From Komagataeibacter xylinus NBRC 15237 (GTDB taxonomy: Bacteria; Pseudomonadota; Alphaproteobacteria; Acetobacterales; Acetobacteraceae), in the NCBI RefSeq assembly GCF_001571345.1, contig NZ_BCTP01000001.1, positions 124,001 to 188,000 on the forward strand: DNA of 64,000 nucleotides. Direction: 5' to 3'. The position numbers were made by a program, and so were the translations under genes. Positions 1-64,000 of the stretch are shown piece after piece (the first letter of the stretch is position 1; each line of letters starts with the position of its first letter). Below the pieces are notes generated by a model. The model was not told the origin of the DNA, made no database searches, and worked only from the letters and a program-made list of their open reading frames with translations.

Positions 1-334
1 TATGGGCATGGCCCATGGCATGAAGCTGGCAGAACAGGGTGCGGATGCGCGGGTTGATCCATGTATTCTCGCGCCCCGGCGCGGGCTCCGCGCAGCCATC
101 CATCACGGCGGGAAAGTCATGGTCGGTCGTGACCCCGAAACGCTGCGACAGCACGGTGCGCATGAGCCTGCGCGGCGCATGGAAGCCGCCATCAAGCGGC
201 AGGATGCCCCGCATTTCGGGGTAGAACCATTCCAGATCATCGGAACGGGCATCGGGCGCCATGGGGAACAGCCCTGCCCTGTAGGCGCGCAGCATAAGGT
301 CCGGCGTGATGGGAACCGTCTCTTGACCCGTCAT
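1..334 (-). CDS. aat: Leucyl/phenylalanyl-tRNA--protein transferase, 3' part missing at window edge
   Basis: Reading the minus strand from ATG at 334 gives an uninterrupted frame running off the left edge (about 111 residues). It begins MTGQETVPITPDLMLRAYRA and continues with LFPMAPDA, WFYPEMRGILPL and ENTWINPRI, followed by LHAMGHAH. These are the N-terminal signatures of the L/F-tRNA-protein transferase family (Ala-Tyr-x-x-Gly-x-Phe-Pro-Met; Thr-Trp-Ile). The enzyme transfers Leu or Phe from tRNA to proteins with N-terminal Arg or Lys, creating type-2 N-degrons read by ClpS-ClpA. Both ClpS and ClpA are encoded elsewhere in this window. The C-terminal half is outside the sequence. A longer open frame on the plus strand over this region is a shadow. 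It is transcribed divergently from the dehydrogenase at 416. Confidence 0.9.
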   Translation of the reverse strand, partial: MTGQETVPITPDLMLRAYRAGLFPMAPDARSDDLEWFYPEMRGILPLDGGFHAPRRLMRTVLSQRFGVTTDHDFPAVMDGCAEPAPGRENTWINPRIRTLFCQLHAMGHAH

Positions 335-415
335 GTTCTTAGGATAACCCTTTCGCACGCAATCATGGGCATGATCGCCCCCGCATGCACCCATCTGGCA
401 GGAGAAACCACCCCC

Positions 416-1390
416 ATGTCCGACACCCGTCCCCGCCTTCTGCTGACCCAGCGCCAGACCCTTCCCGTAATGCAGCGTATTGAACAGAGTTTTAACATAT
501 CCGGCGTGCCGGAGCATAAACTCACAACGCGCGAACTGCTTGAGGGTGCCCGCGCTTTCCAGCCGCAGGCGATCCTGATTTCCACCAGCCTGCCGCTGCG
601 CCATGATGACGTGCTCCAGTTGCCCGACTGCGTGAAAATCGTGGCCACCGTCAGCGTTGGCACCGACCATCTTGACATTGCAGCCCTGCACGCGCGCGGC
701 ATCATCGTGACCAACACGCCCGACGTGCTGACCGACTGCAATGCCGACATGGCCATGCTGCTCATGCTTGCCGCAGCCCGCAGGGCGGCGGAATACACCA
801 CGCTGATGCGCCAGGGCTGGGGGCGCGGGCTGGCGATGGACGAGATGCTGGGCACGCGCATCAGCGGCAAGCGGCTGGGCATTGTGGGCATGGGGCGCAT
901 TGGCCGCGCCGTGGCAAGGCGCGCGCGCGGGTTTGACATGCAGGTGATGTATTCCAACCGCCGCCGCCTGCCCGCCGACCAGGAGGAAGGAGCCACCTAT
1001 TTCAGCACCGTGACCGACATGCTGCCGCATTGCGACATACTGAGCCTGCACCTGCCTGCATCACCGGAAACGGATGGCATGATCAATGCCGACCTGCTTG
1101 GCCGCCTGCCCAAAGGCGCCATTTTCATCAATGCCGCCCGTGGCGCGCTGGTTGATGAGGATGCGCTGATCGCGGCGCTGAAAAGCGGGCAGCTTGCGGC
1201 TGCCGGGCTGGATGTGTATCGCAACGAACCCAACCCCGATCCGCGCTTTCTCGAACTGCCCAACGTATTCCTCACCCCGCATGTGGGCAGCGCCACCACC
1301 GAGACGCGCAGCGACATGGGCATGCTCGCCCTCGATAACGTGGAGGCCGTGCTGAACGGACGCGGGGCCCTGACCCCGGTCAAGAACTGA
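416..1390 (+). CDS. D-2-hydroxyacid dehydrogenase (glyoxylate/hydroxypyruvate reductase type)
   Basis: 324 residues, the usual size for the D-isomer-specific 2-hydroxyacid dehydrogenase family. The Rossmann nucleotide site reads GIVGMGRIGRAVARRARGF (about residues 156-174). The catalytic Arg lies in INAARGALVDEDAL, Glu in AAGLDVYRNEPNPDP, and His in LTPHVGSAT. Such enzymes reduce glyoxylate, hydroxypyruvate or related 2-oxo acids with NAD(P)H in the cytoplasm; the exact substrate cannot be read from sequence. The start at 416 is preceded by AGGAG at 400-404, whereas the open frame continues upstream without family similarity across the divergent aat gene. A small membrane-protein gene follows 25 bases after the stop and may be cotranscribed. 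Glycerate dehydrogenase or GyaR-type glyoxylate reductase are the best specific guesses. Confidence 0.9.
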   Translation: MSDTRPRLLLTQRQTLPVMQRIEQSFNISGVPEHKLTTRELLEGARAFQPQAILISTSLPLRHDDVLQLPDCVKIVATVSVGTDHLDIAALHARGIIVTNTPDVLTDCNADMAMLLMLAAARRAAEYTTLMRQGWGRGLAMDEMLGTRISGKRLGIVGMGRIGRAVARRARGFDMQVMYSNRRRLPADQEEGATYFSTVTDMLPHCDILSLHLPASPETDGMINADLLGRLPKGAIFINAARGALVDEDALIAALKSGQLAAAGLDVYRNEPNPDPRFLELPNVFLTPHVGSATTETRSDMGMLALDNVEAVLNGRGALTPVKN

Positions 1391-1415
1391 CCGCCCCCTT
1401 TACGGAGACGCAGGC

Positions 1416-1616
1416 ATGGGCATTGCCGGTATTTTTGTCATCTTCACGCTGCTCGCCATCGGGCTGGACCTGCTTGTCCCCCGCTACGGGGGCATACTGG
1501 GCACGCTGGTGAAGTTCTATCTGGGCTTCATGCTGGTGGCGACGTGCATTGAACTGCGCAACGCCTTCCGCCCCGCCGGGGCCAAAGAGGGCAACGCCGG
1601 CTCGGAGACGGCCTGA
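1416..1616 (+). CDS. Small integral membrane protein, unknown function
   Basis: A 66-residue protein with two hydrophobic segments (about residues 3-20 and 27-45) separated by a short basic/Gly loop (VPRYGGILG), then a polar tail. GGAG at 1404-1407 is well placed for the ATG. It follows the 2-hydroxyacid dehydrogenase by 25 bases on the same strand, so cotranscription is likely, but no functional link can be stated. I do not recognise the family. The composition and ribosome-binding site make it a credible real gene rather than a chance frame. A 40-base perfect palindrome follows the stop. Confidence 0.65.
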   Translation: MGIAGIFVIFTLLAIGLDLLVPRYGGILGTLVKFYLGFMLVATCIELRNAFRPAGAKEGNAGSETA

Positions 1617-1636
1617 AACACGCTTTGAAAACAGAC

Positions 1637-1676
1637 GTTTCTGGTGAAGCTTTTTTCAAAAAGCTTCACCAGAAAC
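1637..1676. repeat. Dispersed palindrome, copy 1 (single hairpin form)
   Basis: A near-perfect 40-base palindrome: GTTTCTGGTGAAGCTTTTTT, then CAAAAAGCTTCACCAGAAAC. It sits between the convergent genes ending at 1616 (+) and 1684 (-). It corresponds to hairpin 1 (GGTGAAGC arm) of the two-hairpin family seen at 9131, 13705, 29958, 47334 and 60595. The arms are long enough, and the loop T-rich enough, to act as a bidirectional transcription terminator, which is inference. Confidence 0.85.
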
Positions 1677-1683
1677 ATTTATC

Positions 1684-2529
1684 TCAGGCTTCGCGCGCCT
1701 GGCTTGCGGCATGAGCCTTGAGGTCGGCTGCGGTGCGGCGCACTTCCGGCCCGTATTCGCGCTCAAGCCTGCGGATGGTGAAATGCGCCTGCGCCACCGC
1801 GCGGTAATGCGACAGGAACGCAGCGTTGAGCGAGGCCCCGCACAGGGCACCGGCCACCGGCATCATCTGCAACGCGAATTTGCGCGACAGGCCCAGCCCG
1901 TAATGGGTAGCGACCTCGCTGACCAGCATCACAACCGGGCGGCCACGCAGCATGGCGCGGGCGGAGAAATAGCCCAGCTCGCTTTCCTCTGCCGGGCCTT
2001 TTTTTGCACCAAACGGGAAGGCCCGCAGCGCAAAGACTTCAAGGCAGGCCACGCGCGAGGCTTCGGTGGAAAGATCTTCGCCATTCTCACGCGCAATGCG
2101 GGCAATCTCGCGCATGATGGCCATGGTGGTGAAGCCTACATCCGCCACCAGCCCCGGCAGGCCGGTAAAGCCGCCCACGGCGCCGGACACGGTCACTGCG
2201 GCCTTGAGCGCGGGGTCGCGCCACGTACCACCGGCGCTGGCCTCGGCCGAGACATCATGCGGGCGGTCCATGCCCACCACCGCAAGGTCGAACGCGCGGC
2301 GGATGGCCGCCTCCGCCGTGGCCTGCAACTTGGCCTGCAGCGTGGGGGCCAGCCCCAGCGTGCGCATGCCCAGCATGGCCGCCTGCCCCACGGCGCCGCC
2401 CATGAGGTCGGCCAGGCGCACGAGCACGCCCCGCCCGGTCTCGACACGTTCCAGCGCCTGCTGGAGTTCAGTGATACACGCGCTGTCCAGCGTCAGCGGT
2501 GCCAGTTCGTTTGCGGAACCTGCACTCAT
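1684..2529 (-). CDS. EcsC family protein
   Basis: 281 residues from ATG at 2529, preceded by GAAGGG. The C-terminal half has the EcsC-domain pattern: glycine-rich helices (AVGGFTGLPGLVADVGFTT), ELGYFSARAMLRGRP, then LSRKFALQMMPVAGALCGAS followed by an N-A-A-F-x-x-H-Y stretch and IRRLEREYG near the end. EcsC was named from a Bacillus operon beside an ABC transporter, but the biochemical role of the domain is unknown. Here there is no transporter neighbour. The central segments are moderately hydrophobic, suggesting membrane association. The frame extends 31 codons further upstream, but those residues look non-native. It is convergent with the gene at 1416 and may be cotranscribed with the EVE gene behind it. 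Confidence 0.8.
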   Translation of the reverse strand: MSAGSANELAPLTLDSACITELQQALERVETGRGVLVRLADLMGGAVGQAAMLGMRTLGLAPTLQAKLQATAEAAIRRAFDLAVVGMDRPHDVSAEASAGGTWRDPALKAAVTVSGAVGGFTGLPGLVADVGFTTMAIMREIARIARENGEDLSTEASRVACLEVFALRAFPFGAKKGPAEESELGYFSARAMLRGRPVVMLVSEVATHYGLGLSRKFALQMMPVAGALCGASLNAAFLSHYRAVAQAHFTIRRLEREYGPEVRRTAADLKAHAASQAREA

Positions 2530-2707
2530 TACAATGCCCTTCGCCTGATCTATCGTACCGCGCGCCAGCCTGCGGGCCACGCCATGGCGGCGCGGCCCCA
2601 CATGGCCAGCCGCAACGCCCATGCGGCAATTGCCACCGTTTCAGCACCATGATGGCATTCTTGCAACGGGCATGAGCATGCCCGCAGCCATGAAACGCGG
2701 GCACAGC

Positions 2708-3121
2708 CTAGCTGTTCCAGCCCCCCATGCGGCACAGATGCGCCCAGTGCGCATCCGATACCGGCACGACGGAAAGGCGCGACTGCCGCACCAGGGCCAG
2801 GTCGGCCAGCGCCGGATCGGCCTTGATTCCGGCCAGCGTCACGGGGGTGGGCATGGGGCCGATGGCACGCACGTCCACGCACACCCACCGGCCATCTTCC
2901 GCCGTGGGGTCGGGATAGGCCGCGCGCACGACTTCAACCACGCCCACGATCTCGCGGCCCACGTTGGAGTGATAGAAGAACGCCCTGTCACCCACCTGCA
3001 TGGTGGCGAGGTTCTTCCTTGCCTGATGGTTACGCACGCCGGTCCAGGGTTCAGTGCCGTTTTCCACCTGCTCGGCCCATGAAAACGCATCCGGCTCGGA
3101 CTTGATCAGCCAGTAGGCCAT
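2708..3121 (-). CDS. EVE domain-containing protein
   Basis: 137 residues matching the EVE fold (thymocyte nuclear protein 1-like): it opens MAYWLIKSEPDAFSWAEQV and continues WTGVRNHQARKNLATMQVGD, then FFYHSN, GVVEVVRAAYPDP, and LVRQSRLSVVPV. EVE domains are structurally related to PUA/YTH modules and are thought to bind modified nucleobases in RNA or DNA. This stand-alone version, about 140 residues, is widespread in proteobacteria with no fixed function. It starts 9 bases downstream of the stop of the YciI gene on the same strand, so the two probably form an operon. Confidence 0.92.
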   Translation of the reverse strand: MAYWLIKSEPDAFSWAEQVENGTEPWTGVRNHQARKNLATMQVGDRAFFYHSNVGREIVGVVEVVRAAYPDPTAEDGRWVCVDVRAIGPMPTPVTLAGIKADPALADLALVRQSRLSVVPVSDAHWAHLCRMGGWNS

Positions 3122-3130
3122 GACCGTTTT

Positions 3131-3424
3131 CTACTCCACCCGCAGCCCATCACGAAAAACTGAACGGAACGGACGGATCACCACGCTCTCGAACAGGTCC
3201 ACCTTCGCATACGGGTCGGCAGCCGCGAATCCTTCCGCCGCCGCGCGGTCGGCCACGTCCACCACCAGCAGGCTGCCGCAGGGGCGGTTTTCCGCGTCCA
3301 GCAGCGGGCCGCCCTGCACCAGGTGCTGCCTGTGCTGCTCAAGGTAGGCAAGGTGTTGCTCACGGGTTGCCTTGCGGGTTTCAAGCCCGGTGGGCCTGTC
3401 GGTGCAGATGATGGCAAACAGCAT
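3131..3424 (-). CDS. YciI family protein
   Basis: 97 residues, a typical YciI (YCII/dimeric alpha-beta barrel) length. It begins MLFAIICTDRPTGLETRKAT and includes REQHLAYLEQH, GGPLLDAENRPCGSLLVV and AAADPYAKVDLFESVVIRPF. The conserved His of the family and the terminal A-D-P-Y/F-x-x-A-x-L pattern are present. The fold resembles ferredoxin-like monooxygenases and chlorite dismutase relatives. Most YciI proteins have no proven reaction. The first ATG at 3424 sits directly after AGGAGGATAAA on the minus strand, an excellent ribosome-binding site. It precedes the EVE gene in an apparent two-gene operon. Confidence 0.9.
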   Translation of the reverse strand: MLFAIICTDRPTGLETRKATREQHLAYLEQHRQHLVQGGPLLDAENRPCGSLLVVDVADRAAAEGFAAADPYAKVDLFESVVIRPFRSVFRDGLRVE

Positions 3425-3601
3425 GTTTTATCCTCCTGTGGGCCTGCTGTCTCACGATTGGGACAGGACTGGCCGTGTCTTTTTTAACGCGATAGTGTAG
3501 AGCAACAAAACGTCAGCCCCTACCCACCCGTGGGGGAAGGCCGGAATTTCTTGACCGTTTTCATCGCAGGGACAGGTGCCCCCGGCACGGATGGATCAAC
3601 C

Positions 3602-4399
3602 TTGAACGCAACGCAGAGCCTTACCGCGCGAACCGGTAACCTTTTTCACCGTTATGCCAACCCTGGCCGTTTCCTGCGCATGGGGGCCAAACTCCAGCCC
3701 TGGCTGACATGGCCCGCCCTTGTGCTGTCGGTTGCCGGAATCGTGTGGGGACTGTTCTTCTCCCCCGCTGACTGGCAGCAGGGCGACAGCGTGCGCATCA
3801 TGTACGTGCATGTGCCTACCGCATGGCTGGCATCATCAGGTTATATGGGCCTTGCGGTATGCTCGCTGCTCTCGCTGGTGTGGCGCCACCCGCTGGCCGA
3901 TCTTGCCGCGGTGGAAATCGGACCGGTGGGCGCTGCCATCACCGCCGTGTGCCTGGCCACCGGCTCGCTGTGGGGCAAGCCGATGTGGGGCACCTGGTGG
4001 GTGTGGGATGCGCGGCTGACCTCGGTGCTGGTGCTGTTCTTCCTGTATCTGGGCCATATCGCGCTGATCCGCGCGTTTGACGAGCCGCAGCGCGGCTACC
4101 GCGCCGCCGCCATCCTTGGCCTTGCGGGCGCGGTTGACCTGCCCATCATCAAGTTCAGCGTGCAGTGGTGGAACACCCTGCACCAGCCCGACAGCATTAC
4201 GGTGACCGGCGCGCCCACCATGTCCACCTCCATGCTGTGGCCGCTGGGCCTGACCACGCTGGGCTTTACGCTCGGCTTCGCCGCCATCGTGCTCGCCCGC
4301 CTGCGCGCCTCGGTCATGGAAAGCCGGGTGCGCACCATCCTTGCCGCCAACCGGGGCCGCCAGTCAGCCGCCCCCCAGCCCGATCGCGCCACCCCATGA
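3602..4399 (+). CDS. ccmC: Heme exporter/heme handling protein CcmC
   Basis: System I cytochrome c maturation membrane protein that loads heme onto CcmE. The diagnostic tryptophan-rich motif GSLWGKPMWGTWWVWDARLT is complete. The two flanking His ligands fall in MYVHVPTAWLAS and NTLHQPDS, and six hydrophobic segments are visible. Homology begins at LFHRYANPGRFLRMGAKLQP, matching the start of other CcmC proteins, so the N-terminus lies near TTG 3602 (265 residues). The frame stays open back to GTG 3530, and an ATG occurs at 3680, so the start is uncertain. It is the first ccm gene here; ccmA and ccmB are not upstream. The stop overlaps ccmD by ATGA. Confidence 0.93.
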   Translation: MNATQSLTARTGNLFHRYANPGRFLRMGAKLQPWLTWPALVLSVAGIVWGLFFSPADWQQGDSVRIMYVHVPTAWLASSGYMGLAVCSLLSLVWRHPLADLAAVEIGPVGAAITAVCLATGSLWGKPMWGTWWVWDARLTSVLVLFFLYLGHIALIRAFDEPQRGYRAAAILGLAGAVDLPIIKFSVQWWNTLHQPDSITVTGAPTMSTSMLWPLGLTTLGFTLGFAAIVLARLRASVMESRVRTILAANRGRQSAAPQPDRATP

Positions 4400-4542
4400 C
4401 CCACCTGCCCTATATCGTGGCCGCCTATGGCCTGACCCTTGGCGTTGCCGCCATCCTGTCGGTCAATGCCACGCTGCGCCTGCGCCAGGCCCGCAAGCGC
4501 CTTGCCGCCATTGAACAGCCCCGGACACGCCAGCCCTCATGA
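4396..4542 (+). CDS. ccmD: Heme exporter subunit CcmD
   Basis: 48 residues, starting at an ATG that overlaps the ccmC stop (ATGA at 4396-4399). One transmembrane segment (about residues 5-23, YIVAAYGLTLGVAAIL) is followed by a basic cytoplasmic tail (RLRQARKRLAAIE), exactly the layout of CcmD. CcmD helps release holo-CcmE from the CcmABC complex. Position between ccmC and ccmE and the overlaps on both sides (stop overlaps ccmE start at 4539) support the call more than the weakly conserved sequence. Confidence 0.92.
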   Translation: MTHLPYIVAAYGLTLGVAAILSVNATLRLRQARKRLAAIEQPRTRQPS

Positions 4543-5063
4543 CCCGCAAGAGCAGACGCCTGTGGCTGGTGGTGGCATGCATGATCGGGCTGGGCTCGGC
4601 AGCAGCCCTTACGCTCAATGCCTTTTCCTCCAATATCGTGTTTTTCATGGCGCCCTCGCAGGTGCACAGCAAGCCACCGCCGGCTGACCGCACCATCCGC
4701 CTTGGCGGCATGGTGGTGGCAGGCAGCGTGCGCCAGGAAAAGGTGAAGGACGCCCCTGTCGCCATCTTTGACGTAACCGACGGGCAGGCCGCCGTGACCG
4801 TGCGCTACGAGGGCATCCTGCCCGACCTGTTCCGCGAGGGGCAGAGCGTGGTGGCCGTTGGCACCGTCAACCCCGATGGCACGTTCCGCGCCAGCGAAGT
4901 GCTGGCCAAGCATGACGAGACCTACATGCCCAAGGAAGTGGCCGAGGAACTGCGCCGCAGCGGCAAGTGGGACCCGCGCTTCGGCAAGGCTCCCGATGCC
5001 GCAAGCTGGAACACCATGACCGCCGCAGACAATGCGAAAAAACCGGCCACCCAGACGCCTTAA
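4539..5063 (+). CDS. ccmE: Cytochrome c maturation heme chaperone CcmE
   Basis: 174 residues. An N-terminal signal anchor (about residues 8-30) is followed by a periplasmic OB-fold domain: RTIRLGGMVVAGSV, FDVTDGQAAVTVRYEGILPD and LFREGQSVVAVG. The covalent heme-binding site is VLAKHDETYMPKE, where the His binds heme and the Tyr serves as axial ligand. CcmE receives heme from CcmC and delivers it to the CcmF/H ligase. The start overlaps the ccmD stop by ATGA, so translation is probably coupled. Confidence 0.97.
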   Translation: MTRKSRRLWLVVACMIGLGSAAALTLNAFSSNIVFFMAPSQVHSKPPPADRTIRLGGMVVAGSVRQEKVKDAPVAIFDVTDGQAAVTVRYEGILPDLFREGQSVVAVGTVNPDGTFRASEVLAKHDETYMPKEVAEELRRSGKWDPRFGKAPDAASWNTMTAADNAKKPATQTP

Positions 5064-5082
5064 CGGAAACTGACATCCGACA

Positions 5083-7062
5083 ATGAACCCGGAACTTGGA
5101 AATTTTGCACTGGCGCTGGCATGCTGCATGGCCGCCGGACAGGCCATCCTGCCCCTGATTGGCGCAAGCCGCCGCGATGCGCGGCTGATGGCGCTGGCCC
5201 CCGCGCTGGCGGTGGGGCAGATGATCGCGCTCATCACCTCATTCGCCTGCCTGATCCATGCTGCCATCACCAATGACTTTTCGGTGCAGAACGTGGCGGC
5301 CAACAGCGCGGTCAGCAAGCCGCTGCTCTACAAGATCACCGGCGTATGGGGCAATCATGAAGGCTCGGTGCTGCTGTGGGCGATGATCCTGTCCATGTGT
5401 GGTGGGGCTGTGGCGCTGTTTGGCCGCAACCTGCCCTCAGCCCTGCAGGCGCGCGTGATTGCGGTGCTTGGCGGTGTTGCGGCAGGGTTTGAACTGTTCT
5501 GCCTGACCACATCCAATCCGTTTGCCCGCGTGTGGCCTGCCCCCATGGATGGCCAGGGCATGAACCCCCTGCTGCAGGACCCCGGCCTCGCCTTCCACCC
5601 GCCCATTCTCTACACCGGCTATGTCGGCTTTGCCGTGCCCTTCGCCTTTGCCATCGCAGCCCTGATCGAGGGCCGGGTAGATGCCGCATGGGGCCGCTGG
5701 GTGCGCCCGTGGGCCGTGGCGGCCTGGTGCTTCCTGACCTGTGGCATCGCCATGGGGTCGTGGTGGTCGTATTACGTGCTGGGCTGGGGCGGCTACTGGT
5801 TCTGGGACCCGGTGGAGAACGCATCCCTCATTCCGTGGCTGACGGGCACGGCGCTGGTGCATTCGGCCATTGTGGTGGAAAAGCGCGAGGCGCTGAAGAT
5901 CTGGACCGTGCTGCTGGCCATCGGCACGTTCTCGTTCTCGCTCTCGGGCACGTTCCTCGTGCGCTCGGGCATTCTCAACTCGGTGCATGCCTTTGCCAAT
6001 GACCCCGCACGTGGCGTGTTCATCCTTGGCCTGCTCGCCCTTGTCATTGGCGGCTCGCTGCTTCTATTCGCCATCCGCGCCCCGCAACTGACCGCGGGCG
6101 GGCTGTTTGCCCCTGTCTCGCGCGAGGGGCTGCTGGTGCTCAACAACATCCTGCTGTGCTCGATCTGCGCGGTGGTGCTGACAGGCACGATGTACCCGCC
6201 CTTCATGTCGCTGCTGTTTGGCAAGACCATCTCGGTCGGCAAGCCGTTCTTTGATGCGACCACCATTCCGCTGGCCATTCCGCTCATGGTATTCATGGGC
6301 TTCGGCCCCATGATGCCGTGGAAGCGCGCGCAGATGTGGCCGGTGCTGCGCCGCCTGTGGTGGGCCGCCTGCGTAACAGCAGTGGCGCTCGTGGTAGCCA
6401 CATTCCAGATACGCGAGATCCTGCCGGTGCTGGCCACGGCCACCGCCGTGTGGGTGATCTGCTCCAGCGCGGCTGACATTGCCGAGCGCCTGCGCCTGTT
6501 CCGCCAGCCTCTTGGCCAGAGCTGGCAGCGTGCGCGCAGCCTGCCGCGCGCGGTGTTTGGCGCGGCCCTGGCCCATGCGGGCGTGGGCATTGTGGTGCTA
6601 GGCATTGCCGGCATGTCGCAGGCGGCGCACCGCATTGTGGAAGTGCATGTGGGCCAGAGCGAGATGCTGGCGGGCGATAGCTGGACCCTGACCGACGTAA
6701 AGCCTGCCGAAGGCCCGAACTACACCGCGCTGGTGGCCACGATTGAAGTGCGCCACAACGGCAGGCTGATCACGACGCTGCACCCCTCCAAGCGCACATT
6801 TGCCAGCCAGCACCAGACTACGACCGAGGTTGCGATCCATACCAACCTCATGGCCGACATCTACGGCGTGCTGGGCGACAAGCATGGCGATGACGCCAAC
6901 CCGACCTATGTGCTGCGCCTGCATTACAACCCGCTGGCGCCGTGGATGTGGCTGGGCGGGCTGATCATGGCCTTTGGCGGCGCACTTTCCCTGTCCGACC
7001 GGCGCGTGCGCGTGGGCGCGCCACGCCGGGCCAAAACCGTTGATGTGGTGGTGGTGCAATGA
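5083..7062 (+). CDS. ccmF: Heme lyase subunit CcmF
   Basis: 659 residues, the standard size. A multi-spanning membrane protein with the WWD heme-handling domain near residues 226-250 (WGGYWFWDPVENASLIPWL) and conserved His residues in GVWGNHEGSVLLW, LAFHPPILYTGY and LVHSAIVVEKRE. It forms the heme ligase with CcmH/CcmI, attaching heme to CXXCH of apocytochromes, such as the three-heme subunit encoded at 40932-42281. The start follows the ccmE stop by 19 bases. The last codons overlap the ccmG start (ATGA at 7059-7062). Confidence 0.97.
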   Translation: MNPELGNFALALACCMAAGQAILPLIGASRRDARLMALAPALAVGQMIALITSFACLIHAAITNDFSVQNVAANSAVSKPLLYKITGVWGNHEGSVLLWAMILSMCGGAVALFGRNLPSALQARVIAVLGGVAAGFELFCLTTSNPFARVWPAPMDGQGMNPLLQDPGLAFHPPILYTGYVGFAVPFAFAIAALIEGRVDAAWGRWVRPWAVAAWCFLTCGIAMGSWWSYYVLGWGGYWFWDPVENASLIPWLTGTALVHSAIVVEKREALKIWTVLLAIGTFSFSLSGTFLVRSGILNSVHAFANDPARGVFILGLLALVIGGSLLLFAIRAPQLTAGGLFAPVSREGLLVLNNILLCSICAVVLTGTMYPPFMSLLFGKTISVGKPFFDATTIPLAIPLMVFMGFGPMMPWKRAQMWPVLRRLWWAACVTAVALVVATFQIREILPVLATATAVWVICSSAADIAERLRLFRQPLGQSWQRARSLPRAVFGAALAHAGVGIVVLGIAGMSQAAHRIVEVHVGQSEMLAGDSWTLTDVKPAEGPNYTALVATIEVRHNGRLITTLHPSKRTFASQHQTTTEVAIHTNLMADIYGVLGDKHGDDANPTYVLRLHYNPLAPWMWLGGLIMAFGGALSLSDRRVRVGAPRRAKTVDVVVVQ

Positions 7063-7631
7063 GCGAACAGCCTTCTTCCCCCACCCGCCGCCGCCTGCTC
7101 ATGGCGGCCCCGCTGGTTGTGGCGGGCGGGGTTGGCGTGGGCTTCTGGCGCATGCTCTCGGGCATGACAAAAGGCTCGTTCGACCCGCATGACATCCATG
7201 CCCCGGCCCTCAACCGCCCCGTGCCTGACTTCGCGCTGCCCGACCAGGCACCCGGCACCGGCTTTTCAGCCGCCGACCTGCGGGGGCTGAAGGCGCCGGT
7301 GCTGGTGAACTATTTCGCCTCGTGGTGCATTCCCTGCGTGGCCGAGATGCCGGTGCTCAACGTGCTGAAGGACAGGCTGCCGATCTGGGGCATTGCCTAC
7401 AAGGACAAGCCCGAGCATGCGCTGGGCTTCGTGCAGCGCGCGGGCAACCCCTATGCCCGTATCGCCTCTGACCATGACGGGCTGGCCGCGATTGACTGGG
7501 GCGTGTCCGGCGTGCCGGAAACCTTTCTGGTCGGGCCGGGCGGGATCATCCGGTGGCACACCGCCTCCCCCATTACCGAGGCCATGATCACCAACACCAT
7601 CATGCCGCTGGCGGACAGCCTCAAACAATGA
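7059..7631 (+). CDS. ccmG: Thiol:disulfide interchange protein CcmG/DsbE
   Basis: 190 residues. The N-terminus is a signal anchor with a twin-Arg-like start (TRRRLLMAAPLVVAGG), followed by a thioredoxin-fold domain. The active site is FASWCIPCVAEMPVL and the cis-Pro loop is VSGVPETFLVG. DsbE/CcmG keeps the CXXCH cysteines of apocytochromes reduced for heme ligation. The redox motif is CIPC rather than the more usual CVPC/CxTC, a conservative variant. It overlaps ccmF upstream and ccmH downstream by ATGA, so it is tightly embedded in the operon. Confidence 0.95.
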   Translation: MSEQPSSPTRRRLLMAAPLVVAGGVGVGFWRMLSGMTKGSFDPHDIHAPALNRPVPDFALPDQAPGTGFSAADLRGLKAPVLVNYFASWCIPCVAEMPVLNVLKDRLPIWGIAYKDKPEHALGFVQRAGNPYARIASDHDGLAAIDWGVSGVPETFLVGPGGIIRWHTASPITEAMITNTIMPLADSLKQ

Positions 7632-8107
7632 AGACACATCCCCTACGCCGTGGCGGCCTGATTGCCCTGCTGGCCTGCCTGCTCTTTGCGCCACTGGTGG
7701 CGCTGGCGGTGGATGACCCGTCGGAAATGCTGCCCGACCCGGCGCAGGAGCAGCGCGCCGAGGCCATTGGCGCGCAGTTGCGCTGCCTCGTGTGCCAGAA
7801 CGAATCGATCGAGGACAGCAGCGCCGATCTGGCCCGCGACCTGCGCCACGTGGTGCGCGAGCACGTGGCCAAGGGCGAGAGCAACCAGCAGATCATGGAC
7901 TGGATGGTCAACCGCTACGGCAATTTCATCCGGCTCAAGCCGCCCTTCACCATTGGCACGCTGCTTTTGTGGGTCATGCCGCTGCTCGCACTGTGCATTG
8001 GCATCGGCATTGCGTGGTGGACCTTCCGCCGCCCGCGCGCGCCCGTGCCGCCGCCACTTTCGGATGAAGAGCGCCGCCGCCTGTCCGACCTGACCGAAAC
8101 ACGCTGA
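7628..8107 (+). CDS. ccmH: Cytochrome c maturation protein CcmH (CcmH/CycL/NrfF)
   Basis: 159 residues from ATG 7628, which overlaps the ccmG stop. A signal peptide (LLACLLFAPLVALAVD) is followed by the CcmH redox motif LRCLVCQNESIEDSSADLA (cysteines of LRCxxCQ), a helical region ending GESNQQIMDWMVNRYGNFI, and one C-terminal transmembrane helix (TLLLWVMPLLALCIGIGIAW) with a short proline/arginine tail. It reduces or holds apocytochrome thiols for the CcmF lyase. The length is that of a stand-alone CcmH; the TPR part is the next gene. Confidence 0.95.
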   Translation: MKTHPLRRGGLIALLACLLFAPLVALAVDDPSEMLPDPAQEQRAEAIGAQLRCLVCQNESIEDSSADLARDLRHVVREHVAKGESNQQIMDWMVNRYGNFIRLKPPFTIGTLLLWVMPLLALCIGIGIAWWTFRRPRAPVPPPLSDEERRRLSDLTETR

Positions 8108-8114
8108 GATTGAT

Positions 8115-8837
8115 ATGATCTGGATTGGTATCTGCCTGCTTGGCGTGATTGCGCTTGTGCCAGCACTCCTGTCGTTCCGCCGCGCCACGCTGCTGCGTGA
8201 CGAGCGTGAAAGCGCGCTAGTGCTGCATCAGGCCCAGTTGGCCGAACTCGAGCGCGACCTGGCCGAAGGCATGATCGCGCCCACCGAGCATGACAGCGCG
8301 CGGCTGGAAATCCAGCGCCGCGTGCTCGGCGCGGACATGCTGCCTGCCTTCATTGCCCGCAAGGGCGCCTCAACCGGGGCGATTGCGGCTGCCCTCGTGG
8401 GCCTGCCGGTTGCGGCCATTGCGCTGTACATGACCGTGGGCCATCCCGGCCTGCCCGCCCAGCCGCTGGCCCCGCGCCTTGTGGCGCTGCAGAAGGAAGA
8501 CCACCGCAACGATGCGCTGATCGACCGCCTGCGCGACCAACTCAGGCAGATCCCGCCCGGTGATCCGAGCCTGTTCCAGGGTTACGTGCTGCTTGGCCAG
8601 GCCGAGGCCGGGCGCGACCATTACGCCGCCGCCGCCCAGGCCTGGCGCAGCGCCATCGAGCAGCGCTTCGACCCCGAGGTGGCAGCCCGCGCGGCTGAAG
8701 CGCAGATGATGGCTGATGATGGCCATATCTCGCCCGAAACCGCCGACCTGTACCGCCGCGCGCTTGATGCCGCCCCGCCGGATGCCCCGTGGCGCATGAC
8801 GGTGCAGCAGCGCATTGCGCAGTCGGAACATCAGTAA
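8115..8837 (+). CDS. ccmI: Cytochrome c maturation TPR protein CcmI
   Basis: 240 residues. The first TM helix is at residues 1-21, then a cytoplasmic heptad-rich region (LHQAQLAELERDLAEGMIAP) typical of CcmI, a second TM at about 94-115 (GAIAAALVGLPVAAIALYM), and a periplasmic TPR-like helical part (GYVLLGQAEAGRDHYAAAAQ). It binds the C-terminus of apocytochromes and hands them to CcmH/CcmF. It starts 7 bases after the ccmH stop. The C-terminal TPR domain is short compared with Rhodobacter CcmI. Confidence 0.9.
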   Translation: MIWIGICLLGVIALVPALLSFRRATLLRDERESALVLHQAQLAELERDLAEGMIAPTEHDSARLEIQRRVLGADMLPAFIARKGASTGAIAAALVGLPVAAIALYMTVGHPGLPAQPLAPRLVALQKEDHRNDALIDRLRDQLRQIPPGDPSLFQGYVLLGQAEAGRDHYAAAAQAWRSAIEQRFDPEVAARAAEAQMMADDGHISPETADLYRRALDAAPPDAPWRMTVQQRIAQSEHQ

Positions 8838-8922
8838 CCGGCACATCAATAACGCGCTATTGCGGCCTGCCGGGGGCTTTTACGCTTGCAAGCCTGCCCG
8901 TGCCGGGCGGAAAGTGATGGGC

Positions 8923-9102
8923 ATGAGCAAGGATACATCCCCTACCTCCGCCCCTGCTGCCGATAACGCGCAGGACGAAGCGGCCAAGGAAGCCGCATTG
9001 CTGAAACAGCCCGCCGAGGCCGATGAAGTGGGTGGGCCAAAGGGGCCGGAACCCACCCGCTACGGCGACTGGACGGTCAAGGGCCGCTGCGTGGATTTCT
9101 AA
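8923..9102 (+). CDS. DUF1674 protein (succinate dehydrogenase assembly factor 4-like)
   Basis: 59 residues, Ala/Asp/Glu-rich at the start, with the C-terminal family signature GGPKGPEPTRYGDWTVKGRC followed by VDF. This motif defines DUF1674, the bacterial relative of SDHAF4, which assists assembly of flavinylated succinate dehydrogenase. GGAAAG at 8909-8914 favours ATG 8923 over ATG 8917. It lies 85 bases after ccmI, probably as the last gene of the ccm transcript, and is followed by a dispersed palindromic repeat. Confidence 0.85.
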   Translation: MSKDTSPTSAPAADNAQDEAAKEAALLKQPAEADEVGGPKGPEPTRYGDWTVKGRCVDF

Positions 9103-9130
9103 TCCTGCTGCCCATTTCCTTAAAAAATAA

Positions 9131-9213
9131 TAGAAGTTTTTGGGTGCCGCCTTTTTTCAAAAAGGCGGCGTCCTTTTGAAGCTTTTTGAAAAAAGCTTCA
9201 CCAAAAACTTTTG
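9131..9213 (-). repeat. Dispersed two-hairpin palindromic element, copy 2 (full length)
   Basis: Read on the minus strand: hairpin 1 GGTGAAGCTTTTTTCAAAAA followed by GCTTC, a short linker ending GGAC, then hairpin 2 GCCGCCTTTTTGAAAAAAGG followed by CGGC, and ACCCAAAAACTTCTATTATT. It fills the gap between the convergent genes ending at 9102 (+) and 9215 (-). This is one of the best-preserved copies. Confidence 0.88.
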
Positions 9214-9214
9214 C

Positions 9215-9733
9215 TCAGAGTTCGTTGGGTAGCGGACCACGGCCGAAGGATGTCTGCCGCGCGCGGTGCCCCGGCGGCGGCACGTTGCATGAGATCAGGT
9301 AGATCCCGGCCACGAATACAAGCTGCGAGAGCGAATTGAACCACAGCGCGAGTTCATACACCGCATCCGCCGTTACGGCCTGATAGAGTGCATAGGCTGC
9401 AAACGGAATGGAAATAGGCCGCATGCCCGCCAGCATGATGCGAAAGGGGTTCTGGTAGCCTGGCCGCACCATGGCCCGCATGCGATGGATGCCGATGTAG
9501 AAAATCACCTCGAAAAACCAGCCCAGCACATTGGTAATGAGGTTGTTGATCGTCATGCCATCAAGCACCAGCAGGGCGGAAATGGAGGCGGCGGAGAGCA
9601 CGATCGAGCCGACCTGAAAACTCATGCCCACGTCCATCGCCGTCAGGCGCTCGGGCAGCGCATCGGCAACAGGCTGGAAAATCCGGTCCAGCAGCCAAGC
9701 GTCGAACTGATTGACGCGTTCACCAAATGACAT
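9215..9733 (-). CDS. Integral membrane protein, unknown
   Basis: 172 residues with an amphipathic N-terminus (MSFGERVNQFDAWLLDRIFQ) and four likely transmembrane segments (about residues 40-58, 62-82, 104-123, 130-148). There is no signal peptide and no catalytic motif I recognise. The C-terminus is basic and polar (PPPGHRARQTSFGRGPLPNE). The gene lies 24 bases downstream of the serine hydrolase on the same strand, so it may share that transcript. Confidence 0.7.
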   Translation of the reverse strand: MSFGERVNQFDAWLLDRIFQPVADALPERLTAMDVGMSFQVGSIVLSAASISALLVLDGMTINNLITNVLGWFFEVIFYIGIHRMRAMVRPGYQNPFRIMLAGMRPISIPFAAYALYQAVTADAVYELALWFNSLSQLVFVAGIYLISCNVPPPGHRARQTSFGRGPLPNEL

Positions 9734-9757
9734 GACAGTTCCCAGCCTTTTCTCTCA

Positions 9758-10927
9758 TCACGCGCAGGCAGCAGCCACGACCGCATCAGGGTAGCTGCCC
9801 GCCATGCCCGCCAGCGCGGTGTTGCTGAGCATGACAATGCTCATGCCCCGCGCCCGGTCCACCACCCATTGATGCCCGTACACACCGCCCCATGTAAAAC
9901 TCCCCGCGCTGAGCGGCGTGCGCGCGGCAGTGGAGTCGGTTATGACCGCCCCGCCATAACCGAAGCCACGCCCGCGCATGAGCGGCCCCATCTCGATCAT
10001 GCCCGTGGCATTACGCCCGAACAGCATGGCCGATACGGGCGAGAGCAGCCCTTCGCCACCAAGCCGTATCGCCTCGAGAAACGCCATGAATTCCGGCGCA
10101 TTCCCCACCATGCCTGCCCCGCCCGAAGGGTAGGAGGCCGGGTCATAAATCCGCTCAGGCGCAAAACGGATGGCCCCCACCCCGCCGCCAGGCAGCAGGC
10201 GGGGCAGCACGTATTGCGCGCCCATGCGGATGGGGGCGGGCCTGCCGTCGGCATAGCAGGTGGCGAGCGTGCCGGGCGGTGGCGGGGCAAAACCCGTCTG
10301 CTTCCAGCCCAGCGGGCCGCCCACATACTGATGCAACGCCTCGGGCAATGCGCATCCGGCCACGGATTCGATCACGCCGCCCATCACGTCCAGCCCCAGC
10401 GAATAGGCCCATCCCTGCCCCGGCGCGAAGATGAGGCGCGTGGTGGCCAGCCGCGCCAGATTATCGGCCAGCGAAAGCCCCGGCTCGGCAATGCCGTCGG
10501 ACACGCCCGCACGGGTATAGGGATTGTTATCCTGCGGAAAGGAGAAACTGTATGTCAGCCCGCTGGTATGGGTAAGCAACTGGTGCGAGGTGATCTGGCA
10601 GGGGCCGCCACCCGGCAGGGCAGGACAGAAATCGGGCAGGTAGCGCGTGATCGGGGCATGAAGGTCGAGCCGTCCCGCCTCCGCCAGGGCCAGCGCCACG
10701 GCGGTGATGGCCGGCTTGGTCAGCGAGGCGAGGCGGAAGGGTGTTCCGATCTGCATCGGGCGTCCGGCCTCGCGGTCGGCAAGCCCCACGGCCTCGCGCA
10801 CCACCACCTCGCTATCAACGGCAACCAGCACCACCGCGCCGACCAGACGGCCTGCGGCCACGGCACTTTCCATGACATCACGCACCCGCCCGGCCATGCG
10901 GGCCGTTTCCGGCTGGGTTATGGACAT
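9758..10927 (-). CDS. Serine hydrolase of the beta-lactamase/class C esterase (EstB-like) family
   Basis: 389 residues without a signal peptide, so cytoplasmic. The nucleophile motif S-x-x-K is FRLASLTKPAITAVAL (about residue 68), and the Tyr motif is WAYSLGLDVMGGVIE (Y-S/A-x). The third motif is in the GHQWVVD region near residue 350. ITSHQLLTHTSGLTYSF is the conserved H-x-x-G-L segment. Related proteins hydrolyse short-chain esters or lactones and sometimes transesterify; beta-lactamase activity is usually negligible. ATG 10927 stands 74 bases from the divergent M16 peptidase start. Confidence 0.88.
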   Translation of the reverse strand: MSITQPETARMAGRVRDVMESAVAAGRLVGAVVLVAVDSEVVVREAVGLADREAGRPMQIGTPFRLASLTKPAITAVALALAEAGRLDLHAPITRYLPDFCPALPGGGPCQITSHQLLTHTSGLTYSFSFPQDNNPYTRAGVSDGIAEPGLSLADNLARLATTRLIFAPGQGWAYSLGLDVMGGVIESVAGCALPEALHQYVGGPLGWKQTGFAPPPPGTLATCYADGRPAPIRMGAQYVLPRLLPGGGVGAIRFAPERIYDPASYPSGGAGMVGNAPEFMAFLEAIRLGGEGLLSPVSAMLFGRNATGMIEMGPLMRGRGFGYGGAVITDSTAARTPLSAGSFTWGGVYGHQWVVDRARGMSIVMLSNTALAGMAGSYPDAVVAAACA

Positions 10928-11001
10928 GATCGTGTTCCTTCATGACTGGCAGCGCAACACGCGAACTGGCCCCCGCCCGCAAAGCGGCGTAACCTTGTGG
11001 C

Positions 11002-13692
11002 ATGATAGCACGCCTGTTTTCCAAGACATTATGCCTCTCCCTCCTGTTATGCGGTAGCACGCTTGCCACACTTCCGCAGGCAGGGGCCGCAACGCCCGCG
11101 CCCCAGCCTGACATGCCGGTGCAGGCCACCCTGCCCAACGGGCTGCGGGTCGTGATCGTGCCTGACCGGCTGGCCCCGGTCGTGAGCACCGAGATCAATT
11201 ACCTGGCCGGTTCGGCCGCGGCGCTGGCGGGCTTTCCCGGCACGGCGCATGCGCTCGAGCACATGATGTTTCGCGGCAGCGAGGGGCTGGACCGTGACCA
11301 GCTTGCCGCCATCGGGGCCAGGCTGGGCGGCAACTACAATGCCGACACGACGGAAAACGTGACGCAGTTCTTCTACACCGCCCCGGCGGAAAACCTCGAC
11401 GTGCTGCTGCATATCGAAGCCCTGCGCATGAAGGGCCTGACACTGGCCGCCGATGACTGGGCGCATGAGCGCGGCGCGATCGAGCAGGAAGTCTCGCGCG
11501 ACCTGTCGAGCCCCGGCTATGTGTACCTGGCCCGGCTGCAATCCATCCTGTTTGCAAACACGCCCTACGCGCATGACGCGCTGGGCAGCAGGCCATCGTT
11601 TGACAAGACCGACACCGCCCTGCTGCGCCGCTTCTACCGCGACTGGTATGCCCCCAACAACGCCATTCTGGTCATTGCCGGTGATGTTGACCCCGCCCGC
11701 ACCATGGCGCAGGTGCGCGCGGCCTTTGGCGCCATTCCCGCCCGCACCCTGCCCGCGCGCGCGCAGGTCCATCCCGGCCCGGTCCATGCCCAGACGCTGC
11801 ATTTCCCCACCGACTACCCGGTGGGGCTGGTGGCCATTGCCAGCCGCATGCCCGGCCAGAACAGCCATGATTATGCCGCTGCCCGCATTCTGGCCGACGT
11901 GCTGTGCAGCCAGCGCGGGGCGCTGTACGAACTCGTGCCACAGGGCCGTGCGCTGCTGTCGAGCTTTGATTTTGTGACCAAGGCGGATGCGGGCATCGGC
12001 ATTGCCATTGCCGCCTTCCCCAAAGGCGGCGAGGCGGCTCCCCTGCAGGCCCGCATGCAGGATATATTGAAAACCCTGCGTGAAAACGGCGTGCCCGCCG
12101 ATCTGGTCGAGGCCGCGAAACGCAAGGAACTGGCCCAGCTTGGTTTTGCCGCCAACAGCATTGCAGGCCTTGCGGAAAGCTGGTCGGAGGCACAGGCGAT
12201 CATGGGCCTTCAATCGCCCGATGATGAAGCCACCGCCTTTGCTGCCGTCACACCGGAGGACGTCAACCGCCTGGCCCGGCAGGTGCTTGACCCGCAGCAG
12301 GCCATCACCGCCATCCTCACCCCGCGTGATGGTGGCCATCCGGTTGAGGGCAAGGGCTTTGGCGGCTCGGAATCCTTCGCCTCCACCCCCGACCACCCCG
12401 TCAGCCTGCCGCAATGGGCCAATGACAGCCTGATGGGCGTGAATGCACCCACGCCCTCCGCCCAGCCTGCCGCCTTCACGCTGCCCAACGGGCTGCGCCT
12501 GATCGTGCGCCCGGCCACGGTCAGCCACACGGTCAGCCTGTACGGCACCATCCGCCAGAATGAGGACATGCAGGAGCCGCCGGGCAAGGAAGGCATTGCC
12601 GACATAACCGATGAGATGTTCCGCTACGGCAGCACCACGCATGACCGGATCGGGCTGCAAAAGGCGCTGGATGACATCGCCGCCACCGAAAGTGCCGGGT
12701 CCGATTTCAGCCTGAGCGTGCTGACACCCGATTTCGAGCGTGGACTTGCCCTGCTGGCGGAAAATGAACTGCACCCCGCCCTGCCCGAGGCCGCCTTCAG
12801 GGTGGTGCAGGCCAATGCGGCGGCCTCGCTGTCCGGGCTGCTGCATTCGCCTGACTATCTGTTTGGCCGCGCAATGCAGGCCGCCGTCTCGCCCAAGGGT
12901 GATCCGTCGCTGCGGCAGGCCGAGCCCGCGGGCATCATGAAACTCAGCGTGGCAGACTGCCGCGCCTTTTACGCCGCCGCCTACCGGCCTGACCTGACCA
13001 CAATCGTCATTACCGGCGATATCACGCCCGATGCCGCCTACAAGGCCATTGCCCGCACCTTTGGCGCCTGGCAGGCCACAGGCCCGACCCCCGTGGTTGA
13101 CCTGCCGCAGCGCCCCGAAAGCCGGGCCAGCGTGACCCGCGTGCCCGACCCGTCCAGCACGCAGGCCACGGTGTCCCTGCCCGAGAGCCTTGGGCTGACG
13201 GCGACCAACCCGGAGCATTTCGCGCTCAACCTGGGCAACGAGATTCTGGGTTCGGGCTTTTCATCGCGTCTGTATCGCGACCTGCGGGTGCGCACCGGCT
13301 ATGTCTATACCGTGCGCAGCCACCTGACATGGAAGCGCCAGCGCGCGGCCTACAGCATCTCGTTCGGCGCTGACCCGCAGAAAGTGGACGCCGCGCGGAA
13401 TGCTGCGATACAGGACATCATCGCCATGCAGACCCGGCCCGTCAGCGCGGATGAACTGGCCATGGCGCGCGCGGGCATGCTGCGTGGCCTTGCGCTGCAA
13501 TCGGCCAGCCTCGACACCATTGCAGCAGGCTACCTGCACTTCAGCGATCTTGGCCTGCCGCTCAACCAGAACGATATCGCAGCCCGGGCCTATTACACCC
13601 TGAGTGCGGACGCGATCCGCGATGCCTTCCGCAAATGGATCCGCCCCGATGACCTTGCCGAGATCATCAAGGGCCCACCCGCAACACGATAA
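11002..13692 (+). CDS. M16 family zinc peptidase (pitrilysin/insulinase type), secreted
   Basis: 896 residues with a signal peptide (about residues 1-29, LCLSLLLCGSTLATLPQAGA). Two tandem M16 halves are present. The N-terminal half carries the inverted zinc motif HALEH (in AHALEHMMFRGSEGLDRD), with the downstream Glu in HERGAIEQEVSRDL. The C-terminal half starts near FTLPNGLRLIVRPATVSH and lacks HxxEH, as expected. This is the single-chain two-repeat arrangement of periplasmic processing proteases. The substrate is unknown. A signal peptide at the first ATG supports the start. Confidence 0.93.
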   Translation: MIARLFSKTLCLSLLLCGSTLATLPQAGAATPAPQPDMPVQATLPNGLRVVIVPDRLAPVVSTEINYLAGSAAALAGFPGTAHALEHMMFRGSEGLDRDQLAAIGARLGGNYNADTTENVTQFFYTAPAENLDVLLHIEALRMKGLTLAADDWAHERGAIEQEVSRDLSSPGYVYLARLQSILFANTPYAHDALGSRPSFDKTDTALLRRFYRDWYAPNNAILVIAGDVDPARTMAQVRAAFGAIPARTLPARAQVHPGPVHAQTLHFPTDYPVGLVAIASRMPGQNSHDYAAARILADVLCSQRGALYELVPQGRALLSSFDFVTKADAGIGIAIAAFPKGGEAAPLQARMQDILKTLRENGVPADLVEAAKRKELAQLGFAANSIAGLAESWSEAQAIMGLQSPDDEATAFAAVTPEDVNRLARQVLDPQQAITAILTPRDGGHPVEGKGFGGSESFASTPDHPVSLPQWANDSLMGVNAPTPSAQPAAFTLPNGLRLIVRPATVSHTVSLYGTIRQNEDMQEPPGKEGIADITDEMFRYGSTTHDRIGLQKALDDIAATESAGSDFSLSVLTPDFERGLALLAENELHPALPEAAFRVVQANAAASLSGLLHSPDYLFGRAMQAAVSPKGDPSLRQAEPAGIMKLSVADCRAFYAAAYRPDLTTIVITGDITPDAAYKAIARTFGAWQATGPTPVVDLPQRPESRASVTRVPDPSSTQATVSLPESLGLTATNPEHFALNLGNEILGSGFSSRLYRDLRVRTGYVYTVRSHLTWKRQRAAYSISFGADPQKVDAARNAAIQDIIAMQTRPVSADELAMARAGMLRGLALQSASLDTIAAGYLHFSDLGLPLNQNDIAARAYYTLSADAIRDAFRKWIRPDDLAEIIKGPPATR

Positions 13693-13704
13693 AAACAGAT
13701 GAAC

Positions 13705-13783
13705 GTTTTTGGTAAAGCTTTTTTCAAAAAGCTTCGCAAGACGCCGCCTTTTTGAAAAAAGGCGGCACCCAGAAACTTTTATT
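13705..13783 (+). repeat. Dispersed two-hairpin palindromic element, copy 3 (full length)
   Basis: Plus orientation: GTTTTTGGTAAAGCTTTTTT then CAAAAAGCTTCGCAAGAC, followed by GCCGCCTTTTTGAAAAAAGG, then CGGCACCCAGAAACTTTTAT. It lies between the convergent genes ending at 13692 (+) and 13885 (-). It is followed immediately by a separate conventional terminator hairpin. A chance open frame beginning MVKLFSKSF arises from this copy. Confidence 0.88.
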
Positions 13784-13800
13784 CTTCTCTCTCAATACAA

Positions 13801-13837
13801 AAAAAGGGCGGTGCATTCCTGCACCGCCCTTTTTCAT
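13801..13837 (-). terminator. Rho-independent terminator of rpsA (bidirectional)
   Basis: Stem GGGCGGTGCA / TGCACCGCCC (10 bp) with a TTCC loop, flanked by an A-run on the left and a T-run on the right, so it can work in both directions. It lies 48 bases past the rpsA stop on the minus strand and 109 bases after the M16 peptidase stop on the plus strand. Confidence 0.9.
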
Positions 13838-13884
13838 GCCCGGCTCCAGCCCACGCCTGCGCGGGCCGGAGCCTGTGGCTCGGA

Positions 13885-15582
13885 TCAGCTCTCGGCGTTA
13901 CGGCGACGGATCGCGGCACCCAGAATGTCACCCAGCGACGCACCGCTATCGGAAGAACCGTAGTCGGTGATCGCCTGCTTGTCTTCCTCGACCTCACGGC
14001 CGCGGATGGTCAGGGCCAGCTTGCGGGCAGCACGGTCAACCGACACGACCTTCGCATCGACACGCTCGCCAACGGCGAAGCGCTCGGGGCGCTGGTCGGC
14101 CTTGTCACGGGCCAGTTCCGCACGGCGGATGAAGCCGGTCAGAACGTCGTCAACCTTCACCTCGATGCCGTTCGCCTGCACCGCGGTCACGATGCAGGTT
14201 ACGACCGCACCCTTCTGCACCTTGCTCAGCGTGTCGGCTGCGGGGTCTTCATGCAGCTGCTTGATGCCCAGCGAGATGCGCTCTTTCTCCACGTCCACGT
14301 CCAGAACCTTGGCCTTTACGACCTGGCCCTTCTCGTAGTGGCTCATGGCGACTTCGCCCGCCTCGTCCCACGACAGGTCGGACATGTGAACCATGCCATC
14401 GATGTCGGCGGAGAGGCCGATGAACAGGCCGAACTCGGTGATGTTGCGGATCTCGCCTTCCACCACGGAACCAACCTTGTGTTCCTCGGCGAACTGCTCC
14501 CACGGGTTGCGCTGCACCTGCTTCAGGCCCAGCGAGATGCGGCGCTTCGCGCTGTCCACATCCAGAACCATCACATCGACTTCCTGCGAAGTGGCGACGA
14601 TCTTGCCCGGATGGACGTTCTTCTTCGTCCAGGACATCTCGGACACGTGCACCAGGCCTTCGACGCCCGGCTCGAGTTCCACGAATGCACCGTAGTCGGT
14701 GATGTTCGTGACGCGACCGGTGTAGCGGGCACCCGGCGGATACTTGATCGCCACGTTCTCCCACGGGTCAGCCTCAAGCTGCTTCATGCCCAGCGAGATG
14801 CGCTGCGTGTCGGGGTTGAAGCGGATGACCTGCACGCGGACCGGCTGGCCGATCTGCAGCGCCTCGGACGGGTGGTTGATGCGCTTCCATGCGATATCGG
14901 TCACATGCAGCAGGCCATCGACGCCACCAAGGTCAACGAACGCACCGTAATCGGTGATGTTCTTGACCACGCCATCGAGGATCATGCCTTCCTTCAGGCC
15001 CTGGATCAGCTCGCTGCGCTGTTCCGCACGGGTCTCTTCGAGCACGGCGCGACGCGAAACGACGATGTTGCCGCGCGCGCGGTCCATCTTCAGGATCTGG
15101 AACGGCTGGGGCACGCCCATCAGCGGGGTCACATCGCGCACGGGGCGGATGTCCACCTGGCTGCCCGGCAGGAACGCCATTGCGCCGCCGAGGTCGACCG
15201 TGAAGCCACCCTTGACGCGGCCATAGATCGTGCCGTTGACGCGCTGGTTGCCTTCGAACGCCTTTTCAAGGTTCGACCAAGCTTCCTCGCGGCGGGCCTT
15301 CTCGCGCGACAGGACAATGGACCCGTCACGATCTTCGTACCGCTCGACGAACAGTTCGATGACATCACCCGGCTTGACATCGGGGGTAACGCCCGGCGGG
15401 CCGAATTCCTTGAGGGAAACGCGCCCTTCGCTTTTCAGGCCGACATCGACGATGGCGTATTCATCCGTCAGGCGAACGACGCGACCGGTAACGACGGAAC
15501 CGTCAAACGCGGAATCGCGACCGAGGGTTTCCTCGAGGAGATCGGCAAAGTTCTCGACGGGCTGTGTTGTGGCTGAAGCCAT
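13885..15582 (-). CDS. rpsA: 30S ribosomal protein S1
   Basis: 565 residues with six S1 RNA-binding repeats. Clear repeat cores include GVVKNITDYGAFVDLGGVDG, GRVTNITDYGAFVELEPGVE and GEIRNITEFGLFIGLSADID. S1 recruits mRNA to the 30S subunit. The gene order aroA-cmk-rpsA is the usual alphaproteobacterial one. 274 bases separate cmk from rpsA, room for its own promoter; a TTGACA box (minus strand, 15813-15808) occurs there but only with a weak -10, so I do not annotate it. The long plus-strand frame opposite is a codon-bias shadow. Confidence 0.98.
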   Translation of the reverse strand: MASATTQPVENFADLLEETLGRDSAFDGSVVTGRVVRLTDEYAIVDVGLKSEGRVSLKEFGPPGVTPDVKPGDVIELFVERYEDRDGSIVLSREKARREEAWSNLEKAFEGNQRVNGTIYGRVKGGFTVDLGGAMAFLPGSQVDIRPVRDVTPLMGVPQPFQILKMDRARGNIVVSRRAVLEETRAEQRSELIQGLKEGMILDGVVKNITDYGAFVDLGGVDGLLHVTDIAWKRINHPSEALQIGQPVRVQVIRFNPDTQRISLGMKQLEADPWENVAIKYPPGARYTGRVTNITDYGAFVELEPGVEGLVHVSEMSWTKKNVHPGKIVATSQEVDVMVLDVDSAKRRISLGLKQVQRNPWEQFAEEHKVGSVVEGEIRNITEFGLFIGLSADIDGMVHMSDLSWDEAGEVAMSHYEKGQVVKAKVLDVDVEKERISLGIKQLHEDPAADTLSKVQKGAVVTCIVTAVQANGIEVKVDDVLTGFIRRAELARDKADQRPERFAVGERVDAKVVSVDRAARKLALTIRGREVEEDKQAITDYGSSDSGASLGDILGAAIRRRNAES

Positions 15583-15856
15583 GAGTTACTCGTAAATCCT
15601 GTAACCACATCATGACCGCGCGGCGGCGGATGTGGACAATCCTGCGCCCCCGCCTGCCCGCCTGCGCGGTAACATGGGAACGACTTGCCCGGGCTCCGCG
15701 CCACGACACGGTCGCGGCACGCCTGCGGGCCAGATGTGAAAGACCATGCCCCGGCGCAGGCGCGCGGGGCATATACCGTTGAGCACAGACACCCTACGGG
15801 CGGCGTATGTCAATAAAAACCGTGCCGGGAGCGCATGGTTCGCGCACAAAAGCGCG

Positions 15857-16498
15857 CTAGCGTGTCCTGAGCGCCACGATCCGCAGGGCCTCGGCCAGGA
15901 CGGCGGCGGCATCGAGGTGGTCGGTCTCGATATGCACGGCGTCATCCGCCGGGCGCAGGGGCGCGGTGGCGCGGGCGGAATCGGCGGCGTCACGCGCCGC
16001 GATCTCGCGCTCCACCTGTGCAATCCGGGCTGCGCGGTCAGGGGCGTCGGGGTCGGTGGCCATCTGCTCCCACCGCCGCTCGGCGCGCGTGCGGGCCGAT
16101 GCCGTGATGTAGAGCTTGACCTGAGCATCGGGGAAGATGACCGTACCGATATCGCGCCCGTCAAGCACCGCGCCATGCGTGCCGGCAAAGCGGCGCTGCA
16201 CATCAACGAGCACCCGGCGCACGGCGGGCTGGGCGGCCACGAGGCTTGCGGCACGGTCCACCTCGGGCACGCGCAGGTCGGTGCGGCGTAGGTCTTCCAT
16301 GCCGACGGTGGCGGCAAATTCCTCTGCCGGGGCAGTGGCGGGGTCATGGCCCGCGTCGAGCATGCGCCGCCCGGTGGCGCGGTAGAGCAGGCCGGTATCG
16401 AGATAGGGCAGGCCCAGCGCCTCGGCCAGGCTGCGGGCCAGCGTGCCCTTGCCCGCCGCGGCCGGGCCGTCCACCGCTATGACCAGGCGCTGCGTCAT
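15857..16498 (-). CDS. cmk: Cytidylate kinase
   Basis: 213 residues. The P-loop is VDGPAAAGKGTLARSLAEAL (about residues 9-28), followed by LPYLDTGLLYRA, DGRDIGTVIFPDAQVKLYIT, and the lid region ARTRAERRW. It phosphorylates CMP and dCMP with ATP. The start overlaps the aroA stop by ATGA (16495-16498), indicating translational coupling. Confidence 0.97.
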   Translation of the reverse strand: MTQRLVIAVDGPAAAGKGTLARSLAEALGLPYLDTGLLYRATGRRMLDAGHDPATAPAEEFAATVGMEDLRRTDLRVPEVDRAASLVAAQPAVRRVLVDVQRRFAGTHGAVLDGRDIGTVIFPDAQVKLYITASARTRAERRWEQMATDPDAPDRAARIAQVEREIAARDAADSARATAPLRPADDAVHIETDHLDAAAVLAEALRIVALRTR

Positions 16499-17859
16499 GC
16501 CGCGAGCCCCGCGCCGATGCTGTTCATCAGCCCCACGAATCCGGGGAAGCTCGTGTCGATGAAGGCGGTATCATCCACGCTGACCGGCTTCCGGGCTGCA
16601 AGGCCCATCACGATGGCGCTCATGGCCAGGCGGTGGTCCATGCGGGTCTCGACCAGCCCGCCACCGGGAATGGCGCCCCCCGTGCCATGCACGATCATGT
16701 CATCGCCCACCACGTCCACCTTGATGCCATTGGCTTCAAGCAGCGCCACGGTGGCGGCAAGGCGGTCGCTTTCCTTCACACGCAGCTCCTCCAGCCCGCG
16801 AAAGCGCGACTGGCCCGTAGCATGGGCGGCGGCCACGGCCAGCACCGGATATTCATCAATCATCGACGGTGCGCGCGTGGCGGGCACGTCCACGCCATGC
16901 AGTGCGCCCGCGGTGGCGGTCAGGTCGCCCACCGGCTCGCCGCCTTCCACGCGCTCGTTGCTGATGGCAAGGTCGGCCCCCATTTCACGCAGCGAGGTAA
17001 ACAGCCCGGTGCGCAGCGGGTTCAGCCCCACGCCCCGCACGGTTACCTTCGAGCCCGGCACCAGCAGCGCTGCCACCAGCACAAAGGCCGCAGAAGACGG
17101 ATCACCGGGCACCACGATGTCACGCGCCACAAGGTCGGGGCGGCCCTGGAGCGTAATCACGCGGCCGCCCGCGCCCATGGGCTCGACCCGCACCTGCGCG
17201 CCGAAGTGGCGCAGCATGTTTTCGGTATGGTCGCGGGTGGCCACGGGTTCTTCCACCCGGGTCTCGCCCGCCGCGTTCAGCCCGGCCAGCAGCACGGCGG
17301 ACTTGACCTGGGCCGAGGCCATCGGCAGCCGGTAGGCCAGCGGCGGCGGGTTGGCGTTGCCCGCGATGGCCAGCGGCAGCCGCCCGCCCTGGCGCGAAAG
17401 GAACGTGGCCCCGGTGGCGGCCAGCGGGTCGGTCACGCGCTTCATCGGGCGGCCACGCAGGCTGGCATCGCCCGTCATGACCGAGGTGAAGCCGTGGCTG
17501 GCCAGAATGCCCGACAGCAGGCGCGCCGCCGTGCCGGAATTGCCCATGTCCAGCACATCGGCGGGTTCACGCAGCCCATCGAGCCCGCAGCCCTGCACGC
17601 ACCACTGGCCTGCCCCCTCGCGGGTGATGTCCGCGCCAAGGGCACGCATGGCATCGGCGGTGCGCAGCACGTCCTCGCCTTCCAGCAGGCCGGTGATGTG
17701 GGTCGTGCCGCGCGCAAGGGCTGCAAACATCAGCGAACGGTGGCTGATCGACTTGTCACCCGGCACATGGACCGAACCGGACAGGGGCGCGCGCGGGGCA
17801 TGAACCGTCAGCGCGCGAACGGAAGAAGGGGCATGATCGGTTTTCATAACGCATCCCAT
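16495..17859 (-). CDS. aroA: 3-phosphoshikimate 1-carboxyvinyltransferase (EPSP synthase)
   Basis: 454 residues. The substrate motif GDKSISHRSLMFAAL lies near residue 34, DMGNSGTAARLLSG near 102, the phosphate-binding DASLRGRPMKR near 130, and LRVKESDRLAAT near 352. The enzyme joins PEP to shikimate-3-phosphate in aromatic amino acid synthesis. The glyphosate loop reads GNSGTA, as in class II-like alphaproteobacterial enzymes (class not certain). ATG 17859 or the in-frame ATG 17847 (MKTDHAPSS) could be used. It is divergent from the FYDLN gene. Confidence 0.97.
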   Translation of the reverse strand: MGCVMKTDHAPSSVRALTVHAPRAPLSGSVHVPGDKSISHRSLMFAALARGTTHITGLLEGEDVLRTADAMRALGADITREGAGQWCVQGCGLDGLREPADVLDMGNSGTAARLLSGILASHGFTSVMTGDASLRGRPMKRVTDPLAATGATFLSRQGGRLPLAIAGNANPPPLAYRLPMASAQVKSAVLLAGLNAAGETRVEEPVATRDHTENMLRHFGAQVRVEPMGAGGRVITLQGRPDLVARDIVVPGDPSSAAFVLVAALLVPGSKVTVRGVGLNPLRTGLFTSLREMGADLAISNERVEGGEPVGDLTATAGALHGVDVPATRAPSMIDEYPVLAVAAAHATGQSRFRGLEELRVKESDRLAATVALLEANGIKVDVVGDDMIVHGTGGAIPGGGLVETRMDHRLAMSAIVMGLAARKPVSVDDTAFIDTSFPGFVGLMNSIGAGLAA

Positions 17860-18027
17860 TCCGTATTCCGGGTGACAAAGTCAATCACAGATCGGCATGA
17901 TCGGGTTGCCGGAGTGCGGGGGCAATGTTTGACATCAGCCGCGCAAACTGGCATGGGGCTGCGCCTTTTGCCACTTCCGGATACGGTGGCTCCATTCATC
18001 ATTAAAAACAGGATCGACAGGTTCAAG

Positions 18028-18366
18028 ATGGCTCAGTCCAACCTCGGCACCAAACGTGTCTGTGTCTCCTGCAGCGCCCGTTTCTACGATCTGAACAAGA
18101 ATCCGGCCGTCTGCCCCAAATGCGGCGCTGAACAGCCCGTGGAACTGCCGCGCCTGCGCCGCCCGGCGGAAGCTGCCCCCGAATCCAAGCCCAAGGCCAG
18201 CGACAACGCGGTCGATAACGACGTGGATGTCGATCTCGACGCCGATGCGGATGAGGATGCAGACACCGTGCTGCCTGACGACGCGGGCCTTGATGACGAT
18301 GATGACGACGACATCAGCAGTGCTGACATCGACGTGAAAACCGACAAGGACGACCACGACAACTGA
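18028..18366 (+). CDS. TIGR02300 family FYDLN-acid domain protein
   Basis: 112 residues. The N-terminus MAQSNLGTKRVCVSCSARFY continues with DLNKNPAVCPKCGAEQPVEL: two CxxC pairs forming a probable zinc ribbon around the FYDLN motif. The C-terminal half is almost entirely Asp/Glu with Ala (about residues 65-112). The family is alphaproteobacterial and of unknown function; it is nearly always beside aroA, as here (divergent). A clear terminator follows at 18374. It could be a nucleic-acid- or ribosome-associated factor, but that is a guess. Confidence 0.93.
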   Translation: MAQSNLGTKRVCVSCSARFYDLNKNPAVCPKCGAEQPVELPRLRRPAEAAPESKPKASDNAVDNDVDVDLDADADEDADTVLPDDAGLDDDDDDDISSADIDVKTDKDDHDN

Positions 18367-18373
18367 GGCCATG

Positions 18374-18404
18374 CGGCCCGGGGCACGCGCTCCGGGCCGT
18401 TTTT
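18374..18404 (+). terminator. Rho-independent terminator after the FYDLN gene
   Basis: Stem CGGCCCGG / CCGGGCCG with a 10-base loop, followed by TTTTT at 18400-18404. It lies 7 bases after the stop codon and immediately before the convergent folB stop. Confidence 0.88.
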
Positions 18405-18407
18405 GCA

Positions 18408-18806
18408 TCAGGCGGGGTTGCGGCGCTCGATCTCGACGCCAACCGATTCGGCATCATCGAAAATATCAAGCTTTTCGATGCTGACGCGCGTGATGCGCAC
18501 GCGCTTTTCCGCCAGCACGCCGGCTGCGATTCGCTCGGCCAGCGTTTCCACCAGTGCGACATGCCCCTGCGCCACAAGCTCGCGCACCAGCAGCACCACA
18601 CGTTCATATGATACCGTGCGGGCCAGATCATCCGCCCCCACCGCCAGCGAGGCGCTGTCAGGCACGCCAAACATCACATTGACGCGAATACGCTGGGTCA
18701 CGCCCTGCTCGTGCTCGAACACGCCGATATGGGCATCAAGCACCATGTTGCGCACGAACAGGCAGCGCAGGTTTTCAGGCTCATTCCACGGCGGGAATAC
18801 GGACAT
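18408..18806 (-). CDS. folB: Dihydroneopterin aldolase
   Basis: 132 residues from ATG 18806. Family features are VRNMVLDAHIGVFEHEQGVT (with the catalytic-region Glu and His), VSYERVVLLVRELV, HVALVETLAERIAAGVL and the ending VRITRVSIEKLDIFDDAESV. It cleaves 7,8-dihydroneopterin to 6-hydroxymethyl-dihydropterin in folate synthesis; some also epimerise. An upstream extension of the frame is rejected because the homology starts here. It lies 25 bases after the SDR stop, the last gene of the dnaX-ybaB-recR-SDR-folB string. Confidence 0.93.
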   Translation of the reverse strand: MSVFPPWNEPENLRCLFVRNMVLDAHIGVFEHEQGVTQRIRVNVMFGVPDSASLAVGADDLARTVSYERVVLLVRELVAQGHVALVETLAERIAAGVLAEKRVRITRVSIEKLDIFDDAESVGVEIERRNPA

Positions 18807-18831
18807 GATGGTTCCTGTCAGTCGGGAGGCT

Positions 18832-19611
18832 TCAGCACACCGGGGCGGCGGGCGACCACTGCATGTGCTGGCCGCCATCAAGGGCAAGCATCTGCCCGGT
18901 CACGGAGGGCAGGCAGATCAGCGACAGGGCCGCGCGCGCGATCTCATCGGGCGTTGCAACCCGGCCCAGCGGCACGGAGGCGCACTGGCGGGCAAACTGC
19001 TCCGGTGTCTGCCTTGGCGTGGGCAGCACGGGACCGGGACCGATGGCGTTGACGCGAATCTGCCGTGGCGCCAGCGCCAGCGCCATGGTCTGGGTCAGCG
19101 TCCATAACGCCGCCTTGGACACGGTATAGCTGACAAAATGGGGCGTGAGCGACCATACGCGCTCATCAAGCATGTTCAGCACCATGCCATCCGCGCCCTT
19201 GGGCAGCAGGCGAGCGAATTCCTGCATCAGCACGAAGGGCGCCCGGGTGTTGGGTTCCATATGGGCGTCCCACCCTGCCCGTGTCGCGTCATTCCATTCA
19301 TCGCGCATGAACACGCTGGCGTTGTTGACCAGCACGCCCACCGGGCCAAGCTGGCGGGTCGCCTCGGCCACGAGCGGCGTGACCATTGCCTCATCCGCCA
19401 GATCGGCGGCCAGCAGCACGGCCCTGCGGCCTGATGCACGGATTTCAGCGGCAGTCTGTTCCGCAGCCTGCGCGGACGTGTTGTAATGCAGCGCGATATC
19501 GAAGCCCGCCTGCGCCAGTTCCAGCGCGATGGCGCGGCCAAGACGGGCCGCACCGCCGGTAACAAGGGCTGTGCGCGGCATGGCGTCAGGCACGGGCCAG
19601 ACCCTGCTCAT
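18832..19611 (-). CDS. SDR oxidoreductase resembling FolM/pteridine reductase
   Basis: 259 residues with the short-chain dehydrogenase fold. The cofactor motif is ALVTGGAARLGRAIALELAQ, i.e. TGxxxRxG instead of the usual TGxxxGxG; Arg at this position is a hallmark of pteridine reductases (PTR1) and FolM. LVNNASVF and the Y-x-x-x-K site (FVSYTVSKAALWTL) are intact. Adjacent folB supports a pterin role, possibly reducing dihydrofolate or dihydromonapterin with NADPH. The start overlaps the recR stop (ATGA, 19608-19611). An ordinary 3-oxoacyl reductase is less likely. Confidence 0.82.
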   Translation of the reverse strand: MSRVWPVPDAMPRTALVTGGAARLGRAIALELAQAGFDIALHYNTSAQAAEQTAAEIRASGRRAVLLAADLADEAMVTPLVAEATRQLGPVGVLVNNASVFMRDEWNDATRAGWDAHMEPNTRAPFVLMQEFARLLPKGADGMVLNMLDERVWSLTPHFVSYTVSKAALWTLTQTMALALAPRQIRVNAIGPGPVLPTPRQTPEQFARQCASVPLGRVATPDEIARAALSLICLPSVTGQMLALDGGQHMQWSPAAPVC

Positions 19612-20207
19612 GCAGGTCTGCGCGCCATGATGGCGGCGGCCAGCGTGCCATCATCAAGCACGTCAAGCGCGCCCCCTACCGGCACGCCCTGCCCCACGCG
19701 GCTGATCTTTATGGTGTCAAAGCGGGCCAGCCGCTCATGCAGCCAGTGCATGGTGGTGGCCCCCTCCACCGTGGCGCCAAGGGCCAGGATCACTTCGCGC
19801 ACGCTGCCCCCGGCAATACGGTCAAGCAGTGGCTGCACGTTGAGGTCATCCGGCCCGATGCCCGACAGCGCGGACAACGTGCCGCCCAGCACCTGGTACA
19901 CGCCACGATGCACGCCCGCGCGCTCGAGCGCCCACAGGTCGCCCACGTTCTCCACCACGCACACCAGCCCCGCATCGCGGGTGGGGTCGGCGCAGATGGC
20001 GCAGGGATCGGTCGTGTCGAGATTGCCGCAACTCGAGCAGGTGCGCACGGCACGCGCCGCCTGCTCCATGGCCTGTGCAAGCGGCAGCATACGGGCATGG
20101 GGCTGGCGCAGCAGGGCCAGCGCTGCCCGGCGGGCCGAGCGGGGCCCAAGCCCCGGCAGGCGGCCCAGCAGGGTTACCAGCCGGTCGATCTCACCCCGCC
20201 CGCTCAT
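19608..20207 (-). CDS. recR: Recombination mediator protein RecR
   Basis: 199 residues, standard length. An N-terminal helix-hairpin-helix (LGRLPGLGPRSARRAALALL) is followed by a C4 zinc finger (CSSCGNLDTTDPCAICADPT), a Toprim domain with VVENVGDLWALE, and the Walker-like tail. RecR works with RecF/RecO to load RecA at gaps. It lies 22 bases after ybaB, conserved order dnaX-ybaB-recR. Confidence 0.98.
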   Translation of the reverse strand: MSGRGEIDRLVTLLGRLPGLGPRSARRAALALLRQPHARMLPLAQAMEQAARAVRTCSSCGNLDTTDPCAICADPTRDAGLVCVVENVGDLWALERAGVHRGVYQVLGGTLSALSGIGPDDLNVQPLLDRIAGGSVREVILALGATVEGATTMHWLHERLARFDTIKISRVGQGVPVGGALDVLDDGTLAAAIMARRPA

Positions 20208-20229
20208 GCATGCCCTCCTGTGCCCTGGT

Positions 20230-20553
20230 TCAGAACGGGAATTTCATCCCGCCCGGCAGGTTCAGGCCGCCGGTGACCTTCTTCATTTCCTCGCTGGCGG
20301 TGGCGTCGAGCTTCTTGCGGGCATCGGCGCTGGCGGCAAGGATCAGGTCCTGCAGCATTTCCATCTCGCCGGGGTCGGCAAGCTTGGGGTCGATGGTGAT
20401 CGACTTCATGTCGCCCTTGCCGTTCATGGTCAGCATGACCATGCCAGCGCCCGCGCTGCCTTCAATGACCATATCTTCAAGCTTGGCCTGCATTTCTTCC
20501 ATGCGGGCCTGCATCTGGGTGGCCTGTTTCATCAGGCCGGCAAGATTTTTCAT
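20230..20553 (-). CDS. YbaB/EbfC family nucleoid-associated protein
   Basis: 107 residues. It opens [20 protein letters not shown], then has [20 protein letters not shown] and [16 protein letters not shown], and ends LPGGMKFPF. This is the classic small dimeric DNA-binding protein encoded between dnaX and recR. It binds DNA broadly and may help organise the nucleoid. It lies 15 bases downstream of dnaX. Confidence 0.97.
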
Positions 20554-20568
20554 GTTCAGTGTCTCTCC

Positions 20569-22566
20569 TCAGGCAAAATCATCTGCATCCAGATCGTCCT
20601 CTTCTACCAGATCGGCATCAAGAGGGGCGAATTCGAGATCCGGCGCCAGAGTTTCCAGCGCAAGCTCTTCTGGCGGCAGGCCGTAATCATCAAGCGCGTG
20701 ATCGGTCACGGCGCCGAGCCGGGCGGTGGGGAAGACCGCGAGCACCGCCTGCACCAGCGGATGGGCCTCGGCCTGCGCGCGGTGCAGTTCGATGATCTCG
20801 GCCCCCTGCTCTGCAATCGTGGCCTCGCCTTCCTCCTCGGACTGGCGGACCTGCCAGGTGGCATCGCCCGTCATCTCGCGCAGGAAGGTTTCCAGCCGCC
20901 GGGCCAGGCCAGGCAGGCTGTTGCGCTCCACCCGGATCGTGATCAGCGGCGGCGCAAACGCGACAAGATGCACCGCATGGAACAGGTGCCCGTGCAGCAT
21001 GGCGTCACGCCCTGACACAAGGGCTACGGTCTCGCGCCATGTGCGTGGCGAGGGCGCAAGTGGCGTTTCCACCACCCGGCCAATGTCAGCCGCGTGCTGT
21101 GGCGCGGCATCGACCCGCACGCCGCCATTGGCCACCATGCGGATCGTGCCGCCACCACCATCGGGCCCGGGCGCGACACCGGGCGACAGACCTGCCTGCA
21201 CCCCGCCACCCGTGAGGGGAGCCGACCCGCCGGAAACCTGCATGGGCATTGCGCTGGCATCCTGCCCCAGCACGCGGCGCACCACATCACCCGGCGGCGG
21301 CAGGTCGGCCACGTAGCACAGGCGGATCAGCACCATCTCGGCGGCCTGCCTGCGGTCGGGCGCCTGCTCTACTTCAGCCACGCCCTTGAGCAGCATCTGC
21401 CATGTGCGACCCAGCACCGGCACCGGCACGCGCTCGGCCAGGGCGGAACCGCGCCTGCGCTCGGCCTCGGGCATCTCGGGGTTGTCACGCAGGGCGGGAA
21501 TGGCCTTGAGGCGCGAGACGGTGTGCACCAGTTCCAGCACATCGCCCAGCATCACGCCCAGATCGCCGCCACGCTCATACACATCGCCGGTAATGGCCAG
21601 CGCGCGCTCGGGGCGGCCTTCCAGCACGGCATCGAGCAGGTCGAACACCAGCCCACGATCGGCCAGGCCCAGCATGCCCGCCACGAGGTCCAGCCCGATG
21701 GGGGCGGCGTCCGTGCCGCCCTCGCCATCAAGCGTGCCCTGGGCTATGGCCTGATCGAGCAGCGACAGCCCATCGCGCACCGAGCCATCGGCAGCCCGCG
21801 CGATCAGGGCCAGCGCATCGGGGGTGAAGGTGACGTTTTCGGCCCGGGCCACGCGATCGAAATGGGCGGCAAGCTCCACCTGCGGCACACGGCGCAGCGC
21901 GAAGGTCTGGCACCGCGACAGCACCGTGACCGGCACCTTGCGCAGCTCGGTCGTGGCGAAGATGAAGGTGACCTGCGCGGGCGGTTCCTCCAGCGTCTTG
22001 AGCAGCGCGTTGAACGCGTTGCGCGAGAGCATGTGGACCTCATCGATGATGAAGACCTTCATGCGCCCCTGCATGGGCCGGAAGCGGGTCGCCTCGATGA
22101 TTTCGCGCACGTCGTCCACGCCGGTGCGCGAGGCGGCATCCATCTCCAGCACATCGGGGTGGCGGTCGGCGAGAATGGCCACGCAGTTGGGGCACACGCC
22201 GCACGGGTCCGCCGTGGGGCCGCCCTTGCCATCAGGCCCGGTGCAGTTGAGCGCGCGGGCGATGATGCGTGCCGTGGTGGTCTTGCCCACGCCGCGCACG
22301 CCGGTCAGCATGAAGGCATGCGCCACGCGCCCGAGCGCAAAGGCGTTGCGCAGGATGCGGACGGTGGTTTCCTGACCGATCAGATCATCAAATGTGGTGG
22401 GGCGATATTTGCGGGCCAGCACACGGTAGGGTGCGGCGGGTGTTGCATCCGCCACGGCGGGCGGCGCCGGTGGCGGCGGGGCGTCACCAAACAGGCCGGG
22501 GCCATCTGCGGGCGGTGCAGGCAGCCCGGCCTCCTCGGAACGATCCTGATCCGACGAAACGGTCAT
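20569..22566 (-). CDS. dnaX: DNA polymerase III subunits gamma/tau
   Basis: 665 residues from ATG 22566; an upstream frame extension covers only non-conserved residues. The AAA+ clamp-loader core has RKYRPTTFDDLIGQ, Walker A GVRGVGKTTTARIIA, a zinc site including CGVCPNC, Walker B IDEVHMLSRNAFNALLKTLE and FATTELRKVPVTVLSRCQ. The long C-terminal tau region is Pro/Gly-rich in the middle and ends in acidic residues (DLVEEDDLDADDFA). It bridges clamp loader, polymerase and helicase. No clear frameshift slippery site was identified. First protein gene after the SRP RNA. Confidence 0.97.
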   Translation of the reverse strand: MTVSSDQDRSEEAGLPAPPADGPGLFGDAPPPPAPPAVADATPAAPYRVLARKYRPTTFDDLIGQETTVRILRNAFALGRVAHAFMLTGVRGVGKTTTARIIARALNCTGPDGKGGPTADPCGVCPNCVAILADRHPDVLEMDAASRTGVDDVREIIEATRFRPMQGRMKVFIIDEVHMLSRNAFNALLKTLEEPPAQVTFIFATTELRKVPVTVLSRCQTFALRRVPQVELAAHFDRVARAENVTFTPDALALIARAADGSVRDGLSLLDQAIAQGTLDGEGGTDAAPIGLDLVAGMLGLADRGLVFDLLDAVLEGRPERALAITGDVYERGGDLGVMLGDVLELVHTVSRLKAIPALRDNPEMPEAERRRGSALAERVPVPVLGRTWQMLLKGVAEVEQAPDRRQAAEMVLIRLCYVADLPPPGDVVRRVLGQDASAMPMQVSGGSAPLTGGGVQAGLSPGVAPGPDGGGGTIRMVANGGVRVDAAPQHAADIGRVVETPLAPSPRTWRETVALVSGRDAMLHGHLFHAVHLVAFAPPLITIRVERNSLPGLARRLETFLREMTGDATWQVRQSEEEGEATIAEQGAEIIELHRAQAEAHPLVQAVLAVFPTARLGAVTDHALDDYGLPPEELALETLAPDLEFAPLDADLVEEDDLDADDFA

Positions 22567-22635
22567 TGATGCATCCGGGCTGGAGAAGTGGCCATGACGT
22601 ACGCGGCGCGATGGCGACACACAAACTTGTTTCAG

Positions 22636-22732
22636 ATGAGAGACCGGCCATAACCCGGACGAAACTCACTACGGCTGCTTCCTTCCGGACCTGACCAGGT
22701 TAGCAAGGTATCCGTCTACAACCGATCTCCCG
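22636..22732 (-). ncRNA. ffs: Small bacterial signal recognition particle RNA (4.5S type)
   Basis: The minus strand carries the almost invariant SRP apical domain: GGTCAGGTCCGGAAGGAAGC (around 22694-22675), i.e. the symmetric and asymmetric loops plus the GGAA tetraloop that binds Ffh. The outer helix closes perfectly: GAGATCGG (22729-22722) pairs with CCGGTCTC (22646-22639), with one G-U pair. The length of about 97 nt is that of the single-hairpin Gram-negative form. It lies 70 bases upstream of dnaX on the same strand. Ends are estimated from the base-paired helix. Confidence 0.93.
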
Positions 22733-22791
22733 AGCGGGTTCTAACACATACACCCGTCCCATGCACAAGGGGGCGGACAAAAAAATCACGC

Positions 22792-24567
22792 TTATTCCCC
22801 TACAGCCGCACCGGACTGGTGGCGCAGGTCGGCCGCGCCATAATAACGCGCCTGCCCCACCCTGCCGATGCGCGGGCCGCCGACAAGGATGCTCTCGGCA
22901 ACACCCCACGGCGCGTGCTCTTCCACCCTGTAGCCTTCATGGGTAAGCGTGCGGATGGCCGCGGGCGACAGCGCCCCGTGTTCCACCTGCACCACGTCGG
23001 GCTGCCATTGCTCATGGATGCGCGGCAGGTCGACCGCCTGCTGCACGTCAAGCCCGTAATCGACCATGCCGGTCAGCACCGACAGGACGATGGTGGGAAT
23101 GCGCGAGCCGCCGGGGCTGCCCAGCACCATGGCAGGCTGGCCATCATGCGAGACGATGGTCGGCGCCATGGACGAGAGCGGCGTCTTGCCGGGTGCTATG
23201 GCATTGGCCTTGCTGCCCACGATGCCGAACATGTTCGGCTCGCCTGGCCGGGTGGCGAAGTCATCCATCTCGTCATTCATGACCACGCCGGTGCTGCCCG
23301 CCACCACGCCCGCGCCAAACCAGCCATTGAGCGTATAGGTCACCGCTACGGTCATGCCGGACTGGTCAGCGATGGAATAATGGGTGGTTTCCTCCTTCTC
23401 GCCATCCGGCGCGCCGGGGCGCAGGCTGGCGGAGGAAACGGCATGGTTGAGCGGCAGGTACTGGCGTATCTGCGCCGCGTAGGCCGGATCGGTCAGGTGA
23501 CTGATTGGGTTGTTGACGAAGGCGGGGTCGCCAAGGTCCTGCCGGTCGGCATAGGCGTGGCGCATGGCCTCGACCTCACGCTGCACGCCTGCGGCCGTGT
23601 GCAGCCCGAGCGCGTGCATGTCATAGCCCGACAGGATGTTGAGCATCTCGCACAACGCCACACCGCCGCCGCTTGGAGGCGGTGCCGTATCGATATGATA
23701 GCCGCGGTACTCGCAGGTCAGCGGTGCCATCATGCGGGTGTGATAGCTGGCGAAATCCCTGCGCGACAGGATCCCGCCGCCCTTCTCGCTACTTCTGATG
23801 ATCTCTTTCGCCACCGGCCCTTCATAAAAGCCGCTGGCCCCCTTGCGCGCGATGCGCTCAAGCGTGCGGGCCAGGTCGGGCTGTACCAGCCGCTCGCCCG
23901 CCATGAGCGGCGTGCCATCGGGGTGAAGGAATATCTTGCTGGCATAAGGATCTTTGGCAAAAGCTGCCGTGGAGGTATGCAGCAGGTCCACATCGCTGGG
24001 CTTGAGGATGAAGCCGTCACGCGCCAGCGTTATGGCAGGGGCCATCACATCGGCGCGCGGCAGCTTGCCCCACCTGTCATGCACTTCTTCCAGCCCCGCC
24101 ACGGTGCCGGGAATGGCGACCGCTTTCCACCCCTTGGTGGACGCATCGGCAATGACGTGACCCGCCGCATCCTGATACATGGTAGCCGTGGCCGCCCCGG
24201 GCGCATGCTCACGAAAATCGATGAAGGTGGCCTGTCCGTCCGGCAGGCGCAGGGTCATGAAGCCCCCGCCGCCAATATTACCCGCAGCCGGATAGACCAC
24301 CGCCATGGCGTAACCCACCGCAACGGCGGCATCGACCGCGTTGCCGCCGCGCGCGAGGATATCGGCCCCCACATGCGCAGCAAGGTCCTGTGCCACGACC
24401 ACCATGCCATTGCGCCCCGGCGTGGGGGCCATGCCGATGGCCTGGCCGCCCGGCGTATTTTCAAATGCCAGCGGGTCCACCACCGCGGCCTGCCCGGCCA
24501 CCGGCAGGGCCGCGACAAGGCATGAAAGAAGAAGCGCGCGGGTGCGCAGGCCACGGGCGGAAGGCAT
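22792..24567 (-). CDS. ggt: Gamma-glutamyltransferase (periplasmic)
   Basis: 591 residues with a signal peptide (about 1-28, RALLLSCLVAALPVAGQAA). The nucleophile of the small subunit is the Thr of TTHYSIADQSG (near residue 395), where autocleavage forms the two chains. The oxyanion/substrate region is LGSPGGSRIPTIVL; DFREHAP, with its conserved Arg, is in the large subunit. It hydrolyses or transfers the gamma-glutamyl group of glutathione and related amides in the periplasm. It lies 52 bases downstream of map... on the opposite side of a 24568-24619 gap, both on the minus strand. Confidence 0.96.
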   Translation of the reverse strand: MPSARGLRTRALLLSCLVAALPVAGQAAVVDPLAFENTPGGQAIGMAPTPGRNGMVVVAQDLAAHVGADILARGGNAVDAAVAVGYAMAVVYPAAGNIGGGGFMTLRLPDGQATFIDFREHAPGAATATMYQDAAGHVIADASTKGWKAVAIPGTVAGLEEVHDRWGKLPRADVMAPAITLARDGFILKPSDVDLLHTSTAAFAKDPYASKIFLHPDGTPLMAGERLVQPDLARTLERIARKGASGFYEGPVAKEIIRSSEKGGGILSRRDFASYHTRMMAPLTCEYRGYHIDTAPPPSGGGVALCEMLNILSGYDMHALGLHTAAGVQREVEAMRHAYADRQDLGDPAFVNNPISHLTDPAYAAQIRQYLPLNHAVSSASLRPGAPDGEKEETTHYSIADQSGMTVAVTYTLNGWFGAGVVAGSTGVVMNDEMDDFATRPGEPNMFGIVGSKANAIAPGKTPLSSMAPTIVSHDGQPAMVLGSPGGSRIPTIVLSVLTGMVDYGLDVQQAVDLPRIHEQWQPDVVQVEHGALSPAAIRTLTHEGYRVEEHAPWGVAESILVGGPRIGRVGQARYYGAADLRHQSGAAVGE

Positions 24568-24619
24568 GGGCGTTTCCTTTTGGGTCTTGTGGGCGTGTCT
24601 GTCCCTTACGGGCGATGGA

Positions 24620-25426
24620 TCAGGCCTGCGTGTAAGGCGGGCAGGTATAGCCTGCGGGCGAGAGGGTGAAGACCTCGCACCCGTCTTCCGTCACACCCAT
24701 CATGTGCTCGAACTGGGCGGAAAGCGAACGGTCGCGCGTCACCGCCGTCCATCTGTCCTCAAGGATCTTTACATCCGGGCGGCCGATATTGAGCATGGGC
24801 TCGATGGTGAAGAACATGCCCGGACGCAGCACCAGATCCACGTCGGGGCTGTCGTAATGCAGCACGTTGGGCGGCGCGTGGAAGGTGCGCCCGATTCCAT
24901 GCCCGCAGAAATCGCGCACCACCGAAAAGCGCCGTGCCTCGGCATAGGTCTGGATGACACGCCCGATATCATTCAGCGTGGCGCCGGGGCGTACGGCATC
25001 AATGGCCAGCATGAGGGATTCGTAGGTCGCCTCGATCAGCTTCTGCGCGCGCAGCTTGACCTTGCCCACGGTGTACATCCGGCTCGTATCACCGTACCAG
25101 CCATCAAGGATCACGGTCACGTCGATATTGAGGATGTCGCCATCCTTCAGCGTCTTTTCGCCCGGAATGCCGTGGCAGACAACATGATTGATCGAAATGC
25201 AGCTTGAGGCCGGGTAGCCGCGATAGCCCAGCGTGGCGGGCAACGCGCCGTTGGCAATCATGTAATCATGGATCAGGCGGTCGAGTTCCGCCGTGGTCAC
25301 ACCCTCGCGCACATGCGGGGTGATCATGTCGAGCGTGCGGGCGGCAAGCTGGCCTGCCGCCCGCATGCCTACGAAGTCTTCCGGCGTGTGAATCTTTACC
25401 GCGCCGCCGTGCATATCGCCTTCCAT
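24620..25426 (-). CDS. map: Type I methionine aminopeptidase
   Basis: 268 residues from ATG 25426, which has GGAAAGG eight bases upstream; the frame remains open for seven more codons. All five metal ligands are recognisable: the two Asp in LNIDVTVILDGWYGDTSR, His in CGHGIGRTFH, Glu in FFTIEPML, and Glu in TEDGCEVFTLS. The substrate-gripping His of NHVVCHGIPG is present. It removes initiator Met from nascent proteins. It is upstream of ggt on the same strand. Confidence 0.97.
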   Translation of the reverse strand: MEGDMHGGAVKIHTPEDFVGMRAAGQLAARTLDMITPHVREGVTTAELDRLIHDYMIANGALPATLGYRGYPASSCISINHVVCHGIPGEKTLKDGDILNIDVTVILDGWYGDTSRMYTVGKVKLRAQKLIEATYESLMLAIDAVRPGATLNDIGRVIQTYAEARRFSVVRDFCGHGIGRTFHAPPNVLHYDSPDVDLVLRPGMFFTIEPMLNIGRPDVKILEDRWTAVTRDRSLSAQFEHMMGVTEDGCEVFTLSPAGYTCPPYTQA

Positions 25427-25561
25427 GCCGCTAACCTTTCCTGTCATCTGTGCATGACCACCCGCCCGCAGTCATGAGAGGGACAACAGGAACACGCCTG
25501 ACCCGCCTGCCAGCCACGCCGGATGGATAATCGTGCCTTCTATACCCTGTGGCGCGTGCTG

Positions 25562-26698
25562 TCAGCTTCGTGACTTGGCGCGCGCATGCATGGTGTGCGC
25601 CGCATGCCCCATGCTGACCAGATGCACATGGGCGTGCACGGGCGCAGTTGCGGGATGTACGTGCACCACCGTGCCATGCCCGCGCCGGATACGGGTGTAC
25701 GAGGCGGGAATGGCCGGGGCCTCGGCCACTTCATCCGCCGGGTCGGCCCGCAGGCGGGCGGAGGCCAGCGTCACGCCATGATGGCGGCCCAGGGCGGACC
25801 TGCCGCCCGCGCGCGCAAGCAGCAGCGGGCGCGTGACAGGGGCAGGACGCGCCACGGGGGCCACGCCCTCGGCATCGAAGCTGGCATCGAGCAGGGCGGC
25901 CATGGTGGTGTTGCGCCGCGTATTGGACTTCGCCCCCATCACCACGCCAATCAGGCGCACGTTGTCGCGCACGGCGGAGGTCACGAGGTTATGCCCCGCC
26001 TCATCGGTATAACCGGTCTTGAGGCCATCGGCGCCGGGATAGGCGCCAAGCATCGGGTCATGGTTGGGCACGTCATGCCCGTGGAAATAGAAGCCCGGCA
26101 CCGCGAAGTAATGGTAGTACTCGCCATAATCCACGATCAGGTGGCGCGCCAGGGTGGCGAGGTCACGCGCCGAAGTCATCTGCTCGGCGTTGGGCAGGCC
26201 CGATGCGTTGCGGAACACGGTATCATACATGCCAAGCCTGCCGGCCTCGCGCGTCATCATCGCGGCAAAGCGGGTCTCGTCGCCACCGCCAAGGAACTCG
26301 CCCAGCGCGCAGGCCGCATCATTGGCGGACTTGGTGACCAGCGCGAGCACCGCCTGCTCCACCGTAAGCTGCGACCCCGCACGCAGGCCCAGCTTTGATG
26401 GCTCCATCGAGGCGGCATGGATCGAGACCGGCATTTCCTGATTTAATGCAACCTGCCCCGTGCGCACGGCCTTGAAAGCAAGGTAGAGCGTCATCAGCTT
26501 GGTCAGGCTGGCGGGGTAGCGGCGCAGGTCCGAATCCTGCTGCGACAGCACGGCCCCGGTGCGGGCATCCACCACGATGGAGCTGACCTGCCCCACATAT
26601 TGCGCCCTTGCCGCGTGCATGCCCCCAAGGCCGACACACAGCCCCACGGTAGCGATAACCCCGAGGCAGGAAAAACGGATAGCGGAAAAACGGCTCAT
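25562..26698 (-). CDS. D-alanyl-D-alanine carboxypeptidase (PBP5/6 family) with His-rich tail
   Basis: 378 residues from ATG 26698. The signal peptide ends near MHAARAQY. Penicillin-binding motifs are SxxK (YPASLTKLMTLYLAF, Ser about 64), SxN (LVTKSANDAACALGE) and KTG (DGLKTGYTDEAGHNL). It trims the terminal D-Ala of peptidoglycan stem peptides in the periplasm. The C-terminus, from about residue 340, is unusual: HGTVVHVHP, HAHVHLVSMGHAAHTMHA, about ten His in some 35 residues, with no obvious amphipathic membrane anchor of the PBP5 type. The tail may bind metal ions. Confidence 0.92.
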   Translation of the reverse strand: MSRFSAIRFSCLGVIATVGLCVGLGGMHAARAQYVGQVSSIVVDARTGAVLSQQDSDLRRYPASLTKLMTLYLAFKAVRTGQVALNQEMPVSIHAASMEPSKLGLRAGSQLTVEQAVLALVTKSANDAACALGEFLGGGDETRFAAMMTREAGRLGMYDTVFRNASGLPNAEQMTSARDLATLARHLIVDYGEYYHYFAVPGFYFHGHDVPNHDPMLGAYPGADGLKTGYTDEAGHNLVTSAVRDNVRLIGVVMGAKSNTRRNTTMAALLDASFDAEGVAPVARPAPVTRPLLLARAGGRSALGRHHGVTLASARLRADPADEVAEAPAIPASYTRIRRGHGTVVHVHPATAPVHAHVHLVSMGHAAHTMHARAKSRS

Positions 26699-26887
26699 GA
26701 GATGGCGAAACCTACGCGTGCAATGATCATCATACGGTTTCGGGCGCACGGGCGTTACCCGGCACCCCTCCATCCATTCACGGGTTGCTTGGCTGCAACC
26801 ATTCTAAAAGAAAGGTTTTCTATTCGTCCAGAGCGTATTTATATCCTTGCCATTCCATAAACGCAGATGCAGGGGGTCTAAGGGCAC

Positions 26888-27391
26888 ATGCAAAAAAATC
26901 CCTGCGCCCCGGCGCGCGCCCCTTTCAACTGGCGGCAAAGTTCCAATATGGTACCTGTCATGTCTGCTATTGCTCAAGCTTCCCTGCCCCACCCCGCGCA
27001 CCCACCCGGCGCGGACAGACCGCGCCCGCATGGGCATGGCGGCAATACGCCCCCACGCCGTAACGGCGGGCAGGACTCGCCGCCGGGCAATGACGACGGC
27101 ATGATCGACGTGGTCATCCGCACCCGGCCACAGACCCGCAAGCCGGCAATGTACAAGGTGCTGATGCTCAATGACGACTACACGCCCATGGAATTCGTGG
27201 TGCATGTGCTCGAGCGCTTTTTCCAGAAAAACCGCGAGGAAGCGACCGACATCATGCTGCACGTTCACAAACGTGGCGTGGGCGTGTGCGGGGTCTTTAC
27301 GTACGAGGTTGCCGAAACCAAGGTAACACAGGTGATGGACCTCGCGCGCCAGAACCAGCACCCGCTGCAATGCACGATTGAAAAGGACTGA
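26888..27391 (+). CDS. clpS: ATP-dependent Clp protease adapter ClpS
   Basis: The conserved ClpS core (about 95 residues at the C-terminus) reads [20 protein letters not shown], then [37 protein letters not shown] and [13 protein letters not shown]. It binds type-2 N-degrons (Leu, Phe, Tyr, Trp) and delivers them to ClpA, encoded immediately downstream. The N-terminus is uncertain: ATG 26888 (167 residues, AAGGG only a few bases upstream) or ATG 26948/26960. The extra N-terminal 50-70 residues are Pro/Gly/Arg/His-rich and likely disordered. Confidence 0.93.
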
Positions 27392-27552
27392 GCCCACGCG
27401 CAAGCGCATCTTCCCGCCCCCGCCGCGATCCGATCGCGTTCCATGGCATTTTGTGCTGGCATTTCCATCTCAACAGGGCAAGGATTGTCCTGGCTTACCG
27501 GTTATGATCTCCGGGGTCCTGGTGGCCCCTCTTGGAAAAGGAGCGTCTCGGC

Positions 27553-29883
27553 ATGTTGTCACGTAATCTTGAACAGACGCTTCACCGTGCGCTGACACTG
27601 GCCGGCGACCGCCGGCACGAATACGCAACGCTTGAACACCTCCTCCTCGCGCTGATCGACGACCCGGATGCCGTAACGGTCTTCCGCGCCTGCGGTGTCG
27701 ATCTGAACAAGCTGCGCACCGACCTGACCGACTTTCTCGACAAGGATCTGGCAGGGCTGGCCGCCGACCGCACGGTTGACCCCAAGCCCACAGCCGCCTT
27801 CCAGCGCGTGATCCAGCGCGCGGCCATTCACGTGCAGTCCACCGGGCGTGACGAGGTGACAGGGGCCAACGTGCTCGTGGCCCTGTTTGCCGAGCGCGAG
27901 AGCCATGCCGTGTATTTCCTGCAGTTGCAGGACATGACGCGGCTTGATGCGGTCAACTTCATCTCCCACGGCATTGCCAAGGCACCCGACCGCTCGACGC
28001 GCCGGCCCGTAGCGGGCAGCCCGCCCGAAGGTGGCGAGAGCGAGGAACGTGGCAAGACCGGGCAGAAGAACCAGGATGCGCTGTCCACCTACTGCACCAA
28101 CCTCAATGACAAGGCGCAGGAAGGCAAGGTTGACCCGCTGATCGGCCGCGACTCTGAAATCGAGCGCACGATCCAGATCCTGTGCCGCCGCACCAAGAAC
28201 AACCCGCTCTATGTCGGCGACCCCGGCGTGGGCAAGACCGCCATTGCAGAAGGGCTGGCCAAGCGCATTGTTGAAGGCGACGTGCCTGAAGTGCTGCTCA
28301 ACGCCACCATCTACTCGCTCGACATGGGCGCGCTGCTTGCCGGCACGCGCTACCGCGGCGACTTCGAGGAGCGGCTGAAGGCGGTCGTGACCGAACTCGA
28401 CAACAATCCCGGCTCGATCCTGTTCATTGACGAGATCCATACCGTGATTGGCGCAGGTGCGACCTCGGGCGGGGCGATGGATGCCTCCAACCTGCTCAAG
28501 CCCGCGCTGGCCGCAGGCACGCTGCGCTGCATGGGCTCGACCACATACAAGGAATACCGCCAGCACTTCGAGAAGGACCGCGCACTCGTGCGCCGGTTCC
28601 AGAAGATCGACGTGGCGGAGCCTTCGGTCGAGGATGCGGTCAAGATCCTGCGTGGCCTCAAGGTCAATTACGAGAAGCACCACAAGGTGCGCTACACCGA
28701 TGATGCGATCCGTGGGGCGGTGGAACTCGCCGCGAAATACATCCATGACCGCAAGCTGCCCGACAAGGCCATCGACGTGATTGACGAGGTCGGCGCCTCG
28801 CGCATGCTGGTGCCCGAGAACCGCCGCCGCAAGACCGTGACGCTGAAGGATGTGGAAGACATCGTGGCGAAGATCGCCCGCATCCCGCCCAAGAGCGTCT
28901 CGTCGGACGACAAGGAAACCCTGCGTTCGCTCGAGCGTGACCTCAAGGGCATGGTGTACGGGCAGGACAAGGCGATCGAGGCCCTGACGGCGGCGATCAA
29001 GCTGTCACGCGCAGGCCTGCGCGACGCGGAAAAGCCGATTGGCAACTACCTCTTCTCCGGCCCCACCGGCGTGGGCAAGACGGAAGTGGCCAAGCAGCTT
29101 GCGGCAACGCTGGGCATCGAGCTGGTCCGCTTCGACATGTCGGAATACATGGAGCGGCATTCGATCTCGCGGCTGATCGGCGCACCGCCTGGCTATGTGG
29201 GCTTTGACCAGGGTGGCCTGCTGACCGATGCCATCGACCAGCACCCGCATGCGGTCCTGCTGCTTGATGAAATCGAGAAGGCGCATCAGGACCTGTATAA
29301 CGTGCTGCTGCAGGTGATGGATCATGGCCGCCTGACCGACCATAACGGCAAGACGGTCGATTTCCGCAACGTGGTGCTGATCATGACCACCAATGCGGGC
29401 GCTGCCGACCTGAGCAAGGAGGCCATCGGCTTTGGCCGCACCAGTCGCGAAGGCGAGGACGAGGATGCGATCAAGCGCCTGTTCACGCCGGAGTTCCGCA
29501 ACCGGCTTGATGCGATCATTCCGTTCGCCAACCTGTCGCCGCATGTGGTGGACCGGGTGGTGGAGAAGTTCATCTTCCAGCTTGAGGCCCAGTTGGCCGA
29601 TCGCAACGTGATGATCGAGATCTCGTCCGCCGCGCGGGAATGGCTGGCCGAACGCGGCTACGACCGCCTGTATGGCGCGCGCCCGCTGGGCCGTGTCATT
29701 CAGGAGAACATCAAGAAGCCGCTGGCCGAGGAACTGCTGTTTGGCAAGCTGACCAAGGGCGGGGTTGCCAAGATCACGCTCAAGGATGGCAAGCTCGACT
29801 TTGAATACATCTCGCAGGCGGAAAGTGATTCCACCGAGGGTGATGAAGGCGACAGCACCCGCGAAGCCGAAGCCGCTGACTGA
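27553..29883 (+). CDS. clpA: ATP-dependent Clp protease ATP-binding subunit ClpA
   Basis: 776 residues from ATG 27553 (AAGGAG at 27538-27543; an in-frame TTG at 27532 is rejected). The Clp N-domain ([20 protein letters not shown]) is followed by AAA-1 with Walker [10 protein letters not shown] and [20 protein letters not shown], and AAA-2 with [14 protein letters not shown] and [20 protein letters not shown]. It unfolds substrates for ClpP. The IGFGR loop for ClpP docking reads [15 protein letters not shown]. Acidic/serine C-terminus. The clpS-clpA order is standard; aat at the left edge completes the N-degron pathway. Confidence 0.97.
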
Positions 29884-29909
29884 AGATTATCCGTCCAGCC
29901 TGAGAACAG

Positions 29910-29940
29910 AACAGGAGCCAGAAATGGCTCCTGTTTTTTT
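29910..29940 (+). terminator. Rho-independent terminator of clpA
   Basis: Stem ACAGGAGCCA / TGGCTCCTGT with a GAAA loop, followed by TTTTTTT. It is 27 bases after the clpA stop and directly before a dispersed palindromic element. Confidence 0.93.
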
Positions 29941-29957
29941 AGGAATGATTTAAGGGT

Positions 29958-30039
29958 AATAAAAGTTTTCGGGTGCCGCCGTTTTTCAAAAAGACTGCTT
30001 CTTTCAAAGCTTTTTGAAAAAATCTTCACCAAAAACTTC
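29958..30039 (-). repeat. Dispersed two-hairpin palindromic element, copy 4 (degenerate)
   Basis: Read on the minus strand: AGTTTTTGGTGAAGATTTTT, then TCAAAAAGCTTTGAAAG, followed by a damaged hairpin 2 (CAGTCTTTTTGAAAAACGGC) and GGCACCCGAAAACTTTTATT. It lies between the clpA terminator and the YnfA gene, i.e. at a 3' end but between codirectional genes. Both arms carry mismatches. A chance frame beginning MVKIFSKSF arises here. Confidence 0.8.
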
Positions 30040-30062
30040 TGATTTTTTCCTGTAAGGGTGCC

Positions 30063-30392
30063 ATGCTTACCGCCGCCATCTACATTCCCGCAGCCTTTGC
30101 CGAAATTGGTGGCTGTTTCTGTTTCTGGGCCTGGATGCGCCTTGGCCGCTCGCCGCTCGTGCTGGTGCCGGGCTGCCTGTCGCTGGTGCTGTTTGCATGG
30201 TTGCTGACCTTCAGCCCCGCCGACAATGCGGGCCGGGCCTATGCCATTTATGGCGGTGTGTACATCGTGGCCAGTCTGGTGTGGTCATGGCTGGTCGAAG
30301 GGCTGCCGCCGGATCGGTGGGACATGCTGGGCGCTGCAATCTGCCTTGCGGGTGCGGGGCTGATCCTGCTCGCCCCGCGCGCCCACCACTGA
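30063..30392 (+). CDS. YnfA family (UPF0060) membrane protein
   Basis: 109 residues with four transmembrane helices. Family motifs are [20 protein letters not shown] near residue 10-30, [19 protein letters not shown] in the middle and [20 protein letters not shown] at the end. YnfA proteins are related to small multidrug-resistance transporters, but transport substrates are not established. The AGGGTGCC before the ATG is a modest ribosome-binding site. Confidence 0.93.
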
Positions 30393-30394
30393 GT

Positions 30395-30440
30395 AAAAGC
30401 TTCGAAAAGAACACCGCCTTTAAAAAAGGCGGCATTCTGA
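30395..30440 (+). repeat. Dispersed palindromic element, copy 5 (right half only)
   Basis: AAAAGCTTCGAAAAGAACAC followed by CGCCTTTAAAAAAGGCGGCA: the end of hairpin 1, the linker AAAAGAAC, and an intact hairpin 2. The left arm of hairpin 1 is missing. It is located between the convergent genes ending at 30392 (+) and 30452 (-). Confidence 0.75.
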
Positions 30441-30451
30441 AACCTGTTCAA

Positions 30452-31036
30452 TTACTGATAACGGGTGCCGTTGACGCTCACATAGCCTTCAACAGGCCAG
30501 CTCCGCCCGGTGCCGTGATGGGTCCAGTCAATGCCCTGGCTACGGGCGTTGTCATAATAATAACGGCCCAGCACATCGGTCTGGTCGCCCTTGGCCACCC
30601 ACGGCCATGCGGGTGCGGACATGCGATCGAGATCCGACACGATGCGGATGGACACGCCATGGCCGACATCAACATAAAAATACCCGTGCAGGCCGCTGCG
30701 CGTGCGCTTGGATGCCGAAACGGCGATGACCTTCCCGCACACATGCTCGACCCGGTCGGGGTGGGCTTCGCTGCTGCTACCTTCCGCAGCCTGAAGGTCG
30801 GCAAGGAATTTGCCATCATCGCACGCCTCGGGCACGGGGCTGGCAATGGGCTGCGGGCGTGAACTGCTGCCCTCATACCCGCCTTGCCCGCTCTGTGTGT
30901 CCTGCGTTTCATCACGCGACTCTTCATGCCGGTGGTGGTGGTGACGCGCATGGGCTGGCGTCATGCCCCCCATCTGTAGCGCCACGACCGCCCCGAGCCC
31001 CATCATCACGCATCGCTGCCAGCGCATTGCCGCCAT
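30452..31036 (-). CDS. Exported protein with DUF3465-like C-terminal domain
   Basis: 194 residues from ATG 31036, preceded by GGGAG nine bases upstream. The signal peptide (VMMGLGAVVALQMGGMTPAHA) is followed at once by RHHHHRHEE, a His cluster at the mature N-terminus, then a Ser/Gln-rich linker. The C-terminal half reads EHVCGKVIAVSASKRTRSGL, then FYVDVGHGVSIRIVSDLDRM, GDQTDVLGRYYYDN and IDWTHHGTGRSWPVEGYVSV. The W-T-H-H-x(n)-G-Y pattern resembles DUF3465, an OB-like periplasmic domain of unknown role. The assignment is from motif memory and moderate. Confidence 0.72.
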   Translation of the reverse strand: MAAMRWQRCVMMGLGAVVALQMGGMTPAHARHHHHRHEESRDETQDTQSGQGGYEGSSSRPQPIASPVPEACDDGKFLADLQAAEGSSSEAHPDRVEHVCGKVIAVSASKRTRSGLHGYFYVDVGHGVSIRIVSDLDRMSAPAWPWVAKGDQTDVLGRYYYDNARSQGIDWTHHGTGRSWPVEGYVSVNGTRYQ

Positions 31037-31093
31037 CTGAGTGTTCTCCCTTTCCAAAAGATCACAATCTTTTGCGGTGCGCGGGCGGCGGCG

Positions 31094-32020
31094 TCAATGA
31101 ACGGGGTTACGCACGGGCTGCGGGGCTTCCGCCTCAAGCTGCCTGCGGGCCTTTTCCATATCCGCCTCCATGGCGGGGTCCATGGCGGGCATTTTCAGGT
31201 GCAGCTTCTCCAGCGCGTCGATGATCGCCTCGATCACGACCAGGCGCTCGAACCATTTCTGGTCGGCGGGCACGATAAACCACGGCGCATCAGGGTGGGC
31301 CGTATGGCGGATCGCTTCCTCATAGGCGTTCTGGTAGTCATCCCAGTACTGGCGCTCGTGAATATCGGCAGGCGAGAATTTCCAGTTCTTGGCGCGGTGC
31401 TTGATACGCTGCAAAAAGCGCAGGCGCTGCTCCTCCTTTGAAAGATGCAGGAAGAATTTCAGCACGATCGTGCCCTGACGGGCCATATAGCGCTCGAAAC
31501 TGCTGATATCCTCGTAACGGTCCTCCCAGAAGGTGGGCCTGCGGCGCAGGCTCAGCGGCAGGCATTCGTGCTCGAGCAGTTCGGGATGCACGCGGGTGAC
31601 GAGCACTTCCTCATAATGGCTGCGGTTGAAGATGCCGATACGGCCAGCGGCAGGGGCCACCATGTGCTCGCGCCACAGATAGCCATGCGCCAGCTCGACC
31701 GGGCCGGGCTGCTTGAAGGACGAGACACTGACCCCCTGCGGGTTGATGCCCGACATGACATGCTTGATCACGCCATCCTTGCCGCCCGCGTCAAGCGCCT
31801 GCAGCACGACCAGCACCGACCATGTGTTATTGGCATATAACAGGGCCTGTAGCTGCGATAGGTAGCGGATGCGCTCCTTGAGCAGTTGCTTGCCGGTTTT
31901 CTTGTCAAGCCCGCAGGCTTCTGCGGCGCGGGTGGGGCAGTCGGCAAGGGAGAACCCCTTGCCGTTATGCACGCTGAAACGGCGTGCGAGGGTATTTGTG
32001 GTCGTTTTCTTGCGGGCCAT
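31094..32020 (-). CDS. ppk2: Polyphosphate kinase 2 family protein
   Basis: 308 residues from ATG 32020, with AAGGA six bases upstream; it follows the SDR stop by 2 bases (TGAGTATG). Walker A is VVLQALDAGGKDGVIKHVMS, followed by the lid arginines, GIFNRSHYEEVLVTRVHPEL, and FFLHLSKEEQRLRFLQRI. A W-K-F-S-P-x-D segment marks single-domain PPK2. These enzymes use polyphosphate to phosphorylate ADP/GDP (class I) or AMP (class II); the class is not decided here. It functions in nucleotide regeneration and stress. Confidence 0.93.
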   Translation of the reverse strand: MARKKTTTNTLARRFSVHNGKGFSLADCPTRAAEACGLDKKTGKQLLKERIRYLSQLQALLYANNTWSVLVVLQALDAGGKDGVIKHVMSGINPQGVSVSSFKQPGPVELAHGYLWREHMVAPAAGRIGIFNRSHYEEVLVTRVHPELLEHECLPLSLRRRPTFWEDRYEDISSFERYMARQGTIVLKFFLHLSKEEQRLRFLQRIKHRAKNWKFSPADIHERQYWDDYQNAYEEAIRHTAHPDAPWFIVPADQKWFERLVVIEAIIDALEKLHLKMPAMDPAMEADMEKARRQLEAEAPQPVRNPVH

Positions 32021-32022
32021 AC

Positions 32023-32781
32023 TCAATCCTTCATGCCCCGCGCCACCGCGAGGCCACCAGCCGCCTGACAGGTCGGCATCATCTCCACCTCGTTGATATT
32101 GACGTGACGCGGTAGCGCAATGATCCAGGACAGGGTCTCGGCAATATCCTCGGGCAGCAGGGGGTGGGTGCCTTCATACACCGCCGCCGCCCTGGCCGGG
32201 TCGCGCAGGCGCACGGTGCTGAACTCGCTGCCACCGCACAGGCCGGGCTCGATATTGGTCACGCGCACATTATGGCCCAGCAGGTCGCAGCGCAGGTTGC
32301 GGGTGAACTGGCGCACGAACGCCTTGGTCGCGCCATACACATTGCCGCCCGTATAGGGGTAGATGCCCGCCGTGCTGCCCAGCGTCACCACATGCCCCCG
32401 GTCACGCGCCACCATGCCCGGCAGCAGCACGCGCGTCAGTTCGACCATGCCGGTCACGTTGGTGCTGATCATGGTCTGCCAGTTGGCCAGATCCGCCTCC
32501 TGCGCCTTTTCCATGCCCAGGGCGAGACCCGCGTTATTGACCAGTACATCCACATCACGCCAGCCCTCGGGCAGGCTGCCCGGCAGGGCGGCGATGGCTG
32601 CCGCATCGGTCATGTCCAGCTCAAAGGCCAGCAGGTCCGGCCCGAGTTCAGCCGCCAGCGCATCAAGGCGCTCGCGCCTGCGGCCGGTGGCAATGACGCG
32701 GTAGCCATCACGCACGAGCCTGGTGGCGATCGCCTTGCCGAATCCGGCCGTAGCCCCCGTTACCAGTGCAATCTGCTTCAT
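32023..32781 (-). CDS. YdfG-like NADP-dependent short-chain dehydrogenase
   Basis: 252 residues. TGATAGFGKAIATRL is the cofactor motif, ATGRRRERLDAL provides the NADP-selecting arginines, and VLVNNAGLALG and the YGATKAFVRQFTRNL active site are intact. The signature NIEPGLCGGSEFSTVR resembles the YdfG/3-hydroxy acid dehydrogenase group (usually ...EPGL.GGTEFS.VR). These oxidise L-allo-threonine, serine and 3-hydroxypropionate; substrate here is inferred from family only. It is cotranscribed with the PPK2 gene 2 bases downstream. Confidence 0.88.
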   Translation of the reverse strand: MKQIALVTGATAGFGKAIATRLVRDGYRVIATGRRRERLDALAAELGPDLLAFELDMTDAAAIAALPGSLPEGWRDVDVLVNNAGLALGMEKAQEADLANWQTMISTNVTGMVELTRVLLPGMVARDRGHVVTLGSTAGIYPYTGGNVYGATKAFVRQFTRNLRCDLLGHNVRVTNIEPGLCGGSEFSTVRLRDPARAAAVYEGTHPLLPEDIAETLSWIIALPRHVNINEVEMMPTCQAAGGLAVARGMKD

Positions 32782-32910
32782 GGTCTTTTCTCCTGCTGTG
32801 TCGGTGGTCAGCCTTGCATATCAATCGCCTCCCGTCATGGGGGCTATCAACCATACAACCCTGAGCCGAAATGGTTGCAAAAGAGGGCAAATCCGGTTCT
32901 ATGGTGGTGT

Positions 32911-33495
32911 ATGGCTTCCTTCGCGACATCTCCAGGCCGTAGCCTGACCGGTCACCTGCTGGTGGCAACCCCTGCCCTGACCGACCCCGCCTTCGCGCGC
33001 AGCGTCATCTACCTGTGCGCCCATACGCCCGAGGATGGGGCGATGGGGCTGGTCGTCAACCGCAGGCTGTCGCAACCCGTGCTGGATGATGTGCTGGAAC
33101 AGCTCGGCATTGCGCCCGTGCCGCCCCGCCGCCGCATCAACCTGTGCGCGGGCGGGCCGATGGATAACGGACGCGGCTTCGTGCTGCATACATCGGACTG
33201 GAGCGGCGATGGCAGCCTGCCGGTGGATGGCAGCACGACGCTGACCGCCAGTCTTGACGTGCTGCGTGACATTGCCGATGGCAACGGCCCGGCCCACGCC
33301 ATGCTGGCCATGGGCCATGCAAGCTGGGAGGCAGGCCAGCTTGAAGAGGAGATGCTGCGCCACAATGCCTGGGTTTCCGCGCCTGCTACCGAGGCCATCG
33401 TGTTTGGCCCGGACCACACCGCCAAATGGCGGCAGGCGCTGGCCAGCGTGCGCATTGACCCGGCGTGGTTTACCGGCGCGGTGGGCCACGCCTGA
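32911..33495 (+). CDS. YqgE/AlgH family (UPF0301) protein
   Basis: 194 residues. The family pattern is LTGHLLVATPALTDPAFARS followed by VIYLCAHTPEDGAMGLVVNR, then LCAGGPMDNGRGFVLHT, AMLAMGHASWEAGQLEEEM and the N-A-W terminal helix. YqgE proteins are widespread, cytoplasmic and functionally uncertain despite the AlgH name. ATG 32911 is in frame with the homology; the frame is open much further upstream over the divergent SDR, which is a shadow. Confidence 0.92.
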   Translation: MASFATSPGRSLTGHLLVATPALTDPAFARSVIYLCAHTPEDGAMGLVVNRRLSQPVLDDVLEQLGIAPVPPRRRINLCAGGPMDNGRGFVLHTSDWSGDGSLPVDGSTTLTASLDVLRDIADGNGPAHAMLAMGHASWEAGQLEEEMLRHNAWVSAPATEAIVFGPDHTAKWRQALASVRIDPAWFTGAVGHA

Positions 33496-33645
33496 GCGGG
33501 ACGCAGCGCTTTGCACAGAGGCGGCAGCGCCACCGCTGTGCGCCTACGCCCCCCCGCCCACGATAACGCGCCGGGACGGCATGATAACGCCAGCAGGCCG
33601 GAAGCAGTCCCTGCTCCCGGCCCTGTCAGTCATGGTAGAAAAAAT

Positions 33646-36270
33646 TCAGAAACGTGCGTCAATACGGCCATAGTAATAGCCGCCCGTCATGGGTACCTGT
33701 GCTGAATTGGCATCATAGATCCGGGCGCCATAATTATTGTTCAGCGGGTTTACCATGCGGGGACGGATATTGAAGACATTGTTCGCCCCGACGGTAACAT
33801 GCAGGTGCGGCGTGACGCTGTAGCCTATTTCAAGGTCCGTCAGCCAGCGCGGGGTATTGTTGAACTGCGCGAAACAGGTGTTGGAGTAACGCAGCGCAGT
33901 GGTCATGCCGTTGGATACGCACTGGGCGCTGGAAGGGGTCCAGTCCTGATAGGCCAGCATGTCCGTAGTCTGGCCATAGCGGGTCTGGCGTATGTTTACA
34001 TCCCACTTTCCGATCGTCCAGTAAGCATTGAGGATCAGCTTGCTGCGCGGATAGGCAGTGGTGATGTAGCTCGCTGTTGCGGCATTGAGCAGTGGCGTAC
34101 TCACGCCATTGACCATGGTGGCGGCCACATGGCTCAGGCGGGTACGGTTCAGATCCAGCGAAGCGGAGAGGTTCAGGTTGCCGTAACGGTGCATGTGCAG
34201 CAGGTAACTGGCCTTGAGATCAAAGCCCTGCGTGCGCGTGCTGGCCCCATTGGCAAAATAGTAGGTGCTGACCGCATTGGGATCGAGTCCGGCTGGCAGC
34301 ACGAAGCCAAGCTGCTGCACGGCGTTAATGGCCGTAGGCCCGTTAACGGACCCGCCAGCGATGATGCGGTCGCGGATGTTGATCTGGTAGACATCGGCCT
34401 CGACATGGAACCCATTGATCGGCTCCAGCACGATGCCAGCGCTTGCGTTGGTCGAACGTTCAGGCTTGAGGGGAGAGGCACCGAGCGAGCGCGCTGCCCC
34501 CGAACTGACAGGCAACAGCCCCGACACGGTCGAGGCGCCGACATTGATGGCGCTGAAATGCTGCTCGGCCAGGGTCGGCGCGCGGAAGCCGTTGCTTATG
34601 GTGCCACGCACCGCAATGCGTCGCGTAATATCATAGCGCGTGGATACCTTGCCGTTTTCGGTGTTGCCCACATCGGTATAGTGCTCGAAGCGTCCGGCAA
34701 AATCGACATCCCAGTGCTTGAGCGGATGAAAATCGCCGTCAATGTAACCTGCCCAGATATCGCGGCTCCAGCTACCCGCATTATGCGGGCTCAGGCCAAC
34801 GTAACCGGCCATGCCACCGGCCTCATACGATGGCGGCGTGCCTGCCGTTATCTCATAGGTTTCAAGTCGGTGTTCCGCGCCGAAGGCAATGGTGGTAGGC
34901 GTGGCGAAACCGGTTTTGAAATTGCGCCTGAAGTCGGCCGTGTTGGTCCATTGCGCCATGCGGTAGCTTTCGGCCCGCGTGCTGGTGGGCGACCAGCCGC
35001 ATCCATTAGTTGAAGCATAGGCGCTGGTGCTGGTGGGGTTGCTGCTGCGTGCAATGCACTTGCTGCTCAGCATGCCCGCATTCACGCTGTTCTTGTCACC
35101 GATCTTGTCTTCATCCGCGCCATATGTCGTGCTGATGTCCCAGGCGAATTTGAAGAAGTTATCGCCCTTCAGCCCCAGGGTGGCGGCATAGTCATTCTCC
35201 TCCATCGTTTCGATGGGCGAGAAACCGGAGGGATAGACAGAAGGCAGCGTGTTGGGCGGACGATAGTTTTCATAGGCTTCGGCATGGCGATGGGCGTAGG
35301 TAATCAGCCCGTAACCCTGTATGCCCTCCGCCAGAGTCTTGCCAAAGGCAATGCTCAGGTTTTCACGCGTTTCCTCTGGCGTGCTCATGACCTTGTTGGA
35401 GTTCTTGGGAACGGAAACCGATCCGGTATAAAGCGAGGTCGCCGCCCCCGCAGGCGCATAGCCCATCAGGCGATGGTCTTCGGTATAGGGGGCCATATGG
35501 TCGGTATGGTACACCTGCCCGCTCAGGTGCAGGTAGCCATCGCCACCAAGCGACAGGCCACCATCGACGCTGGTCTGGTACTGCCAGCCATCGCCATTAT
35601 AGGCGTTTGCGCCTGTCTGGGCGCTCATGTTCAGGCCATGATTTGTTTTTTTGGTAATGATGTTGACCACGCCCGCGATGGCGTCCGACCCGTACAGCGC
35701 GGCGGCCCCGTCTTCCAGCACTTCGATATGGTCGATGGCGGCAGCCGGGATCATGTTCAGGTCAACCGGTGTCGCGCCAAAGTCAGGCCCGGCATCGGCA
35801 TAGATGTTTGCCGTGGTATGGCGACGTTTTCCGTCCACCAGCACCAGAACCTCGTTGGGGTTGAGGCCACGCATGCGGATGGCGGATGTCAGCGCGCCGG
35901 CATCATTGCCCATGGCACTGACATTGATCGAGGCATAGGTGCGTGTCAGTGCATCGGCCAGGTTCAACTGCCCCGAACGCCGCAGGGTCGCGGCGGACAG
36001 GACCGTAACGGGCGATGTGCTCTGCTCCGCCTTGCGATTGACAGCATGGGTGCCTGTTACAATCAGGGTTTCACTGCTGCTGGCCGGAGCATTTGTGCCC
36101 TCAACCGGCTTCCCGCCAGATTTCGTGCCTTTCACGACAGGGTTTTTTCCACGCCTGTTACTGTCAGGCTTGTGCTCATCCACAAGTGGTGCCGCATAAG
36201 AAACGGTTGCATCCACCACCATGCCAAAAGTGATTGCTGTCGAAAATAGAAAGGCTTTTCTGATTGCCAT
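33646..36270 (-). CDS. TonB-dependent outer membrane receptor
   Basis: 874 residues from ATG 36270 (GGAA eight bases upstream; an in-frame TTG at 36288 is rejected). The signal peptide (AFLFSTAITFGMVVDATVSY) is followed by a charged linker and the TonB box region ETLIVTGTHAVNRK. The plug has SPVTVLSAATLRRSGQLNLA, GALTSAIRMRGLNPNEVLVL and IDHIEVLEDGAAALYGSDAI; a 22-strand barrel follows and the protein ends in Phe (YYGRIDARF). The ligand is unknown; there is no nearby siderophore gene. It is divergent from the exported aminotransferase across a 167-base AT-rich gap. Confidence 0.95.
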   Translation of the reverse strand: MAIRKAFLFSTAITFGMVVDATVSYAAPLVDEHKPDSNRRGKNPVVKGTKSGGKPVEGTNAPASSSETLIVTGTHAVNRKAEQSTSPVTVLSAATLRRSGQLNLADALTRTYASINVSAMGNDAGALTSAIRMRGLNPNEVLVLVDGKRRHTTANIYADAGPDFGATPVDLNMIPAAAIDHIEVLEDGAAALYGSDAIAGVVNIITKKTNHGLNMSAQTGANAYNGDGWQYQTSVDGGLSLGGDGYLHLSGQVYHTDHMAPYTEDHRLMGYAPAGAATSLYTGSVSVPKNSNKVMSTPEETRENLSIAFGKTLAEGIQGYGLITYAHRHAEAYENYRPPNTLPSVYPSGFSPIETMEENDYAATLGLKGDNFFKFAWDISTTYGADEDKIGDKNSVNAGMLSSKCIARSSNPTSTSAYASTNGCGWSPTSTRAESYRMAQWTNTADFRRNFKTGFATPTTIAFGAEHRLETYEITAGTPPSYEAGGMAGYVGLSPHNAGSWSRDIWAGYIDGDFHPLKHWDVDFAGRFEHYTDVGNTENGKVSTRYDITRRIAVRGTISNGFRAPTLAEQHFSAINVGASTVSGLLPVSSGAARSLGASPLKPERSTNASAGIVLEPINGFHVEADVYQINIRDRIIAGGSVNGPTAINAVQQLGFVLPAGLDPNAVSTYYFANGASTRTQGFDLKASYLLHMHRYGNLNLSASLDLNRTRLSHVAATMVNGVSTPLLNAATASYITTAYPRSKLILNAYWTIGKWDVNIRQTRYGQTTDMLAYQDWTPSSAQCVSNGMTTALRYSNTCFAQFNNTPRWLTDLEIGYSVTPHLHVTVGANNVFNIRPRMVNPLNNNYGARIYDANSAQVPMTGGYYYGRIDARF

Positions 36271-36437
36271 GAGTATTTCCAGGGACAAATTATTGAAACT
36301 GAACGTAGTCCCCTTATCGAAAATGTTAGATTCTTTTAAAGTTAAGTTATGATGAAAATTTATTCTTATTTATTTCATATTCTACTTTAATGAGTTCATA
36401 TAATAAACTATTCAATCTTATGCTCACACGGATAATC

Positions 36438-37544
36438 ATGCTGCATCTGAACCGGCGCTCCATCATCCAGTCTGCCAGCCTGCTCACCTCCGCCTTGTGG
36501 GCCGGTGTGGTCCACCCTGCCAGGGCGGAAGAACCCCTGCCGGCACGGGCGCGCCTGAATGTAACGGAAAACCCGTTTGGCCCCTCCCCTGCCGCACGCA
36601 CCGCCATTGCGGGCTGCGTGCCGCAAGCACCTTATTATGTTGAGGATGAGCATCTTCTGCGCGACCGGATTGGCCAGCAGGAAAATCTTGAACGTGACAA
36701 GGTCGCCCTGTCCAATGGCTCGCTTGATGCACTCTCGCTGCTTTCAACCGATATCGGGCGCGCCGGGCATATTCTTGCCCCCCAGCCAACCTATGCCACA
36801 CACCTGAACTATGCCCAGCGCCGGGGGGTGGCCGTACGGTATGTGCCGCTTACGGCGCATGCGATCGACCTGCAGGCCATGCGCCGCGCCATAACACCCC
36901 AGACCGCCCTGGTGTATGTCTGCAATCCCAACAACCCGACCGGGCATATGCTCAGGCATCAGGAACTTCTGGCATTCTGCCGGGATGTTTCAAAAACGGT
37001 CCCGGTCATTGTGGATGAGGCTTATTTCGAACTGCTGCCCGATGCAAACGGCATGACCGTTGCCCCCCTTGTCCATTCCGGGCACGATGTGATCGTGGCA
37101 CGCACGTTCTCCAAGGTATACGGACTGGCGGGATTACGGATCGGCTACATCCTGGCGCAGCCACCCCGCGTCAGGCAGCTTTACAGCCTGACCACGACAT
37201 CGCGCAATCAGGCAGGCTTTGCCGCAGCAGTCGCCTCACTGGGAGACAGACACTACCTTGACGGCGCGATCGCCTACCTGGAAAACTGCCGCCAGATGAT
37301 CTATGATATCTGCGAAAAAAATGGCCTGTCCTATCTGAAGAGCCACGGCACGTTCGTGTATGTAAATACCGGACGCCCCGCCAGGCTGATGGAACAGGCG
37401 CTGGCGCAACACAATATCGATATCCGTGTTTTTGAAGCACCAGCCTATGAGACATGGATCCGGGTCGGAACCGCCACTCCTGCCGAACTGGCCATGTTCG
37501 GGCACGCCCTTCCCCTTGCCCTCAAGGAAGTGCCCAAGACCTGA
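36438..37544 (+). CDS. PLP-dependent class I/II aminotransferase (HisC-like) with export signal
   Basis: 368 residues from ATG 36438 (CGGA just upstream). The N-terminus MLHLNRRSIIQSASLLTSAL and the following ARAEEP look like a twin-arginine signal: RR near position 6-7, a mild hydrophobic stretch, and an A-x-A cleavage site. The mature part is a HisC-type aminotransferase: LNVTENPFGPSPAARTAI, YVCNPNNPTGHML (cofactor Asn), DEAYFELLP (Asp/Tyr), and ARTFSKVYGLAGLRIGYI with the Schiff-base Lys. Export of a PLP enzyme is unusual. The divergent TonB receptor suggests a shared substrate. Histidinol-phosphate aminotransferase is not indicated, as there is no his context. Confidence 0.85.
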   Translation: MLHLNRRSIIQSASLLTSALWAGVVHPARAEEPLPARARLNVTENPFGPSPAARTAIAGCVPQAPYYVEDEHLLRDRIGQQENLERDKVALSNGSLDALSLLSTDIGRAGHILAPQPTYATHLNYAQRRGVAVRYVPLTAHAIDLQAMRRAITPQTALVYVCNPNNPTGHMLRHQELLAFCRDVSKTVPVIVDEAYFELLPDANGMTVAPLVHSGHDVIVARTFSKVYGLAGLRIGYILAQPPRVRQLYSLTTTSRNQAGFAAAVASLGDRHYLDGAIAYLENCRQMIYDICEKNGLSYLKSHGTFVYVNTGRPARLMEQALAQHNIDIRVFEAPAYETWIRVGTATPAELAMFGHALPLALKEVPKT

Positions 37545-37639
37545 GACGGCGCAGGCTGCTCACAGACCAAAAACCCCCGCCGCGCGATCGGGCAGCCTGA
37601 AGGCCAGCCCGGCGTGGCGTTGGCCATACGGGGCGGCAA

Positions 37640-38515
37640 TTACCAGCGCAGCGACGGCACGCAGGCCACGGGGGCAAGCCCTGCTGCACGCGCTTCAGCC
37701 ACAGCAAGGTCGTAGTCGGGATTGCGGTTGTGCGCCCAGCTTCCGCCCAGCATTTCCTGATGGATGCCGCCCAGCACCCAGCAGCCGTCAATGCCTGCCG
37801 TGGTGGCCCCGCGCATGTCGGTGGCCAGTGCATCGCCCAGTGCCAGCACGCGTTCGCGTGGCACGTCGAGCAGCGATAACGCCAAGGCGTAGACTTCCGG
37901 GTAGGGCTTGCCGATCCAGCGCACGGAACGGCCACGGTTTTCATACCAGCTTGCCATCGCACCCGCGCAGATCAGGCGCTGGCTGCCGCGAATGACCTGC
38001 TGGTCGGGGTTGGCGCAGATCATGGGCAGGCTGTGGGCCGCGCACTGTTCCAGCAGGGGCAGGTAGGGGTCGATTTCTTCCTCGCCCAGTTCGGCGTCCG
38101 GCCCGGTATTGAGCACGAAATCCGCCTGCGCGGGGTCGTTGACGACATCAAGGTCCAGCCCGGCATAGACATCAACATCCTTGTCGGGGCCAAGATGGAC
38201 CATGCGGCGGCCAAGGCCCGCGAACCACGGGTCGGTGCGGTCGGCCAGCATGCGATGCGTGCACTCGCCACTGGTCATGATGCCGTCATACAGGTCGGCA
38301 CTCACGCCCATGCGGCGCAGACCCGGCTCCACCGTGGCGGTACGCCGGGGCGCATTTGACAGCAGAACGACCCGCCTGCCCGCCTCGCGCAGGCGTTGCA
38401 GGCATTCCAGCACGCCGGGATAGGGGGCGACGCCATTATGCACCACGCCCCACAGGTCAAGGATGTAGCCATCATAATCATGGCTCAGGCCGGACAGGCC
38501 ATCATGCCATTTCAT
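37640..38515 (-). CDS. TIGR01459 family HAD-type hydrolase
   Basis: 291 residues. HAD motif I is GYILDLWGVVHNGVAPYPG, motif II VVLLSNAPRR, and motifs III/IV WIGKPYPEVYALAL with VLALGDALATDMRGATTAGI. This NagD-like subfamily is typical of alphaproteobacteria; its natural phosphate ester is unknown. The ATG overlaps the pyrD stop (ATGA, 38512-38515), so the pair is translationally coupled. Motif I reads DLWGV, with the first Asp as nucleophile. Confidence 0.93.
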   Translation of the reverse strand: MKWHDGLSGLSHDYDGYILDLWGVVHNGVAPYPGVLECLQRLREAGRRVVLLSNAPRRTATVEPGLRRMGVSADLYDGIMTSGECTHRMLADRTDPWFAGLGRRMVHLGPDKDVDVYAGLDLDVVNDPAQADFVLNTGPDAELGEEEIDPYLPLLEQCAAHSLPMICANPDQQVIRGSQRLICAGAMASWYENRGRSVRWIGKPYPEVYALALSLLDVPRERVLALGDALATDMRGATTAGIDGCWVLGGIHQEMLGGSWAHNRNPDYDLAVAEARAAGLAPVACVPSLRW

Positions 38516-39588
38516 TTAAGGGCGGCTCCCTTGGCATCGGCCAGCGTCTCGAAGCCTTCGGCACGCAGGGCGCGCAGGGTCTCGGCCTTCAGACGCTTCA
38601 GAATCCCCGGCCCTTCATACACGTAAGCCGTATAGATCTGCACAAGATCCGCCCCGGCCTTGACCCTGTCGAGGATGTCCACGCCGGTTTCAATGCCGCC
38701 ACTGGCCACCAGCGCCACGCGGCCTGCCGCCACCTTTGCCACGCGGGTCAGCATATCCTGTGCCAGCGGGCGCAGCGGGCGGCCTGACAGGCCCCCGGTC
38801 TCGGTCGCATAAGGGCTGAGCAGCCCGGCGGGGCGCGAGATGGTGGTGTTGGACACGATCAGCCCCTGCGCGCCACCGGCAATGGCGGCCTCGACCACGG
38901 CTTCGACATCATCATGCGCGATATCAGGCGAGATCTTGACCAGAAGCGGCGGGCGCTCGGGGTGGGCTGCATTGATGGCATCAAGAATGCCCTTGAGCCT
39001 TGATGCCTCAAGCAGGTCGCGCAGCCCCGGCGTGTTGGGCGAGGACAGGTTGATGACGATATAATCAGCATAGTGCTTAACCCGCCCCACCAGCATGGGG
39101 TAATCGCGCTCGGGGTCGGCCCCGGTTTTATTGATGCCAAGGTTGGCGCCCACCGGCACCTGCGCGCCGGGCGTGCGGCGCGGCGAGGACACGCGATGCA
39201 GGCGCGCCATGCGCACGGCAAAACGGTCGATGCCCTGGTTGTTGAAGCCCATGCGGTTGATGATGGCGCGGTCTTCGGTCAGGCGGAACAGGCGCGGCTG
39301 CGGGTTGCCGGGCTGCGGGCGCGGCGTGACGGTACCGGCCTCGACAAAGCCGAAGCCCGCGCGCGTGAGCGGGCGCACCACCACGGCATTCTTGTCAAAC
39401 CCCGCCGCCATGCCGATGGGGTTGGGAAAACGCAGCCCCATGGCGCGGACGGACAGCGCCGGGTCATCATTGCCGGGACAGGAGACACCGCCAAGGCCAA
39501 GTTGCAGGGCATCAAGAGCGATATGATGGGCGGCCTCGGGCTCCAGGCGCCGCATCAGGGGCAGGATCATGCGCGACATAATATTCAT
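38512..39588 (-). CDS. pyrD: Dihydroorotate dehydrogenase (quinone), class 2
   Basis: 358 residues. The N-terminal amphipathic helix for membrane/quinone contact is MSRMILPLMRRLEPEAAHHI. FMN and substrate residues lie in NPIGMAAGFDKNAVVVRPL, GFVEAGTVTPRPQPGNPQPR, FNNQGIDRF, VGANLGINKTG, INLSSPNTPGLRDL (catalytic Ser), and LIVSNTTISRP. It oxidises dihydroorotate with a respiratory quinone in pyrimidine synthesis. First gene of a two-gene operon with the HAD hydrolase. Confidence 0.97.
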   Translation of the reverse strand: MNIMSRMILPLMRRLEPEAAHHIALDALQLGLGGVSCPGNDDPALSVRAMGLRFPNPIGMAAGFDKNAVVVRPLTRAGFGFVEAGTVTPRPQPGNPQPRLFRLTEDRAIINRMGFNNQGIDRFAVRMARLHRVSSPRRTPGAQVPVGANLGINKTGADPERDYPMLVGRVKHYADYIVINLSSPNTPGLRDLLEASRLKGILDAINAAHPERPPLLVKISPDIAHDDVEAVVEAAIAGGAQGLIVSNTTISRPAGLLSPYATETGGLSGRPLRPLAQDMLTRVAKVAAGRVALVASGGIETGVDILDRVKAGADLVQIYTAYVYEGPGILKRLKAETLRALRAEGFETLADAKGAALK

Positions 39589-39632
39589 GGCCGCGATTGT
39601 TGCCGCAATTCAGCGCCGGGGGAAAGGGGCAA

Positions 39633-40838
39633 CTAGCCGGGTGCCGGCTTTGTGGCGTCCAAGGCGGCGGGCGCATCGGTGGGAAAGCGGATCAGGTAAT
39701 AGGGTGGCACGCGCAGGTCATGCCCGTTATTGAAGCCTGCAAGGCGGTTCCACTGGCCCAGCGTGCAGTAAACCATGTTGCCCTCAACAAAAATGCCATC
39801 GGGCGAGATTACGCGCGGGTCACGCACCATGGTGTCGAACGTGCCATCGGTATTGCGGCGGAAGATGGCGTCATGCTCGAAATTGGTGGTGTAGATCCGG
39901 CCCTGCGCATCGGTGGCCAGCCCGTCGGCCACGCCTTTTTCGCCCAGATCACGGATGCCTGCGGCAAGCTGCGCATCGGTTCTGTCAAAATCGGCCAGCA
40001 GGGCGGTGGGAATGCTGTACAGCCGCCGGCTGGTCAGCGGGCTGTAATACAGCGTGGCGCTGTCGGGCGAGAGCGTAATGCCATCCACCCCGCCTGATAC
40101 GAAAGCAGACTTGTGCTCGGGCGGGTCAAACACCAGTGGCCGCCCCTCCACCACCGCCATGAAGGGGTGTTCAGCCTGGATGGACGGGTGGCTTGCCAGC
40201 ACCCGGCGCTGCCGCCCGCTCGCCACGTCCACCACCACGAGGGCAGGCGAGTGGCCAAACGAGGAATCGGTGATGAACACCGTGCCCTGCGGCCCATGCG
40301 TCAGGTCCACGCGCAAATCGTTCATGTGGCTGTCGGGCAGGAGCGTGGGGGCAGTCAGCACGATATTGGCGAAGATGCGGTTGGTGGCCGGGTCAATGCC
40401 GATCACCTTGGCCGCGCCCGGTGCAAGGGGCTGGCCTGCCAGCTTGCCATCATCAATGGCCCATAACCGCCCCTTCGCATCGGTGGTCATGCCGTGGATG
40501 GACATGAGCCGGGTGGCGGGTGGGTGCTCCGATGGCATGGCGGTAGCGGCATCGGGATAGGGATACAGCCGGCCATTTTTCAGTTCGGCCAGTGTCGCGC
40601 CCCTGTGGTTGACCGCATGGCGCGGAAACCCCACGAACACCCGCCCGCCCGTGACCGCAATGCCCGACGGGCCGGGGCCATCAAAGCGCGCCACGATCTC
40701 GAACGGGCCATCAGGGGCGGCGCCATGATCGTGGTTGATCGCCTCCTGCGCGGGCTGGGCTGCCCGCGCCAGGGTGCCAGCACCTGCCGCCGCCACGAAT
40801 GCCGCCCCAAACAGCAGATCACGCCTGTGCATGGTCAT
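39633..40838 (-). CDS. Major royal jelly protein/yellow-like beta-propeller, Tat-type signal
   Basis: 401 residues from ATG 40838 (GGGGGGAG at about 10 bases). The signal MHRRDLLFGAAFVAAAGAG has the RRDLL Tat-like start. The mature part matches the MRJP/L-dopachrome tautomerase-related family: GPSGIAVTGGRVFVGFPRH, SIHGMTTDAKGRLWAIDDGK, MNDLRVDLTHGPQGTVFITD, GVDGITLSPDSATLYYSPL and GVADGLATDAQGRIYTTN. It is expected to be a periplasmic six-bladed propeller binding a small molecule; bacterial function is unknown. It lies 93 bases downstream of the cytochrome c gene on the same strand, so it could belong to the dehydrogenase operon. Confidence 0.87.
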   Translation of the reverse strand: MTMHRRDLLFGAAFVAAAGAGTLARAAQPAQEAINHDHGAAPDGPFEIVARFDGPGPSGIAVTGGRVFVGFPRHAVNHRGATLAELKNGRLYPYPDAATAMPSEHPPATRLMSIHGMTTDAKGRLWAIDDGKLAGQPLAPGAAKVIGIDPATNRIFANIVLTAPTLLPDSHMNDLRVDLTHGPQGTVFITDSSFGHSPALVVVDVASGRQRRVLASHPSIQAEHPFMAVVEGRPLVFDPPEHKSAFVSGGVDGITLSPDSATLYYSPLTSRRLYSIPTALLADFDRTDAQLAAGIRDLGEKGVADGLATDAQGRIYTTNFEHDAIFRRNTDGTFDTMVRDPRVISPDGIFVEGNMVYCTLGQWNRLAGFNNGHDLRVPPYYLIRFPTDAPAALDATKPAPG

Positions 40839-40931
40839 GGATATTCTCCCCCCGGTTTGTACGGCCCGCGCCCATTCATGCAAGTCAGGCCGCCAAGGGC
40901 AATCGCGCCACGCGCCGCATGGCGTTCACAA

Positions 40932-42281
40932 TCAGTTCATGGGCAGCGAGGCGGGCGGGTGTTCCGGCGACAGGCTGCGCCGGATGCGCGCCACGTCAGC
41001 AGCACTCACTGCAGGCGCGTCATTGCCCCATGCCGCGCGAATGAAGCTTACGGTATCGGCCACCGCCGCATCATCCATGCGGGCGGCAAAGCCGGGCATG
41101 ACAAAGGCGGAGGGCGCCTGCTTCGTTGCCCGCAGCGTATTGCCCTCCAGCACGATGCGAATGAGTGAATCCGGTGTCGGGTCCATGACCACCGGGTTGC
41201 CCGCAAGCGGCGGGAAGGTGGTGGGGTAGCCGCGCCCGTCGGTGCGGTGGCAGGCGGCACAGCTATCCACGTAATACCGCGCGCCGCGTGCGCTCACATC
41301 ACCCGCGCGCAGGGCGTTGGTAGCGGCAGGGTCATATGCCCAGCCCGGCGCTTTGACGGGCGTTGTGGGCGAGAGGGTCTTGAGGTAGCGGGCAATGGCC
41401 AGCTGGTCATCGGCCGTCATGTGCTGGGTGCCATGGTTGATGGCATCGGTCATGCCGCCAAAGGCCGCACCCAGCGGCATGCGCCCGGTGGCCAGAAAGC
41501 GCACGATGTCCTGCTCGCTCCACCGCCCAAGCCCGGTGCGGTTCTCGCCGCGCAGGCTGACGGGCCGCCAGCCATCAACCGACCCGCCGCCAGACAGGTA
41601 GAGCGGGCCGTCCTCTGCCGTCAGGGCCTTTTCCTGCATGGTCACGGCACGTGGCGTGTGGCAGGCGCCACAATGACCCGGCCCCTCGACCAGATACGCC
41701 CCGCGCGCCACCACCGGGTCGGGGAAGGTGCGGGCCGTGGCCCCCTGTAGCGTGACCACCGGATCGGGCGCGAACAGCCTGCGCCACACCGTGAGCGGCC
41801 AGCGCATGGACAGCGGCCAGTGCATGCCATCCTGCACCACCGGCGTGGAAACCGGCCTGACGCCATGCATGAAATAGGCATAGAGCGCATGCAGGTCGTC
41901 ATCGGTCATGCGGGCATAGGAGGGATAGGGCATGGCCGGGTACAGCGTGGCCCCGTCGCGGCGGATGCCCTGGCGGATGGCGCGGATGAATTCGGCCTCG
42001 GAATACTGGCCGATCCCCGCCTTTACATCCGGCGTGATGTTGGGCGCGTACAGCGTGCCGGTGGGCAGGTGAAAGGCCATGCCCCCCGCAAAGGGCGCAC
42101 CGCCGGGCACGGTGTGGCAGGCGCCGCAATCGGCAGCCTCCGCCATGTATTCCCCGCGCGTGACCACATCCACCGGTGTCGGCGCATCCTGCGCCCGCGC
42201 GGATTGGCCCACCCCCGGAACCGACGCGACCAGCAGGGCCACCGCCACGAGGCGCAGCCCGGATTTCCACACGCCCCTCAT
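40932..42281 (-). CDS. Three-heme cytochrome c subunit of a membrane-bound dehydrogenase
   Basis: 449 residues. A signal peptide (LVAVALLVASVPGVGQSARA) is followed by three CXXCH heme sites: CGACH at residues 52-56, CGACH near 204-208, and CAACH near 341-345. Axial-Met segments (GMAFHLPTG, AMPYPSYARMTDD, MPGFAARMDD) are visible. This is the electron-transfer subunit passing electrons from the FAD subunit to ubiquinone, as in gluconate 2-dehydrogenase and related sugar dehydrogenases of acetic acid bacteria. The ATG overlaps the stop of the FAD subunit gene (42278-42281). Confidence 0.93.
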   Translation of the reverse strand: MRGVWKSGLRLVAVALLVASVPGVGQSARAQDAPTPVDVVTRGEYMAEAADCGACHTVPGGAPFAGGMAFHLPTGTLYAPNITPDVKAGIGQYSEAEFIRAIRQGIRRDGATLYPAMPYPSYARMTDDDLHALYAYFMHGVRPVSTPVVQDGMHWPLSMRWPLTVWRRLFAPDPVVTLQGATARTFPDPVVARGAYLVEGPGHCGACHTPRAVTMQEKALTAEDGPLYLSGGGSVDGWRPVSLRGENRTGLGRWSEQDIVRFLATGRMPLGAAFGGMTDAINHGTQHMTADDQLAIARYLKTLSPTTPVKAPGWAYDPAATNALRAGDVSARGARYYVDSCAACHRTDGRGYPTTFPPLAGNPVVMDPTPDSLIRIVLEGNTLRATKQAPSAFVMPGFAARMDDAAVADTVSFIRAAWGNDAPAVSAADVARIRRSLSPEHPPASLPMN

Positions 42282-44065
42282 CCGGCCAGCGGGCCAGGAT
42301 GGGCAAGGTAGGTGGTGCGGATATGGTGCGCCGCCCAGTAGGCCAGCGCCGCGACCATGCCGGTGGGGTTGTAGCCCGTGCCCTGCGGGAAGGCATTGGC
42401 CCCGATTACGAACACATTATGCACATCCCATGACTGCATGTAGCGGTTGAGCGCGCTCGTCTGCGGGTCCGTGCCCATTACGGCGCCACCGCCCAGATGG
42501 GTGGTCTGGTACTGGCGCGTATCGAACGGCTTGCCGAATTCACGCCTTGTCAGGTGCACGTTGCGCGCGCCCATGGCTTTGGCCACATCGCCAATCCTGT
42601 CCACCACGTAGCGGTTCATGCGGATGTCGTTGTCCTTCCAGTCAAACGTCATGCGCAGCAGCGGCTGGCCGTAGGCATCCTTCCATGTCGGGTCGAGGTC
42701 GAGATAGACATCGCGGTAGGCCATGTTCGCGCCATGCGCGTCGATGCGCAGCGAGTGGCGGTAGGTGTCGATCATGCCCGCCTTCCACGCACTGCCCCAG
42801 CGCGGCGTGCCCGGCGGCCCGCCTGAATGCGCCCCCGCAATGGCCTTGACGCCTGCCTGGTTGACCCATACCGGCGAGCCGCCCACGAAGCCGAGCGGCC
42901 CGTGGTCAAAATTCTCGCTGTTGAAGTCATCAAACGCAACGCCGCCGCCCCCTGCGCCGATATACTGGTTGGTCTCCACCTTGGGGTCGAGCCACACCAC
43001 GCTGGTGGTCACGTTCTGATAGACGAAATTACGCCCCACCACGCCTTCGTTTTTGACCGGGTCATAAGGCTTGCCAATGCCCGAAAGCAGCATCAGCCGC
43101 ACGTTATGGAACTGGAAGGCGGTCAGGATCACCATTTCCGCAGGCTGGGTCACCACCTTGCCCTCGGCATCGGTGTAGGTCACACCCGTGGCGCGGGTGC
43201 CCGTGCTGTCGCGTTCCACCTTGAGCACATGGCAGTTGGCACGCAGTTCAAACAGCGGGTGCCGGCGCAGCACCGGCAGGATGTTCACGTTGGGCGATGC
43301 CTTGGAATACATGTAACAGGCATAGCCGCTGCAATAACCACAGAAATTGCACGGCCCCATCTGCACGCCATACGGGTTGGTGTATTGCTGCGAGGCATTG
43401 GCCGCAGGCAGCGAATACGGATGAAACCCCACTTCCGCCGCCGCCTTGCGGAACAGGTGGGCGGTATAGACATCCTTGAGTGGCGGCAGGGGAAAATGAT
43501 CGGAGCGCGAGGGGGAGAACACATTGCCCTGCCCCACCACCTGACCATTCACCTTGTAGGCCTCGCCCGAGGTGCCGAATACTTTCTCGGCCTTGTCGAA
43601 AAAGGGTTCGAGTTCCTCGTAGGTCACGCCATAATCCTGAAGGTTCATGCCTTCGGGGATGAATTTAGCGCCATATTTCTCGATCACGCGCGAGCGCAGG
43701 CGCAGGTCATCAGGGGGCATGCGAAAATGCACGCCCGACCAGTGCAGCCCCGCGCCGCCCACGCCCTCGCCCGGCAAAAAGGCCGCCATGCGCCGGTAGG
43801 GCAGCGCCGTCTGGTTGGCGTTGTTGCGGATGGTGACCGTGTTTTTGGAAAGGTCCTGGAACAGTTTGTAGCGGAAATTGCCCTCAAGTTCGTCGATGGA
43901 GGCCGGGTATGCGCCCTCCCCCGCCGTGCTGCGGTCCGGCCCGCGTTCGAGCATGACCACCGTGCGCCCGGCCTCGGTCATTTCCTTGGCCATGATGGAC
44001 CCGGCCCAGCCGCCCCCCACCACCACCACGTCAACCGGCTTCAGCGTGCGTGCGTCATCGCTCAT
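42278..44065 (-). CDS. FAD-dependent GMC dehydrogenase, large subunit (gluconate 2-dehydrogenase type)
   Basis: 595 residues. The ADP-binding motif is VDVVVVGGGWAGSIMAKEMT near the start, without its own signal peptide. GEGVGGAGLHWSGVHFRMPP, CNFCGYCSGYACYMYSKASP (a Cys-rich cluster that in related enzymes may hold an iron-sulfur cluster), and the C-terminal GMC signature GGAVMGTDPQTSALNRYMQS followed by GTGYNPTGMVAALA are clear. It oxidises a polyol, sugar or aldonate in the periplasm; it is probably carried out with the Tat-exported small subunit. Its order S-L-C matches gluconate 2-dehydrogenase operons. 2-ketogluconate or sorbitol dehydrogenase remain possible. Confidence 0.92.
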   Translation of the reverse strand: MSDDARTLKPVDVVVVGGGWAGSIMAKEMTEAGRTVVMLERGPDRSTAGEGAYPASIDELEGNFRYKLFQDLSKNTVTIRNNANQTALPYRRMAAFLPGEGVGGAGLHWSGVHFRMPPDDLRLRSRVIEKYGAKFIPEGMNLQDYGVTYEELEPFFDKAEKVFGTSGEAYKVNGQVVGQGNVFSPSRSDHFPLPPLKDVYTAHLFRKAAAEVGFHPYSLPAANASQQYTNPYGVQMGPCNFCGYCSGYACYMYSKASPNVNILPVLRRHPLFELRANCHVLKVERDSTGTRATGVTYTDAEGKVVTQPAEMVILTAFQFHNVRLMLLSGIGKPYDPVKNEGVVGRNFVYQNVTTSVVWLDPKVETNQYIGAGGGGVAFDDFNSENFDHGPLGFVGGSPVWVNQAGVKAIAGAHSGGPPGTPRWGSAWKAGMIDTYRHSLRIDAHGANMAYRDVYLDLDPTWKDAYGQPLLRMTFDWKDNDIRMNRYVVDRIGDVAKAMGARNVHLTRREFGKPFDTRQYQTTHLGGGAVMGTDPQTSALNRYMQSWDVHNVFVIGANAFPQGTGYNPTGMVAALAYWAAHHIRTTYLAHPGPLAG

Positions 44066-44775
44066 GCCGTCTCTCCGGTTATGGAGACACTGCCAAGCGG
44101 GTAATGCGCCCCGTAGCGGTCCACCCAGTCCATGAAATCGGCCCGCGCGCCGGGAAAGCCCAGCATGGCCCAGCCGCCAAGGCCGGTATTGCCGCCATGG
44201 ATGGGGTCGCTGAACGCGCCTTCCATCACATTGGCCAGAAGCTGGTCGAAAAACGCGGCCGAGGGCACATCGCCAAACACCAGCCTGCCGCCTTCGGCAG
44301 CCCTCAGCAGGTCATCCTGCACATCGGGCGCAAGGGCCGCGAAGGGCTTTGCGTGGCGGGTGGTGGCATGGGCATTCATGCCCGCAATGCCGTGGCGGTA
44401 CAGGTCACGCGGGGGGTAAGGCAACTGGTAGCCCAGATTATCCGGCCCCTGCACGAAAGGGGCGGCCATGTACCACTGGGCACCCTGTGCGTAAGGCGTG
44501 GTCATCTGCTGGTCGATGAAGCGGGGCACGTTCAGTGCGAGGGCGCCGGGGCCATTGGCATCAGCCGGGATCAGGCGGTCACAGGCGGCAAGGAGAAAAT
44601 TCCATTCCGCCGCGTTAAAGAAAACCGGCATGTATGGCTTGGGCGGGGCAGCTGCCCCCGTGCCTGAAACCGTGCCGCAGGCGGCAACACCTGCCAGCCC
44701 CTGCATGAACCGCCGCCGCGATGAGATGAACCCTGAACCGTTGATACCCAAAAACTGCCTTCTCCCTGACGCCAT
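44062..44775 (-). CDS. Gluconate 2-dehydrogenase subunit 3 family protein, Tat-exported
   Basis: 237 residues. The N-terminus carries a twin-arginine signal SSRRRFMQGLAGVAACGTV after a short polar stretch. The mature part has the subunit-3 features: FFNAAEWNFLLAACDRLIPA followed by DANGPGALALNVPRFIDQQM, YPPRDLYRHGIAGMNAH, and LLANVMEGAFSDPIHGGNTG. Subunit 3 stabilises and co-exports the FAD subunit. Its stop overlaps the large-subunit ATG (44062-44065). First gene of the cluster. Confidence 0.93.
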   Translation of the reverse strand: MASGRRQFLGINGSGFISSRRRFMQGLAGVAACGTVSGTGAAAPPKPYMPVFFNAAEWNFLLAACDRLIPADANGPGALALNVPRFIDQQMTTPYAQGAQWYMAAPFVQGPDNLGYQLPYPPRDLYRHGIAGMNAHATTRHAKPFAALAPDVQDDLLRAAEGGRLVFGDVPSAAFFDQLLANVMEGAFSDPIHGGNTGLGGWAMLGFPGARADFMDWVDRYGAHYPLGSVSITGETA

Positions 44776-45101
44776 GCCATGATCATTTGCCTGCCCTCAC
44801 GTTATCCGCAAGCCAGGACAGGCTGCCTAGAGCCTTTTGCATGATTTCCCTTAATGCAAGAAAAAATGATCCGGGCGTTAAGGCGCGGCCATGCCACGCG
44901 CCGTGGCACATGACGGACGGCCTTGATACAATTCCTGGTAAATCTTTGTATAGAAAACATAAAACCACCCCCCTTCTGAAAAAAAGGTCGTACCTGGGAG
45001 ATTTTATTTTCAGATTGCCAGATACGGGCAGGCCCAAAGGCGGGAGCGTGGCGTCATTCCTGCCCCTGGTGCCCGACCTGAAACGCCTCATGCATGCCGT
45101 A
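44776..45101. other. Intergenic region upstream of the dehydrogenase operon
   Basis: About 325 bases with no convincing gene. It must hold the promoter of the operon beginning at 44775 (minus strand). Two inverted repeats are visible: TTGCAT (44837-44842) with ATGCAA (44854-44859), and TGCCAC/GTGGCA around 44892-44908. Either could be an operator. Open frames on both strands here run into the lipoprotein gene and show no recognisable features. Confidence 0.5.
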
Positions 45102-45752
45102 TCACGACCCGCACAAGACCGTTCGCGTGCCAGCCCATGCAACAAACGGAACCGTCTGGCCTTCAACCGTCGTTATTTTTTGTACATCCACTCCAGCAGT
45201 CGTATATTCCACTGAAATATTATTACCTTCTTTTGTCGGATCATATGACGTGACAATATACCACTGGCCTGCAGGCAGATTAGGCCAGACAAAATGACCA
45301 GGAGATGTACAGATATCCGGACCGGCAGCCGGACAGGAAAAATGCGGGATATAAGATAGCACTGACGGATCAACCCAGCGGGGATCATTCAGGTTTTTGT
45401 AGCCATGCATCAAACCATAAAAATCCATTTTTTTTGCCAGTACATGCATATAATTATTCTGCGGAAGCAGATCGACTGTAAAGTGAACCCGGGGAACCTG
45501 CATGATGGAGCTTGGTATATCTTCAGATTTGTAAATCGTCGCATTACCGCTGGAAAGGGCGTAAGCATGCTGTTTTGTAAATATTGCCCCACTGACGCAC
45601 CCCCTGATGACCGCATGACCCGGCTTTTGCGCCCATGCCACTTCATTGCTGTTGAATGACATTGCGGGTGGGCGCGGATGAATGCAGCCTCCCAGAAGCG
45701 GCAAAACAAGCATCGGAAAAAACCGTTTTTTAATCTTATTATTATGAAGCAT
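45102..45752 (-). CDS. Putative lipoprotein, unknown
   Basis: 216 residues. The N-terminus has basic residues, then a short hydrophobic stretch and a lipobox, PMLVLPLLGGCIHPRPP, with Cys about 23. GGGAAAG precedes the ATG. The mature protein is Tyr/Pro-rich, with HAVIRGCVSGAIFTKQHAY, FTVDLLPQNNYMHVLAKKMD and GHFVWPNLPAGQWYIVTSYD (resembling a carboxypeptidase-regulatory/SpaA-like beta-sandwich turn). No family is recognised. Its AT content is well above that of the flanks, suggesting later acquisition. Confidence 0.75.
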   Translation of the reverse strand: MLHNNKIKKRFFPMLVLPLLGGCIHPRPPAMSFNSNEVAWAQKPGHAVIRGCVSGAIFTKQHAYALSSGNATIYKSEDIPSSIMQVPRVHFTVDLLPQNNYMHVLAKKMDFYGLMHGYKNLNDPRWVDPSVLSYIPHFSCPAAGPDICTSPGHFVWPNLPAGQWYIVTSYDPTKEGNNISVEYTTAGVDVQKITTVEGQTVPFVAWAGTRTVLCGS

Positions 45753-46143
45753 TTTCTTTCCCGTAAGTTACAGCGGTATTCATCTTGATATTTGCCCCCG
45801 CAGCCAAAGGGTTACGGTATCGACATCGCTTCTATGCGCGGCAGGTCTATCGATGCTTGCGTTCTGGATACGGATTTCCTTTTTCCGCATTATGCTGCCA
45901 ATAGAATACAGATTATTTTATTGTTGTTGCTTTCATATACCTTAAAATAATTTCATTTTCACATTTATAGATACTATAATTACCTAACATGCAGCAATAG
46001 AACCCCATTAGTCCTATATCTGTCATGCGCGGGCCCTGCATTACTGGCCAGAAACATGGCCATGCGTCATGGCTGCAAAACCCGCGCACCGCCTGTTCTC
46101 CGCGCCCTTGACCCTGTGCAGGGCGCGCAATATCCATCGGGGC
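45753..46143. other. AT-rich intergenic region
   Basis: About 390 bases between the divergent lipoprotein gene and cobD. The central part (about 45900-46010) is strongly AT-rich, probably containing promoters for both genes. I looked for a cobalamin riboswitch before cobD (B12 box, conserved GCAACTG-type segment) and did not find one. No tRNA or convincing small gene was seen. Confidence 0.5.
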
Positions 46144-47151
46144 ATGCGCCTTTCCCATTACCTGCTTCGTCCTGTCAGCACCGCATGCGTGGCCTCGGTC
46201 ACCGATGCCATGGCTGGCTACCCGCAGGCGCTTGTCAGCCGGATCGGGCATCCCGTGATCTGGATTGGCCGCCTGATCGATGGGCTGGACCGCCGCCTGA
46301 ACACCCCCGAACGCCCCCCCACCCGCCGCCGGGCCAACGGCTTTGTGGCCAGTGCCGTGATCGTGGCCGTGCCAACACTGGCCGCTGCAGCCCTTGAACG
46401 CGGCATCCGGCACGTCCTGCCACGCAATCTGTCCGTGGCGCTGACCGGCGTGCTGGCCAGCTCACTGGTGGCCCAGCGCTCGCTGCATGACCATGTGCTG
46501 GCCGTAGCCCAGCAGGCACAGGTCAGCCTGCCCGCCGCCCGGCGCGCGGTCTCGCACATCGTGGGCCGCGATCCCGAACAGCTTGATGAGGCGGGCGTGC
46601 TGCGCGCGGCCATCGAGACGCTGGCCGAGAACTTCTCCGACGGGATCGTTGCCCCCCTGTTCTGGATGGCGGCAGGCGGCCTGCCGGGGGCGGTGTTCTA
46701 CAAGGCGGCCAATACGGCCGACAGCATGATCGGCCACCGCACGCCCCGCCATGAAGCCTTTGGCTATGCAGCCGCACGGCTTGATGATCTGGTCAACCTG
46801 CCCGCCTCACGCCTGTCCGCCCTGTGGATCATTCTTGCCGCCCTGAGCCTGCCCGGCATGGATGCGCGCGCAGCCGTGCGCGTGCTGCGGCGCGATGCCC
46901 GCACCCACCGTTCGCCCAATGCGGGCTGGCCGGAGGCAGCCATGGCGGGAGCACTCGGCATCCGCCTGTCTGGCCCGCGCGCCTATAACGGCGTGCGCGT
47001 GGCCGAGCCGTGGGTGGGCGATGGCACGCCTGAGCTCAGCCCGGCTGACCTGTATCGCGCCCTGGCGCTATATCGTCGCGCATGCCTGATCCAGACCCTT
47101 GCGGGACTGACAGCCACGCTTTTACTGGCCCGAACGGCACGACGGCGCTGA
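46144..47151 (+). CDS. cobD: Adenosylcobinamide-phosphate synthase CobD/CbiB
   Basis: 335 residues from ATG 46144. Membrane protein with the family core GHPVIWIGRLIDGLDRRLNT, IVGRDPEQLDEAGVLRAAIE followed by TLAENFSDGIVAPLFW, AVFYKAANTADSMIGHRTPR, FGYAAARLDDLVNLPASRL, and the C-terminal RSPNAGWPEAAMAGALG. It attaches (R)-1-amino-2-propanol O-phosphate (or the aminopropanol) to adenosylcobyrate. ATG 46069 extends the frame by 25 residues, but homologues begin about 25-35 residues before the HPV motif, favouring 46144. Convergent with cobQ across two repeat copies. Confidence 0.94.
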   Translation: MRLSHYLLRPVSTACVASVTDAMAGYPQALVSRIGHPVIWIGRLIDGLDRRLNTPERPPTRRRANGFVASAVIVAVPTLAAAALERGIRHVLPRNLSVALTGVLASSLVAQRSLHDHVLAVAQQAQVSLPAARRAVSHIVGRDPEQLDEAGVLRAAIETLAENFSDGIVAPLFWMAAGGLPGAVFYKAANTADSMIGHRTPRHEAFGYAAARLDDLVNLPASRLSALWIILAALSLPGMDARAAVRVLRRDARTHRSPNAGWPEAAMAGALGIRLSGPRAYNGVRVAEPWVGDGTPELSPADLYRALALYRRACLIQTLAGLTATLLLARTARRR

Positions 47152-47162
47152 ATTGGAAGTCA

Positions 47163-47203
47163 TAAAAGCCTTTTGAAAAAAGTTTTACCAAAAACTTTTT
47201 CCT
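47163..47203 (-). repeat. Dispersed palindromic element, copy 6 (half, degenerate)
   Basis: On the minus strand: AAAAAGTTTTTGGTAAAACT followed by TTTTTCAAAAGGCTTTT, a mismatched hairpin 1 without hairpin 2. It lies 12 bases after the cobD stop. Together with copy 7 it flanks about 130 bases of unassigned sequence. Confidence 0.7.
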
Positions 47204-47333
47204 GTTTTCTTCAATCGCGACGGTGGCACACTCCGGCCGCCCGATCACGCGCTGCATGTCAGCGGCATTGGCGTGCCCGGCAAGATGGCGTGAAATGCCG
47301 GGTCATGATAAACCGTCCGCCATCACATAGAAT

Positions 47334-47411
47334 GTTTTGGTGAAGCTTTTTTCAAAAAGTTTTGAAAAGAACGCCACTTTTTTTAAAAAGGCAGCGCCCA
47401 GAAACTTTCTC
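47334..47411 (+). repeat. Dispersed two-hairpin palindromic element, copy 7
   Basis: Plus orientation: TGTTTTGGTGAAGCTTTTTT, then CAAAAAGTTTTGAAAAGAAC, GCCACTTTTTTTAAAAAGGC and AGCGCCCAGAAACTTTCTCT. Both hairpins have a few mismatches. It abuts the cobQ stop at 47412, in the convergent cobD-cobQ gap. A chance frame beginning MVKLFSKSF arises here too. Confidence 0.82.
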
Positions 47412-48878
47412 TTATCCACGCGGCACCGGGCACGCCATGGCCAGCAGGGCGTCGATATCAAGATGCGCTTCCAGATGGTCGGCCAGCGCGTCCAGGGCTG
47501 CATCCACCGTCGCATCATGGTCCCGCGCGTGTGAGCCCGCGCCAAGCCGCGCCAGCAAGGCCGCCCTTGCACGGCCATCGGCCAGCAGGCCATGCACATA
47601 GGTGCCCCATATCCGGCCCGAGGGGCTGACTGCGCCATCAGGCCGACCGCCAAGGTCAACCAGCGGTCGCGCGGCATCAGGGCCTTCGGTGCGGCCGATA
47701 TGCATCTCATACCCATGCAGGGGCACGCCTTCGGGCAGCAATACGCCGGTCACATCCTCCAGCCGCTTGTTGCCCTCCAGCACGGTAGTCACATCCAGCA
47801 GGCCCAGCCCCGCTACCGTGGCGGGCGGCCCCTCAATGCCCTCGGGGTCGGCAATGCTCCGGCCCAGCATCTGGTAGCCACCACATATGCCCAGCACATG
47901 CCCGCCACGGCGCACATGGGCGTGAATGTCGATATCCCACCCCTCCGCGCGCAGCATGGCCAGATCGGCGATGGTGGCCTTGGCGCCGGGCAGGATGACC
48001 AGGTCACAGTCGGGCAGCACCTGCCCGCGCGGCACCATGGTCAGTGATACGCCATCTTCCGCCGCCAGCGGGTCGAGATCATCAAAATTGGCGATCATGG
48101 GCAGGCAGGGCACGGCAATGCGTACCCCGCCCCTGCGCGGGCGACCACCTGTGGCAAGATCGGCCGCGTCCTCGGCTGGCAGAGCGCGCACCCGGTCGAG
48201 GAACGGCACGAGGCCCATGGGCTGCCAGCCGGTCATGCGGGCAATCGCGTCCATGCCTGCGGCAAATAGCGTGGGGTCGCCACGCATGCGGTTGACGATA
48301 AAACCCCTGATGCGCCGTGCGTCATCGGGCGCCACCACCACCTTCGTGCCCACGAGGCTCGCGATCACGCCGCCCCGGTCGATATCGCCGATCAGCACCA
48401 CGTCAATATCCGCCGCCTGGGCAAAACCCATATTGGCAATATCATCGGCGCGCAGATTGACTTCGGATGCAGAACCCGCCCCTTCCACCAGCACGATATC
48501 GGCCTGTTCGGCAAGGATGTGAAAGCTGCCCAGCACCTCGGGCATCAGCCCGCGCTTGAAGGACTGGAAATCACTCGCGCGCACCTGCCCACGCATCTGC
48601 CCGCGCACTACAAGCTGCGAGCCGGTCATGCCCTGCGGCTTGAGCAGCACCGGGTTCATATGCACCGAAAGCGGCACCCCGCATGCCCGCGCCTGCAAGG
48701 CCTGCGCGCGCCCGATCTCGCCGCCATCAGCGGTTACGGCGGCATTGTTGGACATGTTCTGCGGCTTGAACGGGCGCACGCGCAGCCCCCGGCGGGTCAG
48801 GGCGCGGCATAGCCCGGCCACCAGCACGGACTTGCCAACACTCGACCCCGTACCCTGAAACATGAGTGCGCGCGCCAT
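47412..48878 (-). CDS. cobQ: Cobyric acid synthase
   Basis: 488 residues. The N-terminal ATP-binding site is [20 protein letters not shown], with [20 protein letters not shown] after it. [20 protein letters not shown] follows, and the triad glutaminase domain has [15 protein letters not shown] and [18 protein letters not shown] (nucleophile Cys), ending with [11 protein letters not shown] containing the catalytic His. It amidates adenosylcobyrinic a,c-diamide at four positions. It starts 2 bases after the cobO stop. Confidence 0.97.
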
Positions 48879-48880
48879 GC

Positions 48881-49489
48881 TCAGAACTCGATCCCGGCCT
48901 GCGCCTTGACGCCTTTCTTGAAGTGATGCGCCACCTGCGTCATCTCGGTCACGAGGTCGGCGGCCTCGATCATGGCCGGGCGGGCGTTGCGGCCCGTCAC
49001 CACCACATGCTGCATGGGGGGGCGGGCGGCGATATCGGCCAGCACGTCGTCAATGGGCAGGTAGTCGTAGCGCAGGGCAATGTTGAGTTCGTCAAGGATC
49101 ACCATGCTCACGTCACTGCGCTTCAGCGCGGCGCGGGCCTGATCCCACGCGGCACGGCAGTTGGCGATGTCTTTGCCACGGTCCTGCGTGTTCCAGGTAA
49201 AGCCCTCGCCCAGCGCATGCCATTCCACCTGATCGCCAAAGCGTTCCAGCGCCTTGCGCTCGCCGGTGTTCCACGCGCCCTTGATGAACTGGATCACCAC
49301 GATCCGCCCGCCATGGGCCAGCGTGCGCAACGCCATGCCGAAGGCAGCGGTGGACTTGCCCTTGCCCGCCCCCGTATGCACGGCCAGCAGCCCCTTCTCG
49401 ATGGATTTGCTCTCCACCTCACGGTCCTGCACGGCCTTGCGCTTGGCCATTTTGTCACGGTGGCGGATTTCTTCGGGGGTCAGGGTCAT
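48881..49489 (-). CDS. cobO: Cob(I)yrinic acid a,c-diamide adenosyltransferase (CobA/CobO type)
   Basis: 202 residues. The P-loop [20 protein letters not shown] is followed by [53 protein letters not shown] and [20 protein letters not shown]. It transfers the adenosyl group from ATP to reduced corrinoid. The N-terminal extension before the P-loop is typical. The ATG overlaps the cobU stop (49486-49489). Confidence 0.97.
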
Positions 49490-50025
49490 TTCATCTCCAT
49501 TGGCAGGCCTGCCACCACAAAGACAACACGAGCAGCCCCGCGCGCAATAGCCTGATGCATGAGCCCTGCCTCATCACGGAAGCGCCGCGCCAGCGCATTG
49601 TCGGGCACGATGCCCTGCCCCACCTCGTTCGAGACCAGCACCGTCGGCCCTGCGCGACGTTCAATGGCCGACAGCAGGGCGCGGGTTGCCGCCCTGATGT
49701 CGTGCTCGCCCAGCATGAGGTTGGTCAGCCACAGGGTCAGGCAATCGACCAGCACGGGGCTGCTGCCCGCGGCATCGAGCGCGCGGGGCAGGTCGAGCGG
49801 TTCCTCGATTGTGCGCCAGTTTTCGCCCCGGCGGGCGCGGTGGCGGCTCACGCGGGCATCCATTTCGCCATCATGGGGCTGGCAGGTGGCAAGGTAGGTC
49901 CAGGGCGCGGGCCACGCGGTGAACAGCCCCTCGGCAAAGACGCTTTTGCCCGAGCGCGCGCCACCCAGCACGAAAATGCAGGCCTGCTGGCCTGCTGGCA
50001 TGGCCTGCGTGCCATCCGCCATCAT
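49486..50025 (-). CDS. cobU: Bifunctional adenosylcobinamide kinase / adenosylcobinamide-phosphate guanylyltransferase
   Basis: 179 residues. The P-loop FVLGGARSGKSVFAEGL is followed by YLATCQPHDGEMDARVSRHR, where the H of the R-H-R segment is the guanylylated residue, then WRTIEEPLDLPRAL, DCLTLWLTNLML and LVSNEVGQGIVPDNALARRF. It phosphorylates adenosylcobinamide and attaches GMP. The start is ATG 50025 or 50022 (AGGA four to seven bases upstream); a longer frame overlapping cobT is discarded. It is divergent from cobT by 52 bases, which must hold two promoters. Confidence 0.95.
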   Translation of the reverse strand: MMADGTQAMPAGQQACIFVLGGARSGKSVFAEGLFTAWPAPWTYLATCQPHDGEMDARVSRHRARRGENWRTIEEPLDLPRALDAAGSSPVLVDCLTLWLTNLMLGEHDIRAATRALLSAIERRAGPTVLVSNEVGQGIVPDNALARRFRDEAGLMHQAIARGAARVVFVVAGLPMEMK

Positions 50026-50077
50026 TTTATCCTTCCCCATCTTGCATCGGCGCGCATAAGACCACACAACGCTGCCC

Positions 50078-51103
50078 ATGCCATCCCGTCTTCCCATACC
50101 GCAGGACATGGCCGCGCTGCGCGCGCTGTGCCGCGACCTCCCCACCGCCGACAGCGCCGCTGGCAGCGCCATTGCCGCGCATGACAGCCAGTTGACCAAG
50201 CCACCGGGCAGCCTTGGCCGGCTGGAAGAGCTGGCATTGTGGGCCGGACAATGGCAGCGCACCGGGCGCCCACGGGCCGAGCGGGTGGATATCATCGTCT
50301 TCGCGGGTAATCACGGCGTGACCGCGCAGGGTGTCACGCCGTGGCCCAGCGATGTCACGCGCCAGATGGTCGAGAATTTTCGCACGGGCGGGGCAGCCAT
50401 CAACCAGATCGCCCGCGTGGCAGGCGCCCGGCTGCGCGTGGTGGAAGTGGAAGACCTGCGTCCCACGGCAGATTTCACCCACGCCCCCGCCATGGATGAA
50501 GCCACTTTCCTGCGCGCCGTGGCGACCGGCATGCGCGCGCTCCAGCCCGGCACCGACCTGTTGTGCGTGGGCGAGATGGGCATTGGCAACACCACCGCCG
50601 CCGCCGCCATGTGCGCCGCCCTGTTTGGCGGGGGCGGCGCGCGGTGGGCCGGGCGCGGCACCGGGCTTGATGATGCGGGCGTGCGCCACAAGGCGGCGGT
50701 GATCGACCGCGCCTTGGCCCATCACGCCGGGGCAGGCGACCCGCTCGAGATCCTGCGCCATGTGGGCGGCCACGAACTCGCGGCCATATTCGGGGCGGTG
50801 CTGGCCGCGCGGTACAGGGATATTCCGGTGCTGGTTGATGGCTTCATCTGCACGGCAGCGGTCGCCCCGCTGGGCGTGATGGCACCGGACGGACTGGCCC
50901 ATGCGCGACTGGCCCACTGCTCGGCTGAAGGGGGGCACGCCCACCTTGCGGCGGAACTGGGGCTGACGCCACTGCTCGATCTGGGGCTGCGGCTGGGCGA
51001 AGGCTCGGGCGCGGGGCTGGCCGTGGGGCTGGTGCGCGCGGCGGTGGCGTGCCTGTGCGGCATGGCCACTTTCGCGCAGGCGCAGGTCAGCGGGCGGGAA
51101 TGA
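50078..51103 (+). CDS. cobT: Nicotinate-nucleotide--dimethylbenzimidazole phosphoribosyltransferase
   Basis: 341 residues. Family segments are QLTKPPGSLGRLEELALWAG, VFAGNHGVTAQGVTPWPSDV, NFRTGGAAINQIAR, CVGEMGIGNTTAAAAMCAAL, GGHELAAIFGAVLAA, VLVDGFICTAAV, and the C-terminal LRLGEGSGAGLAVGLVRAA containing the catalytic Glu. It makes alpha-ribazole phosphate for the lower ligand. The stop overlaps the cobS ATG (51100-51103). Confidence 0.97.
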   Translation: MPSRLPIPQDMAALRALCRDLPTADSAAGSAIAAHDSQLTKPPGSLGRLEELALWAGQWQRTGRPRAERVDIIVFAGNHGVTAQGVTPWPSDVTRQMVENFRTGGAAINQIARVAGARLRVVEVEDLRPTADFTHAPAMDEATFLRAVATGMRALQPGTDLLCVGEMGIGNTTAAAAMCAALFGGGGARWAGRGTGLDDAGVRHKAAVIDRALAHHAGAGDPLEILRHVGGHELAAIFGAVLAARYRDIPVLVDGFICTAAVAPLGVMAPDGLAHARLAHCSAEGGHAHLAAELGLTPLLDLGLRLGEGSGAGLAVGLVRAAVACLCGMATFAQAQVSGRE

Positions 51104-51852
51104 GCATGACGGCCCGACTGCGCGCCGATCTTGTGTGCGGGCTGGGGCTGCTGACCCGCCTGCCCACGGGCTGGCTGGCACATGACGGGCTGCCCTACAG
51201 CATGACACGCTCGATATGGTGCTGGCCCCTGATTGGCGCGGGCATCAACGCGCTTGCGGCCCTGGCCTACGGGGCGGGGCTGCGGCTTGGCCTTGCCCCC
51301 CTGCCCGCCGCGGGCTGGTGCGTGGGCGGCCTGCTGCTGCTATGCGGCGGGCTGCATGAAGATGGACTGGCCGACATGGCCGATGGCTGCGGCGGTGGCC
51401 GCGACCGGGCACGCAAGCTCGAGATCATGCGCGACAGCCGCGTGGGCAGTTATGGCGTGATGGCGCTGGTCGTGGCCCTGCTGGTGCGGATCACCGCCCT
51501 CGCCGCCATGCCGGGGCCGACCGCGCTGCTGGCCCTGCCGGTTGCGGGGGCGCTGGCCCGTGCCGCCATGGCGGGCGTGCTGTGGCGGCTGCCACCCGCC
51601 CGGCGTGATGGGCTGGCCAGCACCATGGACCGCCTGCCGCGCGCGGCACTTGTGGCCTGCCTGGGCCTTGCCGTGGCACTGCCCGCGATAGTGCTGCCTG
51701 CGCCGGGGGCACTCACCGCCTGCGCCGTGTCCCTGCTGGCCAGCGTGGTTATGTACTGCCTTGCACGCTGGCAACTTGGCGGACAGACTGGTGACGTTCT
51801 TGGTGCAACGGCAGTCGTGACGGAATGCGCAGTTCTGACGGCCCTGTGCTGA
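51100..51852 (+). CDS. cobS: Adenosylcobinamide-GDP ribazoletransferase (cobalamin synthase)
   Basis: 250 residues, polytopic membrane protein. LGLLTRLPTGWLAHDGLPYS at the start is followed by WCWPLIGAGINALAALAYG, LCGGLHEDGLADMADGCGGG with the metal-binding Asp residues, RKLEIMRDSRVGSYGVMALV and ARAAMAGVLWRLPPAR. It joins adenosylcobinamide-GDP and alpha-ribazole(-phosphate). The start overlaps the cobT stop by ATGA. Its last 104 bases overlap the convergent cobC gene. Confidence 0.95.
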   Translation: MSMTARLRADLVCGLGLLTRLPTGWLAHDGLPYSMTRSIWCWPLIGAGINALAALAYGAGLRLGLAPLPAAGWCVGGLLLLCGGLHEDGLADMADGCGGGRDRARKLEIMRDSRVGSYGVMALVVALLVRITALAAMPGPTALLALPVAGALARAAMAGVLWRLPPARRDGLASTMDRLPRAALVACLGLAVALPAIVLPAPGALTACAVSLLASVVMYCLARWQLGGQTGDVLGATAVVTECAVLTALC

Positions 51853-52405
51853 ACGCGGCACTTCCCTGCTCGATCACCCGCACCGACCCCATGGGCGGCG
51901 AGGGCGCAAGCAGGTTGCCCGCCGTGCCGTGAACCATGCCGTGCATGAGGCGCAGCGGGCCGCCATGGGTGATGATGGCGCAGGACTGGCCGCGCTGGTG
52001 CATCTCGGTCCAGAAATGGCGCACGCGGGCCCGCAGCGCGGTGCCACTTTCACCGCCGGGAGGGGCAAACCCGCTCACATCCGCGGCCCACGCATCGAGC
52101 GCCGCGCGCGAGATTCGGCTCCAGGGACGCCCCTCCCACTCCCCGAAGCTGATCTCACGCAGACGTGAATCCACCCTTAAGTCCAGATTCATGAATTGCG
52201 CCACCCGCTCCGCCACCATGCGGCACCGCCGCGCGGGAGACGAGAACAGAATCCGGCACCCCACCCCCTGCATGACAGTGCGCAGGCCGTCGGCCATGCG
52301 CTCCCAACCCTCGGCCAGGGCAACGTCGTGTTGGCCGTAACACACGCCTTCCGCGCCCGTTACGGCGGGATGGCGCGCCAGAACCACTGCAAAACGGTCA
52401 GTCAT
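51749..52405 (-). CDS. cobC: Histidine phosphatase family protein, probable alpha-ribazole phosphatase
   Basis: 218 residues from ATG 52405 (AGGAG just upstream; an upstream frame extension is rejected). The phosphoglycerate-mutase fold is seen in FAVVLARHPAVTGAEGVCYG followed by QHDVAL (nucleophile His in RHP), ILFSSPARRCRMVAERVAQF, REISFGEWEGRPW and CAIITHGGPLRLMHGMVHG. The R-H-P and G-x-C-Y-G features resemble cobalamin-linked CobC. It would dephosphorylate alpha-ribazole-P or cobalamin-5'-P. The C-terminal 35 codons overlap cobS in antisense, an unusual tail-to-tail overlap. Confidence 0.88.
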   Translation of the reverse strand: MTDRFAVVLARHPAVTGAEGVCYGQHDVALAEGWERMADGLRTVMQGVGCRILFSSPARRCRMVAERVAQFMNLDLRVDSRLREISFGEWEGRPWSRISRAALDAWAADVSGFAPPGGESGTALRARVRHFWTEMHQRGQSCAIITHGGPLRLMHGMVHGTAGNLLAPSPPMGSVRVIEQGSAAFSTGPSELRIPSRLPLHQERHQSVRQVASVQGST

Positions 52406-52441
52406 CCGCTCCTGCTTTCCAACATGTCGCACCGAGCATCC

Positions 52442-52461
52442 GCGATGTTCGTGAACATCGC
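52442..52461. promoter_or_regulatory. 20-base inverted repeat, candidate operator upstream of cobC
   Basis: GCGATGTTC and GAACATCGC flank a two-base GT centre. It sits 37-56 bases upstream of the cobC start (minus strand) in a 277-base divergent region shared with the gene at 52683. Nearby on the plus strand TGCCACTTTTTTGTGCCACT contains a direct repeat of TGCCACT. Function as a dimeric-repressor site is inference. Confidence 0.4.
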
Positions 52462-52682
52462 CATAAGAGCGGCAAGGGGGCAGATACCCGATAAGGACAT
52501 GCCACTTTTTTGTGCCACTGTGTTCCGCCAAACCAAGATTCAAACATACAGGACTAAATAAAGCCTGTTTACAAGAACAACCGTATTCTGCATATCGGCA
52601 TCTGCACGTTAACACATCTTGATTTGCTGATACCCAGGGTCTGCGCCAGCCAGTTCACCAGACCGGAAGGATAAAGAGCATC

Positions 52683-53939
52683 ATGCGCATATGGGCAAGT
52701 GCCTGCCTGCTCCTGTGGCTGCCTGCAAGCGCCAGCGCCGCGGGCCTGTTCAGCGCGCCCCATCCCACCCTTGCCTGTGGGGATGATGCCGCCCTGCGTG
52801 CCCTGTCCGATGCCGCCCAGGTTGCCCAGCACCCCGCCGCGTGGCGCAAAACGCTGCTCAGGCAGGGCGACTGCCATGCCGTGACCCCTGACATGAAGTG
52901 GGAAAAGATCGCCAACCGCAACGGCCTGCCGCTCATGCGCCGCGTGCCGCCGGTGCCGGGGCTGCCGCCGCTGTATTTCATGACCGGTGACATCACGCCC
53001 CTCGGCGCGCCTGCGCCCGCGCCGGTTCATGTCACGCCGCCCCCCGCGCCCGCCGTGGTCGAGACCCCCACCCCTGAAGGCCCGCAGCAGCAGGCCATCG
53101 ATGACGCGCCCCCGCCCGCCCCGCCCGTTATCGTGCAGAACCGCGAAACGCCGCTGCCGACCGACCTGTTTTTCATGACGCGCGGCTTCCAGAAACTCGG
53201 CTCGCTCATCCTGACGCTGATGCTCATTACCGGTGCCGGCTGGATCATGATGCGGGTGCTGCGCGCGATCTGGCTCATGGCGCGGCGGCGCAAGGCCATC
53301 GGCACCTGCCTGAAGCTGGCCGAGCGCCATCGCCCCATGCTCGCACGCTGGTACCAGCAGGCCGAGGATGGCGCCAACACCGCCACCCTGACCCAAAGCC
53401 GCATGCCATGGAACACGCATGTGGAGCGCTTCACGCGCACGACCTTGCTGCCTGCGCTCGCGCGTGACGGGCAGAGCGCGCTCTGGCCTGCCATTCACAA
53501 GACGGTATGCGCGCACCTCACCACGCTTGCGGCCAATACCGCCCGCGCGCCCTCCGCCACCGTGCTCACGCCCGGCATATACCACCAGGACATGAACCAG
53601 GCGGAATACGCGGCCTTCTGCTCGCAATGGATCGAAAAGGCGGGATGGGAAATCCGCCCCCCCGTGGCCACCGGCCTGGGCTCGGTCATCCATTGTAGCC
53701 GCAACGGGCTGAAAATGCTGGTACATTGCTGGATCGACCGGAAGCCCGTGCATGATGACGTGATCTGGCAGGGCATCAAGGAAAAGACCGAAAGCCGCGC
53801 CGATATTGGCGCCATCGTCTCCAACGCGCCCTACACGCAGGAAGCCCTGCTGCTGGGCAAGAAACACCGCATCTTCCTGCTGCACCATGAAGACATCTAC
53901 AAATTCGTCTCGGGCATTGAAGTGCCCGATGTGGCCTGA
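52683..53939 (+). CDS. Membrane-anchored protein with degenerate Mrr-like restriction-endonuclease domain
   Basis: 418 residues. A signal peptide (ACLLLWLPASASAAGL) is followed by a small periplasmic part, a Pro/Ala-rich linker (APAPAPVHVTPPPAPAVVE), a transmembrane helix about 172-195, and a cytoplasmic part. Residues about 304-412 resemble the Mrr catalytic domain: MNQAEYAAFCSQWIEKAGWE, NGLKMLVHCWIDRK, RADIGAIVSNAPYTQEALLL and HRIFLLHHEDIYKF. The acidic residue of the PD-(D/E)xK centre is absent, and the expected QxK reads HCW, so it is probably inactive as a nuclease. I do not know its role. Confidence 0.72.
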   Translation: MRIWASACLLLWLPASASAAGLFSAPHPTLACGDDAALRALSDAAQVAQHPAAWRKTLLRQGDCHAVTPDMKWEKIANRNGLPLMRRVPPVPGLPPLYFMTGDITPLGAPAPAPVHVTPPPAPAVVETPTPEGPQQQAIDDAPPPAPPVIVQNRETPLPTDLFFMTRGFQKLGSLILTLMLITGAGWIMMRVLRAIWLMARRRKAIGTCLKLAERHRPMLARWYQQAEDGANTATLTQSRMPWNTHVERFTRTTLLPALARDGQSALWPAIHKTVCAHLTTLAANTARAPSATVLTPGIYHQDMNQAEYAAFCSQWIEKAGWEIRPPVATGLGSVIHCSRNGLKMLVHCWIDRKPVHDDVIWQGIKEKTESRADIGAIVSNAPYTQEALLLGKKHRIFLLHHEDIYKFVSGIEVPDVA

Positions 53940-53991
53940 ACGCCGGGACAGGCATGCGGCCATGCGCGCCGCAAGCGCGGTATCCGCGCAA

Positions 53992-54029
53992 GCCCGTCAG
54001 GTCCGGGCCTAATCGCGCGCCTGACGGGC
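53992..54029. repeat. Inverted repeat at convergent gene ends
   Basis: GCCCGTCAGG (53992-54001) pairs with CCTGACGGGC (54020-54029), a perfect 10-bp stem with an 18-base loop. It spans the stop codon of the minus-strand gene ending at 54009 and lies 53 bases after the plus-strand gene. No T-run follows, so it is not a canonical intrinsic terminator. It differs from the AT-cored repeat family. Confidence 0.65.
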
Positions 54030-54905
54030 CGCGAGCGCGTTGAAGCATAGCGCCGCGCCATCCGCCTGCGCCGGAGTGGCGTCAAAAAAGGTTGTGTCAT
54101 CCGCCCGCTTCTGCCCGGTAATGCGGGCGGCGCAATAATCGAACACGGCCCTGCTATCGTGCAGGCGCGCGCAGTTGAGCAGCCCGGCAAAGCTGACATA
54201 ACCCGCATGCTCGCGCCTGCCCGTAACATAGGACGCGCACTGTTTGAGCACCGGGGGGGCGATCTGGCGCGTCATGATGGCGGCATAGGCTGATTCCTCG
54301 CGCGCGGTACAGGCCGCCTGCGTGTCATGCGCATGATGGCGGGTGCAGTACTGCGCTACCGCCCCATGCAGGTAGCCGCTCTCGGCCGGGCTGTGGGCCC
54401 AGACCGTATCGGTGGCGCGGGTGTAATGAAAAACGGCAGCGCTTTTTCCCGCGCCAATCGCGCGGAATGGCACCACGCGCGAACTGCAGTACAGCGTCAT
54501 GTCATAATGCGCGGCATCATCGCCCTGGGCTACAAAATCAAGATAAAGCGGGTTGAGTGGCGCCGCGCACAGCAGGTTGCCCGTCGGCATGACGGGATTC
54601 TGCCCATATTCCACCCGGTAAAGCAGATGCCCCGCCCGCCCGCCCGGATCGGGCATGACGTCAAGCCGCTCGCCATTGCTGAAATCAATGCTGCTTTCAG
54701 ACAGGCGCAGCTCGCCCATCCGCATTGCGGTGGCCGCGTCATCGGGGCGCAGCACGAAATACTGCGGCGCATCGTGTGCCAGTTCGCCACCGTCAAAACG
54801 CTGGTTATCGGCATGGGCCGCGACCGGGATGATGATGGCGCCAAGCAGGGCCGCGATCAGGGCAGTGATGCGGACTCTCACGGGGCCAGATTCCGGGTCA
54901 GACAT
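54009..54905 (-). CDS. Exported protein, unknown
   Basis: 298 residues from ATG 54905 (AAAGGGAG upstream). A signal peptide with a charged N-region is visible: ITALIAALLGAIIIPVAAHA, cleaved near AHA-DN. The mature domain has several Cys (LLCAAPLN, LYCSSRVV, QYCTRHHAHDTQAACTARE, KQCASYVT, NCARLHD, DYCAAR, LCFNAL), probably forming disulfides in the periplasm. The C-terminal half looks like short helical repeats with paired Cys, reminiscent of Sel1-free Cys-rich repeat proteins. No known family is recognised. Confidence 0.7.
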   Translation of the reverse strand: MSDPESGPVRVRITALIAALLGAIIIPVAAHADNQRFDGGELAHDAPQYFVLRPDDAATAMRMGELRLSESSIDFSNGERLDVMPDPGGRAGHLLYRVEYGQNPVMPTGNLLCAAPLNPLYLDFVAQGDDAAHYDMTLYCSSRVVPFRAIGAGKSAAVFHYTRATDTVWAHSPAESGYLHGAVAQYCTRHHAHDTQAACTAREESAYAAIMTRQIAPPVLKQCASYVTGRREHAGYVSFAGLLNCARLHDSRAVFDYCAARITGQKRADDTTFFDATPAQADGAALCFNALAARQARD

Positions 54906-55279
54906 GGGGAAACGGCTCCCTTTCATGATTAAATATAATGCATTTTCTGCCAAAGCTTTGAAAATTATGTTCATTTTTTAATCATAATGCTTTTATCAAG
55001 GCATCTTTGCTTGTCAGCCGTTAACGTGTCTGACAATGTTCGCGACAGAACAACCATTTGATGCTGCATGATATTTCTTTCTGTTTTTTGCCCACCGCAC
55101 GGCTTCTGCCCCAAAGGGCCAGATCTGCACGGACCGGACCGAGCCGTTCCCACCATACAGCAAAATTGCATAATTTTTGCACATGGTATTAGGCCTGCCC
55201 CGAACAATGCCACGCCAGACAACCGGCTGGCCCCTTCCTTCACCCTCCCATCTGCGATGACCACGGCGGAGACGACAGC
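54906..55279. other. Divergent promoter region
   Basis: About 370 bases between the minus-strand exported protein and the plus-strand permease. TTGCAT and TTGCAC at about 55166-55183 form a direct repeat of TTGCA with an AT-rich spacer, plausibly part of the permease promoter or operator. One short open frame (55068-55283) overlaps the permease start but has no ribosome-binding site and is not called. Confidence 0.45.
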
Positions 55280-56734
55280 ATGAGCATACCGGACCACGTG
55301 CAGGAAGACAGCACCCCCATTTTGCCAGTGGAAGATGACGAGGGCTATCACAAGGGGCTGGGCAGCCGCCAGATCCAGATGATCGCCATAGGCGGCGCGA
55401 TCGGCACGGGGCTGTTCCTTGGCGCGGGCTCGCGGCTGCAGGCGGCGGGGCCCTCACTCGCGCTGGTCTATCTGGTGTGCGGCATGTTCTCGTTCCTGAT
55501 CATGCGCGCACTGGGCGAACTGGTCATGTACCGCCCCACCTGCGGCAGCTTCGTGTCCTACACGCGTGAGTTCCTGGGCGAGAAGGCGGCGTTCGTGGCC
55601 GGGTGGCTTTCCTTCATGAACTGGGCCATGACCGGCATTGTCGATATTACGGCGGTGGCGCTGTACATGCATTTCTGGGGCACGTTCGCCTTCGTGCCGC
55701 AATGGGTCTTCGCCCTCATGGCGCTATGCGTGGTCACGACACTCAACCTGGTGGGCGTGAAGTGGTTTGGCGAGATCGAGTTCTGGTTCTCGCTCATCAA
55801 GATCGTGGCGCTATGCCTGTTCCTCGTGGCGGGCAGCATCATACTGGGCGTGCGCATGCCCGTAGGCGGCCACCAGACCGGCCTGCACCTGATTGCCGAT
55901 AATGGTGGCATCTTTCCGCATGGGCTGATTGCCAGCCTGCTGCTGGTGCAGGGCGTGGTGTTCGCCTATTCGGGCATAGAACTGATCGGGACCGCAGCGG
56001 GCGAGTGCGCGGATGTGCGCACCGTCCTGCCGCGTAGCATCAACAGCGTGATCTGGCGTATTGGCCTGTTTTATGTGCTGTCGGTGGTGCTGCTGGTCAA
56101 CCTGCTGCCCTGGACCGCCTATCACGGCGGCACCAGCCCGTTTGTTACGTTTTTTGAGACGCTTGGCGTGCCGGGCATTGATACGATCATGAACATCGTG
56201 GTGCTTACGGCCGCACTGTCCAGCCTCAACTCGGGGCTGTATTCCACCGGGCGCGTGCTGCGCGCCATGGCGCTTGGCGGCGCCGCTCCTGCGCCGCTGG
56301 CCCGCATGAATGCAAGCGCCGTGCCCGCCAACGGCATCCTGCTTACGGTTGCTGTCTACCTTGTGGGCGTGGTGCTCAATTACATCGTGCCCTCGCAGGT
56401 GTTCGAGATCGTGCTGAACATGGCGGCGATCGGCATCATCAGCACCTGGGGGTTCATCCTGCTCAGCCAGATCAAGCTGCGCGAGGCAGTACGCAGCGGG
56501 CGCATGCCCTCATCGGGTTTTGAAATGCCGGGCGCGCCCTTCACCTCGTGGCTGACACTGGCCTATCTGGCAGGCGTGCTCATGCTGATGCTGTTTGACT
56601 ACCCCAATGGCACCTACACCATTGCCAGCATGTCGATCGTGGCCGTGCTGCTGGTGCTGGGGTGGAAATACCTCAACCCCGCGCGCCCGGCCCCGCAGGA
56701 TGGGCAGGAGCCGCCGCGCATGACCGCGCCATAA
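55280..56734 (+). CDS. ansP: Amino acid permease of the APC family, AnsP (L-asparagine) type
   Basis: 484 residues with about twelve transmembrane helices. GYHKGLGSRQIQMIAIGGAI followed by GTGLFLGAGSRL is the N-terminal amino-acid-permease signature, and RALGELVMYRPTCGSFVSYT, FMNWAMTGIVDITAVALYMH and VFAYSGIELIGTAAGECADV agree with AnsP/CycA-like proton symporters. The specific asparagine call rests on resemblance plus the asparaginase gene at 58143, and D-serine/alanine or aromatic permeases are alternatives. ATG 55280 gives the complete N-terminus. Confidence 0.85.
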   Translation: MSIPDHVQEDSTPILPVEDDEGYHKGLGSRQIQMIAIGGAIGTGLFLGAGSRLQAAGPSLALVYLVCGMFSFLIMRALGELVMYRPTCGSFVSYTREFLGEKAAFVAGWLSFMNWAMTGIVDITAVALYMHFWGTFAFVPQWVFALMALCVVTTLNLVGVKWFGEIEFWFSLIKIVALCLFLVAGSIILGVRMPVGGHQTGLHLIADNGGIFPHGLIASLLLVQGVVFAYSGIELIGTAAGECADVRTVLPRSINSVIWRIGLFYVLSVVLLVNLLPWTAYHGGTSPFVTFFETLGVPGIDTIMNIVVLTAALSSLNSGLYSTGRVLRAMALGGAAPAPLARMNASAVPANGILLTVAVYLVGVVLNYIVPSQVFEIVLNMAAIGIISTWGFILLSQIKLREAVRSGRMPSSGFEMPGAPFTSWLTLAYLAGVLMLMLFDYPNGTYTIASMSIVAVLLVLGWKYLNPARPAPQDGQEPPRMTAP

Positions 56735-56740
56735 AAGAAA

Positions 56741-56770
56741 ACGGCGGGAGAACTGCCATTCTCCCGCCGT
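56741..56770 (-). terminator. Strong hairpin with terminator polarity toward the minus strand
   Basis: ACGGCGGGAGAA pairs perfectly with TTCTCCCGCCGT (12 bp, 6-base loop). On the plus strand it is preceded by AAAAGAAA and followed by CTCAC, so no U-run follows for the permease transcript. On the minus strand it is followed by TTTCTTTTA, a terminator-like tail. It begins 7 bases after the permease stop. No recognised minus-strand gene ends here. Confidence 0.6.
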
Positions 56771-56994
56771 CTCACTGGTCTGTCAGCCTGAGGAGCACCG
56801 TCGTGATGTCCTGATCCCTTCCCTGCGACTGCAGTTTGTATAGCAGGCACCCGAACACTGACCCCACACCCCATAAGACCCGGCATGCACTGCCATGCAT
56901 GCAGGGACGCCCTGAGCAGGAAATGGCCTCAACCATGATTTCCCTGACACGCGCCCACGCCGCAAGGCTGGGCACCGCATCCGCTCGCCGCGCC

Positions 56995-58065
56995 ATGACA
57001 GCACGGGAAAAAGACGCCGGCCGCCCCTGTGGAAGAGCATCATACATTCCGACACCGGAATCAATATTATTCGTTGCGATTCCATTTCTTGTTGCCCTCG
57101 CCAGCCTTTCATCCGCGCAGGCGGCAGGCACGGGCAATGGCACGGCGGCAGGCTCGCAGGGCGTGAACGAACATTACACCCAGTGGTACACCGGCTCGCT
57201 CGTCTCCCCCTCCGGCGCGCTGACCAAGAAGGGCGTGTTTGCGTGGGAGCCGTATTTTGCCTACAGCCAGCCGGTAGGCAACCTCGATAGCGTGGGCCGG
57301 GCAGCCCCCATAAAAGACCGGGCGCACATGGTCTCGAGCTTCACGCTCTACAAATATTCCATTACCAATTCGATCAGCCTGCAGATGACGCCCACCATCA
57401 GCTACGGCTGGCGGCATGGTGGCTATGGCGGCACGACAAGCGGCACGAAAATGGGCGACCTGCCGGTAGATGTGATGTGGCGCTACCTTGATGCCGACCC
57501 AAAGCGCTACATTCCCGCACTGAGCCTGTTCGTGGGCGTGGCCTTTCCTTCCGGGGATTATACAAAACTGGGCCGCGCGGAAGATGGCGTGGGCACCGGC
57601 ACCTACACCTTCCGCGTAGCGCTTACCGAGCAGTCCACCTACACCCTGCCCGGCCACCACGAGTTGCGGCTGCGCACATGGGGCACCTTTCGCCGCGCGC
57701 TGACGCAGGCGCATATTGCCGATATCAGCAGTTATGGCACCTCGGCGGGGTTTCGCGGGCTGGCGCATCCGGGCATGTATGGCGAGAGCGGCTTCTCCCT
57801 GGAATATGGCGTGAACCAGAAATGGGTCATCGCCATGGATCTGGCGCGCGACTGGGCCAATGGCTCGCGGGTGCGGGGCTATAACGCACAGGGCAAATAC
57901 CAGGACGTGCTGGGGCAGGCCTCGGGTAACTGGGTGATCGCACCTGCGGTGGAATATAACTGGTCGCCACGCTTTGGCATCATTGCCGGTGTGACCGCCA
58001 TTTTTGCAGGCCATAACACCGGGCAGGTCATCTCGCCGCAATTTGCTTTCAACAGCGTGTTCTGA
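56995..58065 (+). CDS. Outer-membrane beta-barrel protein (MetA-pathway/transporter-like, PF13557-type)
   Basis: 356 residues from ATG 56995, chosen because the signal peptide ILFVAIPFLVALASLSSAQA then lies about 24 residues in; the frame is open to 56836, with other ATGs at 56899-56935. The mature sequence is a Tyr/Gly-rich barrel: WYTGSLVSPSGALTKKGVFA, EPYFAYSQPVGNLDS, SLQMTPTISYGWRHGGYGG, LSLFVGVAFPSGDYTKLG and IAPAVEYNWSPRFGIIAGV, ending in Phe. The layout is that of PF13557-like outer-membrane proteins. Its role between a permease and an asparaginase is unclear. Confidence 0.75.
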   Translation: MTAREKDAGRPCGRASYIPTPESILFVAIPFLVALASLSSAQAAGTGNGTAAGSQGVNEHYTQWYTGSLVSPSGALTKKGVFAWEPYFAYSQPVGNLDSVGRAAPIKDRAHMVSSFTLYKYSITNSISLQMTPTISYGWRHGGYGGTTSGTKMGDLPVDVMWRYLDADPKRYIPALSLFVGVAFPSGDYTKLGRAEDGVGTGTYTFRVALTEQSTYTLPGHHELRLRTWGTFRRALTQAHIADISSYGTSAGFRGLAHPGMYGESGFSLEYGVNQKWVIAMDLARDWANGSRVRGYNAQGKYQDVLGQASGNWVIAPAVEYNWSPRFGIIAGVTAIFAGHNTGQVISPQFAFNSVF

Positions 58066-58082
58066 CAGCCGCCGAAAGCATT

Positions 58083-58128
58083 ATTTTTGAAGCTTTTTGA
58101 AAAAAGCTTCACCAAAAACTTTTATTCA
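58083..58128 (-). repeat. Dispersed palindromic element, copy 8 (hairpin 1 only)
   Basis: On the minus strand: AAAAGTTTTTGGTGAAGCTT then TTTTCAAAAAGCTTCAAAAA, an intact hairpin 1 without hairpin 2. It fills the gap between the convergent genes ending at 58065 (+) and 58143 (-). A short chance frame beginning MVKLFSKSF arises from it. Confidence 0.85.
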
Positions 58129-58142
58129 TAAACAGTCCTGGA

Positions 58143-59144
58143 TCAAGGCCGGTCGAACAAAGCCTGGATGGCATCGGCATCCGCGCCGGTCATGAGCGCG
58201 AGGGCGAGCAGGATGCGCGCCTGCCGGGGGCGCATGTGGCCTGCCGCGAGCAGGCCGCGCTGGCACAGTTCCTGACGCTGCACCACGCCGCCACAATACC
58301 CGCTGCTGGCCTGCACCACCACAACGCCCGCCGCCACGGCCTCATCAAGGGCGGCGTTCTCGGCGGGCGTGCACATGCCGGGCAGCATGCCTGCCGCGAT
58401 GAGGCCACGCGCACCGGCGCGCACAAAGGCGCGTATGCCCACGCCATCGGCGCCTGCATGGCTGTAGGTTATGTCAACACGCGGGATTTCGCCGCCCGCG
58501 CCATAAGCGGGTGGCCAGCCCACATGCCGGCGGTAGGCACTTGCGCGCCCAAAAAACACCCGGTTGGCCTCGATCATGCCAAGCGGACCAAAATCGGGCG
58601 AGCGGAAGGTTTCAAGCTGATAGGTGGAAGCCTTGGTCACTTCCTGGGCGGCGTGGATCTCGTTATTGGCCACCACCAGCACGCCGCGACCGGCCGCCTG
58701 CGGGGCCGATGCCACCAGCAGGGCGGCATACAGGTTGGCCGGACCATCGGCGCTGATGGCGCTCGCCGGACGCTGCGCGCCCACCACCACCACCGGACAG
58801 GGCACATCGAGCACAAGATCGAGAAAACAGGCGCCCTCCTCCAGCGAGGACGTGCCGTGGGTCACGACCACGCCGCTCAGATCGGGCTGGCTTGCAACCG
58901 TGTGGCTGATGACGCTGGCCAGCTCAAACCACCGCTCCAGGGTCATCTCCACGCTGTCGCAACTGGAGAAGGGAATGCCCCGCACCGCAAAGCGCGCCCG
59001 CACGGCCTCGGGCAGGGCCGCAAGCAGGTCGGCCCCGCCAAGGCTTGTGCCAATCTCGGCATAATCGACCGTATCACGCGGGTCCATCGCCTGGCGGGCA
59101 ATGGTGCCGCCGGTTGATATAATGGCTATGACGGGTCGCTGCAT
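58143..59144 (-). CDS. L-asparaginase
   Basis: 333 residues without a clear signal peptide. The first catalytic motif is IAIISTGGTIARQ (nucleophile Thr). The second is VVVTHGTSSLEEGACFLDL, in which the usual HGTDT reads HGTSS: the Asp of the Thr-Lys-Asp triad is replaced by Ser. ASAISADGPANLYAALLVAS with the substrate-binding D-G-P-A-N-L block and VLVVANNEIHAAQEVTKAST are conserved; the Lys of the triad falls in the last of these. It hydrolyses asparagine to aspartate and ammonia. Asparaginase-type activity on another substrate is possible given the Asp loss. Confidence 0.88.
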   Translation of the reverse strand: MQRPVIAIISTGGTIARQAMDPRDTVDYAEIGTSLGGADLLAALPEAVRARFAVRGIPFSSCDSVEMTLERWFELASVISHTVASQPDLSGVVVTHGTSSLEEGACFLDLVLDVPCPVVVVGAQRPASAISADGPANLYAALLVASAPQAAGRGVLVVANNEIHAAQEVTKASTYQLETFRSPDFGPLGMIEANRVFFGRASAYRRHVGWPPAYGAGGEIPRVDITYSHAGADGVGIRAFVRAGARGLIAAGMLPGMCTPAENAALDEAVAAGVVVVQASSGYCGGVVQRQELCQRGLLAAGHMRPRQARILLALALMTGADADAIQALFDRP

Positions 59145-59220
59145 TCCGCTCCACCTTCTGGTTCAGGCATACTGGGCGCGATCAATCACGCAGGCAGGCC
59201 GCCTGTCAAACCCGCCAGCA

Positions 59221-59265
59221 GAAGTTTCGGGGTGCTGCCTTTTTAAAAAAATACTTTTGTTGGTT
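59221..59265 (-). repeat. Dispersed palindromic element, copy 9 (decayed)
   Basis: AGAAGTTTCGGGGTGCTGCC followed by TTTTTAAAAAAATACTTTTG on the plus strand: the outer flank and part of hairpin 2 are recognisable, hairpin 1 is deleted. It lies just past the 3' end of the flavoenzyme gene at 59268 (minus strand) and upstream of the asparaginase gene. Confidence 0.55.
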
Positions 59266-59267
59266 TT

Positions 59268-60536
59268 TTACTGATATGGTCCCGGCTCCGGCACCCAACC
59301 CGTCAGCAGGTTGCGCCCGATTTCAGCATTTTTCCAATCCACGGGGTCATGCAGCGACAGGGTGCGGGCATCGCGCCAGTAACGGTCCAGCCCTTGGGCT
59401 GCATCCGTGCCCCGCGCGCCTGCCGCTGCCGGTGCCTCACTGGCCGCGCGCAGCGCCGCGCGCGTGGCCACCGAACGCGCGGCACTCGCGGCCATGGCCA
59501 CCATGGCGCGGGGCACTTCGCCCTGCTCATGCTGGTCAAGCAGGCGGCCCGCCTGCGCCACGCTGCACCAGGCACCGAACAGGTCGGCCCCGATCTCGCC
59601 CAGCAGGCGGCGCACATAGGGGTCCTGATCCGCGCTGTCCACGCCTGCGGCCCCCCACGGGCGGGCATGATCGGGCACAAAGGCACAGACCGCCCGCAAC
59701 GCGCCAATGCCGATACCGGTCAGGATGGCGCTGAAACCGGCCTGAAAACGCAGGGCGACATGCTGCGGCAGGGCGGTATCGGGGGCCAGGGCGTTCCAGA
59801 AATCATCGACCACGACATTCTCCAGCGTCACGGTGCCGGAATCGGTCGCGCGCTGGCCCATGCGGTTCCAGTCATGGTGAAAGCGCAGCCCCGCCGCCCC
59901 ACGCGGCACGAGGTCCATGCGCACGCCCGCGCGCACGCTCCCCCCCGCCTGCTGCGCCCGCACGGGATCGAAGGAGGAGACGGCCACAAGGTCCGCGCCC
60001 GAGGCCCCGGTGGCATAGATCTTGCGGCCTGACACGACATGCGTGCCAGCATGACCTGGCCGGGCCAGTGTCTGCATGAAACTGTCCGCCCTGCGCCCGT
60101 TCTCGGCCACGGCCATGCCGAGAATGACGTGCTCATGCACGATGCGGCGCGCCAGCACGGGCCTGAGCGCTGCGGGCGCATAGACAAAGATCTCGCGCAC
60201 CAGATCGTCATGCACCTTGTAGATCTGGGCAATGGCGGGGTCCGCCACGGCAAGGCGCAGCATGAATTCGAGCGAGAGCGCCTGTGTCACCCCAAGCCCA
60301 CCCCAGGCGCGTGGCACGGCAAGGGCCAGCACGCCGGTGGCCTTCAGCGCCGCCATGGCCTGGTGGGGGTAGCCACCTTCGCGGTCACGCTGCGCTGCCG
60401 TGGGGGCGATGACGGTGTCAATCACCGCCTGCGCCCGCAGCAGCACCGCACCCGCTTCACCCTGCACGGGGCGGGCGGGAAACAGGTCACCTAACAGCGG
60501 GGGCAGGCACGGGGCCTGTGCCGATGGAATGCTCAT
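59268..60536 (-). CDS. Acyl-CoA-dehydrogenase-fold flavin monooxygenase (DszC/SfnB-like)
   Basis: 422 residues with the acyl-CoA dehydrogenase fold. GVLALAVPRAWGGLGVTQAL, LGMAVAENGRR, VSGRKIYATGASGADLVAVS, DWNRMGQRATDSGTVTLENV and the final ARTLSLHDPVDWKNAEIG followed by RNLLTGW are the features. The last block is typical of the DszC/SfnB/flavin-dependent monooxygenase branch rather than true acyl-CoA dehydrogenases, which carry a catalytic Glu. These use reduced FMN from a partner reductase, often to take sulfur from organosulfur compounds. No partner reductase is in the window. Confidence 0.85.
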   Translation of the reverse strand: MSIPSAQAPCLPPLLGDLFPARPVQGEAGAVLLRAQAVIDTVIAPTAAQRDREGGYPHQAMAALKATGVLALAVPRAWGGLGVTQALSLEFMLRLAVADPAIAQIYKVHDDLVREIFVYAPAALRPVLARRIVHEHVILGMAVAENGRRADSFMQTLARPGHAGTHVVSGRKIYATGASGADLVAVSSFDPVRAQQAGGSVRAGVRMDLVPRGAAGLRFHHDWNRMGQRATDSGTVTLENVVVDDFWNALAPDTALPQHVALRFQAGFSAILTGIGIGALRAVCAFVPDHARPWGAAGVDSADQDPYVRRLLGEIGADLFGAWCSVAQAGRLLDQHEQGEVPRAMVAMAASAARSVATRAALRAASEAPAAAGARGTDAAQGLDRYWRDARTLSLHDPVDWKNAEIGRNLLTGWVPEPGPYQ

Positions 60537-60594
60537 GCGGCACGATAGGAAGGATGGCGCGGGGCATCAACCATCCCTCTCTTTTTAAAATAAC

Positions 60595-60674
60595 AGAAGT
60601 TTCCGAGTGCCGCCTTTTTTCAAAAAGGCGTCGTTCTTTCAAAGCTTTTTGCAAAAAGCTTCACCAAAAACCCT
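60595..60674 (-). repeat. Dispersed two-hairpin palindromic element, copy 10
   Basis: Minus strand: GGTTTTTGGTGAAGCTTTTT followed by GCAAAAAGCTTTGAAAGAAC, then GACGCCTTTTTGAAAAAAGG and CGGCACTCGGAAACTTCTGT. It lies between the flavoenzyme start at 60536 and the MFS stop at 60683, both minus strand, i.e. at the 3' end of the MFS gene. Confidence 0.87.
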
Positions 60675-60682
60675 TACACCGG

Positions 60683-61909
60683 TCAGCCACCGGCCTGCCT
60701 GCGGGCGGCAGCGCGGATATCGCTCAGCGTCAGCAGCCAGATCACGAAGCCGCCCATGGCCAGGCAACTACCCACCCAGCCCACGGATTCCCAGCCCAGC
60801 CCGGCACTGATCGCCATGCCGCCCAGCCAGGGGCCAATGGCGTTGGCCATGTTGAAGGCGCTCTGGTTCATGGCCGCCGCCAGCGCCTGCGCATCCACCG
60901 CCACACTGAGCAGGCGCGACTGGATGACCGTGCCTAATCCTCCGCCACAGCCAATCAGGAACACGATGGGCATCATGCTCCACACGGAATGCACCGAACC
61001 GGGAAAACCCGCGAGCGCTGCCGCATTGACCAGAAGTGTTCCCCCAATGGTGGGCATCATCTTGTGGTCGGCCGCCCACGCGCAGGTCATGGTGCCCACC
61101 GTCATGCCCACGCCAAACACCGCCAGCAGCACGGGCGTCATGTAGGCAGGCGCATGCGTGACCTCCTGCAAGATTGAGGCGAGATAGGTATAGACACAGA
61201 AGATGCCGCCAAACCCCACCACGCCAATGCCCAGCGTCAGCCACACCTGCCGGTTTTTAAGGGCGCGGACCTCGGTCATGGCGCTGGCATTGGGGCGCGG
61301 CGGGTCGGTGGGCACGAAGCGCATGATGAGCAGCATGGTACACAGCGCCAGCCCCGCAATCAGCACGAACGCCCAGCGCCACCCCACCAGCATGCCCAGC
61401 CCGTTGGCCATGGGCACGCCGCCAATGGTCGCGATGGTCAGGCCCAGCACCACGCGGGCCACGGCCTGCGTGCGGCGGTTTTCAGGCACGAGGGCGGAGG
61501 CGACAATCCCCGCCGTGCCAAAATAGGCCCCATGCGGCAGCCCGCTGATGAAGCGGCACAAAAGCAGGCACAGGTAATTGGGGGCAAGGGCTGTCAGCCC
61601 ATTACCAATGATATAGAGCACCATCATGCCGATCAGCAGGTATTTGCGGCTGCATCTGGCCCCCAGCATGGCAATGAGCGGCGCGCCCACGCACACGCCC
61701 GCGGCATAGGCCTCGATGGCGTGGCCCGCCTGGGGCACGGTTACATGCATGCCTGCCGAGATCATGGGCACGAGGCTCATGGCCGCGAATTCAGCCGTGC
61801 CGATGGCAAAGCCGCCAAGGGCGAGAATAAAAAAGATCAGACCGGGGCTGCCAACATGGCGCACGGGCGCGGGAGCCCCTCCACGGTCATGGATCATTGT
61901 CTGTGTCAT
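60683..61909 (-). CDS. MFS transporter (AraJ/YdhP-type efflux)
   Basis: 408 residues from ATG 61909; an extra in-frame ATG at 61951 is less likely. Twelve transmembrane helices. GGFAIGTAEFAAMSLVPMIS in the first helix is the signature of the AraJ/YdhP/DHA1 sugar-efflux branch; the loop 2-3 motif GAPLIAMLGARCSRKYLLIG and FISGLPHGAYFGTAGIVASA are present. It is probably a proton-driven exporter of small molecules. The substrate is not readable. It may be cotranscribed with the flavoenzyme 147 bases downstream. Confidence 0.92.
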   Translation of the reverse strand: MTQTMIHDRGGAPAPVRHVGSPGLIFFILALGGFAIGTAEFAAMSLVPMISAGMHVTVPQAGHAIEAYAAGVCVGAPLIAMLGARCSRKYLLIGMMVLYIIGNGLTALAPNYLCLLLCRFISGLPHGAYFGTAGIVASALVPENRRTQAVARVVLGLTIATIGGVPMANGLGMLVGWRWAFVLIAGLALCTMLLIMRFVPTDPPRPNASAMTEVRALKNRQVWLTLGIGVVGFGGIFCVYTYLASILQEVTHAPAYMTPVLLAVFGVGMTVGTMTCAWAADHKMMPTIGGTLLVNAAALAGFPGSVHSVWSMMPIVFLIGCGGGLGTVIQSRLLSVAVDAQALAAAMNQSAFNMANAIGPWLGGMAISAGLGWESVGWVGSCLAMGGFVIWLLTLSDIRAAARRQAGG

Positions 61910-62275
61910 GCATATGCTCTGGATGAATGGAGTAAAGCGTGCGTGCCGCACGCGATCGGTTGCGCGCCGTTACACCCATGCTGACATGCCGACAAGCCCC
62001 GCCAGGCGATGTATTTCAGCCCGCGCTGAAACCATGCGTGCAAAAGGGGCGGTAAACGCCTGATGCGGCGTTTCATGACGTTTTTTGACAAATTATGCGT
62101 TGTTACCCGGCCGGCGCAGGCAGGGCCTTCATGGCCGGTCAGGCAGAACACCGGGCACAAAAAAAGACGCCGCAGCGCCTGTCATGGTCATTCTTTTTGC
62201 CTGCTGGCTGCCGGCCATTCCCACATTAATGCGGGAATTCCGGCGGCAGGGGTATCAGGACAGAAACCCCACAGC
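61910..62275. other. Intergenic region with strong stem-loop
   Basis: About 365 bases upstream of the MFS gene and downstream of the small membrane-peptide gene (both minus strand). A stable hairpin at about 62210-62247 (ATTCCCACATTAATGCGGGA inner part, with flanking GCCGG/CCGGC arms) is 30 bases past the peptide stop and may stabilise its 3' end. An A-run at 62160-62165 (a T-run on the minus strand) could serve as a weak terminator. Confidence 0.5.
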
Positions 62276-62407
62276 TCAGGCAGCGCGATCGGACACGATG
62301 GTAGCGATCATCAGGGCAGCGATCATGGGCAGGAAAGCAACCATGGTCAGGGAGGACATGGCGTCAACGGAGTGGGCAATCATGGTGCTGATGTTTTCAA
62401 TAAACAT
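62276..62407 (-). CDS. 43-residue hydrophobic membrane peptide (new small gene)
   Basis: ATG 62407 to TGA 62276 gives MFIENISTMIAHSVDAMSSL, then TMVAFLPMIAALMIATIVSD and RAA. A single transmembrane helix covers about residues 18-39. AAGGA at 62421-62417 (minus strand) is a canonical ribosome-binding site 9 bases before the ATG. That site is enclosed in a perfect 8-bp hairpin. Longer frames on the plus strand here have no ribosome-binding site and odd composition. Family not recognised; a small regulatory membrane protein or type I toxin-like peptide are possible. The short ORF was found by reading for Shine-Dalgarno sites. Confidence 0.7.
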   Translation of the reverse strand: MFIENISTMIAHSVDAMSSLTMVAFLPMIAALMIATIVSDRAA

Positions 62408-62450
62408 GTTTTCAGTTCCTTCGGTGTCGTGTTGGTGAGACGGAAGGAAC
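62408..62450 (-). promoter_or_regulatory. RNA hairpin sequestering the ribosome-binding site of the 43-residue gene
   Basis: On the minus strand GTTCCTTC (62450-62443) pairs with GAAGGAAC (62422-62415), a perfect 8-bp stem with a 20-base loop. A further GUC/GAC pairing is possible inside the loop. The 3' arm contains AAGGAA, the Shine-Dalgarno site of the small gene, so folding would block initiation. This suggests control by melting, a ligand, an antisense RNA, or 5' processing. The pairing is seen; the regulation is inferred. Confidence 0.6.
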
Positions 62451-62512
62451 ACCAGAACCGAAATACAGGCAATAAAAAATCTGGAACAGTTGGCGATAAC
62501 CAGCAGACCATT

Positions 62513-62540
62513 ACAGTATCGGCATATTATTATTGTTCAA
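62513..62540 (-). promoter_or_regulatory. Candidate promoter of the 43-residue gene
   Basis: On the minus strand TTGAAC (62540-62535), a 16-base AT-rich spacer, then TACTGT (62518-62513). It is 63 bases upstream of the start of the ribosome-binding-site hairpin. The -35 matches five of six consensus bases; the -10 is weak. Confidence 0.35.
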
Positions 62541-62830
62541 TAAATGCGCATAACCTCACGACCGCCCTGATCCTTTTCCCGATGCCTGGAAAAACTGTGC
62601 CGCACAAAGCAGCATAATGGCCTCGCGCCTCATCAGAGGGGCACGAGGCCAGATTAAAATCTGTGCAAGTGCACAATATTTAATCTTGTATTATCACGAT
62701 TTCGTGAACTATCTGACTCGTTGATGGACCCGATTTCGGGCCACGCTAGCCCGTTTCAGGCCACATCAGACGCAGGCCTGAAAAAACTGTCTTATTTTCA
62801 ATAGCCTGCGTTGAAGCACCCGTCCAGCAT
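62541..62830. other. Intergenic region with repeated short hairpins
   Basis: Part of a 484-base gap between the small gene and the decarboxylase. It contains GGCCTCG (62619-62625) pairing with CGAGGCC (62644-62650), and further right two near-identical units, TTTCGGGCCACG and TTTCAGGCCACA, about 22 bases apart, the second forming TTTCAGGCC/GGCCTGAAA. No gene is evident. Confidence 0.45.
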
Positions 62831-62871
62831 AAAAACAGGTCATTTTTCCCCAAAGGCAAAAAAGTGACCTG
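62831..62871 (-). terminator. Rho-independent terminator of the decarboxylase gene
   Basis: On the minus strand, CAGGTCA pairs with TGACCTG and the inner T-rich/A-rich arms extend the stem; it is followed by TTTTTATG. It starts 21 bases after the decarboxylase stop at 62892. Confidence 0.85.
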
Positions 62872-62891
62872 CCTGCGCGCAGCAGCCCCGA

Positions 62892-64000
62892 TCAGGTCTG
62901 GTCGGGCAGATCGATTCCATAATCATAGCGCCGCACCGCCGCCCCCATTTTAGCCATACCCGCCGGGGCATCCATGGGGGTGAACAGCACCTCGATAAAG
63001 TTCACGCCCTTATGGGCCGCTGCCTGGTCCAGCGCGGTTTCGAGTTCATCCATGCTGGCCACCCTGAAGGTACGTGGCGCCCTGTCCGGGTCAAAGACCT
63101 GCGGCAGGTCGGCATAACGCCAGTTGGCGATGTCGTTATAGGCCGATTGCGGGCCAAGGATCATGCGCTCGATGGTGTAGCCGCCATTGTTGATGAGAAA
63201 GATGGTGATATTGGCCTCATGGCGCAGCAGGGTGGAGAGTTCCTGCACGGTCATCTGAAAGGAGCCATCGCCAATAAACAGCACATGCCGCCGCTCGGGC
63301 CGGGCAAGGCATGCGCCAAGGCTTGCGGGCAGCGAATAGCCGATCGCAGCCCACACCGGCTGCACCAGCAGGCTGCACCCTGCCGGCAGGCGCGCATGCA
63401 GCATGGCCGTCATGGAGGAACCGTTATCGGCCACCACCACGTCAGCCGGTTGCAGGAAGGATTCGACCCGGCGCCAGAACGGGGCCTGCGCCCAGCCTTC
63501 GCCCTGCGGCGCGGGTGCCGTGGGGGCGGCGGGAGGTGCAATCCGTTCGGGCCGCGCCATGCGCACGCTGGCCAGGCGCTGGTGCACGCTGTCCAGCAGG
63601 TCGGCGGCCGTAATGCCCTGAATGTTCTCGCCATTGCAGGTCAGGCTGAAGGGCTGCACATCCACCATCGCCCCCGGCGCGATCTGCTGCGAGAAATAGC
63701 CTGACGTGGAATCAACAAACCGCACCCCCAGCGCAATCACGCAATCGGCGGCCTGCACGTAATCCGCAACAGCCGGGGCGGAGGCAGCGCCCCCGTACTG
63801 CCCCAGCCATTCGGGCCCGGATTCAGGCAACAGCGTGCGCGCGGTGGACAGCGCGGCATAAGGAATGCCGAAGGTGGTGCACAGCGCCTGCACGCGTTCG
63901 CGCAGCCCATACTGGCGCACCATGGCATCGATCAGCACCACGGGCTTGCGGGCCTGGCTGATGCGCCGGACCACCTGCTCCGCGGCCCGGGCCAGCAGGC
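62892..64000 (-). CDS. Thiamine-diphosphate-dependent 2-oxo-acid decarboxylase (pyruvate decarboxylase type), 5' part missing
   Basis: The C-terminal about 368 residues are present; the frame runs off the right edge without a start (LLARAAEQVVRRISQARKPV upstream part). The middle domain has VVLIDAMVRQYGLRERVQAL and LPESGPEWLGQYGGAAS. The ThDP motif is FIGDGSFQMTVQELSTLLRH followed by FLINNGGYTIE (G-D-G...N-N pattern), and VQPVWAAIGYSLPASLGACL precedes it. The N-N-G-G-Y-T-I-E ending matches pyruvate/indolepyruvate decarboxylases. In acetic acid bacteria this enzyme makes acetaldehyde from pyruvate. It could equally be a phenylpyruvate or indolepyruvate decarboxylase; the N-terminal domain that carries the catalytic Glu is outside. 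Confidence 0.93.
   Translation of the reverse strand, partial: LLARAAEQVVRRISQARKPVVLIDAMVRQYGLRERVQALCTTFGIPYAALSTARTLLPESGPEWLGQYGGAASAPAVADYVQAADCVIALGVRFVDSTSGYFSQQIAPGAMVDVQPFSLTCNGENIQGITAADLLDSVHQRLASVRMARPERIAPPAAPTAPAPQGEGWAQAPFWRRVESFLQPADVVVADNGSSMTAMLHARLPAGCSLLVQPVWAAIGYSLPASLGACLARPERRHVLFIGDGSFQMTVQELSTLLRHEANITIFLINNGGYTIERMILGPQSAYNDIANWRYADLPQVFDPDRAPRTFRVASMDELETALDQAAAHKGVNFIEVLFTPMDAPAGMAKMGAAVRRYDYGIDLPDQT

Follow-up and report, generated by a model that had tools for sequence, protein, structure and literature searches.

A two-hairpin repeat carried by a MITE is concentrated at gene 3' ends in Komagataeibacter and may act as a bidirectional 3'-end module

Results

The window, a stretch of 64,000 nucleotides of the Komagataeibacter xylinus NBRC 15237 genome, contains ten copies of a short repeat (Table 1). 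The repeat unit is a 79-bp core, in which two hairpins lie within an outer inverted repeat. A first-pass annotation of this DNA had listed ten sites, and the sequence that it described was present at all ten. Gene orientation was taken from gene calls made in this analysis, and these independent calls reproduced the reported arrangement of seven copies in convergent, three in codirectional and no copies in divergent gaps. Five copies carry both hairpins in full, one is a single long hairpin and four are partial.

We seeded a profile with the five full copies and then iterated it over 864 kb of the same genome. The seed copies match this profile by construction; the other five window copies joined it during iteration, two of them as weak matches (E of 4e-4 and 9e-4). 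When the whole window was compared with Rfam, the SRP RNA alone reached its gathering threshold and the repeat matched no family. The same comparison for positions 9000-14000 gave four sub-threshold matches, all inside 13723-13923.

Table 1. Copies of the two-hairpin repeat in the window, with positions counted from its first nucleotide.
Feature	Position	Strand	Gap	Profile E-value	Fold z and remarks
Single long hairpin (hairpin 1 and both outer arms)	1624..1677		convergent		z -7.3
Full two-hairpin core, profile seed	9132..9210	-	convergent	4e-25	z -5.1 / -5.2 on its two strands
Full two-hairpin core, profile seed	13704..13780	+	convergent		z -4.9 / -3.8
Full two-hairpin core, profile seed	29961..30038	-	codirectional		
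Partial (end of hairpin 1, linker, hairpin 2)	30395..30445	+	convergent		
Partial (outer arm and hairpin 1)	47163..47197	-	convergent	4e-4	weak
Full two-hairpin core, decayed, profile seed	47334..47410	+	convergent		
Partial (hairpin 1 and outer arm)	58084..58121	-	convergent		
Decayed partial (hairpin 2 side)	59220..59251	-	codirectional	9e-4	weak
Full two-hairpin core, profile seed	60584..60671	-	codirectional		z -1.8; 11 nt 3' of stop codon

The copies at 47163 and 47334 occupy one common convergent gap. Ordinary terminator-like hairpins with a T-run were seen at 13806-13834, after the core that starts at 13704, and at 29912-29940, before the core that starts at 29961.

Across the 864-kb sample of this Komagataeibacter-type genome, the profile found 110 copies, 73 of which were near complete; 100 of the 110 lie outside the window. 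The pattern GGTGAAGC-N0-30-GCTTC gave 148 strand-matches in the whole genome, a few of which did not come from the repeat, compared with 4 for the reversed pattern. This excess and the copies beyond the window indicate that the repeat did not arise by chance. Convergent gaps hold 62 copies, codirectional gaps 42 and divergent gaps 5; one copy lies at a contig edge and none inside a called gene. Free gap length would predict 10.9 convergent and 31.5 divergent copies, and the positions of TNA sites 14.0 and 27.5, respectively. Of the 84 convergent gaps that measure 30 bp or more, 56 held a copy, as did 33 of 53 when contigs C5, C7, C8 and C9, which had been chosen partly with an eye to matches, were excluded. 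In codirectional gaps, 37 of the 42 copies are closer to the upstream stop than to the next start (median distances of 20 and 110 nt), and there is no orientation bias (20 on the same strand, 22 on the opposite one). Further, many copies are no more than about 20 nt from a stop codon and, in convergent gaps, often from both. The repeat had been described as restricted to 3' ends, which stands as a strong bias but not as a rule, given the 5 of 110 copies in divergent gaps. The equal scatter through divergent gaps or genes that the first-pass annotation had named as contrary evidence was not what we observed.

The same tendency was found in Acetobacter (11 convergent, 8 codirectional, 0 divergent and 1 edge copy) and in Gluconobacter (3 convergent, 1 codirectional and 0 divergent). 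Among relatives, 15 of 16 placed sites were shared at 95% identity and 8 of 16 at 84% (unselected region); at 84-85% identity, the sites not shared were 8 of the 16 placed in genome G009 and 5 of the 7 placed in G013. At some orthologous sites the orientation of the core was flipped in place. The 7 G. oxydans loci examined around PQQ-dehydrogenase matches contained no copy. A link to the TgdhM terminator of G. oxydans was sought and did not emerge: the five PQQ-dehydrogenase matches examined have other sequence downstream.

For either strand, the predicted fold of the consensus core has an energy of about -40 kcal/mol; of the six folds computed for four window copies, five gave z scores from -3.8 to -7.3. 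The GC stem of hairpin 2 contained 50 double-compensated cells, compared with 14.2 in shuffles (maximum 24), and hairpin 1 contained 8, compared with 0.9 (maximum 4). For the outer stem, the 17 such cells did not exceed the shuffles (mean 11.6, maximum 19); in hairpin 1, the T/A part had 0 (shuffle mean 0.4). The observed covariation could also stem from quasi-palindrome correction or subfamily history. In the stem of hairpin 2, G-T wobbles are about as frequent as C-A or A-C mismatches, suggesting that neither RNA strand is clearly favoured. On both sides the exits from the core are T-rich, with about 5/8 T in those core-only copies (34 and 35 of 51) that had locatable arms.

The even orientation of the copies and the T-rich exits on both sides fit a bidirectional terminator, and such a role for the repeat is plausible. 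When the 73 near-complete copies were subjected to a strict test for intrinsic terminators (hairpin plus U-tract), 10 passed in the forward and 17 in the reverse direction. A generic hairpin scan of 44.5-64 kb marked one of the five copies there. Of the 26 occupied convergent gaps in which 50 nt or more are free, 14 also had an ordinary terminator, a share similar to the 13 of 21 for gaps that lack a copy. The copy is thus not the sole candidate in the roomy occupied gaps, and a test for mutual exclusion with ordinary terminators did not reveal any there. The other occupied convergent gaps (30 of 56) had less than 50 nt free, and none of these 30 held another canonical terminator.

The core is the cargo of a MITE of 161-165 bp with 15-bp terminal inverted repeats, GAGACTGTTTGAAAA. 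Target duplications of 3 bp flanked all 16 fetched MITEs, which had been selected for two perfect 15-bp repeats (15 TNA and 1 ATA); in the G005 set, where decayed ends were allowed, 10 of 15 two-ended copies had a target duplication. Further, at the one site tested, genome G008 (L293) has an empty site that corresponds to the L229 MITE, which itself sits in an older core. The terminal repeats and TNA duplications bear out the earlier description of the repeat as mobile. MITE ends were not detectable in 51 of the 73 near-complete copies, while 11 had one end and 11 had both; MITE arms without a core were rare (1 of 15 and 1 of 16 matches). Another core lay within 150 bp of 9 of the 16 MITEs (P 0.002 against the background of their own genome). 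Two-ended MITEs lie mostly in convergent gaps (8 of 11 in the own genome, 9 of 15 in G005), suggesting that the bias dates from insertion or shortly afterwards and that slow functional selection is not needed for it. Beside hairpin 1, core-only copies tend by eye to ATAAAAG and the MITE to AAGGAAG; core-only copies may therefore represent an older lineage instead of remnants of MITEs.

The first-pass annotation had called the repeat REP-like and pointed to a RAYT-type transposase. Neither suggestion held: PF01797 was unmatched in all 19 same-genus genomes (the E. coli control matched), no GTAG or CGTC tag was seen by eye in the 79-bp consensus, and the mobile form is a MITE. For insertion sequences, we fetched 30, 30 and 15 loci from the 138, 95 and 15 listed matches to PF13340, PF01609 and PF05598, respectively. 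In these 75 loci, taken from 248 listed transposase-family matches, no intact IS carried the exact MITE ends. The MITE ends are similar, though not identical, to those of local IS5-type elements of the same genus, a name that we assigned from PF13340 and PF01609. One such element, L334 (897 bp), has the ends GAG(G/T)CCGTTTGAGAA and a TAA duplication; another, L336 (884 bp), has the ends GAGCCTGTTTGGAAA and no matching duplication (TTA and TGA). It is probably an IS5-type transposase that mobilises the MITE.

Discussion

Correia, RUP and ERIC elements are small non-autonomous MITEs with terminal repeats and a short target duplication, present in many intergenic copies. The repeat described here differs from them in that most copies have no ends but keep a two-hairpin core, and in its TNA target and strong convergent bias. 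REPs of the GTAG and CGTC families are likewise short, palindromic, dispersed and mostly downstream of genes, favouring convergent and unidirectional gaps (PMC3733652). Unlike REPs, the present repeat encloses two different hairpins within one outer inverted repeat, has no seen tag or RAYT, and is carried by a MITE with target duplications. The uptake-signal terminators of Neisseria and Haemophilus similarly consist of one inverted repeated sequence at tail-to-tail gene ends, where the motif is enriched (PMC1852404), whereas no unpaired half-sites occur in our sampled 864 kb. In G. oxydans, the bidirectional terminator behind GOX0028 also lies between convergent genes and is reported to be efficient by RNA-seq (PMC7055074); the likeness is one of position and described activity.

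We favour, with slightly better than even confidence, the explanation that the repeat is a bidirectional 3'-end module, either a terminator or an mRNA-end barrier, which is dispersed and renewed by the MITE. A transcript of either strand would form a three-way fold of outer stem and two hairpins with a short U-rich end. Just 3' of stop codons, the core would end transcription, or fix or protect the mRNA end, for the flanking genes on both sides. The MITE would disperse the core by means of its terminal repeats, duplicating TNA targets, and would often insert into or beside older copies. The incoming and resident cores may then recombine, such that the copy is renewed or flipped in place, the MITE ends are lost and the core is kept; we infer that core-only copies descend from MITEs in this manner. 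Only tentatively do we extend this to a transposon with a terminator as cargo, which would insert at TNA with a preference for occupied gene ends, renew the resident terminator by recombination and provide a large part of the genome with gene-end signals. The stop codons TAA and TGA, like their complements, fit TNA, so the target could be duplicated without loss of a stop.

A selfish MITE family without host function, whose insertions are harmful elsewhere and survive only at 3' ends, with core-only copies as relics, is a serious but doubtful alternative. It would account for the convergent bias already seen in two-ended, recent-looking MITEs, for the target duplications and the one empty site, for the clustering of MITEs near older copies and for the coexistence with ordinary terminators where room allows, but not readily for cores that are kept when the ends are gone (ends absent from 51 of 73; arms with no core in 1 of 15 and 1 of 16 matches). 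REPs elsewhere likewise favour convergent and unidirectional gaps (PMC3733652), which is in line with tolerance at 3' ends; the position of many copies about 20 nt from a stop, often from both stops of a convergent gap, the compensatory change in hairpin 2 and the half of placed sites still shared at 84% identity argue against a purely selfish family.

It is rather improbable that the core serves to stabilise or process mRNA 3' ends and is not a terminator, with transcripts that stop beyond it (for example, through Rho) before being shortened to the folded core. Enterobacterial REPs have been proposed as such stabilisers. The very stable fold predicted for both strands, the copies directly 3' of stops and the low pass rate in the classical terminator test would suit this role, but core-only copies keep T-rich exits on each side, a feature for which an exonuclease barrier would have no use. 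Movement of a REP family by a RAYT tyrosine transposase is very unlikely and was rejected: the repeat is indeed palindromic, dispersed, extragenic and 3'-biased, but PF01797 is absent in the 19 same-genus genomes, no GTAG or CGTC tag was seen, and the terminal repeats and target duplications point to another transposon type. Inverted pairs of DNA uptake signals that also serve as terminators, known from Neisseria and Pasteurellaceae, share the tail-to-tail enrichment of an inverted motif (PMC1852404) and are nevertheless extremely unlikely here; this reading was rejected, as all 59 GGTGAAGCTTTTT half-sites in 864 kb lie inside copies and none stands alone.

If the core, as a bidirectional 3'-end module, ends transcripts, about two-thirds of the convergent gene pairs sampled would have their message ends marked by one repeat, and an industrially used genus would draw some of its gene-end signals from a mobile element. 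For work with cellulose and vinegar bacteria, the copies are candidate bidirectional terminators of compact size; the family also provides a clear test case of whether hairpin repeats at gene ends are tolerated or used.

A two-hairpin core and its predicted fold

The repeat described in the first-pass annotation was present at all ten sites named there. Iterating a profile built from the five full copies of the window gave a 79-bp unit, AAGTTTTTGGTGAAGCTTTTTTCAAAAAGCTTCGAAAGAACGCCGCCTTTTTGAAAAAAGGCGGCACCCAAAAACTTTT, composed of hairpin 1, an A-rich linker and hairpin 2, with an outer inverted repeat around the whole. The core consensus with a few flanking bases was predicted on both strands to form one outer stem enclosing both hairpins (~-40 kcal/mol). 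Six folds were computed for four of the window copies; z ranged from -3.8 to -7.3 in five of them and was -1.8 in the sixth.

Double-compensated cells were compared with shuffles in 232 distinct near-complete rows, which are related to one another. Hairpin 2 exceeded the shuffles both in its GC stem (50 cells against a shuffle mean of 14.2 and a maximum of 24) and in its T/A part (8 against 1.0 and 4), and hairpin 1 did so in its GC stem (8 against 0.9 and 4). The T/A part of hairpin 1 showed no excess (0 against a mean of 0.4), and the outer stem no clear one (17 against a mean of 11.6 and a maximum of 19). Quasi-palindrome correction could generate the same compensatory pattern.

Coordinates of the copies and of associated features
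Sequence	Position	Feature
Window	1624	copy, one long hairpin
Window	9132	full copy
Window	13704	full copy
Window	29961	full copy
Window	30395	partial copy
Window	47163	partial copy
Window	47334	full copy
Window	58084	partial copy
Window	59220	partial copy
Window	60584	full copy
Window	58065-58143	gap of the 58084 copy; ~7 kb extra DNA in the orthologous gap of two relatives (L164, L170; genomes G003, G015)
Window	22636-22730 (-)	bacterial small SRP RNA gene (Rfam RF00169, 57.4 bits)
Contig C3 (L130), own genome	17234-17449	two weak copies together in one ~1.2 kb divergent gap, among the few divergent cases; missed gene possible
Locus L259	~850-1800	~820 bp transposase-bearing copies, ends like GGGTCTGTTGGGAATT, interrupting element or MITE
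Locus L186	~1500	end similar to those of L259, also interrupting element or MITE
Locus L214	544-1590	two MITE-like copies ~1 kb apart; reading frame with CSACH motif between
Locus L114, Alistipes MAG contig	182-233	outer arm and hairpin 1, 33.7 bits

Position relative to genes

From the 3.62-Mb genome of K. xylinus NBRC 15237 (156 contigs) we sampled 864 kb, comprising the window and 40 further stretches. Genes were called in this analysis by a simple gene finder, so start positions are inexact and short genes could have been overlooked. This sample held 110 merged elements, 73 of them near complete. The earlier proposal that copies occur only at gene 3' ends and never in divergent gaps held in its main part, as 62 elements were in convergent and 42 in codirectional gaps, with none within called genes; it failed for the 5 in divergent gaps (1 lay at a contig edge). 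Free intergenic length predicted 10.9 convergent, 66.6 codirectional and 31.5 divergent elements, and TNA sites 14.0, 67.5 and 27.5, respectively. Among gaps of at least 30 bp, 56/84 convergent, 39/318 codirectional and 4/97 divergent ones were occupied. The choice of some stretches was guided by the hit list; leaving out contigs C5, C7, C8 and C9 gave 66 elements in 624 kb (36 in convergent, 25 in codirectional and 4 in divergent gaps, 1 at an edge), with occupancies of 33/53, 25/233 and 3/67.

In codirectional gaps, 37 of the 42 elements lay nearer to the stop codon of the preceding gene, at a median distance of 20 nt, and orientation relative to the gene was even (20 same, 22 opposite). REPs are commonly biased to convergent and unidirectional gaps, according to the available part of PMC3733652.

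A mobile form carrying the core

A search for a RAYT-type transposase had been suggested. Y1 family matches were found in 0/19 same-genus genomes, with E. coli positive in the control; a RAYT is therefore not moving the element at present. Some copies lie within a larger unit with ends GAGACTGTTTGAAAA. Seventeen perfect end pairs were selected by eye among the matches listed, and all 16 retrieved were MITEs of 161-165 bp with the core inside, flanked by direct duplications of 3 bp that were TNA in 15 cases and ATA in one. The target duplications of IS5-type elements in the IS1031 group are TNA. In genome G005, 20 places (five overlapping this set) comprised 15 two-ended copies, decayed ends allowed, and 5 one-ended; the duplication matched in 10/15 of the former. 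For one MITE (L229, target TCA) the empty site was present in a relative, G008, within an older core. A second core lay within 150 bp of 9/16 MITEs, compared with 1088/5222 intergenic TNA sites of the own-genome sample (P 0.002), in a comparison that spans more than one species.

Transposases carrying domains PF13340 and PF01609 were commonly encoded in the genus. One such transposase lay between MITE-like ends GAGCCTGTTTGGAAA (L336, 884 bp; no matching duplication) and another between MITE-like ends with a TAA duplication (L334, 897 bp). No intact IS with exact MITE ends was found in the 75 transposase loci examined. Transposase-bearing copies at L259, and a similar end at L186, interrupt the element or MITE, so insertion sequences in turn target the element. 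The L214 reading frame appeared cytochrome-c-like by eye and may form a compound unit with the MITE-like pair.

Among the 73 near-complete copies, both MITE ends were detected on 11, one on 11 and none on 51; in 1460 trials with shuffled flanks the threshold was reached 11 times on the left and 5 times on the right. End-profile matches numbered 14 and 15 adjoining a core and 1 each elsewhere. The five full copies, those scored among the ten of the window, had no MITE ends. Core-only copies had T-rich exits on both sides, with ~5 T per 8 positions in the 34 and 35 of 51 copies with located arms, and MITE-type copies had them too. Core-only copies may be stripped MITEs or an older lineage; the motif next to hairpin 1 is ATAAAAG in most of them versus AAGGAAG in MITEs (by eye).

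Site history among relatives

Site histories were followed on the 160-kb contig C2, where 17 gaps are occupied. In G004 (95%), 15/16 placed sites were common, with the same orientation in 8/8 scorable cases. In G009 (84%), 8/16 were common (convergent 5/8, codirectional 3/7, divergent 0/1; orientation same in 2, opposite in 2), and in G013 (85%, half of the region) 2/7, the sole scorable orientation being the same. Sites empty in K. xylinus were occupied in 2/80, 1/78 and 0/45 cases, respectively. A broader comparison drew heavily on stretches selected for hairpin 1, and counts were also made without those gaps. Several gaps of relatives lacking the copy had a GC-rich hairpin in its place (by eye).

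The copy was flipped in place in three orthologous gaps. At one of these (C7_68), the K. xylinus copy lies between a MITE arm and the resident flank, a pattern such as recombination of an incoming with a resident core would leave.

Taxonomic spread

The exact 22-base hairpin 1 was in 19/19 same-genus genomes, K. xylinus included, and in 0/41 other genomes of the family and class. Among the matches listed, a 25-base string occurred in named genomes of Komagataeibacter, Novacetimonas, Gluconacetobacter entanii, Acetobacter and Gluconobacter and in one Alistipes MAG, where it may reflect chance, contamination or transfer. At least 107 named-genome stretches, chosen for the presence of hairpin 1, held at least 168 elements; of those listed with score of at least 30 (at least 161), 85 lay in convergent, 52 in codirectional and 4 in divergent gaps, 2 were called intragenic and 18 were at the edge of a stretch.

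A literature survey covering this sequence, MITEs and REPs of these genera, terminator-bearing MITEs, IS1031 and GOX0028 yielded no report of the element among the papers listed, which does not prove that none exists; the available parts of PMC8426231, PMC5756330, PMC9429829, PMC8102297, PMC4686929 and PMC2267715 do not mention it.

A candidate role at transcript ends

With element copies masked, ordinary terminators were found in 14/56 occupied and 15/37 empty convergent gaps (at least 10 bp). The counts were 14/26 and 13/21 where at least 50 nt was free, and 0/30 and 2/16 where less was free; for codirectional gaps from 80 bp upwards they were 4/39 and 23/185. Thus, an ordinary terminator stands beside the copy in a quarter of occupied convergent gaps, and in about half the copy is the sole candidate for want of room. 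Of the 73 near-complete copies, 10 passed a strict terminator test forward, 17 reverse and 4 both. On these scan counts and pass rates, termination or end protection by the core is likely rather than established. In G. oxydans, a 100-bp region behind GOX0028 ends transcripts efficiently, as the available part of PMC7055074 describes; it may or may not be related to the element.

Two-ended MITEs were already mainly convergent, both in K. xylinus (8/11) and in G005 (9/15; 3 codirectional, 2 divergent, 1 edge). This early bias fits an element that is harmful elsewhere by stopping transcription, and fits a plain selfish element equally.
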